Assembly: GCA_963377175.1 (NCBI GenBank)
Contig: CAUJNA010002112.1
Coordinates: 1,238,997-1,302,996, forward strand
Direction of reading: 5' to 3'
Source: Effrenium voratum
Lineage: Eukaryota; Sar; Dinophyceae; Suessiales; Symbiodiniaceae
Length of the DNA: 64,000 nucleotides
Shown here piece by piece: positions 1 to 64,000 of this stretch; position 1 is the stretch's first letter; each line of letters starts with the position of its first letter. The notes under the pieces are model-generated. The model did not search any database and was not told the DNA's origin. It saw nothing but the letters and a program-made list of their open reading frames with translations. Both the position numbers and the translations under genes were made by a program.

Positions 1-89
1 CGGCGTCCAGCTCCATGGGTCCATTTTTGTCGAAAATGTGCTGACAATTGCGAAAATCACTAAAAAATTGCTTTTTTGTCCTGAAAAGC

Positions 90-1600
90 ATGACCTCCTG
101 GTGGCCAGGCCTGCCTGACGTGTCTGAGACTAGGCTCAGGCCCAGCCCAACCAGCAGCCCGCCTGCTGGCCAGGCCTGTCAGCCCCACCCAGCCTCAGGC
201 CCAAGCTTGTCTGAAACAGGCCTACCCCAAGTCATCCAGCAAGCCCAGCCCAGCGCCCAGCCCAGGCCCTAGGCCGGCCCCAAGGTCAGGTTTGTCTAAC
301 GCCAACGACCCAGTCTCACGTGTCTGAAACTGGTCTCAAGCTATGCCAGCCACCAAGCCCGTCTGACGTGCCCCAGCCCCCTCAGTCCGGCTGCCCAAGC
401 AACTCAGCCCCTCCTGCTTGCGTCTGGCCCCAAGCCATCCAGCAGGCCCAGCCCCGTCTCAAAGTACGCCAGCCTGAGACTGGCCTCAGGCCCAGCCCAG
501 CCAACTCGCCACCCAGCCTCGGGCCCAAGTGTGTATGAAACAGGCCTTGCCCATCCAGCAACCCGCCCAAGCACAGCTCAGCCCAGCCCGCCCAGCCCAA
601 GTTCCAGGCACAACCAGCGTCCGGCTGCCCGGCAGCCAGCAACCCACCCATGGCTTCGCAGCCTCGTGGCTGAGACTAGCTTCAGGCCCAGCCCAAAGCC
701 TGCCCAGCCCAGGCCCCAGCGCATCTCAGGGCATGCCAGCCACTACCGGCCCCCAGCTCCCAGCCCACCAGCAGGCTCAGCCCAGTGTGCCAAGGTCAGG
801 TTTGTCTAACATGTCTGAGACTGGCCTCTGAGACTGGTCTCAAGCTATGCCAGCTACTCAGCAGCCCAGGCTGACCAGGCCCCTTCGGCGCAGTCTGAGA
901 CTGGTCTCAAGGTATGCCAGCCTGAGACTAGCCTCAGGCCCAGTCCCTCAGCCCGCCTGCTGGCGTGTCTTACGTGTCTAGCCAGCAACTCGCTACCCAG
1001 CCTCAGCCCATCCAGCAACCCGCCCAAGCACAGCTCAGCCCAGCCAGCCGAAGTTCCAGGCGCAACCAACACCATAATCCAGCTGCCCAGCACCACCCAT
1101 GGCTTCGCAGCCTCGTGGCTGAGACTAGCTTCAGGCCCAGCCCAACCAGCAACCCGCCTAAGCCAACCCCACCCAAGCCCACCCGGTTTGAGACTCGCAG
1201 GCCTCAGCCTATCTAGCGCCGAGACTGGGCCTCACCAGCCTGGGCTCAACTAGCGTCTAGCCCAGCCCAGTCCGCCTGCTGGCCAGGCCTGTCTGACGTG
1301 TCTGAAACTGGCCTCAGGCCCAGCCCAGCCATAGCCCAGCCCCCTCAGTGCGGCTGCCCAGCCCGCCGTAAACTAGCTTCAGCTCAACCAACAACCCACG
1401 CAAGCAAGGTCCAGCCAAGCTGCCCGAGACTAGCTTCAGGCCCAGCGCAGGCTTATCTGATGTGTCTGAGACTAGCCTGTGGCCCAGCCCAACCAGGCGA
1501 GGCCGGCTTGTCTGACTTGTCTGGAGCCAGCTTCAGGTATTCGGACCTTCCCAACACTGGATTTCGGTGTTCCTGACCCTTCCCTCAAACTAGGCTGGGC
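90..1600. repeat. Degenerate CAGCCC-rich repeat array
   Basis: About 1.5 kb built from variants of short phrases such as GAGACTGGCCTCAGGCCCAG, CCAGCAACCCGCC and TGTCTGA. The phrases recur at irregular spacing, so this is an old, scrambled tandem array rather than a clean satellite. Short proline, serine and glutamine-rich reading frames run through it in several frames; they reflect base composition and are not genes. Confidence 0.7.
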
Positions 1601-3940
1601 CGAGGCGGGCAACGCGAAGCGTTTACAATTAAACCACCAGGATATGGACCGCAGGTTTTAGTCCTTGGTTCCAGTTACCAGGGTTCCACTTTGGGCACCT
1701 ATTCTTGACCCACTGCCACATTCCCCGCTCCTCTTTGCTTCCTCACGGCTCCTGGAAATCGAAAACATCGGCGCGGTTCGAACGTTAGGTCGCGGGGCCA
1801 TTCCATGGAGAACCCGCAACGCCAGGTTGATAAGCCCCGAAGACAACTTGTTCAGGCCGTTTTGGGGTGAGAAATCGGAGCTATACAGTAAGTTACATGG
1901 GCCATTGCTCCTTTCCTCCACTACTATCCATAGTGGGTCTGCATGGCTTGGCGGAACGCAAATCGGATTGCTGACCTCTTGCGCAGGCGTGCCTCCAAGT
2001 GCATTCTTGGCCTCCCAATGGACATGCCAAAAGCAAAACACATTGCTCTTTGCAGCCAAAAACACTGCTTGCAGGACCCCGACAAAACCCAAGTTCACCC
2101 CCAGAAGAATACATGCTTCGAGTAGGACATCTTCCATTTGCTGAAGAATATTGTTTACTTTCCTCTATTGGGTTTAGGGAATCTACCTCTACTGGCATTA
2201 TTGTTGTTTCTTCTTGGGGACTTACGCAAATGGAGAACAGCCTTCACTTTTGAGGAAGCCCTAGCGCCAGCTTCTCCGGACATTACCTTGGCGAATGCTT
2301 GCTGGTGCTCAGGGAAGATGATGACCGAGTCCGGGTGTTTTGGGGATTCCCTTCAAGGAAGCCACCAGTGGGATGGCATTTTTCGTCTCACTTCCTGCCT
2401 CTCTCGCACCAATCCCAAGTCGAACTCGGCCATTGGGAAATCGCCATGGTGCCACCAGAGTCTCGCGACTCTGGTTGCTCGAAGGCGTGGCTGGGGACAC
2501 ACCCAAATCAAAATCAAGGGCTCTGCGTGAACTCCTGTGCGCAATGCGCACAATGCGCGCAATGCGCGCAATGCGCCGTTCCACTTCTCGCCCTTTTTGG
2601 CGAGAGGGACGTTGCGGGATATGGTGCCAAGGCCCACTGCAGACACCTGGAACCGAAAGAAATACCCGTACAAAAGTTGGAACTCACCTCGCACCAGGGT
2701 GAATGAAACCATGGAGTTGAAACCCATAACGTTCCCGGGGATTTTCTGTTGGGGAATCGAATCATTCCAGGGTTTGTGAGGGAGCAGCCGGTTCCCCGCG
2801 CTTTCATTGGGCGAAATGGCCGGCAGACGGGTCTTGTTGAAGAGCGGAGCTGGGCCCGCAAGGGGCAGCCTCAGAATTCCCTTTCAACCATCCACAGCCA
2901 ATGTGGATGGACGAAACCATGGAATGGTGCTTCTGCAAATGCCAACAATGGTTTCCCGTCACAGATCACAGGCACGGGGGAAGACCACCGAAAACACCCG
3001 CTGGGGTCCTTCGGCGGCTGCTGCGTGCCAGCTCGAGATTCGACGCAAAGGTCAGCGCCTGAGACGGCCAGACGGAGCGGAGGGGTTGGCCCGGAGTGGC
3101 ACGCAGGGCCCGAGGGCCTCAAACTGGCCCCTGGGTTGGGGAAAGGTCCGGATTGGCCCACCCCAGTGATTTCTTTGTTTGGACTGGGAAGCAAAGGGCC
3201 GCGAAAAAGCTGAACCTCAGAAATTGAGCTGGGCGGGGAAACAAAGGGCCACCGCTTTTGGTTGAACTCCTCTCAGCTCTGCCATGAGATGGTTGCGGAC
3301 AAATTGTACTGTTTGCGTTCAGCGAAACGGGAATGTGTCAAGCAAGAGAAGATTCAATGCTTGGTCTCCTCATTGCCCAGTCGCCCAGTCGCCCAGTTGC
3401 GCAACCGGCTTTGCCGCTTGTGTGTCTCGCAAAAGTGGGGGGCTTCACCTAGCGCCGGTCTCGTACGGTCTCGTTGAAGTTGACATGACCTTCTGGCCTT
3501 CTGGCCTGGGTCAAATGGATTTCACTGAGAGATTCTGACATCAACCGGGGCCAGCCAGGTGGACACTAATTCCAAAAACACAAAACTGGGTTATTGCCCA
3601 ACATTGTGGTCGGTGATATCACTTTCTGGGTAGTTTGAGGGTTCAGCGAGTTTCTACCAAAGCAACCACCGGATGCTTCTGAGTCTGGGCCATTTCGGTG
3701 GTTGCTCCTCAAACTTGAGGGCCCTGCAGCTTTCTACCCTTGCCGGTTGGTCATTTTGAGTTTCGGACGTTTGATACCACAAATAAACAGTTGTTCCCGT
3801 GTCTTTCCACATGAATGTGTGTGAGAGAGAGAGAGAGTGCTTGTTTGCTTGTTTGCTTGCTTGCTCGCTCACTCACTCGCTCGCTCGCTTGCCGGTCTCT
3901 GTGTCTCTGTCTCCGTTTCTTTGAGGTTCAGCGAGCAGAT

Positions 3941-4044
3941 GGTTGTGGCTCAAAACTAAAGAGCTAGGATTACGCAAGTTCTAGTTTTGGGCTCCATTTA
4001 CCAAGGCGCCTCATTTGGGTACCTTTGTCCCAGCCACAGCCATA
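3941..4044. mobile_element. Family-3 MITE-like element (diverged copy)
   Basis: Starts with GGTTGTGGCTCAAAA and ends with CAGCCACAGCCATA, the inverted termini of the family best seen at 20472-20573. It contains the shared internal phrase CCATTTACCAAGG. It abuts the truncated TA-flanked MITE that begins at 4045. Confidence 0.5.
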
Positions 4045-4132
4045 CTTAAAGGGGCAGGGTACTTGGTAAGTGGTTAGTAAGTCAGGTTATAACCCACTTA
4101 CCATGGTTATAAGTCTCCTATGTGGGTTATCA
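4045..4132 (+). mobile_element. Truncated copy of the foldback MITE found at 22829
   Basis: Begins CTTAAAGGGGCAGGGTACTT directly after a TA, then shares the GTAAGTGGTTAGTAAG and GGTTATAACCCAC segments and the central ATGGTTATAAGTCTCC of the intact copy. The right terminal inverted repeat is missing, so the copy is 3' truncated. Confidence 0.65.
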
Positions 4133-5185
4133 TGGTTTCTCATCCCACCCTGGCTGGTCGATCCAAATCAACCAGGGCCTCGGGCCCAGGAGGTCGACTC
4201 CTGGCCGAGGTTCCGAAACCGAAACCGGCACAGCAAACGGCCAGTTGCCATTTGGCGGCGGTCAAGAATTGGGCAACCCCAAAATGGTTTTGCGTCGCAA
4301 GCCCTAAGTGGACACATGGAGCCACAAAACCTGCGGCCCACTCCTGGCGCCATTTTGAAAAAGACCCACAGGAAGGCTTGGGTTGGTGCCTTTTGCTTCG
4401 CAAATCCAAAAGGAATCGGATAGAACTCGATCAGGTTGCCGGGCCGGGCTCCCGTGCCAAACCTTTTTCTCGGTCTTCTCCATGGCTCGGTCTTTCGTTT
4501 TGAGATTCAAACCGAGGACCAACGCCCCGTTTGCTCGGACCGGCTGTCAGTGGCATGTGCCCATTCCGCTTTGGGCGGGTCGCCGCGGCCCTCATGCACC
4601 TTGGGTCTTCTGCAGTAAGATGCCGCGTTTCTCCCAGAGCCATTGGGCCGAAAAGCTCACAAGAATGTCACCCAAAATGGCACCGGTTGGAAAATGGAGA
4701 GAAAAAAGGACTAAAACTGAGCCACACCCATGTAGAGTTCAAGCCTGAGAGTCCTTGCTGGTGCGAGAGATGCAAAGGAGAAATGGACTTTTCCCCTTCT
4801 GGTTCCTGTAATACGGGACAAAAACTCCCTACTTCTCGCGCCGATCGCACGATTCGGGGGCGCACCTACGCGAAATCCCAGCCGTCGGCGCGTGTACCCA
4901 GTTTCACCACGCAGGCGCCTTTCCCAAGGGGTCTGCCTTCATTTGGCCCCACGAAGATGGCCCACGAATAGGAACTCCGATTCTTGAGGATCCTCACTCC
5001 CATCCTTCTGATGAAACTCTGCACCCAAGAAACCCAACGGAATGATGAACGACTCCCCAATGCCAACAAACAATGGTTTCCCAGAGTTTCATTTCGTGTA
5101 GTTTCGGATTTCGCAACCATCCACAGTATTTAACCCGGAGGAGCTGTTCTCTCTTTGCTTTGACCATGTCACATGGTAGGAGTCC

Positions 5186-5300
5186 CTAGGTCCTCCAGTA
5201 GAGAGGTTAGAATAAGGGTACCCTGTTTTCTGTAGTCTACTTTAGTAGGGGAACCCTCCCCCAACAAAGGGGTGAGAAAGGGCACTACTGGGGGACCTAG
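5186..5300 (+). mobile_element. Family-1 short inverted-repeat element, copy 1 (complete)
   Basis: 115 bp with 16-bp terminal inverted repeats: CTAGGTCCTCCAGTAG at the left and CTACTGGGGGACCTAG at the right, one mismatch. The inside carries GAGGTTAGAATAAGGGTACC and AGGGGAACCCTCCC. At least nine copies occur in this window, all in the same orientation. Because each end carries TAG|GT or ACCTAG, the element could act as a GT-AG intron in either orientation, as introners do. That is inference. On the minus strand the copy abuts an exon-like reading frame (5300-5400). Confidence 0.8.
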
Positions 5301-6970
5301 GTCCCCTTCTTTGTCGGGACCCCCGTCCTGGGTGGGCTCCTTCTCCTCGTCCAAGCGATGCGCCTTGCCGGCAAAGGGCCTTGGCTTGCAGGTGACTACG
5401 ACACGTTCCAGTCGCATGTTTCGTCCCCTGGCAAAAATGAGAACATATGTCCAGTGTGATAGATTCCCTTTAAAACCAACGGGGGAAAAATGTTCTTAAG
5501 TAAATAATTAGGAGTCACGTGCATCCCTGGCGCACCTTTTTGTGGCTGGGATTGTCGCTTCCCACCCTCTACCGCGGGCTTTGACTGAAAACTCCCTTCG
5601 GTCCAAGCGGGATTCCACCTTGGTGGGAAACGAGAAGCGGAAACTTGAAACCAGCCCTCGTCCTCCCAAATGAGGATCTGGATCATGGCGGCGTACAAAA
5701 TAATTATGCAACTTATGGGCATGACTCTATTCTTGAAGTATCCCACAGACCCGTCCTACTTACTTGGACCCTGTTCTTCCATGAATGGCAAATGGTAAGT
5801 CCCTAATGATCCCTTGTAAATGCCAACAAATAATGGTTGCCGATGGCTTCCCATGGTTTTAAAGCGGTGCGAAATGGACTTCGCCAATCCATAGTATGGC
5901 TCAATGTGCTACCCCCCCCCCCCTGTGTGCGGATTAAAGGGGGGTTGCGAACCTTTCTGGTGGTTGGGTCAACCAAATGTTTCTCCTACTCAAACCCGCG
6001 TGAGGTACGGTCGCTCGCTGCTTCCGAAAAAGAAGATACATCTTGATCCATTGGCTGAGGACCGCCTTACACACAACCTCCATCGTCAGGACCCACCCAG
6101 CACGGCTGTTTGCGCGCCCGGCGTGAAGGACGGCACAGCTTCAGGTGGTTCCAAAGCCACCCGAGAGGAGGAGCTTGCGGCGCCTCACGAAGTCGCCCGG
6201 CCGCACGGAGTTCGGGCTGCGTCTGTCTTGTTTGAAGGTACCATAGTGTGTGTGGGTTTGAAGGGGAACGAAAGGAAAGCCACCGATTTTGAAGGTCCTT
6301 TATTTTCAGGCAAAGAAATAGGTGTATTTGGAGATATGTATCTGCAATGTTTATGATAATGCCAAACGAGCTCTGTTTCTGTCCAACAAATGTGCGGCAT
6401 GCTGTTTCTTGCCGTGACTGTCATAAGGGGGACGCGCTTGCTATACTTCCATCTGTTTGGTCGTTCCACACAGAAGCACATCAACCAGTCATGCAACAGC
6501 GTGGCACTGCGACCGCATTTGCCCCCTCAATCGGCAAGCGGTCTTTGAAGGCTCTGAAGGGTCTCTGGTAGAGCGAGTCGCCTGATGTGCTCTTTGACAA
6601 AAGTCTTTGGTGCTCACTTTGCGTTTCTATACTTCAAGGGAGTCCTTCGGGCAAGTAGTTTCTTCACTAGCCAAGGGGAAACAAAGGACTCCGTGGTTTG
6701 GGCGGTTGCTTGGGCGTTTTAAAAAAAGAACATGTCGAAAGAAATAACGACATCCAAAGCAACGCAAAAACACGGCCAAGCAAAACGAGGAGCCCCGACA
6801 CGCGGGCGCTGGGTGATTTCTCTTTGCTTTCGAGCCTCTTCTCTTTGACCCACCGGCCCACCCACCATGCCTGTGGGCACGCGGGCCCGAGGCTCCGTGA
6901 ACATGTTCTGCAGCAAGGAGCGCAGCTCCTACATCAGCCAGCTGCAACTTGGATCTTCAGCTTATCTGGA
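5301..6970. other. Non-coding stretch with exon-like patches
   Basis: No family was recognised. GC-rich patches with coding-like codon use occur on the minus strand near 5300-5400 and 6130-6235. Another at about 6864-6950 is open on both strands. They may be exons of an unidentified gene but cannot be joined or named. The phrase GCGAAATGGACTTCGCC near 5875 is a remnant of the family-2 MITE. Confidence 0.35.
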
Positions 6971-7082
6971 CTAGGTCCTCCAGTAGAGAGGTTAGAATAA
7001 GGGTACGCTTTTTCCTGCGGTCTATTTTAGTAGGGGAACCCTCCCCCAAAAAAGGGTAAAAGGGCACTACTCAGCAACCTAG
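6971..7082 (+). mobile_element. Family-1 short inverted-repeat element, copy 2
   Basis: Starts CTAGGTCCTCCAGTAGAGAG, contains AATAAGGGTAC and TAGGGGAACCCTCCC, and ends CACTACTCAGCAACCTAG. The right terminal repeat has mutations; the length fits copy 1. Confidence 0.75.
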
Positions 7083-9495
7083 TGGAGTTTCCTTCGGACC
7101 CTTTCAAAACAAGTTCATGACCCCTTTCTTTTGAGCAATGACCCCATGTTCATGTCGGGTCATGGAGGCTCCAGCTGCATCGTTCCTATTGTCAAGGGCC
7201 AATCCAAATAGGGGCTGATAGCGCCTAATAAAGTGCCTAATAAGTAAGGTCTATCACTTTTGTTTGCTTACGCCCTCCGGAAAAAAACGATGATAGATTA
7301 CCTCCAAAACTAAAAAGGGAAAATCAACATATTCTTAAGCAAATGCAGCAAATGAAAGATATTTCATGGTTTCATGAGTACCCTCCGGTGGTATTTGGAT
7401 GTATTCCCTGGGTCTGAAGACGTGGATGGATTCCCAGCGAGCCGACCGGAAAAGGCGCCGAAGATGGCTTCGGTTCCTCGGCTCACTTTCTCACTTGGCC
7501 GACTCAAGTGGCTTCGTCTCACAATCCGTCCGTTTGTTTTTCCCTTTACACCAACCCCAAACAGGGGCTCTCCCCCAAAATGTGGCACCCTTACAAGCCG
7601 CACCAACCGCCTCGATCCCAAGGCCTCACAGGCGTCAGCCGCGTCAGCCTCTGCAGCCGGCTCTGGCGCATCGAAGAAGCCCTGTCGCAGATTCTCCTGG
7701 CATCGATTTTCACCACCTTCCAATGGGAGAGCCCGACTTGGGACACTGGTCCCCAGGGAGCCTTCGAATACAGTGGATGAACGAAACTCTGCACTTTGAA
7801 ACCACCTGGACCCTCAAAATTCCCAAAGATTGATTGTTGCCCCATTTGTTTGGGGTGAATTCCCTTTCTATGGGTAGTTTGAGGGTCCAGGCATGTTGGT
7901 AGTTGCGTTGGGGGGTCGAATCATTCCGTTGGGTTTCTGAACGGTGGTGAAATCGAAATGGACTTCGCAACCATCCTCAATATCTCGACGATAGGCCCGC
8001 GCAATAGTTGGGAGGCTTTGCGAACACCAACAATCAGACCAGATTTAAGGGGACCACAGGTACACCCCACCACAGTGTGTCAGCAACCAACTTCTCTGCT
8101 CTTCAAGGCAAAGAAGGCGCTGGGTGGGGAAAAGAGTGGCTTCCCAACAAGTTGAACAAGGGTCAGTGGAATTGCCCTTCCAAAGTTGCAAGCTGCCAGC
8201 GGCTTGCTGTTGAACTCTCTCAAACTAAAAACAGCTCAAACGAACCCCGTGGCAGGGGGGTCGGTTTTGCAGAATATGCGCAAGCGGATAAGCCGCAGGA
8301 TGTGTTTGTCAGGGTGGGTCAACGCGTTGCGGAAAACATGTTAGAATGTCGCATCAGAGAGAACCAAAGTCTGCTTTAAGCACGAGTTGCCTCGTGCACG
8401 AAACAAGGAAGCAGGGCGCTCATCCCACCGACTGGCCACCGCCCCAAAAAAAAGCGGCTAGAATTCAAATTCAATGACCCAAATATGTGCAAATTCAAAC
8501 GCAAAATTGCAAAAAAAGGCTTGATCGGGCCGCTTTGGGTTGCCGCGGTTGGTTTGTCTCCGCATAGCAGAAACTCCAAAGTGGGCGGGGGGGTTCCCCT
8601 TGGTCTCCCTTTCACACAACCCCTCCCTGAGAAAAAAGAAAGTCCAATATCAACTATGTGTGTAGTGCCTGGAAACGCGTTCTTCTGCCCGTAGCCCCGT
8701 GCGCGGGTGTCTTTCTCCTGGCAAAAGCGTGCTGCAGCCTTCTCATCCTGGCAATCCCAGGGCCAAAAATGTGAGGTTGCCGAGCTTCTGTCGCCGAGCT
8801 TCTCATGTGGTTAGTGATGCAATACCGTGGCCCGGAGATTTGTCCTAGGGACCGTGCAACCCCCGCCTCCCCCCCCACCCCAAATGCCTTTCGGACGGCT
8901 TATTCAGCTGCCAACTTAGAAGTACAACTCTTCAAACTCAACCCATGTCCCAGATGAGAAATCCTGTTTGTGCCGTGCATTGCTCATTGACCTTTCATGT
9001 GTCACTGAAATTCAAGGAACATTCGTTTCACATGGCCATTTGCCACGCAGAGCCTGACCCTACTCGGCCCACAAGAGGCCTGGATGTTTGGCTTACCACG
9101 ATAAAAACACATAAACCCACAAACTTGTGGAATGAAGCTCTTGAGAACCGGTCCGAACGGGAGAAAGGCTCTCGTGTCTCTCTTGAAGGCAAGCTATCAT
9201 GCGCGTGTGGCTGTGGTCCCTTGAGTCTGTCTTGCCTGTTGATGGAGCCGGGCGAACAAAGAAGCATGATAAGCCCAGGTCATATCCTCAACAGCCCTGG
9301 AACCCCCCCCCAAAACCCTCCGTGGAAGCTGACACGAGCAATCCATATTTGGGCAAAGACCAAAGCATTCAGCTGTTGGGGAATCAGCGAAACACGCGTA
9401 AACGCACACGTCACTTGGCGCGGCGCAACCAGGAAGCCCCCGTAGGTTCACATGGTTTTTACCGCGCAAGTAGCTGGGTCATGTTGCTCAGGTCC
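7083..9495. other. Non-coding stretch, no recognised gene
   Basis: Nothing here matches a protein family known to me. A GC-rich minus-strand patch near 7550-7730 has an open, coding-like frame rich in Ala, Glu and Asp, and 7905-7985 carries a family-2 MITE remnant. Nothing convincing was seen in 8000-9495. Confidence 0.4.
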
Positions 9496-9598
9496 CTAGG
9501 TTCTCCAGCAGAGAGGTTAGAATAAGGGTACCCGATTTCTTTTTGTCGGTTTTAGGGGAACCCTCCCAACCAAAAAAGAAACAGTGACGGGCACCTAA
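9496..9598 (+). mobile_element. Family-1 short inverted-repeat element, copy 3
   Basis: Begins CTAGGTTCTCCAGCAGAGAG and contains AATAAGGGTACCC and AGGGGAACCCTCCCAACC. It ends in GGGCACCTAA, with a worn right terminus. Confidence 0.65.
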
Positions 9599-9631
9599 TT
9601 CAAAATGGCTCGTTGGTTCACGGTGCCGCGG

Positions 9632-9713
9632 GTGAACTATAATATTTCACCAACCTGAAACTTGCGGTGGTTGGGGCGCCATTCCCCACATCAACCACCA
9701 TTTGGGGTGAATT
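9632..9713 (+). repeat. Dispersed repeat (GGTGAA...ATTTCACC type), first copy
   Basis: Shares GTGAACTATAATATTTCACC, a GGTGGTTGGG core and CAACCACCATTTGGGGTGAA with 29497-29580. It starts and ends with complementary GGTGAA/TTCACC phrases, so it is probably another small foldback element. Confidence 0.55.
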
Positions 9714-9748
9714 CGGTCGTGTGAGGTCCTTATAAAACACCCAGAGAT

Positions 9749-9803
9749 CAGTAGGGGAAGCCTCCCCAAAAAAAGGGTAGAAGGGCACTACTGGGGGACC
9801 TAG
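9749..9803 (+). mobile_element. Family-1 element, right half only (copy 4)
   Basis: Only the right half is present: AGTAGGGGAAGCCTCCCC, then GGGCACTACTGGGGGACCTA, with an intact right terminal inverted repeat. Confidence 0.6.
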
Positions 9804-9950
9804 TCTAAAATGGTCCGTTGGTTCACAGTGCCACGGCAATGAGCGCAACCCGCCTCAATCGAGAACAGCTTCTCCCAAACCAGGTGCCTCTCGCGAGCCA
9901 GGGCGCCGTCCTCAGCACCGACGCGCACCCCGCAAGCACAAGAATCTAGG

Positions 9951-10066
9951 GGGTTGATTCCTTCCAACCATTCTTTTCAACCATCGTTCTTTTCACAAAC
10001 CGAATCGCTGTTTCCCCCTGGGATTCTGATGGTTTTCTGAAAAGAAGGATCCCTGGAAAGAATGGG
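9951..10066 (+). repeat. Dispersed repeat (ATCGTTCTTTTCA type), first copy
   Basis: Shares GGGTTGATTCC, CCATTCTTTTCA, CCATCGTTCTTTTCA, a GAAAGAAGGAT-like phrase and GGAAAGAATG with 25131-25236. Two diverged copies in the same orientation, with no coding content. Confidence 0.5.
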
Positions 10067-10115
10067 GAAGTGTTCTGATGCCGCCTTAAAATTTGGTTCT
10101 TGCCCAAAACATGTG

Positions 10116-10247
10116 CTGGGTCCTCCAGATTTGAGAGGTTGGAATAAGTTGGTACCCGATGTTTTTTTCGGGACGTCTATTTTAGTAGGGTCCCGAACCC
10201 TCCCAACCAAAAAAGAAACGGTAAAAGGGCACCTAGCTGGGACCTAG
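10116..10247 (+). mobile_element. Family-1 short inverted-repeat element, copy 5 (longer variant)
   Basis: Begins CTGGGTCCTCCAGATTTGAG and contains GGAATAAGTTGGTACCC and AACCCTCCCAACC. It ends GGGCACCTAGCTGGGACCTA. Small internal duplications make it about 132 bp. Confidence 0.65.
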
Positions 10248-11372
10248 TTTGTCCCCTTTTCATGGGTAGTTCTTTCGGGTCCAGAAAAGGCAAAATTGAC
10301 CATGGCTTCTGCTCTCAACACTTCCTCGCAGCCTTCTTGCACGCGCTGGCACCTAAGCCTCCAACCCGCAGGATCTTTCGATTGCACAGGGTCGCTCGCT
10401 GCTCATCGAGCTCTTTCTTTTAAAGAGGGGGGGGGTATGATGGACACTTTGGGTCTATTTTCCAACCTGCTTCTTTTAGGGTGTTGGTTTTCTGGGGTTC
10501 TTGGCTGCCACATACACCCTAAGTGTCCATGGCAGGGGGATGGCGGGCCAAAGTGCGGAGTTGGCGGGCGAACTGCCAACTCCGACTGACGTCAAGCCTC
10601 CAAGGTTGACCTCAAGATCTGTCAAGTCCAGGTGGCGTGGCTAAGCAGTCCTCACCTCTGAACTGTGTCCCTGCTGACCGGGAGCTTCAAATGGGCGTGC
10701 CCCCAAATTAAAGAGCTAGGAAAAGCCGCCGGGTTTCATTCAGTCTTTGGTTCCATTTACCAAGGTATACCAAGTTGCCAACCTTGCGCAGGACTTTTCG
10801 TGAGCCACTGCCACATGTTCTTCCTCTCGCGCCCTGGCATTGACCGCGCGCCGTTCTTTCGCCTTAAATGGCCCATCCTTCTTGCCATGGGGCAAGGGTG
10901 CAGGTCTAGCCTTACGCTCTGGGCCGAGGTAGTGTTCCTGTCTTTTTGACCACACCCCAAGCGCCTTTCTGGGTATTCCAGCTTGGATATGCAGGCTCTC
11001 AGGGAAAACAGTTGGAATCCCCCCGAACTTAACCATCCAGGTGGTTTCCCTTCACAGGGTCCCAAAACGGTGGAATTCCCCAAAACCAAAGAGGTGATCC
11101 CCAAGAGGGAACCCTGCATATAAGGCTATTCAAGAAAAGTCAGGGCGAACACCCTTTACACAGTGGTTACTTTAGTTGTCCTTTACTCCATGAATCCCTC
11201 CTGAGTGGATTGGCCAGACAAAAAATATATATAAACTGTTTACTTACCATTAAAGATCCAAAACCAATTAAAGGACCGGATAACCCCACATGCTATGTTT
11301 TTCGCAAGGATGTGAGTTCAAATGTCCACACACATGTACCGTGCGCCCCTTGTATGGATGCGATTACAGAGC
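10248..11372. other. Non-coding stretch before the satellite
   Basis: No recognised gene. 10690-10815 holds a diverged family-3 MITE-like piece (TTTACCAAGG, GAGCCACTGCCAC). A GC-rich minus-strand patch near 10800-10935 is open with Lys, Arg and Glu-rich content but cannot be assigned. Confidence 0.4.
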
Positions 11373-14007
11373 ACCCAGATGCACAGAATGCAGCGCCTGC
11401 CACGACTTCGGCAACGGCATCGCCAAAGTGCTGCGCCTGCCACGATTTCGCAACGGCATCGCCAAAGTGCTGCGCCTGCCACGATTTCGCACGCCCCCCG
11501 CCGCGCGCGCGACAACATCCTGTCCCTCTAGACAGCTGCCGAATGCGACCCCTGCCACACAAACACACACCCAGATGCACAGAATGCTGCGCCTGCCACG
11601 ACTTCGGCAACGGCATCGCCAAAGTGCTGCGCCTGCCACGATTTCGCAACGGCATCGCCAAAGTGCTGCGCCTGCCACGATTTCGCACGCCCCCCGCCGC
11701 GCGCGCGACAACATCCTGTCCCTCTAGACAGCTGCCGAATGCGACCCCTGCCACACAAACACACACCCAGATGCACAGAATGCTGCGCCTGCCACGACTT
11801 CGGCAACGGCATCGCCAAAGTGCTGCGCCTGCCACGATTTCGCAACGGCATCGCCAAAGTGCTGCGCCTGCCACGATTTCGCACACCCCCCGCCGCGCGC
11901 GCGACAACATCCTGTCCCTCTAGACAGCTGCCGAATGCGACCCCTGCCACACAAACACACACCCAGATGCACAGAATGCTGCGCCTGCCACGACTTCGGC
12001 AACGGCATCCGCAAAGTGCTGCGCCTGCCACGATTTCGCAACGGCATCGCCAAAGTGCTGCGCCTGCCACGATTTCGCACACCCCCCGCCGCGCGCGCGA
12101 CAACATCCTGTCCCTCTAGACAGCTGCCGAATGCGACCCCTGCCACACAAACACACACCCAGATGCACAGAATGCTGCGCCTGCCACGACTTCGGCAACG
12201 GCATCGCCAAAGTGCTGCGCCTGCCACGATTTCGCAACGGCATCGCCAAAGTGCTGCGCCTGCCACGATTTCGCACGCCCCCCGCCGCGCGCGCGACAAC
12301 ATCCTGTCCCTCTAGACAGCTGCCGAATGCGACCCCTGCCACACAAACACACACCCAGATGCACAGAATGCTGCGCCTGCCACGACTTCGGCAACGGCAT
12401 CGCCAAAGTGCTGCGCCTGCCACGATTTCGCAACGGCATCGCCAAAGTGCTGCGCCTGCCACGATTTCGCACACCCCCCGCCGCGCGCGCGACAACATCC
12501 TGTCCCTCTAGACAGCTGCCGAATGCGACCCCTGCCACACAAACACACACCCAGATGCACAGAATGCTGCGCCTGCCACGACTTCGGCAACGGCATCGCC
12601 AAAGTGCTGCGCCTGCCACGATTTCGCAACGGCATCGCCAAAGTGCTGCGCCTGCCACGATTTCGCACGCCCCCCGCCGCGCGCGCGACAACATCCTGTC
12701 CCTCTAGACAGCTGCCGAATGCGACCCCTGCCACACAAACACACACCCAGATGCACAGAATGCTGCGCCTGCCACGACTTCGGCAACGGCATCGCCAAAG
12801 TGCTGCGCCTGCCACGATTTCGCAACGGCATCGCCAAAGTGCTGCGCCTGCCACGATTTCGCACGCCCCCCGCCGCGCGCGCGACAACATCCTGTCCCTC
12901 TAGACAGCTGCCGAATGCGACCCCTGCCACACAAACACACACCCAGATGCACAGAATGCTGCGCCTGCCACGACTTCGGCAACGGCATCGCCAAAGTGCT
13001 GCGCCTGCCACGATTTCGCAACGGCATCGCCAAAGTGCTGCGCCTGCCACGATTTCGCACGCCCCCCGCCGCGCGCGCGACAACATCCTGTCCCTCTAGA
13101 CAGCTGCCGAATGCGACCCCTGCCACACAAACACACACCCAGATGCACAGAATGCTGCCTGCCACGATTTCGCACGCCCCCCGCCGCGCGCGCGACAACA
13201 TCCTGTCCCTCTAGACAGCTGCCGAATGCGACCCCTGCCACACAAACACACACCCAGATGCACAGAATGCTGCGCCTGCCACGACTTCGGCAACGGCATC
13301 GCCAAAGTGCTGCGCCTGCCACGATTTCGCAACGGCATCGCCAAAGTGCTGCGCCTGCCACGATTTCGCACGCCCCCCGCCGCGCGCGCGACAACATCCT
13401 GTCCCTCTAGACAGCTGCCGAATGCGACCCCTGCCACACAAACACACACCCAGATGCACAGAATGCTGCGCCTGCCACGACTTCGGCAACGGCATCGCCA
13501 AAGTGCTGCGCCTGCCACGATTTCGCAACGGCATCGCCAAAGTGCTGCGCCTGCCACGATTTCGCACGCCCCCCGCCGCGCGCGCGACAACATCCTGTCC
13601 CTCTAGACAGCTGCCGAATGCGACCCCTGCCACACAAACACACACCCAGATGCACAGAATGCTGCGCCTGCCACGACTTCGGCAACGGCATCGCCAAAGT
13701 GCTGCGCCTGCCACGATTTCGCAACGGCATCGCCAAAGTGCTGCGCCTGCCACGATTTCGCACGCCCCCCGCCGCGCGCGCGACAACATCCTGTCCCTCT
13801 AGACAGCTGCCGAATGCGACCCCTGCCACACAAACACACACCCAGATGCACAGAATGCTGCGCCTGCCACGACTTCGGCAACGGCATCGCCAAAGTGCTG
13901 CGCCTGCCACGATTTCGCAACGGCATCGCCAAAGTGCTGCGCCTGCCACGATTTCGCACGCCCCCCGCCGCGCGCGCGACAACATCCTGTCCCTCTAGAC
14001 AGCTGCC
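11373..14007. repeat. 196-bp satellite array
   Basis: CAGCTGCCGAATGCGACCC recurs at 11532, 11728, 11924, 12120, 12316, 12512, 12708, 12904, 13100, 13215, 13411, 13607, 13803 and (first part only) 13999. That is a strict 196-bp period apart from one 115-bp unit at 13100-13214. Each unit holds two and a half internal sub-repeats of about 40 bp (CGCCTGCCACGATTTCGCAA type). Units differ by only a few bases (for example CACGCC versus CACACC), so amplification or homogenisation is recent. 196 is not a multiple of 3, so every frame is visited and the long frames on both strands are artefacts. Confidence 0.95.
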
Positions 14008-14304
14008 GTGAGTCAGCGAGTGTGAGTGAGTGAGTGAGCGAGCGTGAGTGAGTGAGTGAGTGAATGAGAGTGAGTGAATGAGAGTGAGTGTGAGTGAGTG
14101 AGTGTGAGTGAGCGTGAGTGAGTGAGTGAGTGAGTGTGAGTGAGTGTGAGTGAGTGAGTGTGAGTGAGTGAGTGTGAGTGAGTGAGTGAGTGAGTGAGTG
14201 AGTGAGTGTGAGTGAGTGTGAGTGACTGAGTGTGAGTGTGAGTGTGTGAGTGAGTGAGTGAGTGTAAGTGAGTGAGTGAGTGAGTGAGTGAGTGAGTGAG
14301 TGAG
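14008..14304. repeat. GAGT/GTGA microsatellite
   Basis: About 300 bp of GTGA with occasional GTGTGA, GCGA and AATGA interruptions. It starts exactly where the 196-bp satellite stops and ends about 135 bp from the MOCOS stop codon. Confidence 0.95.
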
Positions 14305-14439
14305 ACGGAGACGAGCGGGAGAAGGAGGAGGAGACGCGGCGCGCGGACGACGAGCGGAAAAAGTAAGAACCCCACACAAAGATGTGGGGAAAAAGCTTCA
14401 AAAGTCCAGTATCTCAGGTTTCGGAGTGACCATCGAACA

Positions 14440-14575
14440 CTACCCCTCGGCCCAAAGCTCTGCCCTACGCAGCGCCATGCCCAGCTCCAGCACCGAGCCT
14501 TTGGCCTCGGCAGGTCGCTTCAGCAGCACGCCGAAGGTCGGGCCCTTGCTGCCGGCCTTCGGATGGCTCGACCGG
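14440..14575 (-). CDS. MOCOS: MOCOS exon 15 (last): end of MOSC domain
   Basis: Acceptor GTAAG|CCGG. Encodes GPTFGVLLKRP, the MOSC FGVLL signature, then LELGMALRR and a TAG stop. The leading C completes the codon opened by exon 14. Confidence 0.8.
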
Positions 14576-17500
14576 CTTACGCGGCGCTCAACTTGAGGCA
14601 AAGGACCCGGATTTTTGGAACATTCACTCAGGTTTAAGGGAATTTTTTGGGGTTTCACCACCTGGAGTCTCCTTCTGATTCTTTAAACAGGCGTCCATGA
14701 CCCCTTTCTTTTTGGGTAGTGAATCACCCCATCGTCGAAGGGTCAGAAGGAGACTCCAGGTAGACTCAAATTGGAAACTCACTGGGCGGCAAGCTAAACA
14801 TGTTTGAAACAACTCAACAGGTCAGGTGCTTAGGCCGCGAAAAAAAATGAAGGGCAGCTTAAGGCCTTCGCCGACATGCCATGGTCGAAATCCCCTGCAG
14901 GTCCGCAGTCATGGTTCCCATAGCCATTGTCTAACCCCCTTTAAGAGATGGATGAGCATCCCTACCAACCCCAAGTAATCGCGCCCTTTGATGGCACAAG
15001 AAAGCCTGCAATATGTCGATTCTATACGGAAATACCAACAAACAATGGTTCCAACCATGGTTTCTTAGGTGCGACATGGAGTTCGTCCGTCCACATGACC
15101 AACTGCCCTTAAGGAACACACACTCCCAAACATATGACCTGACTGCCTCCCGGACCAGGTCTAAACATATCACCCACACGCAAAGCATTTTCATGGGGAA
15201 CTAAAAAAGACCTATGGGAGATATGTTTGGTGATGCCTTTGGGGAGGGGTAGTAGGATTATGTACATGTCAAACGAGTCAAAATTTTCGGGTAACTTAAC
15301 AAGTAAACCGTGGTTCGGATTGATGGTTTGGTGATTGGGGGGTGGGGTCCCATTTACCCCCTACAAGAACCAGGGGGTTCAAATCCACATTCAAATTTCA
15401 CCAATCCAATCCGCTTACCTGGGCAAAAGTCGAGGAAGTTTAAAACAAAACTATGTAGACACCCTTAGGTTCCTCTCATGCTGCAACTCAGGGGACTCAG
15501 GCATATATGTGAGCTTTTGGAAAAGTAGATGGGTTTCGGAGCACTAAAACCCATCTAAACCAGTGGCTCGCCCATCTATTCCTAATCGGCCTAACCGAAA
15601 AACTCAAAAAACACCTATGAAGCTCAGAGTTGTGGTTGTCTAAGTTCGCCTCCCCTTTCTTTAGGGGGGCCAAAAAAGAGAGCGCTGCTCGGGTTTCAGC
15701 TGCGCCCCTCAGGTCAGCGCCCCGAAGACCAGGTCCCAAACACAAACGACAGCGACGACGTGCCTCCATTTGCGAATACGCCCCCAGTAAAAACTAAAGA
15801 TATGTCCAGTACTAATGGATTCCCTTTAAAGCCAACAGGGGAAAATAAGAAAAATAGTCTTAAGCAAATGGAAGCGTATGTTGAAGGCTGAGTTACGTTT
15901 TATTCACCCGGAATGTTGGTTTGTTCTTAAATATTATCTAGGTCCTCCAGTAGAGAGGTTCGAATAAGGGTACCAACTTTTTGCTGTGGTTTATTTTAGT
16001 AGGGAAACCCTCCCAACCAAAAAGTTGCTGAGAAAGGGCACTTCTGGAGAACCTAGTGTGGCAGGGGTCTGGTGGTACAACCTTAGATATTGGCCCCAAA
16101 CAACTGCCCTATGAGTCTCATGTTTCACCCTATTGGGATTGGGGCATGGGCCCTTTTTTGGGGGGGGCCCTTGACAACCATAGGAACTTGTTCTCTTGAA
16201 AATGGAGTGGCCAATCCCAATCCATAATCCCTGGAAAACCCCTACAAAGCGGGCCAAATCCTTTCGTAACCGACTGCAAAGGGGGCCAAATCCTTTCATA
16301 ACCCAAGGTAAGCATCTTGCGGATCGCGTTGTCCTATTCGCTGGGACTGCCCTCAGATCTGCTAAAAGTGAACCACCTTGTGGGTGTAATACGGAAACTA
16401 CCACACCCAAAAAGCCTTAGCAGCTAAGGAACCCAATGACAGGGAGCCACCCAATTTCGGCTTTTTCCAGCGACGCAGAGCCTCCGCCCACGACAAGTCG
16501 ACTCGTCCGCGCCTGTGCCGTGGCCAAAGCTGCCAGCAGCGACGGTCCTTTGGACAGCGCGTCCTATCCGCAGACCCGTTTCGACCGAATCGTTTCGACC
16601 CGTTTCGGCCGAAACACGGAGCATTGAAAGCCGTGGCGGGAGTCAAAAAGCCTGTTTTGGGGTCCTTGAGGGTGGAAGGCCTTCGTACTGTGGACGGTTG
16701 GTCGAAATCCGGAAATCGCACCGCGAAATGACACCATGCAGTTGACACCAGAAGATTTCTTGGTGTTTACGTGGGGGAGTCGAATCATTCCAGGGGTTCT
16801 CAGGGGGTGCGAAATGGATTTCGTCCATCCACCATATTTTAGGGTCTTGGGGCTGGGGCTGGGGTCTGTTTCTAGGAACCCGCAAAAATGGCAGTTGTCC
16901 AAAGCCTTGTTATGTGGACAAGAGCTTGCAGGCTGGTGAACGGGTTTGGTAACCACTTGCCAACTCTTCAGTAAGGCTGCTGGCAGGTAAGAGTTCCATA
17001 GCAGGCAAGCCAACAACCAACTTGGTTGATCCTTGACCCATGAGAAATGCTACTAGTCAGGCGGCAGTGAACATATGTCAACCGGTAAAACAAAACAATG
17101 TCAACCACAGAGCAACCAAAAAAAAAAACAGCAAATGGCAACTTTATATTAACCCTCTACTTGCAATCCACCGCACGGTGAGATGACCCCCTGGAATGAT
17201 TCGATTCCCCTGCAAATACCAACAAACCATGGTTTAAGCATGGCTTTGTTAGGTGGCGCGAAATCCAGCTGCTCCCTTCCCCCCCAAAACCCCCACCCAT
17301 CGCGCATTCCCCCGGCACCCCTACCACCCTCCTACCCCCCCACTCACCCCAACCCCTCACACCCCCCTTTTCCCCTACCACCTGCCGCCACATACCAAAA
17401 ATCACCCCAACCACCCCCAAACCCCCCAAAACCCAACCTACCCCCAACCACCCTCCAAAACCCCTACTCGCCCTACCCCCTTCGTTTCGAACGAACTCCT

Positions 17501-20500
17501 CCGGGTCGATGTCCACGGCCTGGCACCGCACACAGCGCCCCGCCGCCTCAAAGCCCACGGATCCCACCGACAGCGCCAGACCCTCCGGCCACCTGGCCTC
17601 CTCGAACAACTCGAGCGCGACGCGGCGAGAATTGGACCCCCCCTCACGACCTGAGGGCTTGGGGGACAAAACCCACGCGGGTTCATAGGTGGCCTTGTCG
17701 GAAAATAGATGGCCCTGGTAGATCAGGAATCGCCTAACCGAATCAACCCAAAAGGACACCTATGCGCCGGGCTTCTGGAGTTTAGGGGGAACACACGCGG
17801 AGAAATCCACACGGAAAAACCACACGGAACACGCAAAACACGCTTTTGGGGGGTTTGTTTTTGGGGTGGGGTCAAAGGTTTCGAGTGTTTCTGTTAGGGT
17901 TGTGGTTTTTTGAGGAGTTGAGGGGGAACAAACAGGGTGAGGGGTTTGGTGTTGGGTGGTTGAAGAAAAGAAGAAGAAAGAAGATCGGCGCTGAGGGATG
18001 TGTTTTTTGGGTGGGTTCAAAGGTGTTTGGGTGGGTGTTGGGGGTGGGGGTTGTTGGAGGGCGTTGTTTTCTCTTTTTTGTGTGTTGTTGTGGTTTGGGT
18101 GGAAATCTTTAAAACTAAACCATGAAATGCACTCGACGGGACCTCCAGGATGCAAGTCGGTGTTTCCTTTTGGAAGACCCTCCCAAACCTGAAAATGGTA
18201 TCCTCACCAAGCACACACCCTGCTGGAAAACCAAGCCTAATCCATAGAGGAGCGCTTGACTGAAAAGGGTTATTCCTTCAGCCAAAGATCCGGACTGCCT
18301 TGGACAGACGGTACCTGGCCTGGTTGTTTTCTGATCCCCTGCTAAACGTCCACCTCTCAGCAACTCAAAACCTCAAGAACCGGATGGCTGGAACCAACGG
18401 CAAACAACCAAAAACCGACTAAGCCAACTAAACCAACCAAACCAACCAAACCACCAAGCACAAAAAAAACAACCAAAACCGACTAAAACCGACTAAACCA
18501 ACCACAAAACACCACTAAACCGGCAAAAAAAAAAAAAAAAACAACAACAACAACAAACACCTCAAACTAAAAAAACAGAAGCAACCGCAGGCCCGGGCAC
18601 CAAGCTCCGGGTCTTCGGAGGCTCCTCGTAGGGCTCCTGAAAATCCACCTCCAAGTTGGCGCGGAAGCGGTCCGAGGGAACCGCCAGCCCGCAGACGCGC
18701 CCAAAGTCCCGCAGGGAGGCAGTGGACCTCACAAGCCGGTTTAATACGGAAAGCCCCAAATTCGTTGGCACAAAGTGATTCAGTCCTAACATCCCTTGGC
18801 AAAATGCACCAAAGATTAGGTTGTTGCCGCCCAACAAAAAATGGCATTGGGTTTTGACAACCATTGGGATCCCAAAAATGGGGTTTGCGGTGCACCACCA
18901 AGGCTTCTTGCCCAGGCGCACCAAGAGTAGCGTCGCCTCCGCATTCGCGAAGTCCCGCTTTCTCGCGTCGCCTGCGGGCGGCGCCTCCCCGGTGCCGGCG
19001 CTGCTGGAGGAACCGCAGGCGGAGGCGGCGGTGAGGCGAAGCCCGCGGAGGTCGAGGAGCTCCTGGGGCGATTTGGGAAGAAGACCCCCAAAAAGAAGGT
19101 CCAATGAGTTTGTGCGTTTTTTTGGGGGGGTTCAGGGTTTTGGGGTTCGAATGATCTAATTTGTTCATTGATTTGTGGTGGAGGGCTTGGGGGTTTGGGG
19201 GGTTGGCTGTTCTGAGAATCAAGAAGTGAAGACACAAAACCGCCTTGCTGTGAATGTCTGTTGTTTGTCTGGGAACCGCCTGGCTTGTGGACCCTTTTTC
19301 CAGTTTCTTTGGATTACACCAGCTCCGTGAATCAAGCACCTTCAACCCCAAACCAAGGATTCTTAAAAGCTAGACTCATTTTGACCCAGTGGCCCTAGCA
19401 ATACCGCGCTGCTCACAGGTCGTCATGGTTTGTGGTTCATGGTCCCAAAAGAGGCCAGCGCACCTCCCCCAACTCTCACCTTGGTTGCCAAATTGGAAGG
19501 AGTGTCTCCTCTTCTCAACGGACAATTCCGCCCTTGCAAAAAACAAACAAAACGGGAGGTACCTTTCTTTCTCCTCGAGCTGGTGGTTCATTCCAAGACA
19601 ATAACCATCCGACACAGAAGATGTGAGATGTTGTGCGGTGGAATGAAGTCTTCTTTGGCGGAATTACGGACTCTACTGCCATCACACAAACACACTGGGA
19701 TGATGGTCTGATGCCAAAAGGCCGAAATAGCAACACCTGTCAAATTCCATGGAAATGAGTCATGACCCCTAAATGATGGGGTGAATTCCCAACTTGTTTA
19801 TGGCTAGTTTTAGAACAGGAAAAAAGACGACGACAAACAAAGGACCTGCGTTGAGCCACTTTCGCGAAAGCAGGCGCGAGAGCCAGCTCTCCTCAAACCA
19901 CGCGCTGGGTTCCTTACCCTCCGGCACCTTCACCGCGTCTTCTTGTGGGAAGTCGGTGGGGTCAAGGCAGGACTGGAGCACCTGGGAGTCCTGCAAGGAA
20001 AATTCCTGGCCAAGTAGGGTAACCCCAAAATGGCTTGCCCTGGTAAACAGAAAAACAGACACCTGGACCAAAACCTGCGGTCCATATCTTCGCGGCTTAA
20101 ATTTTGACCCATACGCAAATGAATTCGTGGCATCTCCTCGCTCATCCCGGAACCATGTAGCTGGATTTGTTAACCACTTGCCACCCTTGAAACACCAGGA
20201 GAATAGCCCTCTGCGCATACTTCCGGGCTTTCATTTGTGACGTTCTTGCATGGACCTGAACACTACCCCCAAAATGGCGCTCTCCTTTCGGTCTGAAAGA
20301 AGCTGTTGCAAATTGCCGGAACTGAGTTGGTGATTGGAAACCTCCATTTAAGGAAATCCGTTTGCTCGTTGGTAAGCGGGTAAATGGTCCTCCATTTCCT
20401 GCTTGTTTGCGATCCGTCCCTTAAACCCAGCCAGTGCAAATGTTTCAGTCTACACGTACAGCGTTCTGATATGGCTGTGGCTCAAAATACCGGTACCCAA

Positions 20501-23500
20501 ATGGAACCCTGGTAAATGGAAACATGGACCAAAACCTGCGTAACCCCAGCTGTTTAATTTTGAGCCACAGCCATATGCTTTGACAAACCCTCACTAAAAA
20601 TCGCCCTTGGCCCTCCTCGAGCGTTAATGCCAGCTCCAAAGTCTCCGGATGAAACTTGGTGGACAGCACCAACACGAAGAGCCCGTGTCCTAGGCTGGGG
20701 CCCCTTTCAAAAAAAAAAACGCCAGAAAGGTACCAGCTGGGTGATGACTGTGCGGGGGATTCAGAAGCCCTACCAACAGGGTGGTGTCACCACGAAGGAC
20801 ACCACAACCAAGTACTTATTTTTTTTCATCACTCTCTGCTTGTTATCCGGGATCCCCATTAGTTCAGGGGCCCCAGCCGGAAGAAAGGACTCTCTTCGAT
20901 AAAGGGCCCTCCCGCCCCCCAGAACAAACCTGGGGTTTGATCAGGGTTGCCACATTGGTTGCGGCTTCTATCTCCATCACTTGCGCTGATCGGCCAGGCA
21001 ACGCCGCTCATGATCGCTGACTATAGGGTTGGCGCACGGGCCACGGATTAGGACACCCGTCAAAAAGAAGGGTACCTTTCAGCAAGTTATGCACCATCCC
21101 TCCCAATAGCATTTGTGAGAGGATATTTTGTCCGGTGCCATGTGAGTCACGATCAAAACCCGGTATTTAAAATGGTTCACCCAGAACCATGCTTCAAGAA
21201 TCAAGAAGGCGGATATCCGCGGCTATTTCTGGTTGGGATTGTCCCTTACCTTCATCGGTCCCCAGGTTTTGAGGGCGTGGCTCATGTCGGGAGAGAGGGT
21301 GGGATGATGGTCGCCAACTTCCCCCCCAAAGAAGCCGCAGCCGGAGAGGCGCTCCGACGCAGGGCCATCTTCACAGTGGTGAGGCGTGGCGCCTGCTTGG
21401 CGCTCACCGGCCTGGCGCTCACCGGAGCTGTTTGAGCGAAATTTCTGCGGGGTCTTGGCTACGGAGAAAGTGATCATTGGGCCGTGATCATGCTTGGCCG
21501 TATATCAACCTGTACAAAAAATCATGTATATATATATATGTATATGTATATGTTATGTGAGTAAACAATACATATATATATATAGTTATATGCATCTGTA
21601 TATATATACATATATGAAGATTGTCAGGATTGTATTATGGATCTCTCTCTCTCTCTCTCTCTCTGTGCGTAGGATTGGTTGCTGTGTTTTTCACTAAGAG
21701 TAGAATGACTCCTGACTCCTGGTGCCTTGTCAGCCTGCCCTGCTTTCTGTCCTCTCCGAATCAACCATCAGCTCTTGTCCCGCGCTCTAACCTTCCCCCC
21801 CCCCAATTTGGTGGAACATACACTCTTCAAAGGTTCCTCTGAAACAAATATCTTTCTGATGTCGAGTGCTGTCGCGAGAGACCGCGCGTAAGGAGCGGAA
21901 AACCAGGGACATTTGTGGAGCGGAAAAGTGCACACGCAGTGCGCGGAAAAGAACGCGCGATCCGCGCGGAAAAGCAATCCGACTATTTTCCCTTTGCTGG
22001 GCCCGCGTCAACACCCGCGACAGGGCATGGCAGCATCACTTGCGCGAGTGGTCTAAGGGGGTAAGCTTCAGTACTGCTGGCACAAGCCGTGACGGCTCAA
22101 ATCCCGGAGGCGTTAATCCCGAGCAGGTTGTTTGCTCCGTGTTTAAACGGCGGGCGATGCTGGAAACAGGTTGCAGTATCAATGAATTGGTCAGTAGGAC
22201 ATGTTCAGTACAACCGGCAGGAGCCACACAGCTCAATCCATTTGTGGTGAGACAACACGATTGTCTGGACAAACAAGCTTGGCGACAGAATTTGACGGAA
22301 TTCTCATGAAAGTCTTCCCATAATCTTCCCGAAGTCTTCCGGTAGTCTGCGGTAGTCTTCCCGAAGTCTCCCGTAGTCTTCCGGTAGTCTGCCCATCAGT
22401 CTCCCGTAGTCTGCCGGTAGTCTTCCCGACCGCAGCCTTCGTGAAACGGACGCGGTTTCGGACGTACTTAGCGGGTTAATAGCCTCAAAACCACGTCCGT
22501 TTCCGGTAGTCTTCCAAAAGTCTCGTCTTCCCATAGTCTTGCGGTGGTCTTCCGGTAGTCTGCGGTAATCTTCCCGAAGTCTCCCGTAGTCTTCCGGCAG
22601 TCTTCCGGTGGTCTTCCGGGAGTCTGCCGATAGTCTTCCAAAAGTCTCCCGAGTCTGCCGGCAGTCTTCCCGACCGCAGCCTTCGTGAAACGCGGTTTCG
22701 GACGTACTTAGCGGGTTAATAACCTCAAAACCACGTCCGTTTCCGGTAGTCTTCCAAAAGTCTCGTCTTCCCATAGTCTTGCGGTGGTCTTCCGGTAGTC
22801 TGCGGTAGTCTTCCCGAAGTCTCCCGTACTTGAACGGGCAGGGTACTTAGTAAGTGGTTAGTAAGCCAGGTTATAACCCACATAGGAGACTTATAACCAT
22901 GGCAAGTGGGTTATACCTGACTTACTAACCACTTACTAATGCCCCTTTAAGTAGTCTTCCGGTAGTCTTCCGGTGGTCTTCCGATAGTCTTCCATAAGTC
23001 TCGTCTTCCAGTCTTGCGGTGGTCTTCCGGTATACTCTGCCCGTCAGTCTCCCGTAGTCTGCCGGTAGCCTTCCCGACCGCAGCCTTCGTGAAACGGACG
23101 CGGTTTCGGACGTACTTAGCGGGTTAATAGCCTCAAAACCACGTCCGTTTCCGGTAGTCTTCCAAAAGTCTCGTCTTCCCATAGTCTTGCGGTGGTCTTC
23201 CGGTAGTCTTCCCGAAGTCTCCCGTAGTCTTCCGGTAGTCTTCCGGTGGTCTTCCGGGAGTCTGCCGATAGTCTTCCATAAGTCTCGTCTTCCAGTCTTG
23301 CGGTGGTCTTCCGGTATACTCTGCCCGTCAGTCTCCCGTAGTCTGCCGGTAGCCTTCCCGACCGCAGCCTTCGTGAAACGGACGCGGTTTCGGACGTACT
23401 TAGCGGGTTAATAGCCTCAAAACCACGTCCGTTTCCGGTAGTCTTCCAAAAGTCTCGTCTTCCCATAGTCTTGCGGTGGTCTTCCGGTAGTCTGCGGTAG

Positions 23501-26500
23501 TCTTCCCGAAGTCTCCCGTAGTCTTCCGGTAGTCTTCCGGTAGTCTGCCGATAGTCTTCCAAAAGTCTCGTCTTCCCGTAGTCTTGCGGTGGTCTTCCGG
23601 TAGTCTGCCCGTCAGTCTCCCGTAGTCTGCCGGTAGCCTTCCCGACCGCAGCCTTCGTGAAACGGACGCGGTTTCGGACGTACTTAGCGGGTTAATAGCC
23701 TCAAAACCACGTCCGTTTCCGGTAGTCTTCCAAAGTCTCGTCTTCCCATAGTCTTGCGGTGGTCTTCCGGTAGTCTGCGGTAGTCTTCCCGAAGTCTCCC
23801 GTAGTCTTCCGGTAGTCTTCCGGTCTTCCGGTGGTCTTCCGGTAGTCTGCCGATAGTCTTCCAAAAGTCTCGTCTTCCCGTAGTCTTGCGGTGGTCTTCC
23901 GGTAGTCTGCCCGTCAGTCTCCCGTAGTCTGCCAGTAGCCTTCCCGACCGCAGCCTTCGTGAAACGGACGCGGTTTCGGACGTACTTAGCGGGTTAATAT
24001 AGCCTCAAAACCACGTCCGTTTCCGGTAGTCTTCCAACAGTCTCGTCTTCCCATAGTCTTGCGGTGGTCTTCCGGTAGTCTGCAGTAGTCTTCCCGAAGT
24101 CTCCCGTAGTCTTCCGGTAGTCTTCCGGTGGTCTTCCGGTGGTCTTCCGGGAGTCTGCCGATAGTCTTCCAAAAGTCTCGTCTTCCAGTCTTGCGGTGGT
24201 CTTCCGGTAGTCTGCCCGGTAGTCTGCCCGTCCTTCCCGTCAGTCTCCCGTAGTCTGCCGGTAGTCTTCCGGTGGTCTTCCGGTAGTCTGCCGATAGTCT
24301 TCCAAAAGTCTCGTCTTCCCGTAGTCTTGCGGTGGTCTTCCGGTAGTCTTCCGGTAGTCTTCCCGGCAGTCTTCCCGAAGTCTCCCGTAGTCTTCCTGCT
24401 AGTCTTCCCTCCAAAAAACAAAAAGGGGCACCCGTTTCGGATCTCTTAATTTCCGCATAGTACGAACATTCTTTATGCTCATTGTGAATTCCTTTCTGCT
24501 CAAAACGTGTTTTTTTCTGTTCATACAACAACCCTGGCTGTCGCGAACATATTTTTAAAAACAAACACCTCAAAGAATCATGTCCTTCGGTGACCCTTTT
24601 GAAGCGGTGCCCAAAGCGCAGGCACAGTACCCACAGACTCACCCCTCGGACCCTTGTCCCAGATTTTGACTTGGACTCGCTCGATACGGGCTTGTCTGAA
24701 AATATAAAGAATGGATCCCCGTTGCACAGAATCTTTTGGACCCCTGATATGAAATGGATTCTCATGGCTCATATCAGCCTGCTTTTTGTTGCCTCCCGCT
24801 TTGGGTTCAACGCTTTAAAAAGGAAAGGCGGACACTCGTTTTGACGATTCACCAATAAGTAGTAAATGGGTGTTGTGTAGACCTGCCATTGGAGAGTACC
24901 CGTTTTGGGCTGGTTTGAAGGGAACCAAACTGAACCAACAGGAAAGGGACACCAACCTCTCTTTTTTATGGGGGGGGAGGCCTTGCAAATTGAGACACCC
25001 AAAACCGGCTTGTGTTCAGCCAAGTCGAGGCAGCCGCAAGTCCTTTTGAGCGGGCGGTCTGCATTGATGGAATCCCAGTCACCCTGGTTGCTTAAATCAA
25101 GACCGGTTGAAACAAGTTCAAACTAATCTAGGGGTTGATTCCCCATTCTTTTCATCCATCGTTCTTTTCAAGAACCAGCCGCTTTTCCTGGGTGCTTGGA
25201 GGTTTTTCAGAAAGAAGGATTTGTGGAAAGAATGAAAATGGAAGGTACCTGGTTAACCTGGTGGTTTGAAACCTGCATTTGGGTGTGTCAGTGTTTGAGG
25301 GGGTGCTCTTTCTTTTGGTGGCGTTCAAGCACAACTACTTAAGAAACACCACCAGATGTGTTTTATGGTTTTTTCTTTGCTTCATGTTGTGTGTTGCTTT
25401 TTTTGGGGGGGGGGGTCCGAATCCTTAAACAAAGACACGCCCGTTTTTGTTTTTGTTTCCGCCCATGTTCGTTGGTTTGCATGGGCTGCTGACTAACCAT
25501 CGGCTTCCTCGGTGGCAGGCGAAAGCCGATCCGCCGATCCGAGGGGGGGGCCGATCTTCCGGCCAGGAGCTTCAATAGGGGAAACACCAGGCTGTGGGTC
25601 CAAAACAAGTGCAACCAAGGCCTAAAACCTTGCGTCCATACCCAAGTTAGTGCGAGAAACCTTGGGCCTAAAACCTGCCGTTTAATTTTCAAAATCGCAT
25701 ACCCCAAAAATAAATGGAACCAAGGCCTAACAACTGCCGATTTTTCTGGAGGATTAATTTTGACCCATACCCAAGTGGCTGGTGGACACAAATCCCGAGC
25801 TAGTGTTGACCCCAGACTGTGGATGCACAAAATCCTGCACCCAAGACACCATGGGAAACCATTGCTTGTTGGTAGTTACAGGGGAGCAGGATTTCGTCCA
25901 TCCACAGTATTCATCAAACCAGTTTATTAATCGGGGGTGGGGGCCGCTCCAAAAGTGATGATTCCCCACTAAACCCAGGGACACCCCTCTGGGGTTGATT
26001 CACATGGGGTCAACATTACATGATGTCCACCAACGAGTCCCACTGACAATTGGTTTGAACATTTCCCAAGGGGCAACCACCAGCCCTGTGGACCAACTCC
26101 ATTTCGAACCAGGGATGGATGCAGCCCGAACGGGGCAACTGGTGCAGATTTGTTGTCCATCCACAATCAAAACTTGGTACAAAAATGGTCGATCCAGAAC
26201 CCTGCAAAGACCTAAGGAGGCGGATGTCCGCAGCTACTCATGGCTGGGATCGTCCCTTACTCACCTTCACTCAACCGGCTTTTGAGGACGTGGCTCATTT
26301 GGGCTTGCTGTTTTTTGTGTTTTTTTTTTTTTTTACGGGACCCACCAAAATCGGCGGTGCTCCTTTTTGGTCGCCCGTCCAAGCCCAAAAACCGGGCACA
26401 CTTTACAGAAGGACACGTCCGCTTTGCCCCCGCTTCAGCGCTTCGCCCCCCGCTTCAGCGAACTTCCGCCCGCCGCTCCGCCTGCTCCGCTTCTCCAGCA

Positions 26501-29500
26501 CGAGGCACCACCGGCGGTCCAGGAAGAAGCCCCCGCCCTCCAGCGGCCAGCGGCGCACACAGAGCGGGCCGCAGCCTTTTACCGGGTAGACCTGCCACTC
26601 GACCGACGCCAAAGGAACCAGTGGGTTTGTTTCCCTGTCCCAGTGAGTCCGGTGACGGGTTTTGGGGTTTTGGGGGTTTGGGGTTTTGGCGTTTTGGAGG
26701 GGTTGGAGTTTTGGGAGTCTTGGGGTTTTGGGGTTGTGGGGTCTCCAAATAGAACCAGGCCCCAAACCAGTGGTGGTAGGCCAACAAAAAGCACCCTTCA
26801 AAAGCCAAAAGGAGAAATGATTGGTGGCCTATGATACTGTGGACGGTTACGAAATCCATTTCGCACCACCGCGGCCAGAGGGGAACCTAAGCGCTCGGCT
26901 TTTGGGGAGCTTTTGGGATTCTGGCGCACTTCTTGGTGAAGCCAAGAAACCGCAACCCCGAAATGGACTTTCATGGAGGGGTCTCTCCCGAATGCCGGGT
27001 GCTTGTGACACGTAAGTGCTGGGTTGACCAGCCAGAAGTGACTGGACTTGAGCCTTGAACTCCTAAACAGACCTGAACATTGCCTTGTGAATGGTGGTTT
27101 CCCTTGATTTTGGTGGAAAAAGCCATGTTTCAAATGGGCAAAATGTATCTTTAAGGAGCCCTGCTAAAGAAACCAAACAGGTTCACAGGGTGGCCCCAGC
27201 CCCGAGCAAAAGGTTTTGTGCTTCTTTCGCTTGCTGCTGGGCTGTTTGGTGGGAATCATAACCATCTCCACCAAAAAGCTGAAGTCCAAAGATCCAGCAA
27301 CCAAATGATGGCCTCTTTTCTTTGCTACAGGCTTTGTCGAGCACCTTTTGAGGTAGCCAGGTTTATGCGTGCAAAGGAGTCACCTGGCGGTCCAACTTTC
27401 CAAAAAGTTAAAGTCTAAAGATCCAACCCAATAGCAGTCAAGATCGTGGCCTGGTAATTGATTCGAACCAACCCTAGTGCCCTCTCTCTATGCTTAGACG
27501 ACCACAAAAACACACCTATGGTGTTCAGCTCCTTCTGAAACGACGGCCAAAAATCGGCTGTCTGGGGGTCGAGAGTGAAATCACAGGCGGACGGCAGAAT
27601 GCACGTGTTTGCGTGGTGACCTCTTGAAGTTGCGTAAAAGGGAACCAAAGAAGAAGTAAGAAATGCGTCAAACTCACTCCTCAGATGGATCTCGAAGAGG
27701 GGGTCCGCCAAAAGATTATCAAAATAGCGAGCGAACTAGAGTTCCGTGGTACTGGAAGTTCTTCCATAACCTTCTGCAGTTGCATTTATTGCCATTCTAC
27801 ATTGTAATTCCTAAGTCGCTGAGTGAACCTACTGTGGATGAACGTTTTCCTGCACCACTTCGCAAGCGTGGGAAACCCTTGTTTCCTGGTATTTACAGGC
27901 GGGGAATCATCATTCCAGGGTGTCTGAACGGTGCGAGATGGATTTCGCAGCCGTCCACAGTATTGCCTTTGTGCGGGTCTCCGGTCTTCACGCCGTCGGT
28001 TGCGATCTTGTATGCTTGCTGATTGCTTCTTGCTATGGGACCCAGCCCCAACAAAAAATGGCAACATCGGCTCGCTGGTGGCACTCATGCCTTCATGTTT
28101 TCAAGACATCTCCTTGTGGGGCAACCCCTCCTTTTTGGGTTCCAGCTTTGTCCGCCGTAGGCTGGCGCAAAGCTCCTTTTCTCCTTTTCAGCGTGTCTAG
28201 AGTCAGTGGCATAGCCCCAGAAAAAGGCGCCGCCCTCGAAAGGCGGGTCTATGACCATCAGCCCCCATTGACCCAGCCTTCAGCGAACACAAGTGGCCCA
28301 GCACCGGGCTGCTAGGCAGGCCTCAGCGAACTTGTGCAGGAATAATTTGCCTTGAGGTCTTGACAAGGCCTTCTTTGGCCCATGATACGGGTCCTTCCGA
28401 CCTTGCTAGATGCTTCAGGGCTCGGAAGTCTGAAAGCAGGTGTCTTCCTCACGCTGCTGATTCCCAGATGTCGCCATTGGTCCCCTCTAATGTTAACCCC
28501 GGATTGAGAAACCCCTGGTTGATTTTGATCGGGGGGTGTCCAATTCCTTTTTGTGGTTGGATTGACCACTTTTGGACGGGGGTTTTCACCCCCCAACAAA
28601 AGGGACGGGTTCACCTTAGATCCTGGGTCAACATTACAGCGTTTCCAGGCGTCCATGGCCGCCTGGCAGCAAGCTGCAAATTATGGATCCTAGCCTGCAA
28701 AGGGGGATCCTTCTGCCACCAGGAAGCGAAAACGCAGCAATCGCACCACGAAATGAAACCATCCAGTTGAAGCCATTGCTTGTTGGTGCAGGGGAATCGA
28801 ATCATTCCAGGGTGTCTGAGGTGGTACAGATCAGTCGTTTACCCCACGGATTTTTGGGGAATCATATCCTTCCGTTGCTGAAAGGTCCTGCATCATGAAA
28901 GTCCATGCACAGTCGCCCGGGGAAACCGGAAACCGGGCTCGCCCCCGGGCGAGCCAACTCTTGAAGGTGGTTAAATCGCCGACAGAAGATCCGTAGCTGC
29001 TTCAACCCTTCTAGGTCCTCCAGATTTGAGAGGTTAGAATAAGGCTACCCCATTTTTCGGTATTTTGGTCTGGGCTGTTCAAAATGGAGGGTTGGCCAAT
29101 CCTAATCCATAATCCCTATAGGGAAGCCGCCACAAAGGGGGCCCCTGACGTAACCCAAGGTAAGGATTAAGGATTACCTTTGAACACCCCAGTTAGTAGG
29201 GGAACCCTCCCCAAAAAAAAGGTGAGAAAGGGCACTACCGGGGGACCTAGCCTTCAACCTCCACATCTTCAGCCCAAGCCACACTCGGTCCTTGCTTCCC
29301 GGACGACCCCAGCCGCCTGGAGTCGCGTTTACTTTCGGGCGCAAGTGTGGCACGTGTTTCCCCTGAAAGGTGGAGTAAAACTTATTAATTGACCCTGGAT
29401 GATCAGGTAGAGGCGTGTTTTCAGCAGGGTCCCTTTGATTGATCCGAAGTCAACATTACTCTGCGAATTCTACAACAATCCCAAACCCGGAAATAACTGG

Positions 29501-32500
29501 GTGAATTATACTATTTCACCAACTTGAAACAAGGTGGTTGGGAGCCTATTCCCCACACAAACCACCATTTGGGGTGAATCAGAAAATTCGGGATCCGCCA
29601 GCAAGGCCCTTCATCCATGGGCTCGTTTTACCTCACCTCGCGCGCCTCTTTCGCCTCTGGTGTCGCATCCACGAAGCATTCGTCCAGGAGCTTCAGCCAG
29701 GCGCCCACGTCCTTCCTCAAGAAAGCGAGGCTCAAGGCGCGACTCACGCCGTTTTCGCCGCGTGGGTTTTGCCTTGTTCTTCGGCACAGCGCGTGGATGT
29801 GCGAGTTACCATGGCTTCATGGGTAGATGGGGAGGTTTACTTGGAAACGCCAGGTGAGGGAGAGCTACCCGGTGGATACCCCTTCTGGCTAAACCCTACA
29901 TGAGGAGAGACACTTGCTTGGCCACACTAAGGCGTGCGGTTCCGAAATCCCTGGGCGGAGAAAGAGATTTCAAGCCGAACTTCGACCCTGGAGCTGAGCG
30001 GCTTGAGTGTGTTTCATATGGGTCTGTCTTTCCAGAGCAGAAAACAACAGTAAAACCGAAGCCATTTTGGGGGTCCGAATCCTAAAGCAAGACACACCCG
30101 TATCTCTTGTTTGGGGTCTGGCCGTCTGTGGAACTCGCTACATCCGGCTCCACTGTTGCTATGAAAATTCATTCACAGTTTTCTATGTTGAGACACACCC
30201 ATTTATTCGGAAGGCCTGCCAGTGAAAATCACGGAACTGCGTGGCTTACTGATCCTAAAGTTAAACTTCGAGTTGGATATGTCATACCTCTACACTCTAA
30301 AAGTGTAACGCAACTGTCCTCGCAACCGTCACGATTCTTTTGCGTTTGCATGTGCACACGACTTAAAGCGAAATTTCTCAGCCCTTCGGCTAGCCTGGAA
30401 GCACCGCATAACACGGCCCCTGACCCGGGTTACCTACAGGAATCTTCTGGCTGGAGCCGCGGGAGGTGGAAAAAAAACAACCTCCCAAAAACCTCGGACG
30501 CCCCATGGCAAGTGAACCAACCACATCCAGGCCCACCAATTTTCTGGTGCTTCATCATTTCCAGGGTACTTGCAATCGCATTCCGATGGCATCTCTTCAG
30601 TCCCAGGGCTGAAGCCTTGGATCAAGAAACAAAACAAACTCGAACGCAGCAAATGTCAATCAGATAGTACTAGTACGAGTACCGCGCATGAAAAGCACCC
30701 AAAGATTGACCTCGCAAAACGCGAGGGAAAAAGATAAAATAAAAAACACCGGGCTGGCCTCAGATCTGCTAAAAAGTGACTTGTGGGTAACTTGTGCGGA
30801 AACCCAACCTTTCACCAACTAAAAGCAGCTAAAAAGCTAATTTACAAGGGATGGATGTCAGAGCCACCAAGATAAATTTTGAAGCCACAGAACGGACTCG
30901 GGAGCATCCAAAAAACAAGGCGAAACCCAACCACTAAACAGCCGGATGGCTGGGAGCAACCAAGAAACCATTCAGCTTCCAAAGACGTTAAAAAACAACA
31001 AAACATCAAAAAGGCCGCCAAAACCCGGGTTTGGGGGCTGGGTTGAAGAGCTCTCAGCTCAGCTTCAAGGTGGAGAAGAGCCCAAAGGAGAGGCGCACCA
31101 CCCCGGTGTGGCGCCCGTCCACCAGCCCCAGGTTATCTCCGCAGACCTCTGAAGGGAATGAAACATGTGGCTGTGGGTCAGAAATCGGTAAGCGGAAACA
31201 TGGACCCGGAACCCTGGTAAGCGGAGACATGGACCAAAACCTGCGGTTCCCTGGTGGCTTCATTTTGACCCATAGCCATGCGGGTGGATAAATTCCATTG
31301 GGGCACCTGGACCCGTTTCAGGACCTTACCCATCAAAAATCGTGGAAAGCAACCCAATTCCACCATTTGGGGTTGCAATAACCAACTTAAGAACGGTTGG
31401 TCATTACCCAAGAAAGGGGTCATGGACCCATTTTTTAAGGTTCATGGAGACTCCAGGTGGATACATGGAATTGGGGGACCCCGTAGACCCCTGTTGACAG
31501 ACTACTTTCCTCTTGGGATGCTTGCTTTGTCTTCTTCCAGGCAATCCCCAAGAAGGGGTGGTCCAACGGGGGCTTCCCAAAGGCTGTGTAAGGAAGCCGT
31601 TTCGGGAAGACAATGGAACCCGAAACAGCCGCTCAACCCACACCTTCCTGGCGCCTGAAGATACTTTGTTTTTGGGTGTTCAGCAAAAACATGACTCGGT
31701 TGCTTTCTGCTCCCCTGCTAAAAGTTTAACTTTTAGTGGTTTAATGGAAAACCCATGAGTTGGCAAAAAGTTAGAGTCCTAACATCCAAGCAAAATGCAC
31801 CAAAAATGATTTTTTCGAAACATAATTTCTCAGCACGGCCACAATTCTCCAAGGCTCGGCCTTACTTGTTCAAGGCAGTGATTCTTCCGTTTTTGGCGGC
31901 GGATCTTCACACTTTGAAAGCTGGCTCCGAACAACACGCTCAGGTCACTATGTCCCAACCAGCACGACGAGCATGTCTGTTGGTGCATATTGGTCCCTGA
32001 GTCGATGCCGGGGGGTAAAAACATAAACCCTTTTTGCGTTCGCCGCGATTCTGCAACCTTGCTGGGGGTAACTGGCTTTTTCGAGCGACGGCCGTGATTC
32101 TCGAGGGGACAGTCATTTTTTTTGAGGGAACAGCCGTAATTTTTGGCGGGATGGTCGCATTTTTGCCATTGCGGCGCAAGGTTCAGCCGTAATGTTTCGA
32201 AGAACTCACGCAGCGTCATCTTCCGTAGTAGTTCGGCAAAACACACCAAAAAAGAAAGAAGAAAAAAACAAAACCCGTAGAACATCCGTAGAAAACCCGC
32301 AATTTTCGCAGGAACCCCGAAACCACCAGTCGAAGCATCTCATTTCGAAAAAGGAAAGTGCATATTTTTTGTGCCCGAGGCAGCCGTTCGGCTGGCAAGA
32401 GAGGCTTTGCCGTAAGGGGCACGTTTGGGCCTCGACCAACAGTGTTGGTAAACTTGCTTGGGCTCTCCGTCTCCGCCGCTGCGATTCTGGTTCTAAAAGC

Positions 32501-35500
32501 TTGTGTGCCATGCGTGAAGCACTAGGGGAAGCGTTTGTTCAGGCATTGACAGAAGTCTGCCATGAAGGCAAACGGCCAAAAAGAAATGCGTTCCTTCGGC
32601 CGATTTGTTTCACAACGGCCAACAAAACCAGTGGAGAAAAGGAAGCGGCCATTAAAAAAAAGAAAAAGCCTTTCGGGCTCCAGGTTGTCCCCCGCCGGAT
32701 GGGATTCCGCTCACATACTGTGGGTGGAATCGAGATCCATTTCGCACCACTTAAGTATCTAGAGCCGCCATGACCCTTTTAAAATGGTTGGAGTCATTCC
32801 CCAACATATTTCCTGCACCACTTTGAAACCATGGAAAACAACTTCTTGATGGTATTTACAAAGGAATCATCATCCCAGGGTTTGTTAGGTGGTGCAAGAT
32901 TTCGTCCATCCACAGTATTTCGGGGTGGACCCATGTTCTTTACGGGGTCAGAAAGAGACTCCAGGTACCGAGAACATGGGCTTCAATCCACGGCTCCGTT
33001 AGCCTCGGGGCACGGCACTTCCTGCGCCAAAGAGTCCTCGCTCGTGTTTACCAAGCCATGTGCGAATACGTTCCCTGGAAAATGAAAAACATGCCCAGGA
33101 CTAGATGCCCTGGAAAACCCACGCGGAGAAAATGCAAATAATTCTGAATATAAAAAATGGAAGTGTACCAACCCAAAAAAGTGACTCATGCCCAGAGTTT
33201 GTGGTTGCATTTGAGTACTAGGCCCAGGTGACAGCTGGGTGTGTCTATTTTTTGGATTCGGACCCCCCAAACTGGGCTTCCCTGGGTTTCCTTTTTGAAC
33301 CCACCCCCAAAAAGGGCACTCTCAAACAAACATAAAGAGCCCTGGTTACTGGTTTGATTTTGATGGCCTTTTTAATGAGGATTCAGACCACTTTCGGAAA
33401 AAACGACTCCCTAGTAATAGAACAGGCTTCTAGTAATCTGTTACGCAGGCCTTATCTTTGGTTCCATTTACCAAGGTGCCACTTACATGTTTGTGAGCCA
33501 CAGCCACATGAGGACCCCTGAGTAGTGAAACGTGGGCACAAAACCCGAAAATTGTTTGGGTTCTTGGAGTTCAGTTCGGGGGAGACAAACCGAGCACCGA
33601 CAAAGCGGGGGGGGGGGGGGTGCCTTGCCGGCGGCGTAGAAGTGTCGCACATCCGCGTCGCTGAGGTTGAGGTAGCGCTGGCAAGCCCCCGCGTTGCAGT
33701 GGCACCTTGCGCATGGCGCATGGATCTTCGAGAAAATGAAATCCCAAAAGAGAACAACCTTGAAATCCCATGGGTGTTCAATCCGTTCAAGAAATCCCAA
33801 TCCCATCCGATGGCTTCAATCATATGTCTTGCAAGGATTAAGGATTGATCTGTTGAACCCAAGCGAATCAGAGGACAACCACTGAGAAACCCAAAGTAAC
33901 CGGAATAGTATACCCTTGAAAAGTCCATGACTCCAACAAGAAGGGTGTGTTGACCATAGAAATCAATCTTTTGCATGGGCGTCTCACTCCTTTTTGAGGG
34001 TACCCCTTTTTGGGTGAGTTTTTACAGGAAAACCAAAAGGATAACCAGCAATTTTGGGAGGTCCCCTAAAACCAAGACACACTATGGGCGTCATGTTGAA
34101 GGGACCCTTTGGTGGACATCCTTTCAGTGGGGATTCACGTCCACCACCTTTGAGGTGGGTTGCTAGTAATCAAAGTTCAAAAACAGATTTGGCTGTGGGT
34201 CAAAACCAATGGTACCATTTTGGGGTAGGTGCACCACCCATTTTAGAACCTACTTTAGTGGGGATTGGGATGTTCACTGGGGGTACTGGATTTTGATTCA
34301 GGGCCATTTAGCAACCAGCACGTATTGCGACCCTATCCCAAGTCAAGTGCCCTAACTACGCATATCGCCGCCCAGTGACCCTACCCTCAGCAGGATGTTC
34401 CGCTTCTTGGCCTCCTCATGCACGAGGCCGTAGGGGATGGGCGAGCCGTCCTGAGCGTCTTGCATGTTTGCCTGTTTGCTTGCTCCCTTGCTTGCTTGTG
34501 TGTCTGCCTGCTTGGATGACTTTGAGGGAGCAAAGAAAAGAGCAACAACAGGTCAAGCATTCCTTGCTTGCGTCCGGGTGCTTGCTTTGATGAGTTTCAG
34601 GGAGCAAAGGAAACAAAGGAGCAAAAAGCTGGTTGGAATAAGGGTACCAACTTTTGTCTGTAGTCTATTTTCGTAGGGGAACCCTCCCAACCAAAGAAGA
34701 AACGGTGAGAAAGGGCACCTAGCTGGGGGACCTGGTTGCATCCGGGTGCTTGCTTGGAAGAGTTTGAGGGAGCAAAGGAAAAAAAGAAGCAACTTCAGGC
34801 CCGCCAAGCACAAAATGAACAGCTAAATCAGCTCCATTCGGTCCTCCAGTAGAGGTTAGAATACGGGTACCCTTTTTCCCGTAGCCTATTTTAGGGGAAC
34901 CCTCCCCCAAAAAAGGTTGGTGAGAAAGGGCACCTAGCTGGGAAGGCCTGAAGCTTCAAGCGGAGGTTGAAACACGATTCGGTGGGTGCCTGGAGTTGAG
35001 ACACACCCTCCTCTCAAAGCGATTTCCTGCATTTTTTTTGCCATTAACCCCCCACCCCAGCCATCATGATCATCATGCTGATTGGCATCTCCCCTAAACC
35101 AGCTATGAGCTTGCTGATCGCGTTCAGTGCGTGCCTGGCATGGGGGGACCTAGTCAAAGCGAGCTTATGGCGACGAGCAAAAGGCGACCACGACTGGACG
35201 AAAGCTGGGCATCCGCGTAGAACAGCACCAGCGCGAGTGTGGGGCCCTGCAGCTCCGACCACCTTAAGGGCAACGCGGGAGCTTACAAAAAGCAAACCGG
35301 GTCCAGCCCTCTGCCAGGTTACCCTACGGATGCACAACTGACAAAGAAACCCTCGAATTCACCGCTAATTACCACTGGTTTTGCGGCAGTATGCTTGGTT
35401 TACTTGCGATACTCCTCGGGAATCCACCGTATCTCCCCCCGAAAAACGACGAAACCAAAAAAAATAAAAGAAAAGAAGAGGACAAGGAAAGGGCCCGCTG

Positions 35501-37868
35501 GGCATGGGTCGAAATTAAAGCACCACTGTAGATCTTGATCCATGCTTCCATGGGTGCGAAACTGGGGGATACCAATTTTTTGTGACGGCTACCCGATTTG
35601 TGTGGCCAGACATATGTCCAAGGTTCACGCCTGTTTACCTAGAAACATGATGGACTCCCCCGTCTCGTTGCCTACATTTGGCCCACTTTGGTCCACGTTT
35701 TTTCGTGAAGCCCCCGATGCACATGTTTAATGGCTCGGTGGTTCCTAGTTCAAAGTGAAGAGTTCCAAAGGCCCCCGTTGGGGCATCAGAGTTCTTGGGT
35801 CCGAGTGCCTACACTCGAGACCCCTCATCCAAACAACACCAGAGGGACCTGGTTCAATGTTAGGAGTGTCCCCTCAAACCCATGACACATGATCTTACCA
35901 AAAAATGAGGTTGAGCCAATCGACTCAGAATGGACCAAATCTGGGAAACCAAAAGGTCGAAGGCTCGGCTTGGGGCAACTGAAGTTTTAGATGCAATTCC
36001 GGGGTCTCCCTTTTTTGGGGTTGGCTAACACCTCGATGCTTGGGCCAAGAATGACCAAAAATTGGGGCCCTATCCGTTGAAGCCACGCGGAAGGTCCCAA
36101 AAGGATGCTTCGACAGATGGGGTTGAAACATGTTACCAGTTGGCCCAGAGGTGTTTGTACGCCTTGCTTTAGGGCTTAAATTCCGGGTCTCTTGCAGCAA
36201 CGACCTTCTTTTGGGCTTGATGTTACAAAAACCAACTGTTTATGCCGTATAGTTCTCCTTGTTTTGCCCCAGGGTGTGGTTTAACCCCGGGTCTCCGGTT
36301 GCAGCAACGACCTTTTTCGGGGCTTGATGTTACAAAAACCAACTGTTTATGCCGTAGTTCACCTTGTTTTGCCCCAGGGCCTGGTTTAACCCTGGGTCTC
36401 CGGTTACAACAACGACCTTTTGGGGCTTGATGCTACAAAAACCAACTGTTTATGCCGCAGTTCACCTTGTTTTGCCCCAGGGCTTGGCTTAACCCCGGGT
36501 CTCTGGTTGCAGCAACGACCTTTTTGGGGGTTTGATGTTACAAAAACCAACTGTTTAGCTGCAGTTCACCTTGTCTCGCCCCAGGGCGTGGCTTAACCCC
36601 GGGTCTCCGGTTGCAGCAACGACCTTTTTTCCCATGTTAAATACCTCCAGGTGCAGAACCGAAAAGTATCCAATGGGCTGGAGATTGAAAAAGGCAGTCC
36701 TGCAAAGGTGCTGGCTGGTGGATTTCCCAAAAAAACATGTGTCATCGTAAGAATAGAAGAACCCCACACACACACACAAACAAACAAACAGACACACACA
36801 CACACACACACCCAACACGACTGGACTCACGGACCGGAAAGCGCAAGCGAAAAGAAAGCGCCCGCCTGGCTTCCTCGTGCGCTCCGAAGATCCGGCTCAG
36901 GCGCAGGCCGTTGCTGTGCCGCCGCATGCGCGTGCGCAGAAAGGCCTCCACCAAGAGGACTGAGGGGGCTTTGCTTGTAATACTGTGGATGGACAATATC
37001 CTGCACTTCTTGGAAACCATGATGAAATGATTGTCTGTTGGTATTTGCAGGGGAATCGACTCCTTCCCTGGTTTCTTAGGTGGTGCGAAATGGATTTCGT
37101 CCATCCGCAGTAGGGGACGGGATTCCACTTCCCAACTCGTCCCTGGCCCTCCTAAATCTGAGGCTTTCGGGGGCCGACTCAAAAACACACCAGCGCCCTC
37201 AACACACACACACACACACTGCTGCTTTTTGGAAATGCGGTTCGAAGACGGTCCCGGCACCTGGTAGATCTTGTCCATGTCTGAATGTCCAGGGTTGAGG
37301 GATTCAAGCCTCATGTTGTTCAATTTGTTGCTTCTTTTGTTTTTGTTTTTTGTTTTCTTAACTAACACACACTCACAGACTCTGAGCCCACTCGCTGTCC
37401 AACGACGGGGTTTCCTTGCCCCTTCAAGGCTAGAACCTCGAAAAGATGCGATCGTGGTGGAAACCGCCAGTTCACTGATCAACTTTTGGCTTGCCCATTT
37501 GCTTAAGTCCCCTGGAAAAAGAAAGAAAAGGAACACATTCCCAATGGTGAACTCGATTTCCATTGAAACCAACAAGGTCGGAGAATGAAGAACTCATTTC
37601 AACAAATGGAAGACTCAAATGGAAACCCCCACTACACCTAAAAAACAACTCAAACACCTAAGGAGCCCACAGCAAATGGCTGGTTGCACCACCAAGCCAA
37701 CTCCTCCACTTGCCTCCATCCACACCAAGTCCCCCGGCTCGGCTTCGCGCGTCGGTCGCCGTGCACGTGCGCCGCCTCGCGGCACACCGCCTGCGCGTGA
37801 AGCTTCCGCCGCAGATCCGGCGCGAGGCGCCGGAGCGCCGCCAGCTGCCGCGGCAGCGCGGCGATGCC
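14440..37868 (-). CDS. MOCOS: Molybdenum cofactor sulfurase, 3' part (15 exons)
   Basis: The family takes sulfur from L-cysteine with a PLP-dependent NifS-like domain and passes it to molybdenum cofactor, activating xanthine dehydrogenase and aldehyde oxidase. Fifteen minus-strand exons join in phase into about 490 residues. They cover the late NifS region (RRHSNGLRLSRIFG), the Cys motif CHCNAGAC, the VCGDN and RLSFGLFSTLKDV end of NifS, the MOSC N-terminal barrel (YPVKGCGPL, LDRRW) and the MOSC core (DRFRANL, RCVRCQAVDIDPEE, PTFGVLLKRP), with stop TAG at 14440-14442. By eye the donors are GC (8, one ambiguous), GT (4) and GA (2); 12 of 14 acceptors are AG|G. The N-terminal 350 or so residues, including the PLP lysine, are absent: the giant retroelement begins about 390 bp upstream of the first exon seen. 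Whether the gene is intact elsewhere is unknown. Confidence 0.87.
14660..14761. mobile_element. Small foldback element with 19-bp perfect inverted repeat
   Basis: ACCTGGAGTCTCCTTCTGA at 14660-14678 is exactly repeated in inverted orientation at 14743-14761. Similar single arms (GAGACTCCAGGT) occur near 31455 and 32960. No clear target duplication was seen. It lies in the last MOCOS intron. Confidence 0.65.
15015..15095. repeat. Remnant of family-2 MITE
   Basis: AAATACCAACAAACAATGGTT and ATGGTTTCTTAGGTGCGACATG followed by TTCGTCCGTCCACAT match the interior and right end of the 36983-37110 element, in mixed state of preservation. Confidence 0.4.
15938..16056 (+). mobile_element. Family-1 short inverted-repeat element, copy 6
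   Basis: Starts CTAGGTCCTCCAGTAGAGAG and contains GAATAAGGGTACC and AACCCTCCCAACC. It ends CACTTCTGGAGAACCTAG. It lies in the MOCOS intron between exons 14 and 15, antisense to the gene. Confidence 0.8.
16511..16563 (-). CDS. MOCOS: MOCOS exon 14
   Basis: Acceptor GGATAG|GAC; donor CAGGC|GCGG (GC type). Encodes DALSKGPSLLAALATAQ, the segment before the MOSC FG motif, plus two bases of the next codon. Length 53 nt gives exact phase with exon 15 (reads ATAQARSSHP across the join). A downstream in-frame TAA at 16417-16419 would end a read-through form. Confidence 0.7.
16688..16834. mobile_element. Family-2 TA-flanked MITE copy
   Basis: Starts CTGTGGACGG after TA and ends GGTGCGAAATGGATTTCGTC then CATCCACCA with TA following. 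The inverted termini match the 36983-37110 copy. Confidence 0.6.
17484..17642 (-). CDS. MOCOS: MOCOS exon 13: MOSC core
   Basis: Acceptor CGTGAG|GGG; donor CGAAAC|GAAGG (GA type, keeps phase 0 into exon 14; a GT lies 7 nt further on but breaks the phase). Encodes GRCVRCQAVDIDPEE, the cysteine-bearing MOSC motif thought to contact the cofactor in this family. Confidence 0.8.
18601..18727 (-). CDS. MOCOS: MOCOS exon 12: MOSC core
   Basis: Acceptor CTTGTGAG|GTCC; donor AGCTTG|GTGCCC. Encodes STASLRDFGRVCG and VPSDRFRANLEV, the RFRxN signature of MOSC domains, then QEPYEE. One leading base completes a Val codon from exon 11, giving LLLVSTASL. Confidence 0.85.
18920..19062 (-). CDS. MOCOS: MOCOS exon 11
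   Basis: Acceptor CGCCCCAG|GAG; donor CTTGGT|GCGCC (GC type). Begins ELLDLRGLRL, has an Ala/Ser/Gly-rich insert, and ends RDFANAEATLLL, the FAN...LLL strand at the start of the MOSC domain. Confidence 0.8.
19850..19990 (-). CDS. MOCOS: MOCOS exon 10
   Basis: Acceptor TTTTCCTTGCAG|GACTCC, the best polypyrimidine tract in the gene; donor CTCAAC|GCAGG (GC type). Exactly 47 codons. SAWFEESWLSRLLSR corresponds to the WLSxFLG region between the MOSC N-terminal barrel and MOSC core. Confidence 0.75.
20472..20573. mobile_element. Family-3 TA-flanked MITE (best copy)
   Basis: 102 bp flanked by TA on both sides. The 17-base ends TGGCTGTGGCTCAAAAT and ATTTTGAGCCACAGCCA are perfect inverted repeats. 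The interior has GGTAAATGGAAACATGGACC and AAACCTGCG. Related copies lie at 3941-4044, 10690-10815, 31166-31280, 33440-33512 and probably 20015-20112. TA duplication points to a Tc1/mariner-type transposase acting in trans. Confidence 0.85.
20595..20689 (-). CDS. MOCOS: MOCOS exon 9: MOSC N-terminal barrel
   Basis: Acceptor CCTAG|GACAC; donor TTTTTA|GTGAGG. Encodes HGLFVLVLSTKFHPETLEL, the strand-turn-strand piece that follows DRxW in the MOSC N-terminal domain. The two leading bases complete the codon left open by exon 8. Confidence 0.65.
21525..21670. repeat. AT-rich and TC microsatellites
   Basis: TATATATG/TATATG runs from about 21525 to 21618, followed by a TC run at 21641-21664. It lies in the MOCOS intron between exons 8 and 9. 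Confidence 0.9.
22036..22112 (+). ncRNA. tRNA-like promoter sequence, possible SINE head
   Basis: GAGTGGTCTAAGGGG at 22046-22060 resembles the pol III A box of Leu/Ser tRNAs, and GGCTCAAATCC at 22094-22104 resembles the B box (consensus GGTTCGAATCC). CGG...CCG pairing closes a T-arm-like hairpin. No full acceptor stem or clean anticodon stem can be formed, so it is not a functional tRNA as read. A tRNA-derived SINE head or tRNA pseudogene is the best guess. Confidence 0.35.
22311..24409. repeat. 11-bp-unit satellite with higher-order repeat
   Basis: Basic unit GTAGTCTTCCG and variants (GTAGTCTGCCG, GTCTTGCGGTG). About every 240-400 bp there is a unique core, CGACCGCAGCCTTCGTGAAA followed by GGACGTACTTAGCGGGTTAA, seen six times (near 22429, 22672, 23071, 23360, 23643 and 23945). 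Minus-strand open frames rich in Arg, Lys, Thr, Asp and Tyr are by-products. The array lies in the MOCOS intron between exons 8 and 9 and is interrupted by a MITE at 22829-22951. Confidence 0.95.
22829..22951. mobile_element. TA-flanked foldback MITE inserted in satellite
   Basis: 123 bp, nearly palindromic. Left end CTTGAACGGGCAGGGTACTT then GTAAGTGGTTAGTAAG; right end reads the same inverted (CTTAAAGGGGCATTAGTAAG). It splits the satellite phrase CCCGTAGTCTTCC so that TA is present on both sides (22827-22828 and 22952-22953), a clean TA target-site duplication. A truncated relative lies at 4045-4132. The termini and TA duplication fit a Stowaway/Tc1-mariner-type non-autonomous element. Confidence 0.9.
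25131..25236 (+). repeat. Dispersed repeat (ATCGTTCTTTTCA type), second copy
   Basis: Second copy of the repeat at 9951-10066, same orientation; shared phrases include CCATCGTTCTTTTCA and GGAAAGAATG. Confidence 0.5.
25817..25907. mobile_element. Family-2 MITE, short copy
   Basis: Left end CTGTGGATGCACAAAATCC, right end GATTTCGTCCATCCACAG then TA. The interior keeps CCATTGCTTGTTGGTAGTTAC. Internally deleted relative to the 128-bp copy. Confidence 0.6.
26486..26591 (-). CDS. MOCOS: MOCOS exon 8: start of MOSC N-terminal barrel
   Basis: Acceptor GTGGCAG|GTCTAC; donor AAGCGGA|GCAGG (GC type, chosen for phase). Encodes VYPVKGCGPLCVRRWPLE and FFLDRRWCLVL, the YPVKSC and DRxW hallmarks of the MOSC N-terminal domain of MOCOS and mARC proteins. 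The linker normally found between NifS and this domain may be in a missed small exon. Confidence 0.85.
27832..27960. mobile_element. Family-2 TA-flanked MITE copy
   Basis: 129 bp, TA on both sides; left CTGTGGATGAACG, right GGATTTCGCAGCCGTCCACAG. Interior GGTATTTACAGGCGGGGAATC is shared with the other copies. Confidence 0.75.
29011..29250 (+). mobile_element. Family-1 element, copy 7, split by a nested insertion
   Basis: Left part CTAGGTCCTCCAGATTTGAG with AATAAGG runs to about 29070. The right part, TTAGTAGGGGAACCCTCCCC to ACTACCGGGGGACCTAG, starts at about 29189. The 29072-29188 insert (CCAATCCTAATCCATAATCC, CATAACCCAAGG-like) resembles 16195-16312, so it is another dispersed repeat that landed inside this copy. 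Confidence 0.7.
29497..29580 (+). repeat. Dispersed repeat (GGTGAA...ATTTCACC type), second copy
   Basis: Matches 9632-9713: GGTGAATTATACTATTTCACC, GGTGGTTGGG, CAACCACCATTTGGGGTGAA-like. Confidence 0.5.
29637..29715 (-). CDS. MOCOS: MOCOS exon 7: end of NifS-like domain
   Basis: Acceptor TTTCTTGAG|GAAGG; donor GCGAG|GTGAGG. Encodes KDVGAWLKLLDECFVDA, the last helix of the cysteine-desulfurase domain. The first G completes a Leu codon begun in exon 6 to give FGLFSTLKDVGAWL. Confidence 0.85.
31067..31146 (-). CDS. MOCOS: MOCOS exon 6
   Basis: Acceptor CAGAG|GTCTGC; donor CCACCTT|GAAGCT (GA type). Encodes VCGDNLGLVDGRHTGVVRL then SFGLFST, matching the CGD...G.VR.SFGYMST block of MOCOS. A GA donor is required by phase and by family conservation. 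Confidence 0.85.
31166..31280. mobile_element. Family-3 MITE-like copy
   Basis: Begins TGGCTGTGGGTCAGAAAT and ends ATTTTGACCCATAGCCA, an inverted pair with mismatches. The interior GTAAGCGGAAACATGGACC and AAACCTGCGG match the 20472-20573 copy, with a partial internal duplication. Confidence 0.6.
32718..32915. mobile_element. Family-2 TA-flanked MITE, long copy
   Basis: 198 bp, TA at both ends; left CTGTGGGTGGAATCGAGATC and ATTTCGCACCACTT, right GGTGGTGCAAGATTTCGTCC and ATCCACAG. Good inverted termini of about 30 bp with mismatches. Confidence 0.75.
33624..33705 (-). CDS. MOCOS: MOCOS exon 5: cysteine motif of the desulfurase domain
   Basis: Acceptor GCGCAAG|GTGCC; donor GGCAAG|GCACC (GC type). 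Encodes CHCNAGACQRYLNLSDADV then HFYAAGK. CxCNxGACxRxL is the MOCOS/ABA3 signature, and the family's persulfide-carrying cysteine lies in this loop. Exon 4 supplies GG so that RVGCHCNAGAC is read across the join. A 14-base C run follows the donor on the coding strand. Confidence 0.9.
34380..34450 (-). CDS. MOCOS: MOCOS exon 4
   Basis: Acceptor CGCTCAG|GACGG; donor GTAGG|GTCACT. Encodes DGSPIPYGLVHEEAKKRNIL then LRV, matching the DG..GY.EVEKLA...GI.LR block just before the Cys motif. Confidence 0.8.
34631..34733 (+). mobile_element. Family-1 element, copy 8, left end lost
   Basis: GGTTGGAATAAGGGTACC, then GTAGGGGAACCCTCCCAACC and GGGCACCTAGCTGGGGGACC. The left terminal repeat is replaced by other sequence. 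Confidence 0.65.
34840..34944 (+). mobile_element. Family-1 element, copy 9
   Basis: GGTCCTCCAGTAGAGGTTAG, AATACGGGTACC, TTTTAGGGGAACCCTCCCCC, GGGCACCTAGCTGGGA. It lies only about 100 bp from copy 8, same orientation. Confidence 0.7.
35211..35246 (-). CDS. MOCOS: MOCOS exon 3
   Basis: Acceptor GAGCTGCAG|GGCCCC; donor GCGGAT|GCCCAG (GC type). Twelve codons, GPTLALVLFYAD, matching the QGPxVxFNLxxxDG block. An acceptor about 20 bases upstream is also possible. Confidence 0.7.
36175..36630. repeat. Tandem repeat of about 105 bp, four copies
   Basis: TTGATGTTACAAAAACCAAC starts near 36217, 36324, 36427 (with one change) and 36533, and GGTCTCCGGTTGCAGCAACG precedes or follows each. It lies in the MOCOS intron between exons 2 and 3. 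Confidence 0.9.
36764..36813. repeat. CA/CAAA microsatellite
   Basis: CA run with an ACAAACAAACAAACAG interruption. Shorter CA runs lie at 37203-37219 and a TG run at 38057-38078. Confidence 0.9.
36871..36959 (-). CDS. MOCOS: MOCOS exon 2
   Basis: Acceptor CCCCTCAG|TCCTC; donor GAGGAA|GCCAGG (GC type). Encodes LLVEAFLRTRMRRHSNGLRL then SRIFGAHEE, matching the helix plus HxNGxPxxxIYG block of the NifS-like domain. Confidence 0.75.
36983..37110. mobile_element. Family-2 TA-flanked MITE (reference copy)
   Basis: 128 bp flanked by TA; left CTGTGGATGG, right GGATTTCGTCCATCCGCAG. The interior has CTGTTGGTATTTGCAGGGGA. At least five fairly complete copies and several remnants occur in the window. 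Confidence 0.85.
37784..37868 (-). CDS. MOCOS: MOCOS exon 1 of this window (first recognised)
   Basis: Acceptor CCGCGCAG|GGC, preceded on the coding strand by a long C-rich tract (37890-37925). Encodes GIAALPRQLAALRRLAPDL then RRKLHAQAV, matching the helices before the HxNG block. The 3' end is uncertain by a few bases; a GC donor after GTGT gives correct phase. No upstream MOCOS exon is seen in the window. Confidence 0.65.
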
Positions 37869-37889
37869 CTGCGCGGAGTCGACGTGCGG

Positions 37890-37925
37890 GGGTGGGGGGG
37901 TGGGGGGGTGGGGGGGTGGGGGGCT
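37890..37925 (+). repeat. G-run tract (GGGGGTGGGGGGG), possible G-quadruplex
   Basis: Four or more runs of five to seven G separated by single T on the plus strand. On the minus strand it is the polypyrimidine tract immediately upstream of the first MOCOS exon. Confidence 0.85.
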
Positions 37926-38261
37926 CGGGGAAGGAAAAAAAACGTTAATTAACCCCTGAAGAGTCCTACCGAAAAATAATTGGGTAACCGAACTCGAAGA
38001 AGTATTGGTCAACTCGAGCTTCCAACTTAAAAATGGGCTGCCCGCAAAAACATCATAGTGTGTGTGTGTGTGTGTGTGAATTCCAACTTGTTGTTTTGGT
38101 ACATGACCTTTGGTGTCCTTTGGTAAATTTAAAGCAAGTGACCGGCAATCTGCAACTCCCGCGTTGTTGTTTTTGACCTCAGAAACAGAATTGCGGTTTT
38201 GGGCGAACACGAAGTAGCCCAGGGAATCAAAGAGGTACACGTGGTTCACGAAGTACCAAAA

Positions 38262-38591
38262 GAACCCAGTCCCAAAGCACAATGTAGAAGGTGCCGGTGA
38301 CCAGATTGTGGGAGTGACAGTTAATGAAGATCAAGTTTGGGGAGATTAGGAAATAGGTTGAGGAAGAGAAGTTTGTGTCCAAGCCCAGGATGATCACGCA
38401 GAGAACCTCCGCCCACCTCCCAGTGCCTAACCACAGCGACGCCAGGACCCTTTTCCCGACGGCGTAGCGGTCAGCCGCACTATGGCTGGCGCAACGAGAT
38501 TCCGTGACCCCCCTGACGGGAGGGCAAAACTTGAGCCAAACGGCCATTCGGCCGTTTTGCCACATGATGAAACAACACGTGAACAAAACAC
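38262..38591 (-). repeat. Left (3') terminal direct repeat, LTR-like
   Basis: Read on the minus strand it starts TGTGTTTTGTTCACGTGTTG and ends GGGACTGGGTTCTTT. The first 84 or so bases differ from the right copy at only about five positions, the last 110 at about a tenth, and the middle is clearly more diverged. It carries the palindrome AAACGGCCATTCGGCCGTTT (38538-38557) joined to TTTGGCTCAAG. No terminal CA or certain target duplication was found. Confidence 0.65.
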
Positions 38592-39228
38592 ACCCCCCTC
38601 ATCCGATATCTGGACGAGAGAAAGGATGCGAGACAGTTGAGTTCACGACGAAAGGGACCAACCAAAAATGCCGGTGTCAACTCAGAGGTGAGCCAAACGG
38701 CATCACCTGGGCCCCAGTTAAAATCCCGCCACCACCCCGAATTATCGGGGCGACAGGATTATTTGACGAGTGGACCACATGAGTGAACAAAGACATATTG
38801 GAGGAACCAGACGAAGATTCCTCTCGTGCCGTTCATGCGTTGTCATAGGACGACACCATGCGGAGGGGGACCCTATCTGGATCACCGCGCCTCACTGCAC
38901 GCCGTGGAGTGGTTGGAAGAGTAGTCGAGTTGGGAGGAAATTAGAAACGGAAGTTCCGAAATTGGTGTGAAAATATCCGGCTACGGCCGGCCCGGCACTT
39001 CTAGTGCGGTCACAGCCTCACACAGGATCGCCAGGGGAACCGTCTCCGGCGCGCACGGCAGCGGTGCGGGAGGGACACGAGCAACGCCGGATCAGCGGTA
39101 CAGGGCAATGGAGACCATCACCCCCAGCAGCGCCGCATAGGCGAGAGGAGGACCGGCGCGGTCGCGTTTTTCGGCGACACACGTACTATCCTCGCCCTTC
39201 TAAGGCGGATGCTGATTGCGGTACCCGC
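38592..39228 (-). other. 3' untranslated region of the giant element
   Basis: Between the ORF7 stop and the left terminal repeat. No ORF was recognised. It contains a second GCCGTTTGGCTCA phrase (about 38690-38702, minus strand), and ends in the purine tract GGATGAGGGGGG next to the repeat. Confidence 0.5.
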
Positions 39229-42200
39229 CTACCACCCTGAACCAGGTTCTTCCCGGTCCCTGGGCACGTCGTCTCTCCGGCGTCCACCACGGTCACCTCG
39301 ATCACCTCCTCCATCCCGACGGCGATCCTCACCACCACCCCTATTGTGGTCACCAGCCGGAGGTCGGCGAGGCGGAGGGCCGGTCCCGGTGGCGATCGCG
39401 ACGGTCATCACCCGGGTCATCACGTCCGCGGCGCTCATCTCGCCCCGGACCGCGCCTCTCGGAGGTCTCCTCATGACGTGGAGGAGGTCGGCGATCATCG
39501 CGTCGGCCTCCGCGGGTATCCCTGCCACGATCATCCCTTTGTCGGGGCGGGCCAGGATCCTCGCGTCCACCTTTGCCAGGTCGATGTTTTCCTCGACCCT
39601 TCCCCTCACCCTTAGGACCGCGACGATCCTCGCGGGCCCCAAGCGCGGTCCTCGACCGATCGTCATCTCGGCGGGGCCGCGACTCATTTGCCGCACGAGT
39701 GGTCCGAGGCACACCCGGGGGAAGCTCCCACTCGTCGTTGTCGTCATCGCGCGGGTCATAGCCGCCATGGCCGCCCAGGAACCGGTGGCACCCCGTGGTG
39801 GGGACGCAGGAGTTCCGGGACCGCCCGATCGAAGACGAACTCGGGGAGTCGCGTCCTCGCCGGTAAAAGGATCCTTCTGGGTGTAGAAACCCTTGGTCCT
39901 GCCCCTTCTCTCCCCACCTTCCACACCGCTTCTCGCGGGGACCGGGGATGGACGGGCAGGCTGGGCCATGCTCTTAGAGCTGGGTTGCCCGCTAGGCGGG
40001 ACCTGAACGCCCCCCTGCCCTTTTTCGGGCGCGGGGACCCGACCACGAGATGTCCTCCTGGCCTTGGGTTGGTCGGACTCACCCTCCAGCTCGGACTCGG
40101 TGTCAGGGACACGAGTATTGATGGCCATGTCCTCTTCCTCAAACGGATCCCCAGTCGTTGTAACGCCTGCCGCAATGGGAGCGGGAGGAGGAGGAGGAGG
40201 AGTTGGCACAGCATCGCCAGAACTGACGCCTGCATGCGACACCACGGGAGTCTCCGGTTCTACCGGGACAGGCGGCGCAGGAGGAGCCGGGGGCGGTGGC
40301 GGAGGGGGAGGGATCTCCTCCTCGTCGTCGCCCATGGGCTCGTCAAGGTCGTCAGGCTTCTCGTCATCTTCGTGCGAAGAACCATCCGATCCCAGCTCAT
40401 CCTCCGCTGATCCAGCAAAGTCGGGCTCGTCTTCGTCCTTCACGCCGGGGCCTGGTGTAAGGCGAATTCCGGGTCGATGGCGATCGCGGGGTCGGAAGCG
40501 GTATTTCCTTGGTACAGGGTCGGACAGCTCCTGTTTGATGTCATCCTGGGTTTGAGGACGGTCGGCCAAGCAGGTGTCGTAGGCAACGGTGGACGTCCGG
40601 TAGATCAGATCGTCCATACTGCTGAGGTCGTTGAGGGTGTAGACGTACCCCTTCTTAATGCCTTCCCGTATCGTGTCCATAGCCCGTTTGAGGCGCGCGG
40701 CAGGATCGAACCCGGCCTTTCTCCGCATGGCTTGCAATATCCCGCAGTGCTGTGCGAGCAGCCCCACCTGGAACTTGAACCCCTCCCCGGACACATCGTT
40801 GGGGAGTATCGGAGAAAGGTGTCCTGTTCTCAGCCCAATGATATGGGCCTCAAGAATGTAGTAGGACGTGTAAAAGCCGCACCGGTTGGCGTTGAAGTTT
40901 GCGGTGGTTAGGCGTCTGCCCCACTCAGCCGCGTATCCCTCATATTCTTCGAAGAATTCGGGGACGGAGCTCCCGTTGAAGGCAAGACCCCTTACCAAGA
41001 TCGCCTTTGCTACCCACTCTTCCACGTTGTGGTCGACCGTGTCACGGTATTTGCCGTCAAGGACTTCGTCTCGGAGCGAGTCGTGAAGTTTTCGGAAAAT
41101 GCCATCCACGTCCTCTTTGTCAAGGTACTTAGGAGGCCGCATCCCAGACATCAACAAGGACCGGGCATCGACGGCGGGACTCTGCGAGTAGAGGGCCATT
41201 CCGATGGCGTTGGCGTCTGCGTTGTTCCACAGAGCGGGGACGAAGCCCTCGTATTTTGCCAGCCAGGGAGGAATCACCCCGTCGGTGCTCGCTATCGTGC
41301 GAGGGCCGCCGTTCGTGTCTCCGGTGGGCAGGACGCCCTCATAGAAGATGGGAAGGTAGCAGGCGGTGCACAGGTGAGCGCCGACCGGGTGGGCCGTCAT
41401 GCACCTATGGCATGGAACGGACACCACCTCGCGGATATGTTCCGTCTTGGTGATCTGATGATACTTCTCCATCTCGTCCCGACACTTCCTCGGGTTATCA
41501 CTCACGGAGTTGAGGAAGTTGGGCGGATAGCACCAAGGCCTCAGGTAAATGATGGAGCAGTCCTCCTTGAAGTAGACGCATCTCCAGTACCCGATCGCGA
41601 TGTTCTCGCGCGATGCAAAGGTACCCTGACGAGTAATATGCATGCCCCCATTTTCCATGGAGAAGAAACGTGCATCGATAGCCATGACCACATATCGGGG
41701 ATCGCTCCTTTGGCGTCGACCCGAGGTGTGCAGCTCCGTCACATTGCTGTCGGTGATGCGGTCGACAGTGTCGTTGGGGCATTCTCCGTGATCGCGGAGG
41801 GATTGATATTCATCCGGCCGAGAGGGAAGGAGCTCGATCAGAGCTCGCCCACCCCGAATGATCGCCCCACGTTCTACGTAGAGCCGATACATTCGGAGAG
41901 GCACCACCTTGTAGAGTGTCTTGGGAACCACCTTGGAGGTGATAGGAAGACAAACAGGGCTCTCGTAGAGCATGTATTGGTATCGTTCACGAAATGCCCG
42001 GTAATCAGTGTCGGATCCGATCTCAAGCGACCTTACCGCCGCTATGCGGGCGGAACCAGGCAGCAACCGACGCTCCTTGTCACGAATGACGGTGATGATG
42101 ATCTCGAACATTCCCACCCCATCTTCGAGAAAGGAAGACAGGAGGTACGAAGAAAAGGCATCCTCAGACTCGACGCTGGTCCCGAAGTAGTGGCTCAGGA

Positions 42201-42948
42201 ACTTCTTCAGTTGTATCACCGAAGTAACGTTCCCTTGCCCGCTGGCAGACGAGGCCTCCAACTCTGGGTCCTTGACTGCACCTGCATTTCCAGGCTGCAC
42301 AGCTGTTCCACGGAGCGCGTCGCGTATTTCCGCGCATGCTCTCCTGTAGTAGTGCGAAGAGGCGCCCGTCCTACCCTTCACCTTCTGACGGATCTCGTCG
42401 GCGAAGTAGTCCAGAAGCTCCTCGGGTGCGGGAACAATGGCCTGGATCATCAGGTCAGGATCACTCCTGGTCGGGAGGATAGGCCCTGCTCTGGACACTC
42501 CCATCTCCAGGAATCGGGCAATGTCCCCGATTTTGGCGCACAGAGTAGTGATCGTGTTTCCGATCCTGGGGGCGATATCCTCGCCTCTCCTGGCGCCGAC
42601 CACGTTTTTCTTGATGGACTCCTCCTTCAGCCTCTCGAGGTTCCTCCGGGTGTCATCAGTGCCTTTCACCGCGCTGAGGCGGAGAACCGCAGGCTCCGGT
42701 TTGTCCGGTCGCACGAGCTGGCCGTCGGGAATCTGGTCGAAAATGCGCGAGGCGGACTTCACTGCTGGGACATTCCTGTACTGATCCGGCACGCTGTAAA
42801 AGGCGTAGGCGAGAGTGTCATGCGAGGATGTCTCCCAGTACGTGTACTCCTCGGAATCACGCGGGTCACCGACAACGCGACTCACGGTGCTCAGCTCGGC
42901 CAGAGCACGCTCCGCCTCGAACTGTGATCCGATGGTCGTGGGCAGCAT
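39229..42948 (-). CDS. ORF7 of giant element, unknown protein with acidic/proline-rich tail
   Basis: About 1239 residues from the ATG at 42948 (MLPTTIGSQFEAERA); the frame is open further upstream but there it overlaps ORF6 and looks non-coding. I do not recognise a family. The first 850 or so residues look globular, with a CxxC...CxxC cluster (PCHRCMTAHPVGAHLCTAC) about 40% into the protein that probably binds zinc. A very acidic, Ser-rich linker, long proline runs like a formin FH1 region and a basic tail follow. Near 39.78 kb the reading switches: the other frame continues with an Asp/Arg/Gly-rich sequence to about 39.36 kb, where the annotated frame again looks natural (NRGGGEDRRRDGGG). 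Two compensating indels are likely. Position after pol is where env-like genes sit, but nothing here shows an Env. Confidence 0.7.
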   Translation of the reverse strand: MLPTTIGSQFEAERALAELSTVSRVVGDPRDSEEYTYWETSSHDTLAYAFYSVPDQYRNVPAVKSASRIFDQIPDGQLVRPDKPEPAVLRLSAVKGTDDTRRNLERLKEESIKKNVVGARRGEDIAPRIGNTITTLCAKIGDIARFLEMGVSRAGPILPTRSDPDLMIQAIVPAPEELLDYFADEIRQKVKGRTGASSHYYRRACAEIRDALRGTAVQPGNAGAVKDPELEASSASGQGNVTSVIQLKKFLSHYFGTSVESEDAFSSYLLSSFLEDGVGMFEIIITVIRDKERRLLPGSARIAAVRSLEIGSDTDYRAFRERYQYMLYESPVCLPITSKVVPKTLYKVVPLRMYRLYVERGAIIRGGRALIELLPSRPDEYQSLRDHGECPNDTVDRITDSNVTELHTSGRRQRSDPRYVVMAIDARFFSMENGGMHITRQGTFASRENIAIGYWRCVYFKEDCSIIYLRPWCYPPNFLNSVSDNPRKCRDEMEKYHQITKTEHIREVVSVPCHRCMTAHPVGAHLCTACYLPIFYEGVLPTGDTNGGPRTIASTDGVIPPWLAKYEGFVPALWNNADANAIGMALYSQSPAVDARSLLMSGMRPPKYLDKEDVDGIFRKLHDSLRDEVLDGKYRDTVDHNVEEWVAKAILVRGLAFNGSSVPEFFEEYEGYAAEWGRRLTTANFNANRCGFYTSYYILEAHIIGLRTGHLSPILPNDVSGEGFKFQVGLLAQHCGILQAMRRKAGFDPAARLKRAMDTIREGIKKGYVYTLNDLSSMDDLIYRTSTVAYDTCLADRPQTQDDIKQELSDPVPRKYRFRPRDRHRPGIRLTPGPGVKDEDEPDFAGSAEDELGSDGSSHEDDEKPDDLDEPMGDDEEEIPPPPPPPPAPPAPPVPVEPETPVVSHAGVSSGDAVPTPPPPPPAPIAAGVTTTGDPFEEEDMAINTRVPDTESELEGESDQPKARRTSRGRVPAPEKGQGGVQVPPSGQPSSKSMAQPARPSPVPARSGVEGGERRGRTKGFYTQKDPFTGEDATPRVRLRSGGPGTPASPPRGATGSWAAMAAMTRAMTTTTSGSFPRVCLGPLVRQMSRGPAEMTIGRGPRLGPARIVAVLRVRGRVEENIDLAKVDARILARPDKGMIVAGIPAEADAMIADLLHVMRRPPRGAVRGEMSAADVMTRVMTVAIATGTGPPPRRPPAGDHNRGGGEDRRRDGGGDRGDRGGRRRDDVPRDREEPGSGW

Positions 42949-44173
42949 GGCCCCTCTCCTCCTCCGTGCAGTCGACGTATATGAACTGACCGGTATGCAG
43001 ATCTCTGGGCGCGGCGAAGGGCCCCGCAGTGTCATGAACGCCCAGCAGAGTGCTCCTCGCCTCGACCTGGCTAGGGAGCGCATCCGCAGGAGGATGGGCG
43101 GGCTCGGCAGGGGCGTCAGGGGCTTGAGTGGCAGGCGGAACAGGGTCGTCCTTCTTATGCTCAGAGGCCCCCGTGGCGGTTGTTCCCGCTGCCTCTCCTC
43201 CAGCCACCACCGGTTTGTCCCGGGGCTCATTCATGTCAACGTCCTCACCGGCATCGCGAGCTTCTTTCTCCGCCTTCTCCTTGGCCTCCTTGATCTCGCG
43301 TGCAGTAGGACGTCGATAAGCCGGCCAGGGGATGCCCATGATTTTGTCACCACGGGTGAAGGCGGACTCATCTCTGCGAATGATAACTGCCCGATCTTCA
43401 CGCGATCCAGACATGGCCAGAGGACCACACATGGACCGGAAGACCTGTGCGACCGATTGTGCCAGGCAGTCCGGGTACTCCCCTCTGAGCGCGGTGGTTC
43501 GCCATGTGTCAGGGATGTTCGGCTCCAGCTTGTTGCCACGATCGTCGACGCGATCGAGCTCACCAACGATCTGGTGAAATGGCAACGAACCAAGCCGGGT
43601 CTTGCGGTGAGCGGCGTGGAGGCAGTCATAGAATGTCCTAATCTTCTGCAACCCAGCCACAGCACCGGCCACGTGCGGGTGAACGTGCCCCATCCTCCAG
43701 GCGGTCGCCAAGGCCATATCAAGGCCGGCACGGACCGCGGAGAGCTGGGAGTTAAGGTCATAGGCGTTCATGTACTCTGCCGTCCAAAAGACGTCATCCA
43801 TGGGAATGACCTCGCCGTTCCTGGAATCGACCATTCCGAGTCGGGTCCCGTCGTGCACCATTGCATCGCACCGTGTCCTGTTCGGATACGAGTTGGAATT
43901 CCCAAGCGGCTGCTTGGCTTTTCCGAAGATGCCGGTGTGGTGGTCGCCGGATTCGCCCTTTCGGGTCACGAACTTGGAGTCGATCTGATCACGAATCTCC
44001 GGCGGGTACTCAGGGGGAACGATCGTTTCCATGACCTTTGTCCATTCGTCAGCCTCGGTTCTATCCGTGGCCTCCTTCCCGAAGTGGACATACTGGAGCT
44101 GCCTGGGGCCATGCACAGTGCATTTGTCTGCATATGCGTGGGCCCAGTCAACCAGCGTGGCGCGTTTGGCCAT
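42866..44173 (-). CDS. ORF6 of giant element, unknown protein
   Basis: 435 residues from ATG (MAKRATLVDWAHAYADK). It starts 39 bases after the ORF5 stop, in the -1 frame relative to ORF5; that frame is open well into ORF5, so frameshifted expression is also possible. The first 300 residues look globular (WRMGHVHPHVAGAVAGLQ and FRSMCGPLAMSGSRED are easy landmarks). Next come a charged KEAKEKAEKEARDAGED helix and a proline/alanine-rich linker. The last 27 or so residues look out of frame: the natural continuation is in the ORF7 frame, beginning at the ORF7 ATG 83 bases before the ORF6 stop. No family recognised. Confidence 0.7.
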   Translation of the reverse strand: MAKRATLVDWAHAYADKCTVHGPRQLQYVHFGKEATDRTEADEWTKVMETIVPPEYPPEIRDQIDSKFVTRKGESGDHHTGIFGKAKQPLGNSNSYPNRTRCDAMVHDGTRLGMVDSRNGEVIPMDDVFWTAEYMNAYDLNSQLSAVRAGLDMALATAWRMGHVHPHVAGAVAGLQKIRTFYDCLHAAHRKTRLGSLPFHQIVGELDRVDDRGNKLEPNIPDTWRTTALRGEYPDCLAQSVAQVFRSMCGPLAMSGSREDRAVIIRRDESAFTRGDKIMGIPWPAYRRPTAREIKEAKEKAEKEARDAGEDVDMNEPRDKPVVAGGEAAGTTATGASEHKKDDPVPPATQAPDAPAEPAHPPADALPSQVEARSTLLGVHDTAGPFAAPRDLHTGQFIYVDCTEEERGHAAHDHRITVRGGACSGRAEHRESRCR

Positions 44174-44211
44174 TTCACGTTGCCCATGGCGATCATTGGG
44201 GATGGCAGCGT

Positions 44212-46890
44212 TCAGCGTCCTCGATTGATCACCCTCTCTTTAGTCACCTGGTCCGAGTTCCTCGCCTTGTTTGCGTAGCTGGCCACGATCGGCTCGAAAT
44301 TTTTCTCTCGAGCAGCGATGTGGTGAAGTACGAACCTGTCGGGCCGGGTGAACGCCTCGTCGAGGGAAATCGACCCTCTCTTCGGCTCCGTGTCGTCTCC
44401 ATAGTAGTTGGGATTCCGCTCATCGGGTTCCTCAAGTCCGCCGTGCACCGGATCCTTTGACTCCGTGGCGCTAGCTCGGACGACCCTGTGTCGGGACGAT
44501 CTCCGCTGAGCTTTCCATGCCTCAAGCGTCTGAAAGGTCTCCTGCGAGTCGGGATCATAATACTCGCCATCGGGGGTGATGGTGTATCCCTCAACGGAGA
44601 CCCCCGCGTCCCCGGTGGAGGTGCGGGCATCGGGGTCCACCTCATCGAACTCCGAGAGATCCTCCTTTGTCGGAGGTCCTCCCGATCCAGTGCTCCCCCC
44701 TACCTCCATTGAAGCAGCAGTGTGGGGATCGACGCCTGGTACGTCATCAGTCGTTTGATCAAGGGTCTTCATGAGGTCTTCGAAGCTCTCCACATCATTG
44801 CCTCTGATACCGACCGGTTTGGTCACCGGCGCTGCGGGCGGCCCACCTTCAGGGGTAGGAGTCGGGACAGTGGTGGGGGCGGCCGGTTCTACCGGCGTGC
44901 CACGCCAGTATGCTATCTCGGCGTCAACATCCATGTCGTCATCCTTCTCCTCGACGGTCGGGAGCGTGGGGACGCCCTTCCTTTCACTTCCCGCTGGCTT
45001 CTTCAGCTCCTCAGCCTTCTTTTTGGCCGCCGCCGCGGCCTTGCGAGATGCCTCAGGCGTCGCGAGGCGCGGGAAGTTGCTCTCGTCCTTCGGCGGAGTC
45101 AGCACAGACTTGGGCAATGGCCCCCCCCATCGGGGGGCCTTTGGCGGGTCGGCAGGCTCGGGAACCGGTGAACTTCCCCCGGAAGTGCGGATGTTTGGCG
45201 CCCGAGCGGGAGGTGCACCCTTGGTAGCCGTAGAGCCGGGATCCGGCGACTTAGCTGGCGTGCCGCCCTTTGCGGGCACGGAAGGGACAGGGGCCTTGGG
45301 GACACTCCTAATGTCGATGGGCCCCTTCGCCTTGGCGGGCGAGGCTTTCGGTGGCGAGACGGGGCGCGTCGGTGGCGACATCATCTTCGGCGTAGGGCCT
45401 TTGGGCTCGGCCTGGCGGGCAGGAGCCTTCGCCACAGAGGGAGCCGCCGCCTGTGCGGGGGGCGTCACCTTAGATGCCGCATCAGTCATCTCTACGTCAT
45501 GCGATTGACCAGAGCTTTCTGCCCCGGCGACCTTCGCTGGCGGGGCGGTGGAGTAGGTTAACGAATCATCCCAGACCTTGGTCTGGAGAATCTTTTCGGC
45601 CTTCACCTTCGCGTCCTCGTCGGGAGGATACATGGTCTTCTTGTACAACATGCCCAACGTTTTCGCAGCATTGGTCGCACTCATGACGCGGTGTAGCGTC
45701 CACGAGATGTCCACGGCCGCGCTGGCGAGAGCCGGGAGCGCTACCACAGCTCTGTACTTGTTCGCGGGGGCGCCGGAACTGCCGACACAGTGGTCGCCCC
45801 AGAAGGCGAAATCCGCAGGAACCACTATCAAGTTCCTCTTCATCGCTGCCCTGATGAACGTCGTGATGACGCCGAGCATGTGGGTATTTCGAGCGGGCTG
45901 AAGCCATGACGCAACCGAAATGAGGATCACCACATTCGATCCAGCTCTCCTCACGGACTCAAGCCTTTCCAGGGTGGTGTGGATGAGGGTTTGCGCGTTG
46001 CTCTTGATGACCGACACCTGCTTTTTCTCATCCCAATCGGCCAGGTCATGGAGACGGGTCGCAAAAATGCAGGTGTCATACTCCATGGCCCCCCTTCCAA
46101 CCGCTTTTTCGCGGTCATGAGTGAGCCGTGTGGCCTCTTCGACCATGGTGGCGATGGGGATGTGGTAACCGCTCTCCCCATACGGGCAGTGGAATTGGAT
46201 CTTCGGGATGGATCCCTTTCGTGGCCCGCTGTCAGTGGACCGGAGAGTGTCCAGTTGCGCACTGAACTCATCCGCCGTGATGTAAGAGCCCTTCTTGGTC
46301 TTCCCGCGCGACGCAAAGCAAAGGTCGTAGAAGACAAGCACCTGGGCATTGGCCTTAATCGTTGGCTCCTCCAAGTATGTGGGAGGCCCCCAACCCGCTG
46401 CCATCGCGGCGAGGATACCGGTGACTCCGGTAGTGCTCATAGGCAGGAGGCCCTTCAACACCGACGGTATAGTCGGGACATCAGAATCAATGCATGTGAG
46501 GGCGAATTCCGGGAACACGGTCAGGATGACGTTCCTGAACATTTGGTTTCCCCAACCTATCCACTCTTTTTCGAGGGCATTCTGGTCGTATGTAGTCAGA
46601 TGAGAGGTCTTAGGCCTGCTCAGGCTGGGGAGCACCTCACTCTCGGGGTTCGTGATCCACTCTTGTTTGTACTTCCCGATCATCTTGTCGATGTCAAGAA
46701 ACATAGTGGACGGCGCCAGATGCTCCTCCATGATGTAACCCGAATATTTCGGGTACTCATTTTCGAGCGCAAATGGGATCGACGATCCAGCCTCTTGCAC
46801 CTTCACAGCGTATGTGTTGCTGACGAGACGATGCCTGGCGAACTCCGGACTGAATCCACCAGTCTTCGTGGGGGTGCTAGGAGCAGCCAA
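44212..46890 (-). CDS. ORF5 of giant element, unknown protein (5' end broken)
   Basis: About 892 residues. The nominal start is not ATG: the first in-frame ATG is at 46731 (MEEHLAPSTMF). Upstream of 46890 the frame stays open and reads naturally (RAFFQPNAIGEIGATKREL) to about 46950. ORF4 and ORF5 are in the same frame, and the piece between them reads well in another frame, so they were probably one protein of about 1400 residues. Residues 150-420 alternate strands and helices (SNVVILISVASWL, RNLIVVPADFAFWGDH), suggesting an alpha/beta fold that I cannot name. After that come a long Pro/Ala/Lys linker (APSVAKAPARQAEPKGPTPK) and a charged C-terminal region. Confidence 0.7.
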   Translation of the reverse strand: MAAPSTPTKTGGFSPEFARHRLVSNTYAVKVQEAGSSIPFALENEYPKYSGYIMEEHLAPSTMFLDIDKMIGKYKQEWITNPESEVLPSLSRPKTSHLTTYDQNALEKEWIGWGNQMFRNVILTVFPEFALTCIDSDVPTIPSVLKGLLPMSTTGVTGILAAMAAGWGPPTYLEEPTIKANAQVLVFYDLCFASRGKTKKGSYITADEFSAQLDTLRSTDSGPRKGSIPKIQFHCPYGESGYHIPIATMVEEATRLTHDREKAVGRGAMEYDTCIFATRLHDLADWDEKKQVSVIKSNAQTLIHTTLERLESVRRAGSNVVILISVASWLQPARNTHMLGVITTFIRAAMKRNLIVVPADFAFWGDHCVGSSGAPANKYRAVVALPALASAAVDISWTLHRVMSATNAAKTLGMLYKKTMYPPDEDAKVKAEKILQTKVWDDSLTYSTAPPAKVAGAESSGQSHDVEMTDAASKVTPPAQAAAPSVAKAPARQAEPKGPTPKMMSPPTRPVSPPKASPAKAKGPIDIRSVPKAPVPSVPAKGGTPAKSPDPGSTATKGAPPARAPNIRTSGGSSPVPEPADPPKAPRWGGPLPKSVLTPPKDESNFPRLATPEASRKAAAAAKKKAEELKKPAGSERKGVPTLPTVEEKDDDMDVDAEIAYWRGTPVEPAAPTTVPTPTPEGGPPAAPVTKPVGIRGNDVESFEDLMKTLDQTTDDVPGVDPHTAASMEVGGSTGSGGPPTKEDLSEFDEVDPDARTSTGDAGVSVEGYTITPDGEYYDPDSQETFQTLEAWKAQRRSSRHRVVRASATESKDPVHGGLEEPDERNPNYYGDDTEPKRGSISLDEAFTRPDRFVLHHIAAREKNFEPIVASYANKARNSDQVTKERVINRGR

Positions 46891-47076
46891 TCGCTCCAGT
46901 TCGCGCTTGGTCGCGCCAATCTCCCCGATAGCATTAGGCTGAAAGAAGGCGCGCTTCCTCCAAGAGAGCGACGGAGAGCAGGGTTAACCTCAATGTAAGG
47001 GTTGAACCGTTGCAACTCGACGTCTCCATTTGCGTAACATGTGGAGAACCCCTCACCACCCGTGATCAGCTCCAGG

Positions 47077-48486
47077 TCATGGGAGAACTTGATGGCGAGA
47101 GCAAAAATGGGTGCCCGAGCCAACATGAGACGCCGCGTTTTCTCCGCGGGGGTTGTCACCGCTGGCAGCATCCACAGGCAGCATGAAAGAAAGATGAGCC
47201 CAGACTCCTTGGCCGTAGTGCGCCCACGGGGTGTACCCGAGCGCTTGGCTGTATACCAGCGACGTCCAAATCCCGAGTTTGTCCTCGGACTCTGAACTCA
47301 CCACCTCTTCATGGGCGATGGAGGCCCAAAGGGAGAACTGGCTGAGTCCATGTGCCCAGAGCTTGTTCTCAATGCTCCCCTGTTGCCATTGGTTCCAATT
47401 CGGGGACTCGGCATCAATGACGGACGAGAGAGAGGGTACGATCCAATATCCCTCGCCTGCCGTGATGCCGTAGTCGTGGGCCACGTTGGTCACCCCGGGG
47501 GTGGCGAGCCTCTCAACCTTGTCCCACAGGAAGAACTGGTCAAGCACGGTTGCGACCTTCAGCTCAGAGGTCATGTGCTCCGCAAATGCTCCAAACCCGC
47601 CGTAGGCCTCCATGGATGGCAGATGGTCGATCGATCTGCTAGTGGTCCTATCCTGGCACATGTCGATGATTTCCTCCAAGGTTCTATCCTTAATGAGGGA
47701 GATGCCATCAACAACGATCTCTGGGGGAACGAACATAGCAAGAGGGCGCATTTGTAGCCACTTTCTCACTATGGAGGGCTCGTACTGAGTGAAGCTGCTG
47801 ATGCCTCCCGTGTGTTGGGAACGGCGCGGATCACCCATGTCATAGCAGTCGGTTGTGAAGCCGACATAGCTCCGGTACTGGTTCTGCTTGACCGCCAAGT
47901 ACTCAGTCCTCCAGTTCTTCTTCAACTCCCCGTCGGCGTTCGTGATGGACGAAGACCATCCTCCTCCGGATGGTCGACAGCAGGGGTGTACTGCCGGGTC
48001 GACATCCATCGTCTCAAGCCCGAGCGGCGCAATGTGGGCGTGAGGGAGGTAGTGGGTGGCAGAGCCACGGATGGGGATCGCATCGCACAGGATTGCCGCA
48101 GCGGTCAGGGCATTGTGCTCAGTGGCGATGAAACCAGAATCCTTGAGCAGGGCGATCATGTTGGCCGCCCTTCCTCTTCGGTAATTTAGGATCTTGGTCC
48201 TAATATCCGGGGGAAAGGAATCATACCCCTCACATTTGACGAGACCATTGATCATACTCTCCACCTGCTCTCCGATGATCACATCGCTCAAACGGGCAGC
48301 CTTTAAAGCCGCGCGACCGTTGAGCTTGGAAACCCAGCTGTTGAAGCTGTTCTGCATGATGTTGGCCACGGCTTTTACGCGGCCGGTGACAGGGTAGGGG
48401 AACCGCAGCGATGATGCGCTGGGAGGTGTGGGGAGGCTTTTCTCAGCCCCAGCCCTGGTGATCGATCCGCTTTCCGCGGAAGCCAT
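47077..48486 (-). CDS. ORF4 of giant element, unknown protein (frameshifted 3' end)
   Basis: About 469 residues from the first ATG (48486, MASAESGSITRAG); non-ATG extension upstream looks non-coding. No family recognised. It is globular and aromatic-rich in the second half (GYWIVPSLSSVIDAESPNWN, GYTPWAHYGQGVWAHLSF). At 47161-47184 the octamer ATGCTGCC occurs twice, 13 bases apart; beyond it the annotated frame gives an unnatural tail ending at 47077. The frame one base over reads naturally (ARAPIFALAIKFSHDLELI, FSTCYANGDVELQRFNPYIE) to about 46960. A 13-bp near-duplication therefore seems to have broken the frame. Confidence 0.7.
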   Translation of the reverse strand: MASAESGSITRAGAEKSLPTPPSASSLRFPYPVTGRVKAVANIMQNSFNSWVSKLNGRAALKAARLSDVIIGEQVESMINGLVKCEGYDSFPPDIRTKILNYRRGRAANMIALLKDSGFIATEHNALTAAAILCDAIPIRGSATHYLPHAHIAPLGLETMDVDPAVHPCCRPSGGGWSSSITNADGELKKNWRTEYLAVKQNQYRSYVGFTTDCYDMGDPRRSQHTGGISSFTQYEPSIVRKWLQMRPLAMFVPPEIVVDGISLIKDRTLEEIIDMCQDRTTSRSIDHLPSMEAYGGFGAFAEHMTSELKVATVLDQFFLWDKVERLATPGVTNVAHDYGITAGEGYWIVPSLSSVIDAESPNWNQWQQGSIENKLWAHGLSQFSLWASIAHEEVVSSESEDKLGIWTSLVYSQALGYTPWAHYGQGVWAHLSFMLPVDAASGDNPRGENAASHVGSGTHFCSRHQVLP

Positions 48487-49236
48487 ATCACAGAACCCGC
48501 GTAGAAGTAGCGGAAGTGGGAAGTGGTCCAAGGCAGCCGCCGGCGGCGGTGCAGGAGGGCGATGGAGATCGCCAGTGGTCGCACAGCAGCGGTGCGTGAA
48601 GGTGGTGAAGATCACCAGCAGCCGAACGGCTGTCGAGGCCGGGGTGGAAAGTCCGTCTAGGACACGTCACCCGGGCCAGGGAATGTCGCAGCAGCGGCCC
48701 AAGGCGCGAGGCGGGGCGGCTATGTGCAACACTCAGGCTCTCACAAATAGTGAAATAGAGGAGCTCAATTGGATTTAAAGATGAATCGTACACAATCTCA
48801 AGACCGACAATATCATCAAGAATAATCAAAGGTCAAAGCCCCGTGTGTAGGGGAGTCCCATATGGTCTTGAAGTGGTCGGAAATGTGCATCGCTTGCCGA
48901 TGTAGACTTCCGAGGAAGTCGTGCTCAGCTGAGAGAGCCAAAAAGCGACATGTAAACGCTTATGAAAATCCTTTCCCAGGCAACATCGTGAAAAGAGAAG
49001 TTGTTCTTCCCGTTTCGAAGCGATATAGAGCAGGGTGCACAGCGTAATCGATCGTTAGTTCGTTTGTTCACGCAACAGTAATGACGGTGGCGTGACCGCA
49101 AGCTCCAACCTGGCAACTGCAGAGATTAGATCTGTATAGGTCATGGTCATCAATAAATTGGCGGATTTTCTGAACGCAGAGTCCGGGTAGGTCGCCACCA
49201 AATCCGATAACAATGTCAATTCGTGATGTATAGCAT
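48487..49236 (-). other. Spacer between pol and the downstream ORFs
   Basis: About 750 bases with no recognised ORF, separating the RNase H ORF from ORF4. Such a gap would be the natural place for a trans-splice acceptor or internal promoter for the downstream ORFs. No unambiguous signal could be identified by eye. Confidence 0.4.
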
Positions 49237-51693
49237 TCAGGGCAAAGGCAAGAGTAGAGGCAGTAAGCGCGTCGCACTTTTGTCGAAACCTCCTGATCTT
49301 GGACCAATCCCTTTTGCAGGAATCCGGGCATGAAGGAAAATATTGAACACGGCAAAATTATCTCTTTTTCCTTTTAATCCGGGATACGTAGAGATCCCTC
49401 CGGTGCTTCCATCATCGAGATCGATTTTTACGACTCTGTGCCCGTGCTGAGGGGGCAGGAGTGGTAACACAGATGAGTCAATGACAACGGTCAGGTTGTC
49501 ATTCTCAGACGCCCTAATCTCGGTGATTGAAATCCTGCAATCTGAGATGTTGGCGTCATTGATGAAGGAGTTGAACTTTGAGTCATGATCGGATTCAACG
49601 CGAACCCCCCTGATTGGTGGAAGAGCAGGAGCGGCAGGGGGAATATGCACGGGTTGGGTGGGATGGGAGAGATATGATTGCAGAAACCCCTGCTTGAACA
49701 TCCCAAGGGTGTGGAGATTTTTGCTCCATACGATCTTGTCGACACACGCCTTGGTGAGGATGTCGGCTCCCTGATAGTCCGAAGGGCATGCTACGAAACG
49801 GAATATCTTGTCATTATATCGCTCATTGAGCCACGCGATATCAACCCGTTGGGTACGTGACATGTACCGCATGTTCGGGTTGTTGCCTGTGACGATTATT
49901 CTGCATGCGGCTTCATTGTCCTCAAGGACGCTGATGGGTTGTGGGATCGAAGCGTCATATTTGATTTTGCACTTACACACGATTGAGTCCGAGGAGCCGC
50001 GACCGATGGCAAAGTGCCAGAGAGCGGCGAGCATCATGGCCTCTTTGGAAATGCCGTGATCGAGGGCGACAATTTCGGCCTCGGGAGTAGACTTCGATAC
50101 GGAAGTTTGCTTCTTGCTCACGGCGGTGATGGGCATGTAGGTGCGGGGGCCAACGAGACACACGAGGACCCCGGATGTGCTTTTTGCGTCGGTTCGATCA
50201 CCGGCGAGATCAGCATCGCAGTAGGTGACGACTTCGATCATATCAGATCGATCGCCAACCCATCCATAGAGGTGCAACTCAATGGTGGAGTTAATGTACG
50301 ACACGAGCCTGTGAAGCTTCTTGTCGCACAATTGGTTCCACTTTGTGATTCTGCTGGCAAGCGCTTGCACTGGTCGGATTAAATCATAACGGCCCATACG
50401 AGCACCATATAAGATTTTCATTAAGACTTGTGCAGCTGCGTCGCCTAGGACGCCGGGCTTGGCAGAGATGACCTCGATGTCTTCTTTTTGATCAACAAGC
50501 CTGTCAAACTCCGGGTTTACCGGGTTCTCGTCAAACTCAGGCTTGCTCTCGTCGAGGAACGGGGTCTCGACAGTCTGAAGGGCCTTTGGAAATTTTGACT
50601 GGCACAGTTCGAGGTAACGCTCAACACATGCTTGCATGAAGCAAGATTCGTTGTACTTGATGAGGTTGATCTTGGCTTTGCCGCGACATGCGTCGGCAGC
50701 AGGCCTTCGGTCCGGCCCGAAACGCATCTCCGGTATAGGCTTCGAGGGAGGATGTCCAACCGTCCAGGCAGTTCTCGGATCGAAGGGCCCATCAACGGTG
50801 GCTGATCTGAACTCGTGCTCGCAGCCGAGATACCTCTTGAGAGGACGGGGCTCCTCCATATTAATAACGGAACCTATGAGTCTCCACCCTTCGGCGAGGT
50901 TAGCCGATGGGCCACTTTGCTTGAAATCGTCAACATAGACAACGAGAAAGGTCTCAAGTGCGGGGTGACGAAAAACACTGGGCCAGTCAGGAATGGGCAC
51001 AAATCCAACCTTTTTAAGTTGGGTCTCGCAGTGCTGTTCCCAAAAGCCTCCAGCGTCGGGGTGTCCATAGAGAGCAAGAACAAGGGGGCATACGGGGTCT
51101 TGCATGCCCTCCCAATCCTTTGGCCATTGGTCACGGGGAAGGCGTATCCATGTCTTGGTTCCGCCGAGCAACGCCTGTGTATATGCGGATTCCCCGTCAC
51201 TGACTTCAAGCGAGTTTCCTGGCAAAAGTCCGTACGAATCAGCAACCTTCCCCGCCGCCATGGTGGCAGGGCACGAAGTGATTTCGGAAAACAGAGCCCA
51301 GGCATTGGACTCATCCCTAACGTGACATCCCTCGAAGACAACACGCCCCTTGAACTTCCTGTTCGGATCGTCCTCAGCAAGTTCGTGATTCTTTTCGACG
51401 CATATGTCAAAAATGCGACCGACGTGAACTTTGGTCCCTTCTCGTTTTGCCTCAGCAGCGACGTCACGCCACTCACGCACCCTGGATTGGTCCCAACAGC
51501 CGAGATCCCTAAGCTTCTTCCACTCCATTTCTAGGGCGGCGAAGGCCTTGGGATCGAGCTTTGCCTCCTTTCGAGGCACAGGGCGAGCGACACAGGCACT
51601 GAACGGAGGGAGCCCGAGAAATGGACTGTGACCGGACCCATCGGCCCCACGAGGCATGGCAAAACACTCGGTGCTTCCGGCGGAGGACCACAT
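49237..51693 (-). CDS. pol: ORF3: copia-type reverse transcriptase and RNase H
   Basis: 818 residues from ATG at 51693. It makes DNA from the element's RNA in the cytoplasmic particle and degrades the RNA template. Residues about 90-300 are a copia-family reverse transcriptase, with catalytic Asp in LEVSDGESAYTQ (about 166) and the YVDD box in FLVVYVDDFK (253-256). Residues about 485-640 are the RNase H: VTYCDADLAGDRTD, STSGVL, STPEAEIVAL and a VLEDNEAA motif, followed by the usual ADILTK tail. The ORF overlaps the end of ORF2 by 163 nt in the -1 frame. Expression may need a -1 ribosomal frameshift or its own start; no canonical slippery heptamer was seen, only a T5 run at 51704-51708. All catalytic motifs look intact. 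Confidence 0.92.
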   Translation of the reverse strand: MWSSAGSTECFAMPRGADGSGHSPFLGLPPFSACVARPVPRKEAKLDPKAFAALEMEWKKLRDLGCWDQSRVREWRDVAAEAKREGTKVHVGRIFDICVEKNHELAEDDPNRKFKGRVVFEGCHVRDESNAWALFSEITSCPATMAAGKVADSYGLLPGNSLEVSDGESAYTQALLGGTKTWIRLPRDQWPKDWEGMQDPVCPLVLALYGHPDAGGFWEQHCETQLKKVGFVPIPDWPSVFRHPALETFLVVYVDDFKQSGPSANLAEGWRLIGSVINMEEPRPLKRYLGCEHEFRSATVDGPFDPRTAWTVGHPPSKPIPEMRFGPDRRPAADACRGKAKINLIKYNESCFMQACVERYLELCQSKFPKALQTVETPFLDESKPEFDENPVNPEFDRLVDQKEDIEVISAKPGVLGDAAAQVLMKILYGARMGRYDLIRPVQALASRITKWNQLCDKKLHRLVSYINSTIELHLYGWVGDRSDMIEVVTYCDADLAGDRTDAKSTSGVLVCLVGPRTYMPITAVSKKQTSVSKSTPEAEIVALDHGISKEAMMLAALWHFAIGRGSSDSIVCKCKIKYDASIPQPISVLEDNEAACRIIVTGNNPNMRYMSRTQRVDIAWLNERYNDKIFRFVACPSDYQGADILTKACVDKIVWSKNLHTLGMFKQGFLQSYLSHPTQPVHIPPAAPALPPIRGVRVESDHDSKFNSFINDANISDCRISITEIRASENDNLTVVIDSSVLPLLPPQHGHRVVKIDLDDGSTGGISTYPGLKGKRDNFAVFNIFLHARIPAKGIGPRSGGFDKSATRLLPLLLPLP

Positions 51694-54600
51694 ATGTGAT
51701 AGGAAAAAGTAGCGGATGCAGCGGGGGCACCTTTGTCGGTGCTACCGAATCCTTGCCCCCCTCTTCCGGTGGTATGCGGCTTCTGCACGCATATGATGGG
51801 CTCAAGAATAGAGACGCGTTCAAGGATGAGTTGCGCGATTTTGTCTCCCTTCTTGATGAGGAAGTCACTGCTTGAATGGTTGAAGATTACAACCTTGACC
51901 TCTCCGGTATAGTCCGGGTCAATGACACCGGCACCAATGTCAATCATGTGTTTGGCAGCAAGGCCAGAGCGGGGGGCTATTCTCCCGTAGACCCCTTCGG
52001 GGATGGTGATGGCTAAGCCAGTCCCGATGGTGGCTTTGTCGCCAGCGGGGACTATGTAATCATCGGCCGATTCAAGATCCAGACCAACGCTTTCAGGAGT
52101 CCCGCGATTCGGGATAGCGATCCCTTCCCGAAGAGGATGGATGTAGAGTGCATGGGGGTCTCTTTTCCATGCAGCGCGATTGTTGGGCTCGGCGACCGCG
52201 ACAGGAATCGTAGATCTCTCAGTCCTCCCTTTGTACCAGGATTTGATGATTGTCTGGCACATCTGCCTCGGATATAGGGCAGTGAGCGGAGTGAGGGACC
52301 CCTCAATCCTGGCGTTCGAGAACCCCTTTTCATGATGGCACGTTCGGCCTCCGAGCGCGGCGGCGAGGTCGGGAGAGTTCGTGGCGATTCTCCATTGCTT
52401 CCGGATGGGCGTCCCGTTCTTGTCCTTCATTCCGAAGTCGCATCCGTCAATATTGACAGTGAGGATCTCAGGATCGTCAAGAAACTTTCTCATGAAGGGT
52501 TGAGACCATCCAAGGCAATGACGTGGCCATTCATAGGCAATTCGTCCACCACCCTTCCGCACTTCACGAGAAACCCGTATGAAGGCCGCGAACATGACTT
52601 GGGACTGTCTCCGAGCGTCGTTAAGCTCGGCGGCGAATTCGGGTCCGTGCTGAGAAAGGTTGACATATTGCCAAGTACTCCAAGGTCCACAGGGAATAGA
52701 GGACCAAAGATCACATTTAGGATTCTTCCTAACGATCTCGAGTAGTCTCCTAACATCCTTGCTCTTAAGGATATCAAAGGAGTCCTTGTGCACGCGAATG
52801 GCATCTCCACCACATTCGAACATAGTGGCGGAAAGTGCGGAATCGGCTTCGCATGCAAATTCAATCAGGAGTGATTTATTTGAGGTGGCCGGCGCGCCAG
52901 GATGATCGTCGCCAGGTTTGGAGCGAGACTTCTCAACCTCAAGCTCCCTCTCAGTGCTGACATAGATCCTTCGCGCGGTGAGCGACATGGCTCGCCAATC
53001 ATCGGACGAGATGGAGTTGGGCTTCCCCGTCCCGGTGTAGGGACGTTCTTTGCGATTGGAGGACTGGGGGTAATCAATGTCCTCCTTACCCCCCGGCAGC
53101 ACATCTTCGCCGAGCGGCTTCTTGGTGGAGGGACGCCTCCTTTTGGGCGCGCAGCCCTTGTCGAAGAGGATAGTAACCCCGGTCCAGAACTTATGTGTTC
53201 TAACCCGATGGCCACTGGCATACACATCACGGGAGTCGCGATAGACCTCTTCTCTAGAGTCGAGGAAGTGGCAATGAGTGATCCTGACATCGTCGAGATC
53301 AGCTTGGATTGGCCCCCCTGAAGGCAGGGGACGGGTGTCGTCTCCAAAGAAGTCCTTTCTTGCCTTGACATGGTATCGATGCCAGGACTTTTCTTCTTCA
53401 AAGCGCACCCAGTAATCATCCCTTTTGTCAGGGGAAGATTCATCCGAGACGTGTCGATCTATGAGGTCAGTCTCTGGAACATTGTCAGAGTCAGCATTCT
53501 GTCGCCGATTTCGACGATCATCCTCATCGTCCCCATGGTCAAAGCGCCCCTCATCAAAGCTGAAGGACTCGTCTCCACGGGGCAGAATTTTTCCGCTGAG
53601 GTGATCAGGGTCTGATAGGCGATCATGCTTGTATGATGCAATTTCTCGGGTACGAGCCTCATATGCTTTTAGCAGAGGAAACACGAACGGCTCTTCAGCA
53701 TCGTGATAGATCTGTTTCACTTGGTGGATACTGGGTCGAACAACTCCAGCCTGAAAATGCTCGAGGTCGGCAACATAGTAGTCCCCCTTCCATTTCCCTC
53801 CAGGTTCGAATCGATAACCAAGGAAAACACCAGGTTTGGCAACAGGGGCGAACTTGGGAGCCTTATAGTGATCGTGTTCTTCGCCGGGGACAGCGGGAGC
53901 GATACTAGATTCTTCTTCATCGAAGTCAGCAAGGGGGTCGTAGTCGCAGTCGCGCAGAGCTTCCTCGATCTCCTCTGCTGACATGGGTTCATAGTCATCA
54001 TCAGAAAGGAGGGCATCTTCTCTGGAGGTTTCGCCCCATTTTTCGAGAGCGTGGATGTCGACCTGAAAATAGGTTTCGCCAATCCAATCTTGCGATTGAT
54101 CATCTCTGGGATCATTCAGGTTTCTCCACGTGGTTGACTGAACAGAGTCATTTTCACCGTTGAGATATTTAATGATAGTGAGAGTTTCGTCAGCGAGGAA
54201 CTCAATGTCGATTGGGCAGTTGGAGCCCCTTGGGTCGAAGAGTTTCTTTCTGGGTGTCCGGTGTATACGGATAACACACTCGTTCTCATCGTCTTTGCTC
54301 CAATAGTCATCGTCGGCAGGCTTATTTTGATCTTCGGGGGCGTTTTTGATCCCCCCCTTTTCAACTCGACGCGGCTTGGGGGCGACGGGGAAGAAATCAA
54401 CCAAGCATCCGAAGGGGAGAAGCTTGCCATTGAAAGGAAGGGGGGCGTGTCTTTTAGACCACGCGCTTCCACCTCCCCGATTCTCGATGTTCCTAGCGAC
54501 AGCAAAGTACTTTGTTGCGTAGGGCCACCATCGGGCTTCTAACCCGGCTTGGCGTAAAAGCACACGTGCGCCATGAAGGACTAATTTGACCTTGTTTTCA

Positions 54601-55904
54601 ATGATGCCGTTGGTCTTTGGCATCCCCGGGGTAGACCATTCATGTATCCAGCGCAGTTCTTTGCAAGCACTGACAAGTTCTTTGGCTTGATCAGTGTGCA
54701 TCATCTTGATGTCATTTTGAGGCCCTGCGAAGCGGTTGAAGGCATCAACGGTGTTAGCGTCAGAGCGGCTCATGACAGGCATGACATCAATCCACGAAGT
54801 GGCGAGATCATAGAAAACGATGGCGTCGGCTTCGCCGTTCATCCCCCTGTCACGTAGCCCTCGCAGAACCATCGTGTCGGCGGTGACTAGGTCGCCAAAG
54901 TCTTCAGCTCCATGACCAGCCGCGCCCTTCTTCCGGAACAGTCTAACATTCTCCATCTTGGCACGCTGGCAGTGCGAGCAAAAAGGGTTCTTGGGAAGAT
55001 GAGTCATCATATGGCGGAGAGTCAAGGCGTCAGCTCTCCAGTCTTCGGCGCTACGTAGAGGGCCGTGGCCTTCAAGTTCGACGGTTTCCTCAATTGGATC
55101 AGAGGCAGGAGGATCTGGATCGGGTGAACCAGAAAGGCCCTCGGGCACAGAGGGTATGTCCTTTGCTTCCCCTTGGATGACGTCCCCGGAAAGAGCAGAA
55201 GGAGCAGGAACAGCAGGGATGTCAGGGAAGTGATCGGTCACCGGAGAACTGAAGTTACAACGTGAGGCAGGCAAGTACGGCACGTTGTTCAACACGTCGA
55301 GCACTATTTCTTTGCCATTAGGTCCCTGAAGGACGGGTAGCTCACCCGCGGGCCAGGTGAATGTATAACCTTGCTCCATACAGCGTTTGCCGATTGAGAT
55401 GAGCGATGGCGTGTTCTGCATGACGTGGGCATCAATCACCTCGTCGATGTCCTGCATATCAGCAGAAATGCTTCCGAGGGTCGATGCCGTGCCGTTGGCG
55501 GTCTGCAGGGCATGGGTACGTCCGGTTTTCTTCACCAGACTCTGCTCACCGGCACTAAGTTCGTTTAGTCCAACAAGGTCGATTGGGCAGCCTGTATCAG
55601 CAAGCCATCGGATTGATCGTTCGTGCCCTGGAGCGGATGGAGTGGAGGACATGCGCGATGCTCTATACATCATGCGCCGTCGAATCGGTTTGGATTCGAG
55701 GTATTCGCCCTCCTGATCAATGGCGACCTGCTCCTGCATGGAGAGTGCACGGAGAATGGCCTTCTCACTTTGCCGCTCAATGGTGATCTTTGAAGCGTTC
55801 TTGAACTCCCCGGAATGAGTATATGATGGATTCCTGGATTTCTGTGAAACGTGAGAAATCTGCTTCATAAGGTTGTTATCGGAAACGACGATATATTCAA
55901 TCAT
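51531..55904 (-). CDS. pol: ORF2: protease, integrase, methyltransferase-like domain and dUTPase
   Basis: 1457 residues. The start ATG overlaps the ORF1 stop (ATGA), suggesting termination-reinitiation. A retropepsin-like site, WLADTG, lies at 101-105. The integrase zinc motif is H298, H302, C309, C312, with core D343, D405 and E436 (DDE). Residues about 660-780 keep the GVFLGYRFEPGG integrase C-terminal motif of copia elements. About 1010-1225 is a Rossmann-like domain with LIEFACEADSALS and SIPCGPWS; the latter resembles the PC motif of cytosine-C5 methyltransferases, but other motifs are weak. 1251-1392 is a full dUTPase: SVGLDLESAD, PRSGLA, GAGVIDPDYTGEV, KKGDKIAQLIL, GRGGQGFGS. The last 65 residues overlap ORF3 and may be untranslated if frameshifting occurs. 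Confidence 0.9.
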   Translation of the reverse strand: MIEYIVVSDNNLMKQISHVSQKSRNPSYTHSGEFKNASKITIERQSEKAILRALSMQEQVAIDQEGEYLESKPIRRRMMYRASRMSSTPSAPGHERSIRWLADTGCPIDLVGLNELSAGEQSLVKKTGRTHALQTANGTASTLGSISADMQDIDEVIDAHVMQNTPSLISIGKRCMEQGYTFTWPAGELPVLQGPNGKEIVLDVLNNVPYLPASRCNFSSPVTDHFPDIPAVPAPSALSGDVIQGEAKDIPSVPEGLSGSPDPDPPASDPIEETVELEGHGPLRSAEDWRADALTLRHMMTHLPKNPFCSHCQRAKMENVRLFRKKGAAGHGAEDFGDLVTADTMVLRGLRDRGMNGEADAIVFYDLATSWIDVMPVMSRSDANTVDAFNRFAGPQNDIKMMHTDQAKELVSACKELRWIHEWSTPGMPKTNGIIENKVKLVLHGARVLLRQAGLEARWWPYATKYFAVARNIENRGGGSAWSKRHAPLPFNGKLLPFGCLVDFFPVAPKPRRVEKGGIKNAPEDQNKPADDDYWSKDDENECVIRIHRTPRKKLFDPRGSNCPIDIEFLADETLTIIKYLNGENDSVQSTTWRNLNDPRDDQSQDWIGETYFQVDIHALEKWGETSREDALLSDDDYEPMSAEEIEEALRDCDYDPLADFDEEESSIAPAVPGEEHDHYKAPKFAPVAKPGVFLGYRFEPGGKWKGDYYVADLEHFQAGVVRPSIHQVKQIYHDAEEPFVFPLLKAYEARTREIASYKHDRLSDPDHLSGKILPRGDESFSFDEGRFDHGDDEDDRRNRRQNADSDNVPETDLIDRHVSDESSPDKRDDYWVRFEEEKSWHRYHVKARKDFFGDDTRPLPSGGPIQADLDDVRITHCHFLDSREEVYRDSRDVYASGHRVRTHKFWTGVTILFDKGCAPKRRRPSTKKPLGEDVLPGGKEDIDYPQSSNRKERPYTGTGKPNSISSDDWRAMSLTARRIYVSTERELEVEKSRSKPGDDHPGAPATSNKSLLIEFACEADSALSATMFECGGDAIRVHKDSFDILKSKDVRRLLEIVRKNPKCDLWSSIPCGPWSTWQYVNLSQHGPEFAAELNDARRQSQVMFAAFIRVSREVRKGGGRIAYEWPRHCLGWSQPFMRKFLDDPEILTVNIDGCDFGMKDKNGTPIRKQWRIATNSPDLAAALGGRTCHHEKGFSNARIEGSLTPLTALYPRQMCQTIIKSWYKGRTERSTIPVAVAEPNNRAAWKRDPHALYIHPLREGIAIPNRGTPESVGLDLESADDYIVPAGDKATIGTGLAITIPEGVYGRIAPRSGLAAKHMIDIGAGVIDPDYTGEVKVVIFNHSSSDFLIKKGDKIAQLILERVSILEPIICVQKPHTTGRGGQGFGSTDKGAPAASATFSYHICGPPPEAPSVLPCLVGPMGPVTVHFSGSLRSVPVSLALCLERRQSSIPRPSPP

Positions 55905-58900
55905 GGCGGAGTCATCCAGTCGTAATTTTGCACGTCTGGATTACGATCCCAGTGTTGCACGTCGGGCATCAAGCATGGTGAATGCCGAACTTGCTCAAAG
56001 AAAACGTGTTGAAGAACATGGTGATCAATCGGTGCGGTGATTCCGCCCAGGAGTCCTTCCCATTTGTCAAGGAATTTCTCAAGCTGGGGTTCGCCAGACC
56101 CGGCAGCCCTGCCGAGGGATAGGCGAAGAAGTTCATTCGTACGGATAGACTGGCTCCCGACTTCATCGGGACGAAGGTACTCAATGAGACAGAACAGAAT
56201 CTGGCGGCTTTTCAGCCTCGTCCCCCTTTTTACCTGAGCTTCTTCAGTCAGCCTGCTGATCTTGGCAACTATAGGTTTCGATGTGATGCACTTTCTCAGT
56301 GCACCGTTGAACCTATTGTCAAGGATCGGGTAGAGGCACTCCTCATCAAGTTCCTCTATTGCGCTGGCGTTCTCGACACTCATGACCCAAGACATGGCAT
56401 ATGGCGAGTCGTAGCTGAATGCATTGCTCACGATTTCTCTCGTGGAAATGATCCAGTCTCGCAACTCATGCGGTGCAGGCTCTTTTTCGAGCTCTATGTT
56501 GGCGCACTTGTTCGCCTCAGATGGCAACGAAGTTAGGGGCGGTCGAGTAGCCTGTCCAAAAATATGGGGGGGTAAAACGCCGTCTCTGCCAATGGATATG
56601 GCACAGAGAGAGCAACTCCCGGATGATGGCGGGCAACACGCGGCACACAGAGAAGTGCGGCATAACGAACAAGTTTGGAAGCATGGAGGCGTCCCGGGAA
56701 TGCTGGTCTTGACATTTATATTACATCGAGGGCAGACCCTCTCCTCAGCGGAGGATCGGCGAAGATCGGGAGCTCCAATACCGCCGACACCACTGACGCC
56801 ATGCACACCCTTACCGAGTCCTGGTGGAAGAGAGAAACCAGTCGAACCGCCAGAGTTATCCTGTGCTCCGTGGTGAGGCTGTGGATTCTGCTGATTTGTC
56901 ACAGCGGCGTCAGGTCCGTATCTCCCGCGAATGACTCCCTGAGATGTCCCATGCTCAGCCTGACCGGTGAAAATCCTCCCTGTAGGGGAACATCCGGGGT
57001 ACGTGTTTATAGTCCCCCTCGGAGCTGCTCGTCCGACCACGGGCGAAGACATTGACCTCGGTGGCATTGGCCCGGCAGCTCCGGCGTGGGAACAGAATCC
57101 GGAGTTCCCTTGATGCGGTTCAGGACTCCGATGTGATGGATCCCCACGTGATGGCCCGGATCCAGGATCAGGAGCAGCGCCACCACGCTGACTATGGTCA
57201 GGGATGAAATCAGGTCCTCCAGGCCCCGCGCTGGGACCGCGATGCTTAGTTTTCCCATCAGGATCAGCTCTCAGACAACCGAGGCAGATAGGCCGAACAT
57301 TCGACCCGAAACGACGCACATCGTCAGGTGAAGCGATGTGCTGATCGCAATACTCGTCCTTGCATATGAGACACCTCGCAAGCCCGTGTCTCCCCCCTCT
57401 CCCCCTGCATGCGCGGCACCTAGGGAATTGATCGCTGCATTTGAGACACGAGTTACAATCATGGTCAAAGCAGTCTTCACAGACTGACTTGCCGCAACTC
57501 CGGCATGGATAGCGAGGTTCGCGATGTTGTGGATGACCGGGCTCCTCATGAGCACACCTGGCCCGGTTATCAGGGGCAGCGCCGGCAGCCCGAGCAATGA
57601 ACCTCGTTCTAGAGGGATCCCTGCCGAAAATGGGGGCTGATGGTGATGGTGGGGGTGGCCCCGAAGGAGGCGGAGGTGGAGGAGGCCTCGCCGAGCTGAC
57701 TGTGCGGGCATCACGAGGAGGAGAACCTTTAGGAGTCCTTCCCTGGGTTAAGGGATCAGTGTCAGATTTCTCCCATGATCCCGTTCCGGCGGTCGAAACA
57801 GCGCCAGCACTCGAAGATCCGTAGGCAGCGGGAGGTTGTTCCTTCAATTCGGCGATCTGCATGTTGATCTCATTTACCCTCAGCACAAGCTTCATGAACT
57901 GCTCTTGCATGTCCCTCGGATTGGGGTCTAATCTCCTGTCATGAAGATCCTTGACACATTTAGCAACACGGCACAAGAGTTCTTCCTGCTTCTTTGAGTT
58001 CTCATTGAGGGCTCCAGACACCCTATCACTGAACTGCTTTAGGTCGGTCGCAGGAACGAGATGCTGGATATACGTCTCGACGTTCCCACGGATGGTTCTT
58101 TCCCTTGAGATGGTTCCTTCGATTTCGATGACACTGCGAGAGTTTGCCTCGACTTCGTCCTTGATTTTCCGAATCTCGGCCTCAAGGGCCCCGATCTCAG
58201 AGAATCTAAGGAGCTGGACCTTGACGTTCTCAAGTGATTCGGCCTGCTCTCGAAGTTCAGCAGCGGATATGACGACCGAGTCAGATCTCTCATCATACAT
58301 CTTGAAACGTTCATTCATCTCCTTTTCGCTTCGGGCGACCCACTCGTGGAAATCACGGAACTTGGCCTCGTGTTTTGAGAGAGTTCCGGCAACGGCAGAG
58401 AAAGATGATTCAACCTTCTTCTCGAAGTCGTCAACACGGTTATTGATCTTCTTGATCTCACCGATGCAAGCGTTGATATCATCCCTACATGATCGAATCT
58501 CAGTTCTGCATCCCTGGATTTCGGCCTTGCATCCCTTGACCTCGTTGTGGATCGCGAGAAGCAGTCGTTGAAGCTCAGATGCAACAGGATGGCCGCCACT
58601 CGTGGAAGCAGACGGAGCAGGACGACTATCAGCGTCATGATCTCCGCGCCTATTCTCTTCCCTGTCGGGAGTGCAGCCCGGAGTTCCGATTTGGAAGAAT
58701 GCGGGGACGAGGGAGTCGTTGACCGGCTGATTTGAAGGAAGCCCTCCATATCCAGGGGCAATAGTGCTAAGTCCAGGTCTTCGGTTCCTGGGCGTAGAGT
58801 TAATCCCGTCATCAGTCTCCTTCTCAGACATCGGGGCATTGGAGCTGAGCCCAGACCCCGCAGAGTGGATAGGAACGTCAATAGGGTCGTGATGAGCGGG

Positions 58901-60352
58901 GGGATTAGATCGCAATCGCAGAGCAGCTTCACGTCTCTCGGGTGACTCAGAGCTCCTCTTTGTAGCTCGTGAGTCAGTGCCGGTTTGTCCCGACACATTA
59001 TCAAATGATGATGATCCGCGAAGTTGAGCTTGATCTGGATCAGGTTGAGTGAGATCAAGCCGTTGAGCAACGTCACCATTGAGTGGCTTAGGGGAAAGAA
59101 CTTTGGCAACGCGGCTCGGCGGGAGCGATGTCGTTCGTCTCTCTGGTGTGACCTCGGCCTCATCGATTACATCAAGGATCCCAGGAATGGTTTCATCATC
59201 TTCATTTCCTCTCCTGGGTGGTTGATGGAAGGGAATGTCGAGGAGGTCGAAGGGAGTAGAGCCAACACCAGGTGTATCCTGCTCGGATCCATCGCTGGTA
59301 CGGTGGCTGGACTGCTCCTCGAGGTCGATGACGTCGGGGGCGGACTCTTTTCGAGTCTGACGCCGATTGAACGCAGCGAAGAGACCGGCATGGCTTCTTG
59401 ATGAAGTGGAGGAAGGATTTGGGCCTGCTGTTTCGCGGCCCGCGTCCGATCGGTTAGTACCTGATGTCCGATTTGGCGGATTTGAACCCGCGTTGTAGCG
59501 GTTCGCATCCCGACCTCGAGTACCTGAGGAAAGCGGTGGATTCGGACCAGCGTTGTAGCGGTCCTCATTCCGGTCGCGGGTACCTGACAGGTGAGATGAT
59601 ACTGCATCAGGGATGAAGTCCATATCCGCCGGACTGGGGTGATCGTGAATGATGTCAGTGTCGGATGAACCTGAGACGGGAGGAAGGCCAGCTATTTGCG
59701 GCCAATCCTCAATCGCCCGTTTGCCCACCTCGGGTTGGGCCGAACCTGCAACATGGGAAGGGGAGAAGTCCTCGATGGGGTCATTTTCACCATCATGAGG
59801 AAAACCCTGAGTAGGCTCATGCGTAGGCAGGGCATCAAAAGATCTGTCAATTTGGGAAGGCTGAGACCTCCAATCAGCATCAAAAAGGGATTGAAAATCC
59901 AGATTCCCAACCGAAACGGGGGCACCCGAGTTAAAGTCGAGCCGACCGAAATCAGGCGGTGTAGCCTGCGATCCACTGCCGAGGAGCTGGTCAAACTGAT
60001 CCCATGTAAGGGACCATGATTGAGCCGGCTCCGGATGAGCAGCACGATGGACAGCCCGGTCCTCGATCTGGAGCGCCACGAATGGAACAGTAGGCGAAAT
60101 CGACGAGGGCACCTGATTTGGAGGAACCTCAGCCTCTTCTAGAGGGGGCCCGTCCTCGATCTGAAGCACTGCTGCCGGGATAGGGGCCTCCGCATCCTCA
60201 TCAAACACGACCTGAGAAAGGATCCAATCGTCCGTGATCACCCCGGGATTGGGCTCTGCGCCCACCATCGGGGGAATAGGCCACAGCCGGCTGTCTAAGC
60301 CGGGGGCAGCAGGTGCGGCGTTGCCGCGAAGGGCGTTGGCCTCGTCGTCCAT
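55901..60352 (-). CDS. gag: ORF1: Gag-like protein with coiled coil and two Cys clusters
   Basis: About 1483 residues from the ATG at 60352 (MDDEANALRGNAAPA), which lies right at the inner edge of the terminal repeat; the frame also extends eight codons upstream from a TTG. The first 600 residues are low complexity, with NRYNAGPNPPLSSGTRGRD-like internal repeats. About 600-830 is a long coiled coil (IHNEVKGCKAEIQGCRTEI). About 950-1035 is a Cys/His cluster (YPCRSCGKSVCEDCFDHDC and more), and about 1205-1250 a second one (CPRCNINV...CSLCRTSLCAACC); both look like zinc-binding modules rather than the usual CCHC knuckle. The last 200 residues, helical, resemble a copia Gag core. Gag would form the particle. 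The length is far above the usual 300-500 residues for copia Gag. Confidence 0.8.
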   Translation of the reverse strand: MDDEANALRGNAAPAAPGLDSRLWPIPPMVGAEPNPGVITDDWILSQVVFDEDAEAPIPAAVLQIEDGPPLEEAEVPPNQVPSSISPTVPFVALQIEDRAVHRAAHPEPAQSWSLTWDQFDQLLGSGSQATPPDFGRLDFNSGAPVSVGNLDFQSLFDADWRSQPSQIDRSFDALPTHEPTQGFPHDGENDPIEDFSPSHVAGSAQPEVGKRAIEDWPQIAGLPPVSGSSDTDIIHDHPSPADMDFIPDAVSSHLSGTRDRNEDRYNAGPNPPLSSGTRGRDANRYNAGSNPPNRTSGTNRSDAGRETAGPNPSSTSSRSHAGLFAAFNRRQTRKESAPDVIDLEEQSSHRTSDGSEQDTPGVGSTPFDLLDIPFHQPPRRGNEDDETIPGILDVIDEAEVTPERRTTSLPPSRVAKVLSPKPLNGDVAQRLDLTQPDPDQAQLRGSSSFDNVSGQTGTDSRATKRSSESPERREAALRLRSNPPAHHDPIDVPIHSAGSGLSSNAPMSEKETDDGINSTPRNRRPGLSTIAPGYGGLPSNQPVNDSLVPAFFQIGTPGCTPDREENRRGDHDADSRPAPSASTSGGHPVASELQRLLLAIHNEVKGCKAEIQGCRTEIRSCRDDINACIGEIKKINNRVDDFEKKVESSFSAVAGTLSKHEAKFRDFHEWVARSEKEMNERFKMYDERSDSVVISAAELREQAESLENVKVQLLRFSEIGALEAEIRKIKDEVEANSRSVIEIEGTISRERTIRGNVETYIQHLVPATDLKQFSDRVSGALNENSKKQEELLCRVAKCVKDLHDRRLDPNPRDMQEQFMKLVLRVNEINMQIAELKEQPPAAYGSSSAGAVSTAGTGSWEKSDTDPLTQGRTPKGSPPRDARTVSSARPPPPPPPSGPPPPSPSAPIFGRDPSRTRFIARAAGAAPDNRARCAHEEPGHPQHREPRYPCRSCGKSVCEDCFDHDCNSCLKCSDQFPRCRACRGRGGRHGLARCLICKDEYCDQHIASPDDVRRFGSNVRPICLGCLRADPDGKTKHRGPSAGPGGPDFIPDHSQRGGAAPDPGSGPSRGDPSHRSPEPHQGNSGFCSHAGAAGPMPPRSMSSPVVGRAAPRGTINTYPGCSPTGRIFTGQAEHGTSQGVIRGRYGPDAAVTNQQNPQPHHGAQDNSGGSTGFSLPPGLGKGVHGVSGVGGIGAPDLRRSSAEERVCPRCNINVKTSIPGTPPCFQTCSLCRTSLCAACCPPSSGSCSLCAISIGRDGVLPPHIFGQATRPPLTSLPSEANKCANIELEKEPAPHELRDWIISTREIVSNAFSYDSPYAMSWVMSVENASAIEELDEECLYPILDNRFNGALRKCITSKPIVAKISRLTEEAQVKRGTRLKSRQILFCLIEYLRPDEVGSQSIRTNELLRLSLGRAAGSGEPQLEKFLDKWEGLLGGITAPIDHHVLQHVFFEQVRHSPCLMPDVQHWDRNPDVQNYDWMTPP

Positions 60353-60690
60353 AAAGAACCCAGTCCCAACGCACAATGGTGAAGTTGCTGATGACCAGGT
60401 TGAGGGAGTGACAGCTGAAGAAGATCAAGTTTGGGAGGGTTGGAAAACAGGTTACAACAGAAATTGAAGTTCAGAACCAGGCCCAGGAAGTCCTCGACGA
60501 CCAGCCACCCACCACCTAACACCAGCCGCGGCAGCACCAGGACCTTTTCCCGATGGTGACGCAAGCCGCCGTGCTATGGCGGATGCACGCAAATCCGAGA
60601 GACCCCTGACGGGAGGTTTAAACTTGAGCCAAACGGCCATTCGGCCGTTTTGCCATATGAAGAAACAACACGTGAACAAAACACACAAAG
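60353..60690 (-). repeat. Right (5') terminal direct repeat, LTR-like
   Basis: Partner of 38262-38591, same orientation. On the minus strand it begins TGTGTTTTGTTCACGTG, carries the palindrome at 60631-60650 joined to TTTGGCTCAAG, and ends GGGACTGGGTTCTTT right before the ORF1 ATG. TGG follows the repeat end, as in many tRNA primer-binding sites, but the match to a tRNA could not be tested. Confidence 0.65.
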
Positions 60691-61136
60691 CAATCGCAAG
60701 CCAATGCGCGGGCACATTACAACCTTTCTGCGAAGAAGGCAAGCATCTCAGCAAAGAAGGCAAGCGTAGCATGGCAAGACGTGCGTGTCTTTCCGTCCAA
60801 AGGCAAATCAAAGCAGGCGAGAATTCGCATGCAACTGAAAGGTACCAACAATTACTCCATATGAAACCATTCATCTTCTGCGCGAGCCATAGACAAACAA
60901 ACAATTGCATGAACCACATAACATGGATGTAAAAGCAAAAACACTGATTCAAAACTTCGCTCTTTGATTGGTTTCACAACAAGTCGAATCACATTGAAAA
61001 GTCCAAACTATCCCCAGCACTGACAACCAGGAAAGGTCCCTAGGGCTTTGGCAGGACATCTGCAGAGATCAGCAATTTGCATTCAATAGAACATGCCCTG
61101 TTTGCATTCAACATGATTAACATCCACGCGAAACAC
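60691..61136. other. Spacer between element and GMC gene piece
   Basis: About 450 bases with no recognised exon or repeat. If the GMC gene continued normally, one or more further exons would be expected in or beyond this stretch on the minus strand. Confidence 0.4.
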
Positions 61137-61260
61137 CTGAACAGCAATCTGCGCCGCGCTCCCAAGATGCCCGCTTGCTCGCCTTAGGAAGTCGGCCACC
61201 TCCGGCATGGGTGGATGCAGGGTGGCCACAGACACCGGGCCCTGGTCCCCGCGATACTTC
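61137..61260 (-). CDS. GMC oxidoreductase exon c
   Basis: Acceptor GGCTGAG|GAAG; donor GTTCAG|GTGTTT. 41 codons plus one base. RGDQGPVSV is the RG..GPL.V block of GMC proteins. Confidence 0.75.
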
Positions 61261-62932
61261 CTCAGCCGAGGTCGAGGATTGGACGTTGGACCTTTGAAAC
61301 TGCCATTGGGGACCCCAGAGGCAGTTGCGACATGTTGCGACCATTGGGGACCGCTAGCTCTAGCAATTGGGGTTCTTAACGCTCTCAACAAACTGCTTAA
61401 AGCTTGGATCCAAACATGGCACGATGCTTTGGACCGCACAACTTGAAACGTTGCAGGGCTCAAGACTCTGCATGTCTCCATGCTTTTGGGCTGCAGTGAG
61501 GACAACGTCACTGTTCAGTGGCTGTAGGTATAACAATAATATCCCTGTAAATGGGGGCAGGAGACAATTGCATAAACCCACACATCGGCCCATTGTCAGG
61601 GTTGTATATTCAGGGCATGGGCGCGGAAGGTGCGTGACTGTTTTCGTGATGATGCCCTGGAGAAAACGCACATGTCCGAGCTTCGATTCGTAGGCCTTGT
61701 CATGACTGCTCTCCATCCGCTCGATGGCCTTGAAGTGTGGAAGGACATCTGCAAAGCCTCGAGCCACAGCAAACACGACACAGGCGCAGCTCGGACCGTG
61801 CGTGAGCCCCATGCTAGCAAACAACAAATTATTAAATGTGCCTTCAAAGGGCAATGGGGACAACTCCATGACCCTGGCTCGATCGTCACACTGTTGGAGA
61901 TGTACCAGTAGCTTCACACATGAACTTCACAGAGACTGTGACCATGTCTCCGATTTAGCAGGCTTGTGCTTCCAGAACTGAGTACAAGTAACATCCTAGT
62001 TGCGAAACAGCAATGGGAACACCCTGCCCAATGAACAAAATACACTTGCGTCAAAACCACAGGTGATTGACACGCCGACAACCATGAGGGGTAGTGGAAC
62101 GCCAACAAGCACAGAAACAATCTTGAGCGCTGCGTCAGCACCCTGCTCTGCAACACCCTGGAACTCTGCGCAGCAGGATCCTGCAGCAACAGCACCATGC
62201 AACAGCAGCACCCTGCCAAACATGTTTTGTCACACCCCCGGCCCGGCACCCTCCAACATCACACTCAGCAGGACCTTGTCAAAACACCCTCCGACAGCAC
62301 CTGCGCAACAGCACCCGCAACAGCATCTTGAAACAGAAACCCTGCTACAACACCCCGTTCAATTCACAGTCGAATCCTCCAGCAAACACAGTATGCCGAA
62401 ATTCTCTGCGTAACAGCACCCTTGTTGGGCAAATGCAGCAAAGGGAAACGGCACTGGACAGGATGTTGGCCTTCCCCGCGCTTCCTTTTCGCAGCAAGCG
62501 GCCCCAGCCCTCACAGCCGCACTCCTTCTCCCAGCGGTCGAAATCCTCCGGAGCACCACGGACCCACCTGCAAGCGACGACAACTACGACTGCGAGGGCA
62601 CCACTGGGGGGCTCAAAGCCGCAAAGCCCATGTGCAGCAAACTGTTGCATGACAATACTCTGAAATGAAGGTTGGAAGCTGATGGCTCTGAGCCACAGCC
62701 AGCTGATGCACTCCGGGGCCAACCACTACTTCAACGAGAAAGACTAAGGCTTTAGGCTCTTAAAGGAGACTGAAGTACCCCACTTGCCAACGAAGAACTG
62801 CAACGTTGAACCGAGGCGCATGTTGTAGTTGATGGCGGAGCAGCCTCCCAGCGTCTTCCCCCGCTCCATGTCCACCCTCCGGCCCTTGGGCAACAGAGAC
62901 TCCTGGGGCTCTGAGCGGAAGCCCCAGTCCAC
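61137..62932 (-). CDS. GMC oxidoreductase, three internal exons
   Basis: Glucose-methanol-choline family flavoproteins oxidise alcohols using FAD. Three exons were recognised. 62820-62932 encodes VDWGFRSEPQE and ERGKTLGGCSAINYN, the GMC signature 1. About 62503-62567 encodes WVRGAPEDFDRWEKECGCEGW. 61137-61260 encodes KYRGDQGPVSV and PMPEVADFLRRASGHLG. The first join needs a GC donor (AACAT|GCGCC to GCAG|GTGG) and reads NYNMWVRG. The N-terminal FAD-binding GxGxxG exon would lie beyond the right edge or in 62.9-64 kb, where I could not find it. The C-terminal half (about 350 residues) should lie to the left but the giant element is there, and no GMC exon reappears past it. The gene is therefore truncated or the assembly is joined wrongly. 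Substrate unknown. Confidence 0.8.
61990..62410. repeat. Degenerate CAGCACC/ACACCCTGC repeat
   Basis: Irregular repetition of AACAGCACCCTGC, CAACACCCTG and ACACCCTCC phrases inside the GMC intron between exons b and c. Confidence 0.55.
62503..62567 (-). CDS. GMC oxidoreductase exon b
   Basis: Acceptor GCTTGCAG|GTGG. Encodes WVRGAPEDFDRWE and CGCEGW, the RG...D.W...G..GW block. The 3' end is approximate: several GC, GA or GT donors lie within 30 bases. Confidence 0.75.
62820..62932 (-). CDS. GMC oxidoreductase exon a (signature 1)
   Basis: Acceptor CATCCGCAG|GTGG; donor AACAT|GCGCC (GC type). 37 codons plus two bases. DWGFRSEPQ and RGKTLGGCSAINYN are diagnostic. Confidence 0.88.
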
Positions 62933-63724
62933 CTGCGGATGGGGCGGAGAGGCCAATTGGAATTGGATGTCTGACTTGGTTCAACTGGCCATAGGGTATG
63001 GGATCGACCATCCCATGCAACATTTGCACGTGACTTGACAGACTCGGTGCATCAAACTCACTGTGCGGGAGCAACACATGTCGTTCTCTAGGCATAACAG
63101 TCTTTCAACGCCCCATCAAGACAGTAAGATTTATCCAGAACATGGTGGCAACCTCAACCAAGATGTACCAAGACGGTAGTATACGGTAGCTTCTCGTCCA
63201 GCAAGTGTGACTTCAGCTTCAGAACCCACTCGTGCAAAGCAAAGCCGGACAGCCCTCGCCGCCCTTTTCTGAAACGGACCCGGATCCTTGGCTGTGTTGG
63301 AGACTACTAGAGCCGATCCATGTCGCATGCACTCAAGGCTAAATTTGGGGCATTAAGCACGCATATGCCATGAGTGTGTTGTTTGGATCATCCGGTCCAT
63401 CTTCTGCTTGCTTGTAGACGGCAGAATCGTGGGTTGACAAACGACTCACATCATCTTGCGCCAAACAAACACCCCGTGGCATGCGCAGGCTGATGAGCAT
63501 CTCGTTAACAACACACTGCAATGGGTTGAACGCGCCAGGTAATGCAGGTGCCCATCCACCCAGGCCCGCCTCAGACTGCCAAAGGCCCCACATCTTGCGT
63601 GGAGTTTGCCTCAGGCACACGCCGCAAGGTTGGCTGTCTCTGTAGTGCTGGAAACGGGTAGCTGAGGTGCTTGATTCAATGTGCGGGACACCACTTCTTG
63701 AACCCAGCATGTCAAATTAGTGGC
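62933..63724. other. Non-coding stretch upstream of GMC exon a
   Basis: Probably an intron of the GMC gene. Short open frames occur on both strands but none resembles the FAD-binding N-terminus or another family known to me. Confidence 0.35.
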
Positions 63725-63935
63725 AACCCAACCAAACCAACCAATAGCCCAACCAGACCAAACAACCCAACCCAACCCAACCCAACCCAACCCAACCCAA
63801 CCCAACCAAACCAACATAACCAAATCAAACCAACCCAACCAACAAACCAAACTACCCTAACATAACCCAACCCAACCCAACCAACCCAAATCAACACACA
63901 TCAACACAAATCAACCCAAATGAACCCAACCCACC
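63725..63935. repeat. CCCAA-type simple repeat
   Basis: AACCC/CCCAA units, most regular around 63765-63810, with AAACC and AACAT variants on both sides. It differs from the TTTAGGG telomere unit used by dinoflagellates. Confidence 0.9.
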
Positions 63936-63939
63936 CCAA

Positions 63940-63972
<33 letters not shown>

Positions 63973-63990
63973 TAGCCAGCACACCCCTTC
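63936..63990. repeat. CCAG tetranucleotide repeat
   Basis: CCAG repeated about eleven times with one CTAG, directly following the CCCAA array at the window edge. Confidence 0.9.
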
Positions 63991-64000
63991 ACCTGCCGCC

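Follow-up and report, generated by a model that had tools for sequence, protein, structure and literature searches.

The window, as we call the whole 64,000-nucleotide stretch of Effrenium voratum DNA analysed here, contains a broken copy of a multi-copy LTR retrotransposon, which measures ~22.5 kb between its outer LTR ends and has all of its genes on the minus strand. A sequence-only reading of this DNA had described terminal repeats, genes on a single strand, an integrase-before-reverse transcriptase (RT) order and a length of about 22.4 kb, and all of these are present, the length as ~22.5 kb. The seven ORFs that it counted are not seven genes but three genes in seven pieces: gag in one, pol in two and a third frame, ORF C, in four. 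From the 5′ to the 3′ end of the element, the features are:

60349..60685, minus strand: 5′ LTR of the window copy, 337 bp, inner end absent, 77% identity with its own 3′ LTR
60623..60633, minus strand: spliced-leader-like TTTGGCTCAAG in the 5′ LTR, by sequence match
55901..60376, minus strand: gag, its CCCH zinc-finger end absent in the window copy
51531..55904, minus strand: first piece of pol, with protease motif, integrase, DNMT-like domain and dUTPase
55587..55598, minus strand: DTGC, which we take to be the protease active-site motif, by motif
54654..54833, minus strand: integrase core (rve), 17.8 bits, below the Pfam cut-off of 32.6
52170..52907, minus strand: DNMT-like domain as modelled, with PCGPWS at 52677-52694 and EWP at 52524-52532
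51738..52121, minus strand: dUTPase (PF00692, 131.5 bits against a cut-off of 22)
49237..51693, minus strand: second piece of pol, with reverse transcriptase and RNase H motif
50815-51117, minus strand: RVT_2 stretch of the RT, with YVDD at 50926-50937, by profile and motif
50200-50217, minus strand: DADLAG, presumably the RNase H motif, by motif only
47077..48615, minus strand: ORF C fragment, matched to residues 2-461 of the natural 3,107-aa frame of copy L031
44212..46890, minus strand: ORF C fragment, residues 545-1425, by match to the L031 frame
42866..44173, minus strand: ORF C fragment, residues 1446-1852, by match to the L031 frame
39229..43230, minus strand: ORF C fragment, residues 1853-2914, by match to the L031 frame
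41359..41412, minus strand: zinc-ribbon-like CxxC-x10-CxxC of ORF C, common to a sister family
38192..38592, minus strand: 3′ LTR, start TGTGTTTTG, end CAAAACCGCA, with the purine tract GGATGAGGGGGG ahead of it
38530..38540, minus strand: spliced-leader-like TTTGGCTCAAG in the 3′ LTR, by sequence match

In alignment, the terminal repeats at 38256-38593 and 60349-60686 are 75–77% identical. Comparison with fuller copies moved the boundary of the 3′ LTR out to ~38192 and revealed that the 5′ LTR lacks ~64 bp of its inner end, together with the leader; no target duplication flanks the window copy. Because of the truncated 5′ LTR and missing leader, the 77% LTR identity and the lack of a target duplication, this copy is atypical of its family, and damage makes it a poor type specimen. 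Introns were considered as the cause of the three pieces missing from it and were rejected, as the piece borders carry no GT-AG.

From the host genome, a search of which had been proposed from the sequence, six fuller copies were retrieved, with both ends fixed. Including both LTRs, they span 23.6-23.9 kb (typically ~23.7 kb), all six have the order LTR-gag-pol-ORF C-LTR, and their TG...CA LTRs are flanked by target duplications of exactly 5 bp in five copies and 4 bp in one. Copies in the genome are near-identical, and their third gene encodes over 3,000 aa. Among 55 scored pol hits, 19 have a frame of exactly 2,470 aa, and 13 of 51 ORF C hits have one of exactly 3,162 aa, more than chance would give. 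A third pol family in the same genome has frames of up to 2,426 aa. A dinoflagellate host is indicated by the spliced-leader match and by relatives named Symbiodinium sp. CCMP2592. Three single-protein queries found no relatives in viral contigs by a method that detects close relatives only. The LTR is followed by GGTTATCAGCC; a tRNA pattern built on its complement gave six matches versus one in the reversed control and revealed no primer tRNA, and a GAU-anticodon tRNA as primer is not supported.

The window copy, with its unlike LTRs, its lack of a target duplication and its raised G+C over 38-46 kb, could suggest that gag-pol and ORF4-ORF7 are separate units joined by chance, be it as a composite, by nesting of one insertion in another or through misassembly. 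However, an ORF C match lies downstream of the RT on the same strand in 35 of 55 scored RT copies (window copy counted), and the spacing is nearly constant: the ORF5 part lies 2.35-2.55 kb away in 30 copies and the C-terminal part 7.65-7.75 kb away in 18. The remaining 20 RT copies fall outside the ORF C tables of 51 and 55 best hits, where absence is no evidence of a missing ORF C. LTRs enclose both parts in six copies, and ORF C likewise stands behind pol in the sister family. Chance joining is thus hardly credible, and the outcome named beforehand as contradicting a single element, gag-pol copies that stop shortly after RNase H and are never linked to ORF4-ORF7, is not what was observed.

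In two fuller copies gag is a single frame of 1,707 and 1,718 aa with CCCH zinc fingers at its end; it is split in four of the six fetched. The heptamer GGGTTTC lies just before the gag stop, and the RNA fold downstream of it is not unusually stable (z 0.16). The pol of fuller copies is one frame, under purifying selection, that runs from integrase in its first part through dUTPase to RT and RNase H motifs. At the integrase of the window copy, an IS481 transposase model aligns to residues 332-466 at 21.5 bits against a cut-off of 224. The window RT scores 20.1 bits with RVT_2 (PF07727), under the cut-off of 31.6, and one fuller copy also stays below this cut-off; PF07727 is matched in all four relatives scanned (best E 8e-9), and BLASTP gave a weak match to one RVT_2 protein (P0026, E 1e-5). 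Together with TG...CA LTRs, 5-bp duplications and integrase before RT, the PF07727 matches in the relatives bear out the giant Ty1/copia-type classification first made from the sequence.

The dUTPase also scores above cut-off with TIGR00576 and has RIAPRSGL and GQGFGST, presumably its catalytic motifs. For the neighbouring pol domain, the structural model has a methyltransferase fold with the catalytic Pro-Cys and Glu in place, by which the domain is predicted to be cytosine-methyltransferase-like. PF00145 gave no match to it at E up to 1 or up to 0.1, and the best Foldseek match of the model had an E of 0.02, with nothing under 0.001. We consider it likely that the locus represents a ~23.7-kb Ty1/copia-type family with gag, a 2,470-aa pol containing dUTPase and a DNMT-like domain, and a 3,162-aa third frame. 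A copia-type element can thus exceed 23 kb and include, as its third gene, one with over 3,000 codons that is selected about as strongly as pol.

Silent changes are in excess in ORF C, indicating purifying selection about as strong as that on pol. Profile and sequence searches of Pfam, NCBIfam and PDB yielded nothing credible, the sole profile match being a designed repeat protein (E 0.005), and fold prediction for part of the N-terminus was without confidence (pLDDT 31). Protein searches with parts of ORF C, which scored 7,992 and 7,993 candidates and may miss distant relatives, returned three and five matches, all close relatives at 78-95% identity. An SGNH/GDSL-type middle part was considered by eye. 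With no confident N-terminal fold and nothing but a designed repeat protein as profile match, the role of ORF C is deduced from composition; the tail of the sister family's protein is net positive, yet not arginine-rich. The chances seem about even that the product helps to package or protect an unusually long RNA and cDNA. The env gene of retroviruses sits behind pol, as ORF C does, so the product could instead be envelope-like and the element a retrovirus-like agent able to exit the cell. We regard this as very improbable: hydropathy, the only measure applied, identified no strongly hydrophobic segment and hence no clear membrane span in ORF C from one sister copy or from two copies of family 1, the 3,162 aa contain just 6 N-glycosylation sequons, and the database searches above gave ORF C no credible match.

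Another reading makes ORF C an effector or counter-silencing protein that acts on the host, the first part of which might be an enzyme. The pattern HG[LT]SQxSLW...G[IV]WTS...ALGY, which to our eye resembles ADP-ribosyltransferases, is conserved in this first part between two families whose ORF C proteins are 34% identical over the modelled part, and pN/pS falls to 0.06 at residues 301-600. In addition, part of PMC6431247 describes the extra domains of giant Burro elements as thought to target host pathways. ORF C matches no profile, however, and its single fold test gave no confident result, and we judge an effector unlikely, behind a packaging role.

Both LTR families contain a stretch resembling the end of the spliced leader. 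The last 12 nt of the leader occur with 1 edit in the family 1 LTR, ending at LTR position 63, and exactly in the sister-family LTR, at position 73, but within 1 edit in none of 4,000 random 402-mers outside LTRs and none of 3,000 sequences in a second null. That the stretch is unrelated to trans-splicing, being a TTTT box of promoter type or a chance resemblance, is an explanation to which we give somewhat less than even weight. It accords with the 5 edits needed for the full 21-nt leader (13/4,000 random stretches do as well), with the 2 edits in its last 15 nt (reached in 2/2,000 LTR shuffles), with the 3 edits of these 15 nt in the sister LTR (reached by 93/3,000) and with the TTTT-box promoter role proposed for the leader in a section of PMC12014239. 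Between pol and ORF C, the best leader site of family 1 has 5 edits where the null is centred on 5, not above chance; in the sister family the best match over 800 bases has 3 edits. As two families have the leader end in their LTRs, whether trans-splicing and LTR retrotransposition are linked can be tested directly.

In the replication scheme that we propose, the LTR would drive a full-length RNA, and a -1 frameshift at GGGTTTC would give rise to Pol. In a particle built from Gag and Pol, the RNA would be reverse-transcribed, and integration of the cDNA would follow in the copia manner, with the dUTPase keeping uracil out of the long cDNA and the DNMT-like domain acting either on host DNA or on the cDNA of the element itself. 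ORF C, made from a separate and possibly trans-spliced RNA, would be a soluble nucleic-acid-binding particle protein, and the spliced-leader end inside the LTR may mark the RNA start or the strand-transfer repeat. Tentatively, the family may belong to a giant dinoflagellate copia lineage that is virus-like in gene content, with its own cytosine methyltransferase and dUTPase in pol, an ancient third protein of 3,000 residues and a new kind, and a host spliced leader built into the LTR that makes trans-splicing part of replication.

The element shares with Ty1/copia (Pseudoviridae) its TG...CA LTRs, 5-bp duplications, gag, protease-integrase-RT-RNase H order and RVT_2-type RT. It differs in the dUTPase and DNMT-like domain of pol, the CCCH finger of gag, the separate third frame of ~3,100 aa and its length: usual copia elements have about one quarter the size of this ~23.7-kb element, which is thus ~4 times as long. 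The remaining comparisons draw on parts of the papers cited. Heat-activated Ty1-copia elements of Symbiodinium microadriaticum are mentioned in PMC11453091. Great size and very large polyproteins are shared with Burro and Ogre (PMC6431247), a giant-element review whose main text does not contain the word copia. Burro, with an internal region of up to 25 kb and a dUTPase-like domain, is however gypsy-like and holds its extra domains within one ORF1 polyprotein, and Ogre owes its length mainly to its LTRs, with an internal region of 11-13 kb. LTR elements of bdelloid rotifers also combine dUTPase in pol with an extra ORF behind pol, but their ORF3 encodes an esterase, an exonuclease, an env-like or a small membrane or coiled-coil protein, and none as described in that portion of PMC5408684 has a giant ORF C-like frame. 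SymbioLINE-Dnmt and SymbioDIRS-Dnmt3 of Symbiodinium likewise place a cytosine methyltransferase on a dinoflagellate retroelement (PMC5890265), but the carriers there belong to the LINE and DIRS classes and have PF00145 domains, a profile that the domain here does not match. The same source states that the LTR Copia superfamily is without any DNMT domain, a claim for Symbiodinium copia elements that the present family would qualify if the predicted fold is right. Finally, dUTPase is also joined to reverse transcriptase in the dinoflagellate genome of Symbiodinium clade C, where dUTPases have expanded in number, mostly lack introns and in some cases carry RVT domains (PMC6001144); they were reported as a gene-family expansion, whereas elements like the present one could be their source.

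A giant copia-type element is confirmed on the minus strand of the window, where the sequence-only reading had placed it, between two terminal repeats:

60349-60685, minus strand, 5′ LTR of the window copy
38192-38592, minus strand, 3′ LTR of the window copy

The 'seven ORFs' claimed for it are three genes in pieces (gag, pol and a third frame behind pol, ORF C) and not seven genes. The two pol pieces form one frame in fuller copies, and four further pieces align in succession to one natural frame of 3,107 aa. In Pfam searches the first frame gave weak coiled-coil-type matches only, the second an integrase core (rve, 17.8 bits, below the cut-off of 32.6) and a dUTPase (131.5 bits, cut-off 22), and the third an RVT_2-type reverse transcriptase (20.1 bits, below the cut-off of 31.6); the frames behind it had no Pfam match. 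Three stretches of another copy are missing from the window copy: ~1.03 kb where gag meets pol, ~80 bases downstream of pol, and ~200 bases of the 5′ LTR at its inner end. Its two LTRs are only 77% identical and no target duplication was found in its flanks, whereas most of its body shares 94-99% identity with young copies. We infer a mosaic origin for this copy.

The window holds other repeats as well. A 103-bp unit is repeated in tandem about four times at 36192-36629, 1.6 kb past the 3′ LTR. The tandem array at 11372-14008 (~9 plus 4 copies, 99% match) has a 196-bp unit itself composed of a 39-bp repeat and is crossed by long minus-strand ORFs, and arrays at 22311-24409 have units rich in AGTCTTCC with periods of 114-302 bp. 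A dispersed repeat of ~100 bp occurs on the same strand at six sites, roughly 80-90% identical (5186-5300, 6971-7084, 9492-9578, 15938-16058, 34631-34736 and 34840-34942).

The window's genome (G000; 1.156 Gb, 3,699 contigs) was searched for further copies of this family, family 1, with the RT, ORF5-part and C-terminal-part tables holding best hits only. The RT query scored 55 copies among 5,797 candidates at 96-100% identity; seven, among them the window copy, cover the whole query, the other 48 its residues 1-787 only, and 19 of the 55 fall in a frame whose length is exactly 2,470 aa. In these best-hit tables an ORF C match lies downstream on the same strand in at least 35 of the 55. Queries from two parts of ORF C scored 51 among 17,525 candidates (ORF5 part; the frame is exactly 3,162 aa long in 13) and 55 among 45,642 (C-terminal part; 3,162 aa in 11, 3,107 aa in six). 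With the LTR as query, 40 matches were scored among 472 candidates, allowing 15 same-strand pairs: eight span 23.5-24.3 kb, and seven are longer (27.9-48.8 kb), which we read as copies with insertions.

Six copies were retrieved piece by piece for their anatomy. All have the order LTR-gag-pol-ORF C-LTR, with LTRs 99.5-100% identical within each copy. By eye, the flanks carry 5-bp target duplications in five (GGATA, GGTTT, AAAAG, AAATG, CAAGG) and a 4-bp duplication, AACC, in the sixth. Five have a pol of exactly 2,470 aa and the remaining one a pol of 2,534 aa; four have an ORF C of exactly 3,162 aa. Gag runs through as a single frame in two copies (1,707 and 1,718 aa) and is broken up in the other four.

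Near the gag end of a fuller copy is a CCCH zinc finger (27.5 bits, above the Pfam cut-off of 20.5), and the last part of the window gag is 36% identical to two proteins of Symbiodinium sp. CCMP2592. The pol frame is -1 relative to gag, with an overlap of 10 bases, and GGGTTTC stands immediately before the gag stop in 6/6 copies; in-register heptamers of this kind number three in 1,705 gag positions. The RNA fold after the heptamer is not unusually stable (z 0.16). Pol is predicted to be made by -1 frameshifting at GGGTTTC.

Uncorrected pN/pS, for six pairs among the four copies having both frames whole, is 0.08-0.13 in pol and 0.105-0.155 in ORF C. Against the 3,107-aa subfamily, silent changes in ORF C number 439 and replacement changes 212 (pN/pS 0.15), with minima of 0.04-0.06 at residues 301-600, 1501-1800 and 2101-2400 and maxima of 0.30-0.37 at 1201-1500 and 2701-3000. 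Values this low mark ORF C as a protein gene that is being maintained.

A protein search with pol, in which 7,992 candidates were scored, gave 14 proteins. One of them, with 52% identity, comes from a second, sister family in the window's genome, of which 30 copies were scored. The single copy read has an ORF C homologue downstream of pol, split over two frames and 26-28% identical in three stretches (E 4e-60, 6e-52 and 1e-31). Elsewhere, 11 of 47 scored matches to the C-terminal part of this homologue lie within an unbroken frame of exactly 2,979 aa, and the part is found downstream of 10 of the 30 pol matches. ORF C thus most likely predates the split of the two families and is not a recent capture.

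Among other pol relatives, P0020 and P0021 apparently retain a degenerate dUTPase but not the DNMT-like domain predicted in family 1 pol (P0020 by alignment, P0021 by eye); P0023 and P0024 have, by eye, a stretch resembling 2-oxoglutarate oxygenases, and P0023 an insert of its own with GPPCRTRS. A third pol family in G000 has frames of up to 2,426 aa (contigs C668, C3300, C1139, C3211, C3445, C2998 and C3275).

ORF C has no clear membrane span. A CxxC-x10-CxxC motif is common to both families, and the tail is arginine-rich and basic in family 1 and net positive in the sister family. ORF C had no match in NCBIfam, none in Pfam (a single line, DUF5610, E 0.29, below cut-off) and none in the PDB except a designed repeat protein (E 0.005); the structure predicted for part of the N-terminus had a pLDDT of 31, too low to be informative. 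We put the chances at about even that ORF C is a soluble nucleic-acid-binding particle protein, the main rival being an effector or enzyme.

The family 1 LTR contains TTTGGCTCAAG, ending at LTR position 63, which resembles the 21-nt dinoflagellate spliced leader; this leader and its relic are given in PMC12014239. Three leader lengths (21, 15 and 12) were tested, picked after the match was seen. The last 15 bases match with 2 edits, reached by 0/4,000 random stretches outside LTRs and 2/2,000 LTR shuffles, and the last 12 with 1 edit (0/4,000); the full 21 bases match more weakly (5 edits, 13/4,000). In the sister-family 3′ LTR, whose start was inferred from TGTG following a purine tract, the last 12 bases are exact at position 73 (0/3,000 random 402-mers within 1 edit), and the last 15 score ordinarily (3 edits, 93/3,000). 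We read the leader end as a possible RNA start mark or strand-transfer repeat; a rival reading of the same stretch is a promoter box.

Among the literature matches listed, none describes this element, subscription papers and preprints lying mostly outside the scope of the search; the available parts of PMC7245778, PMC3229502 and PMC9998398 hold nothing about such an element. PMC6431247 deals with giant elements, among them Burro (gypsy-like), Ogre, Cyclops and foamy-like endogenous retroviruses, and the word copia is absent from its main text. According to PMC5890265 the LTR Copia superfamily of Symbiodinium is without any DNMT domain; heat-activated Ty1-copia elements are cited by PMC11453091, dUTPases joined to RVT domains are described from clade C in PMC6001144, and PMC5408684 deals with rotifer LTR elements that have a dUTPase and an ORF3.
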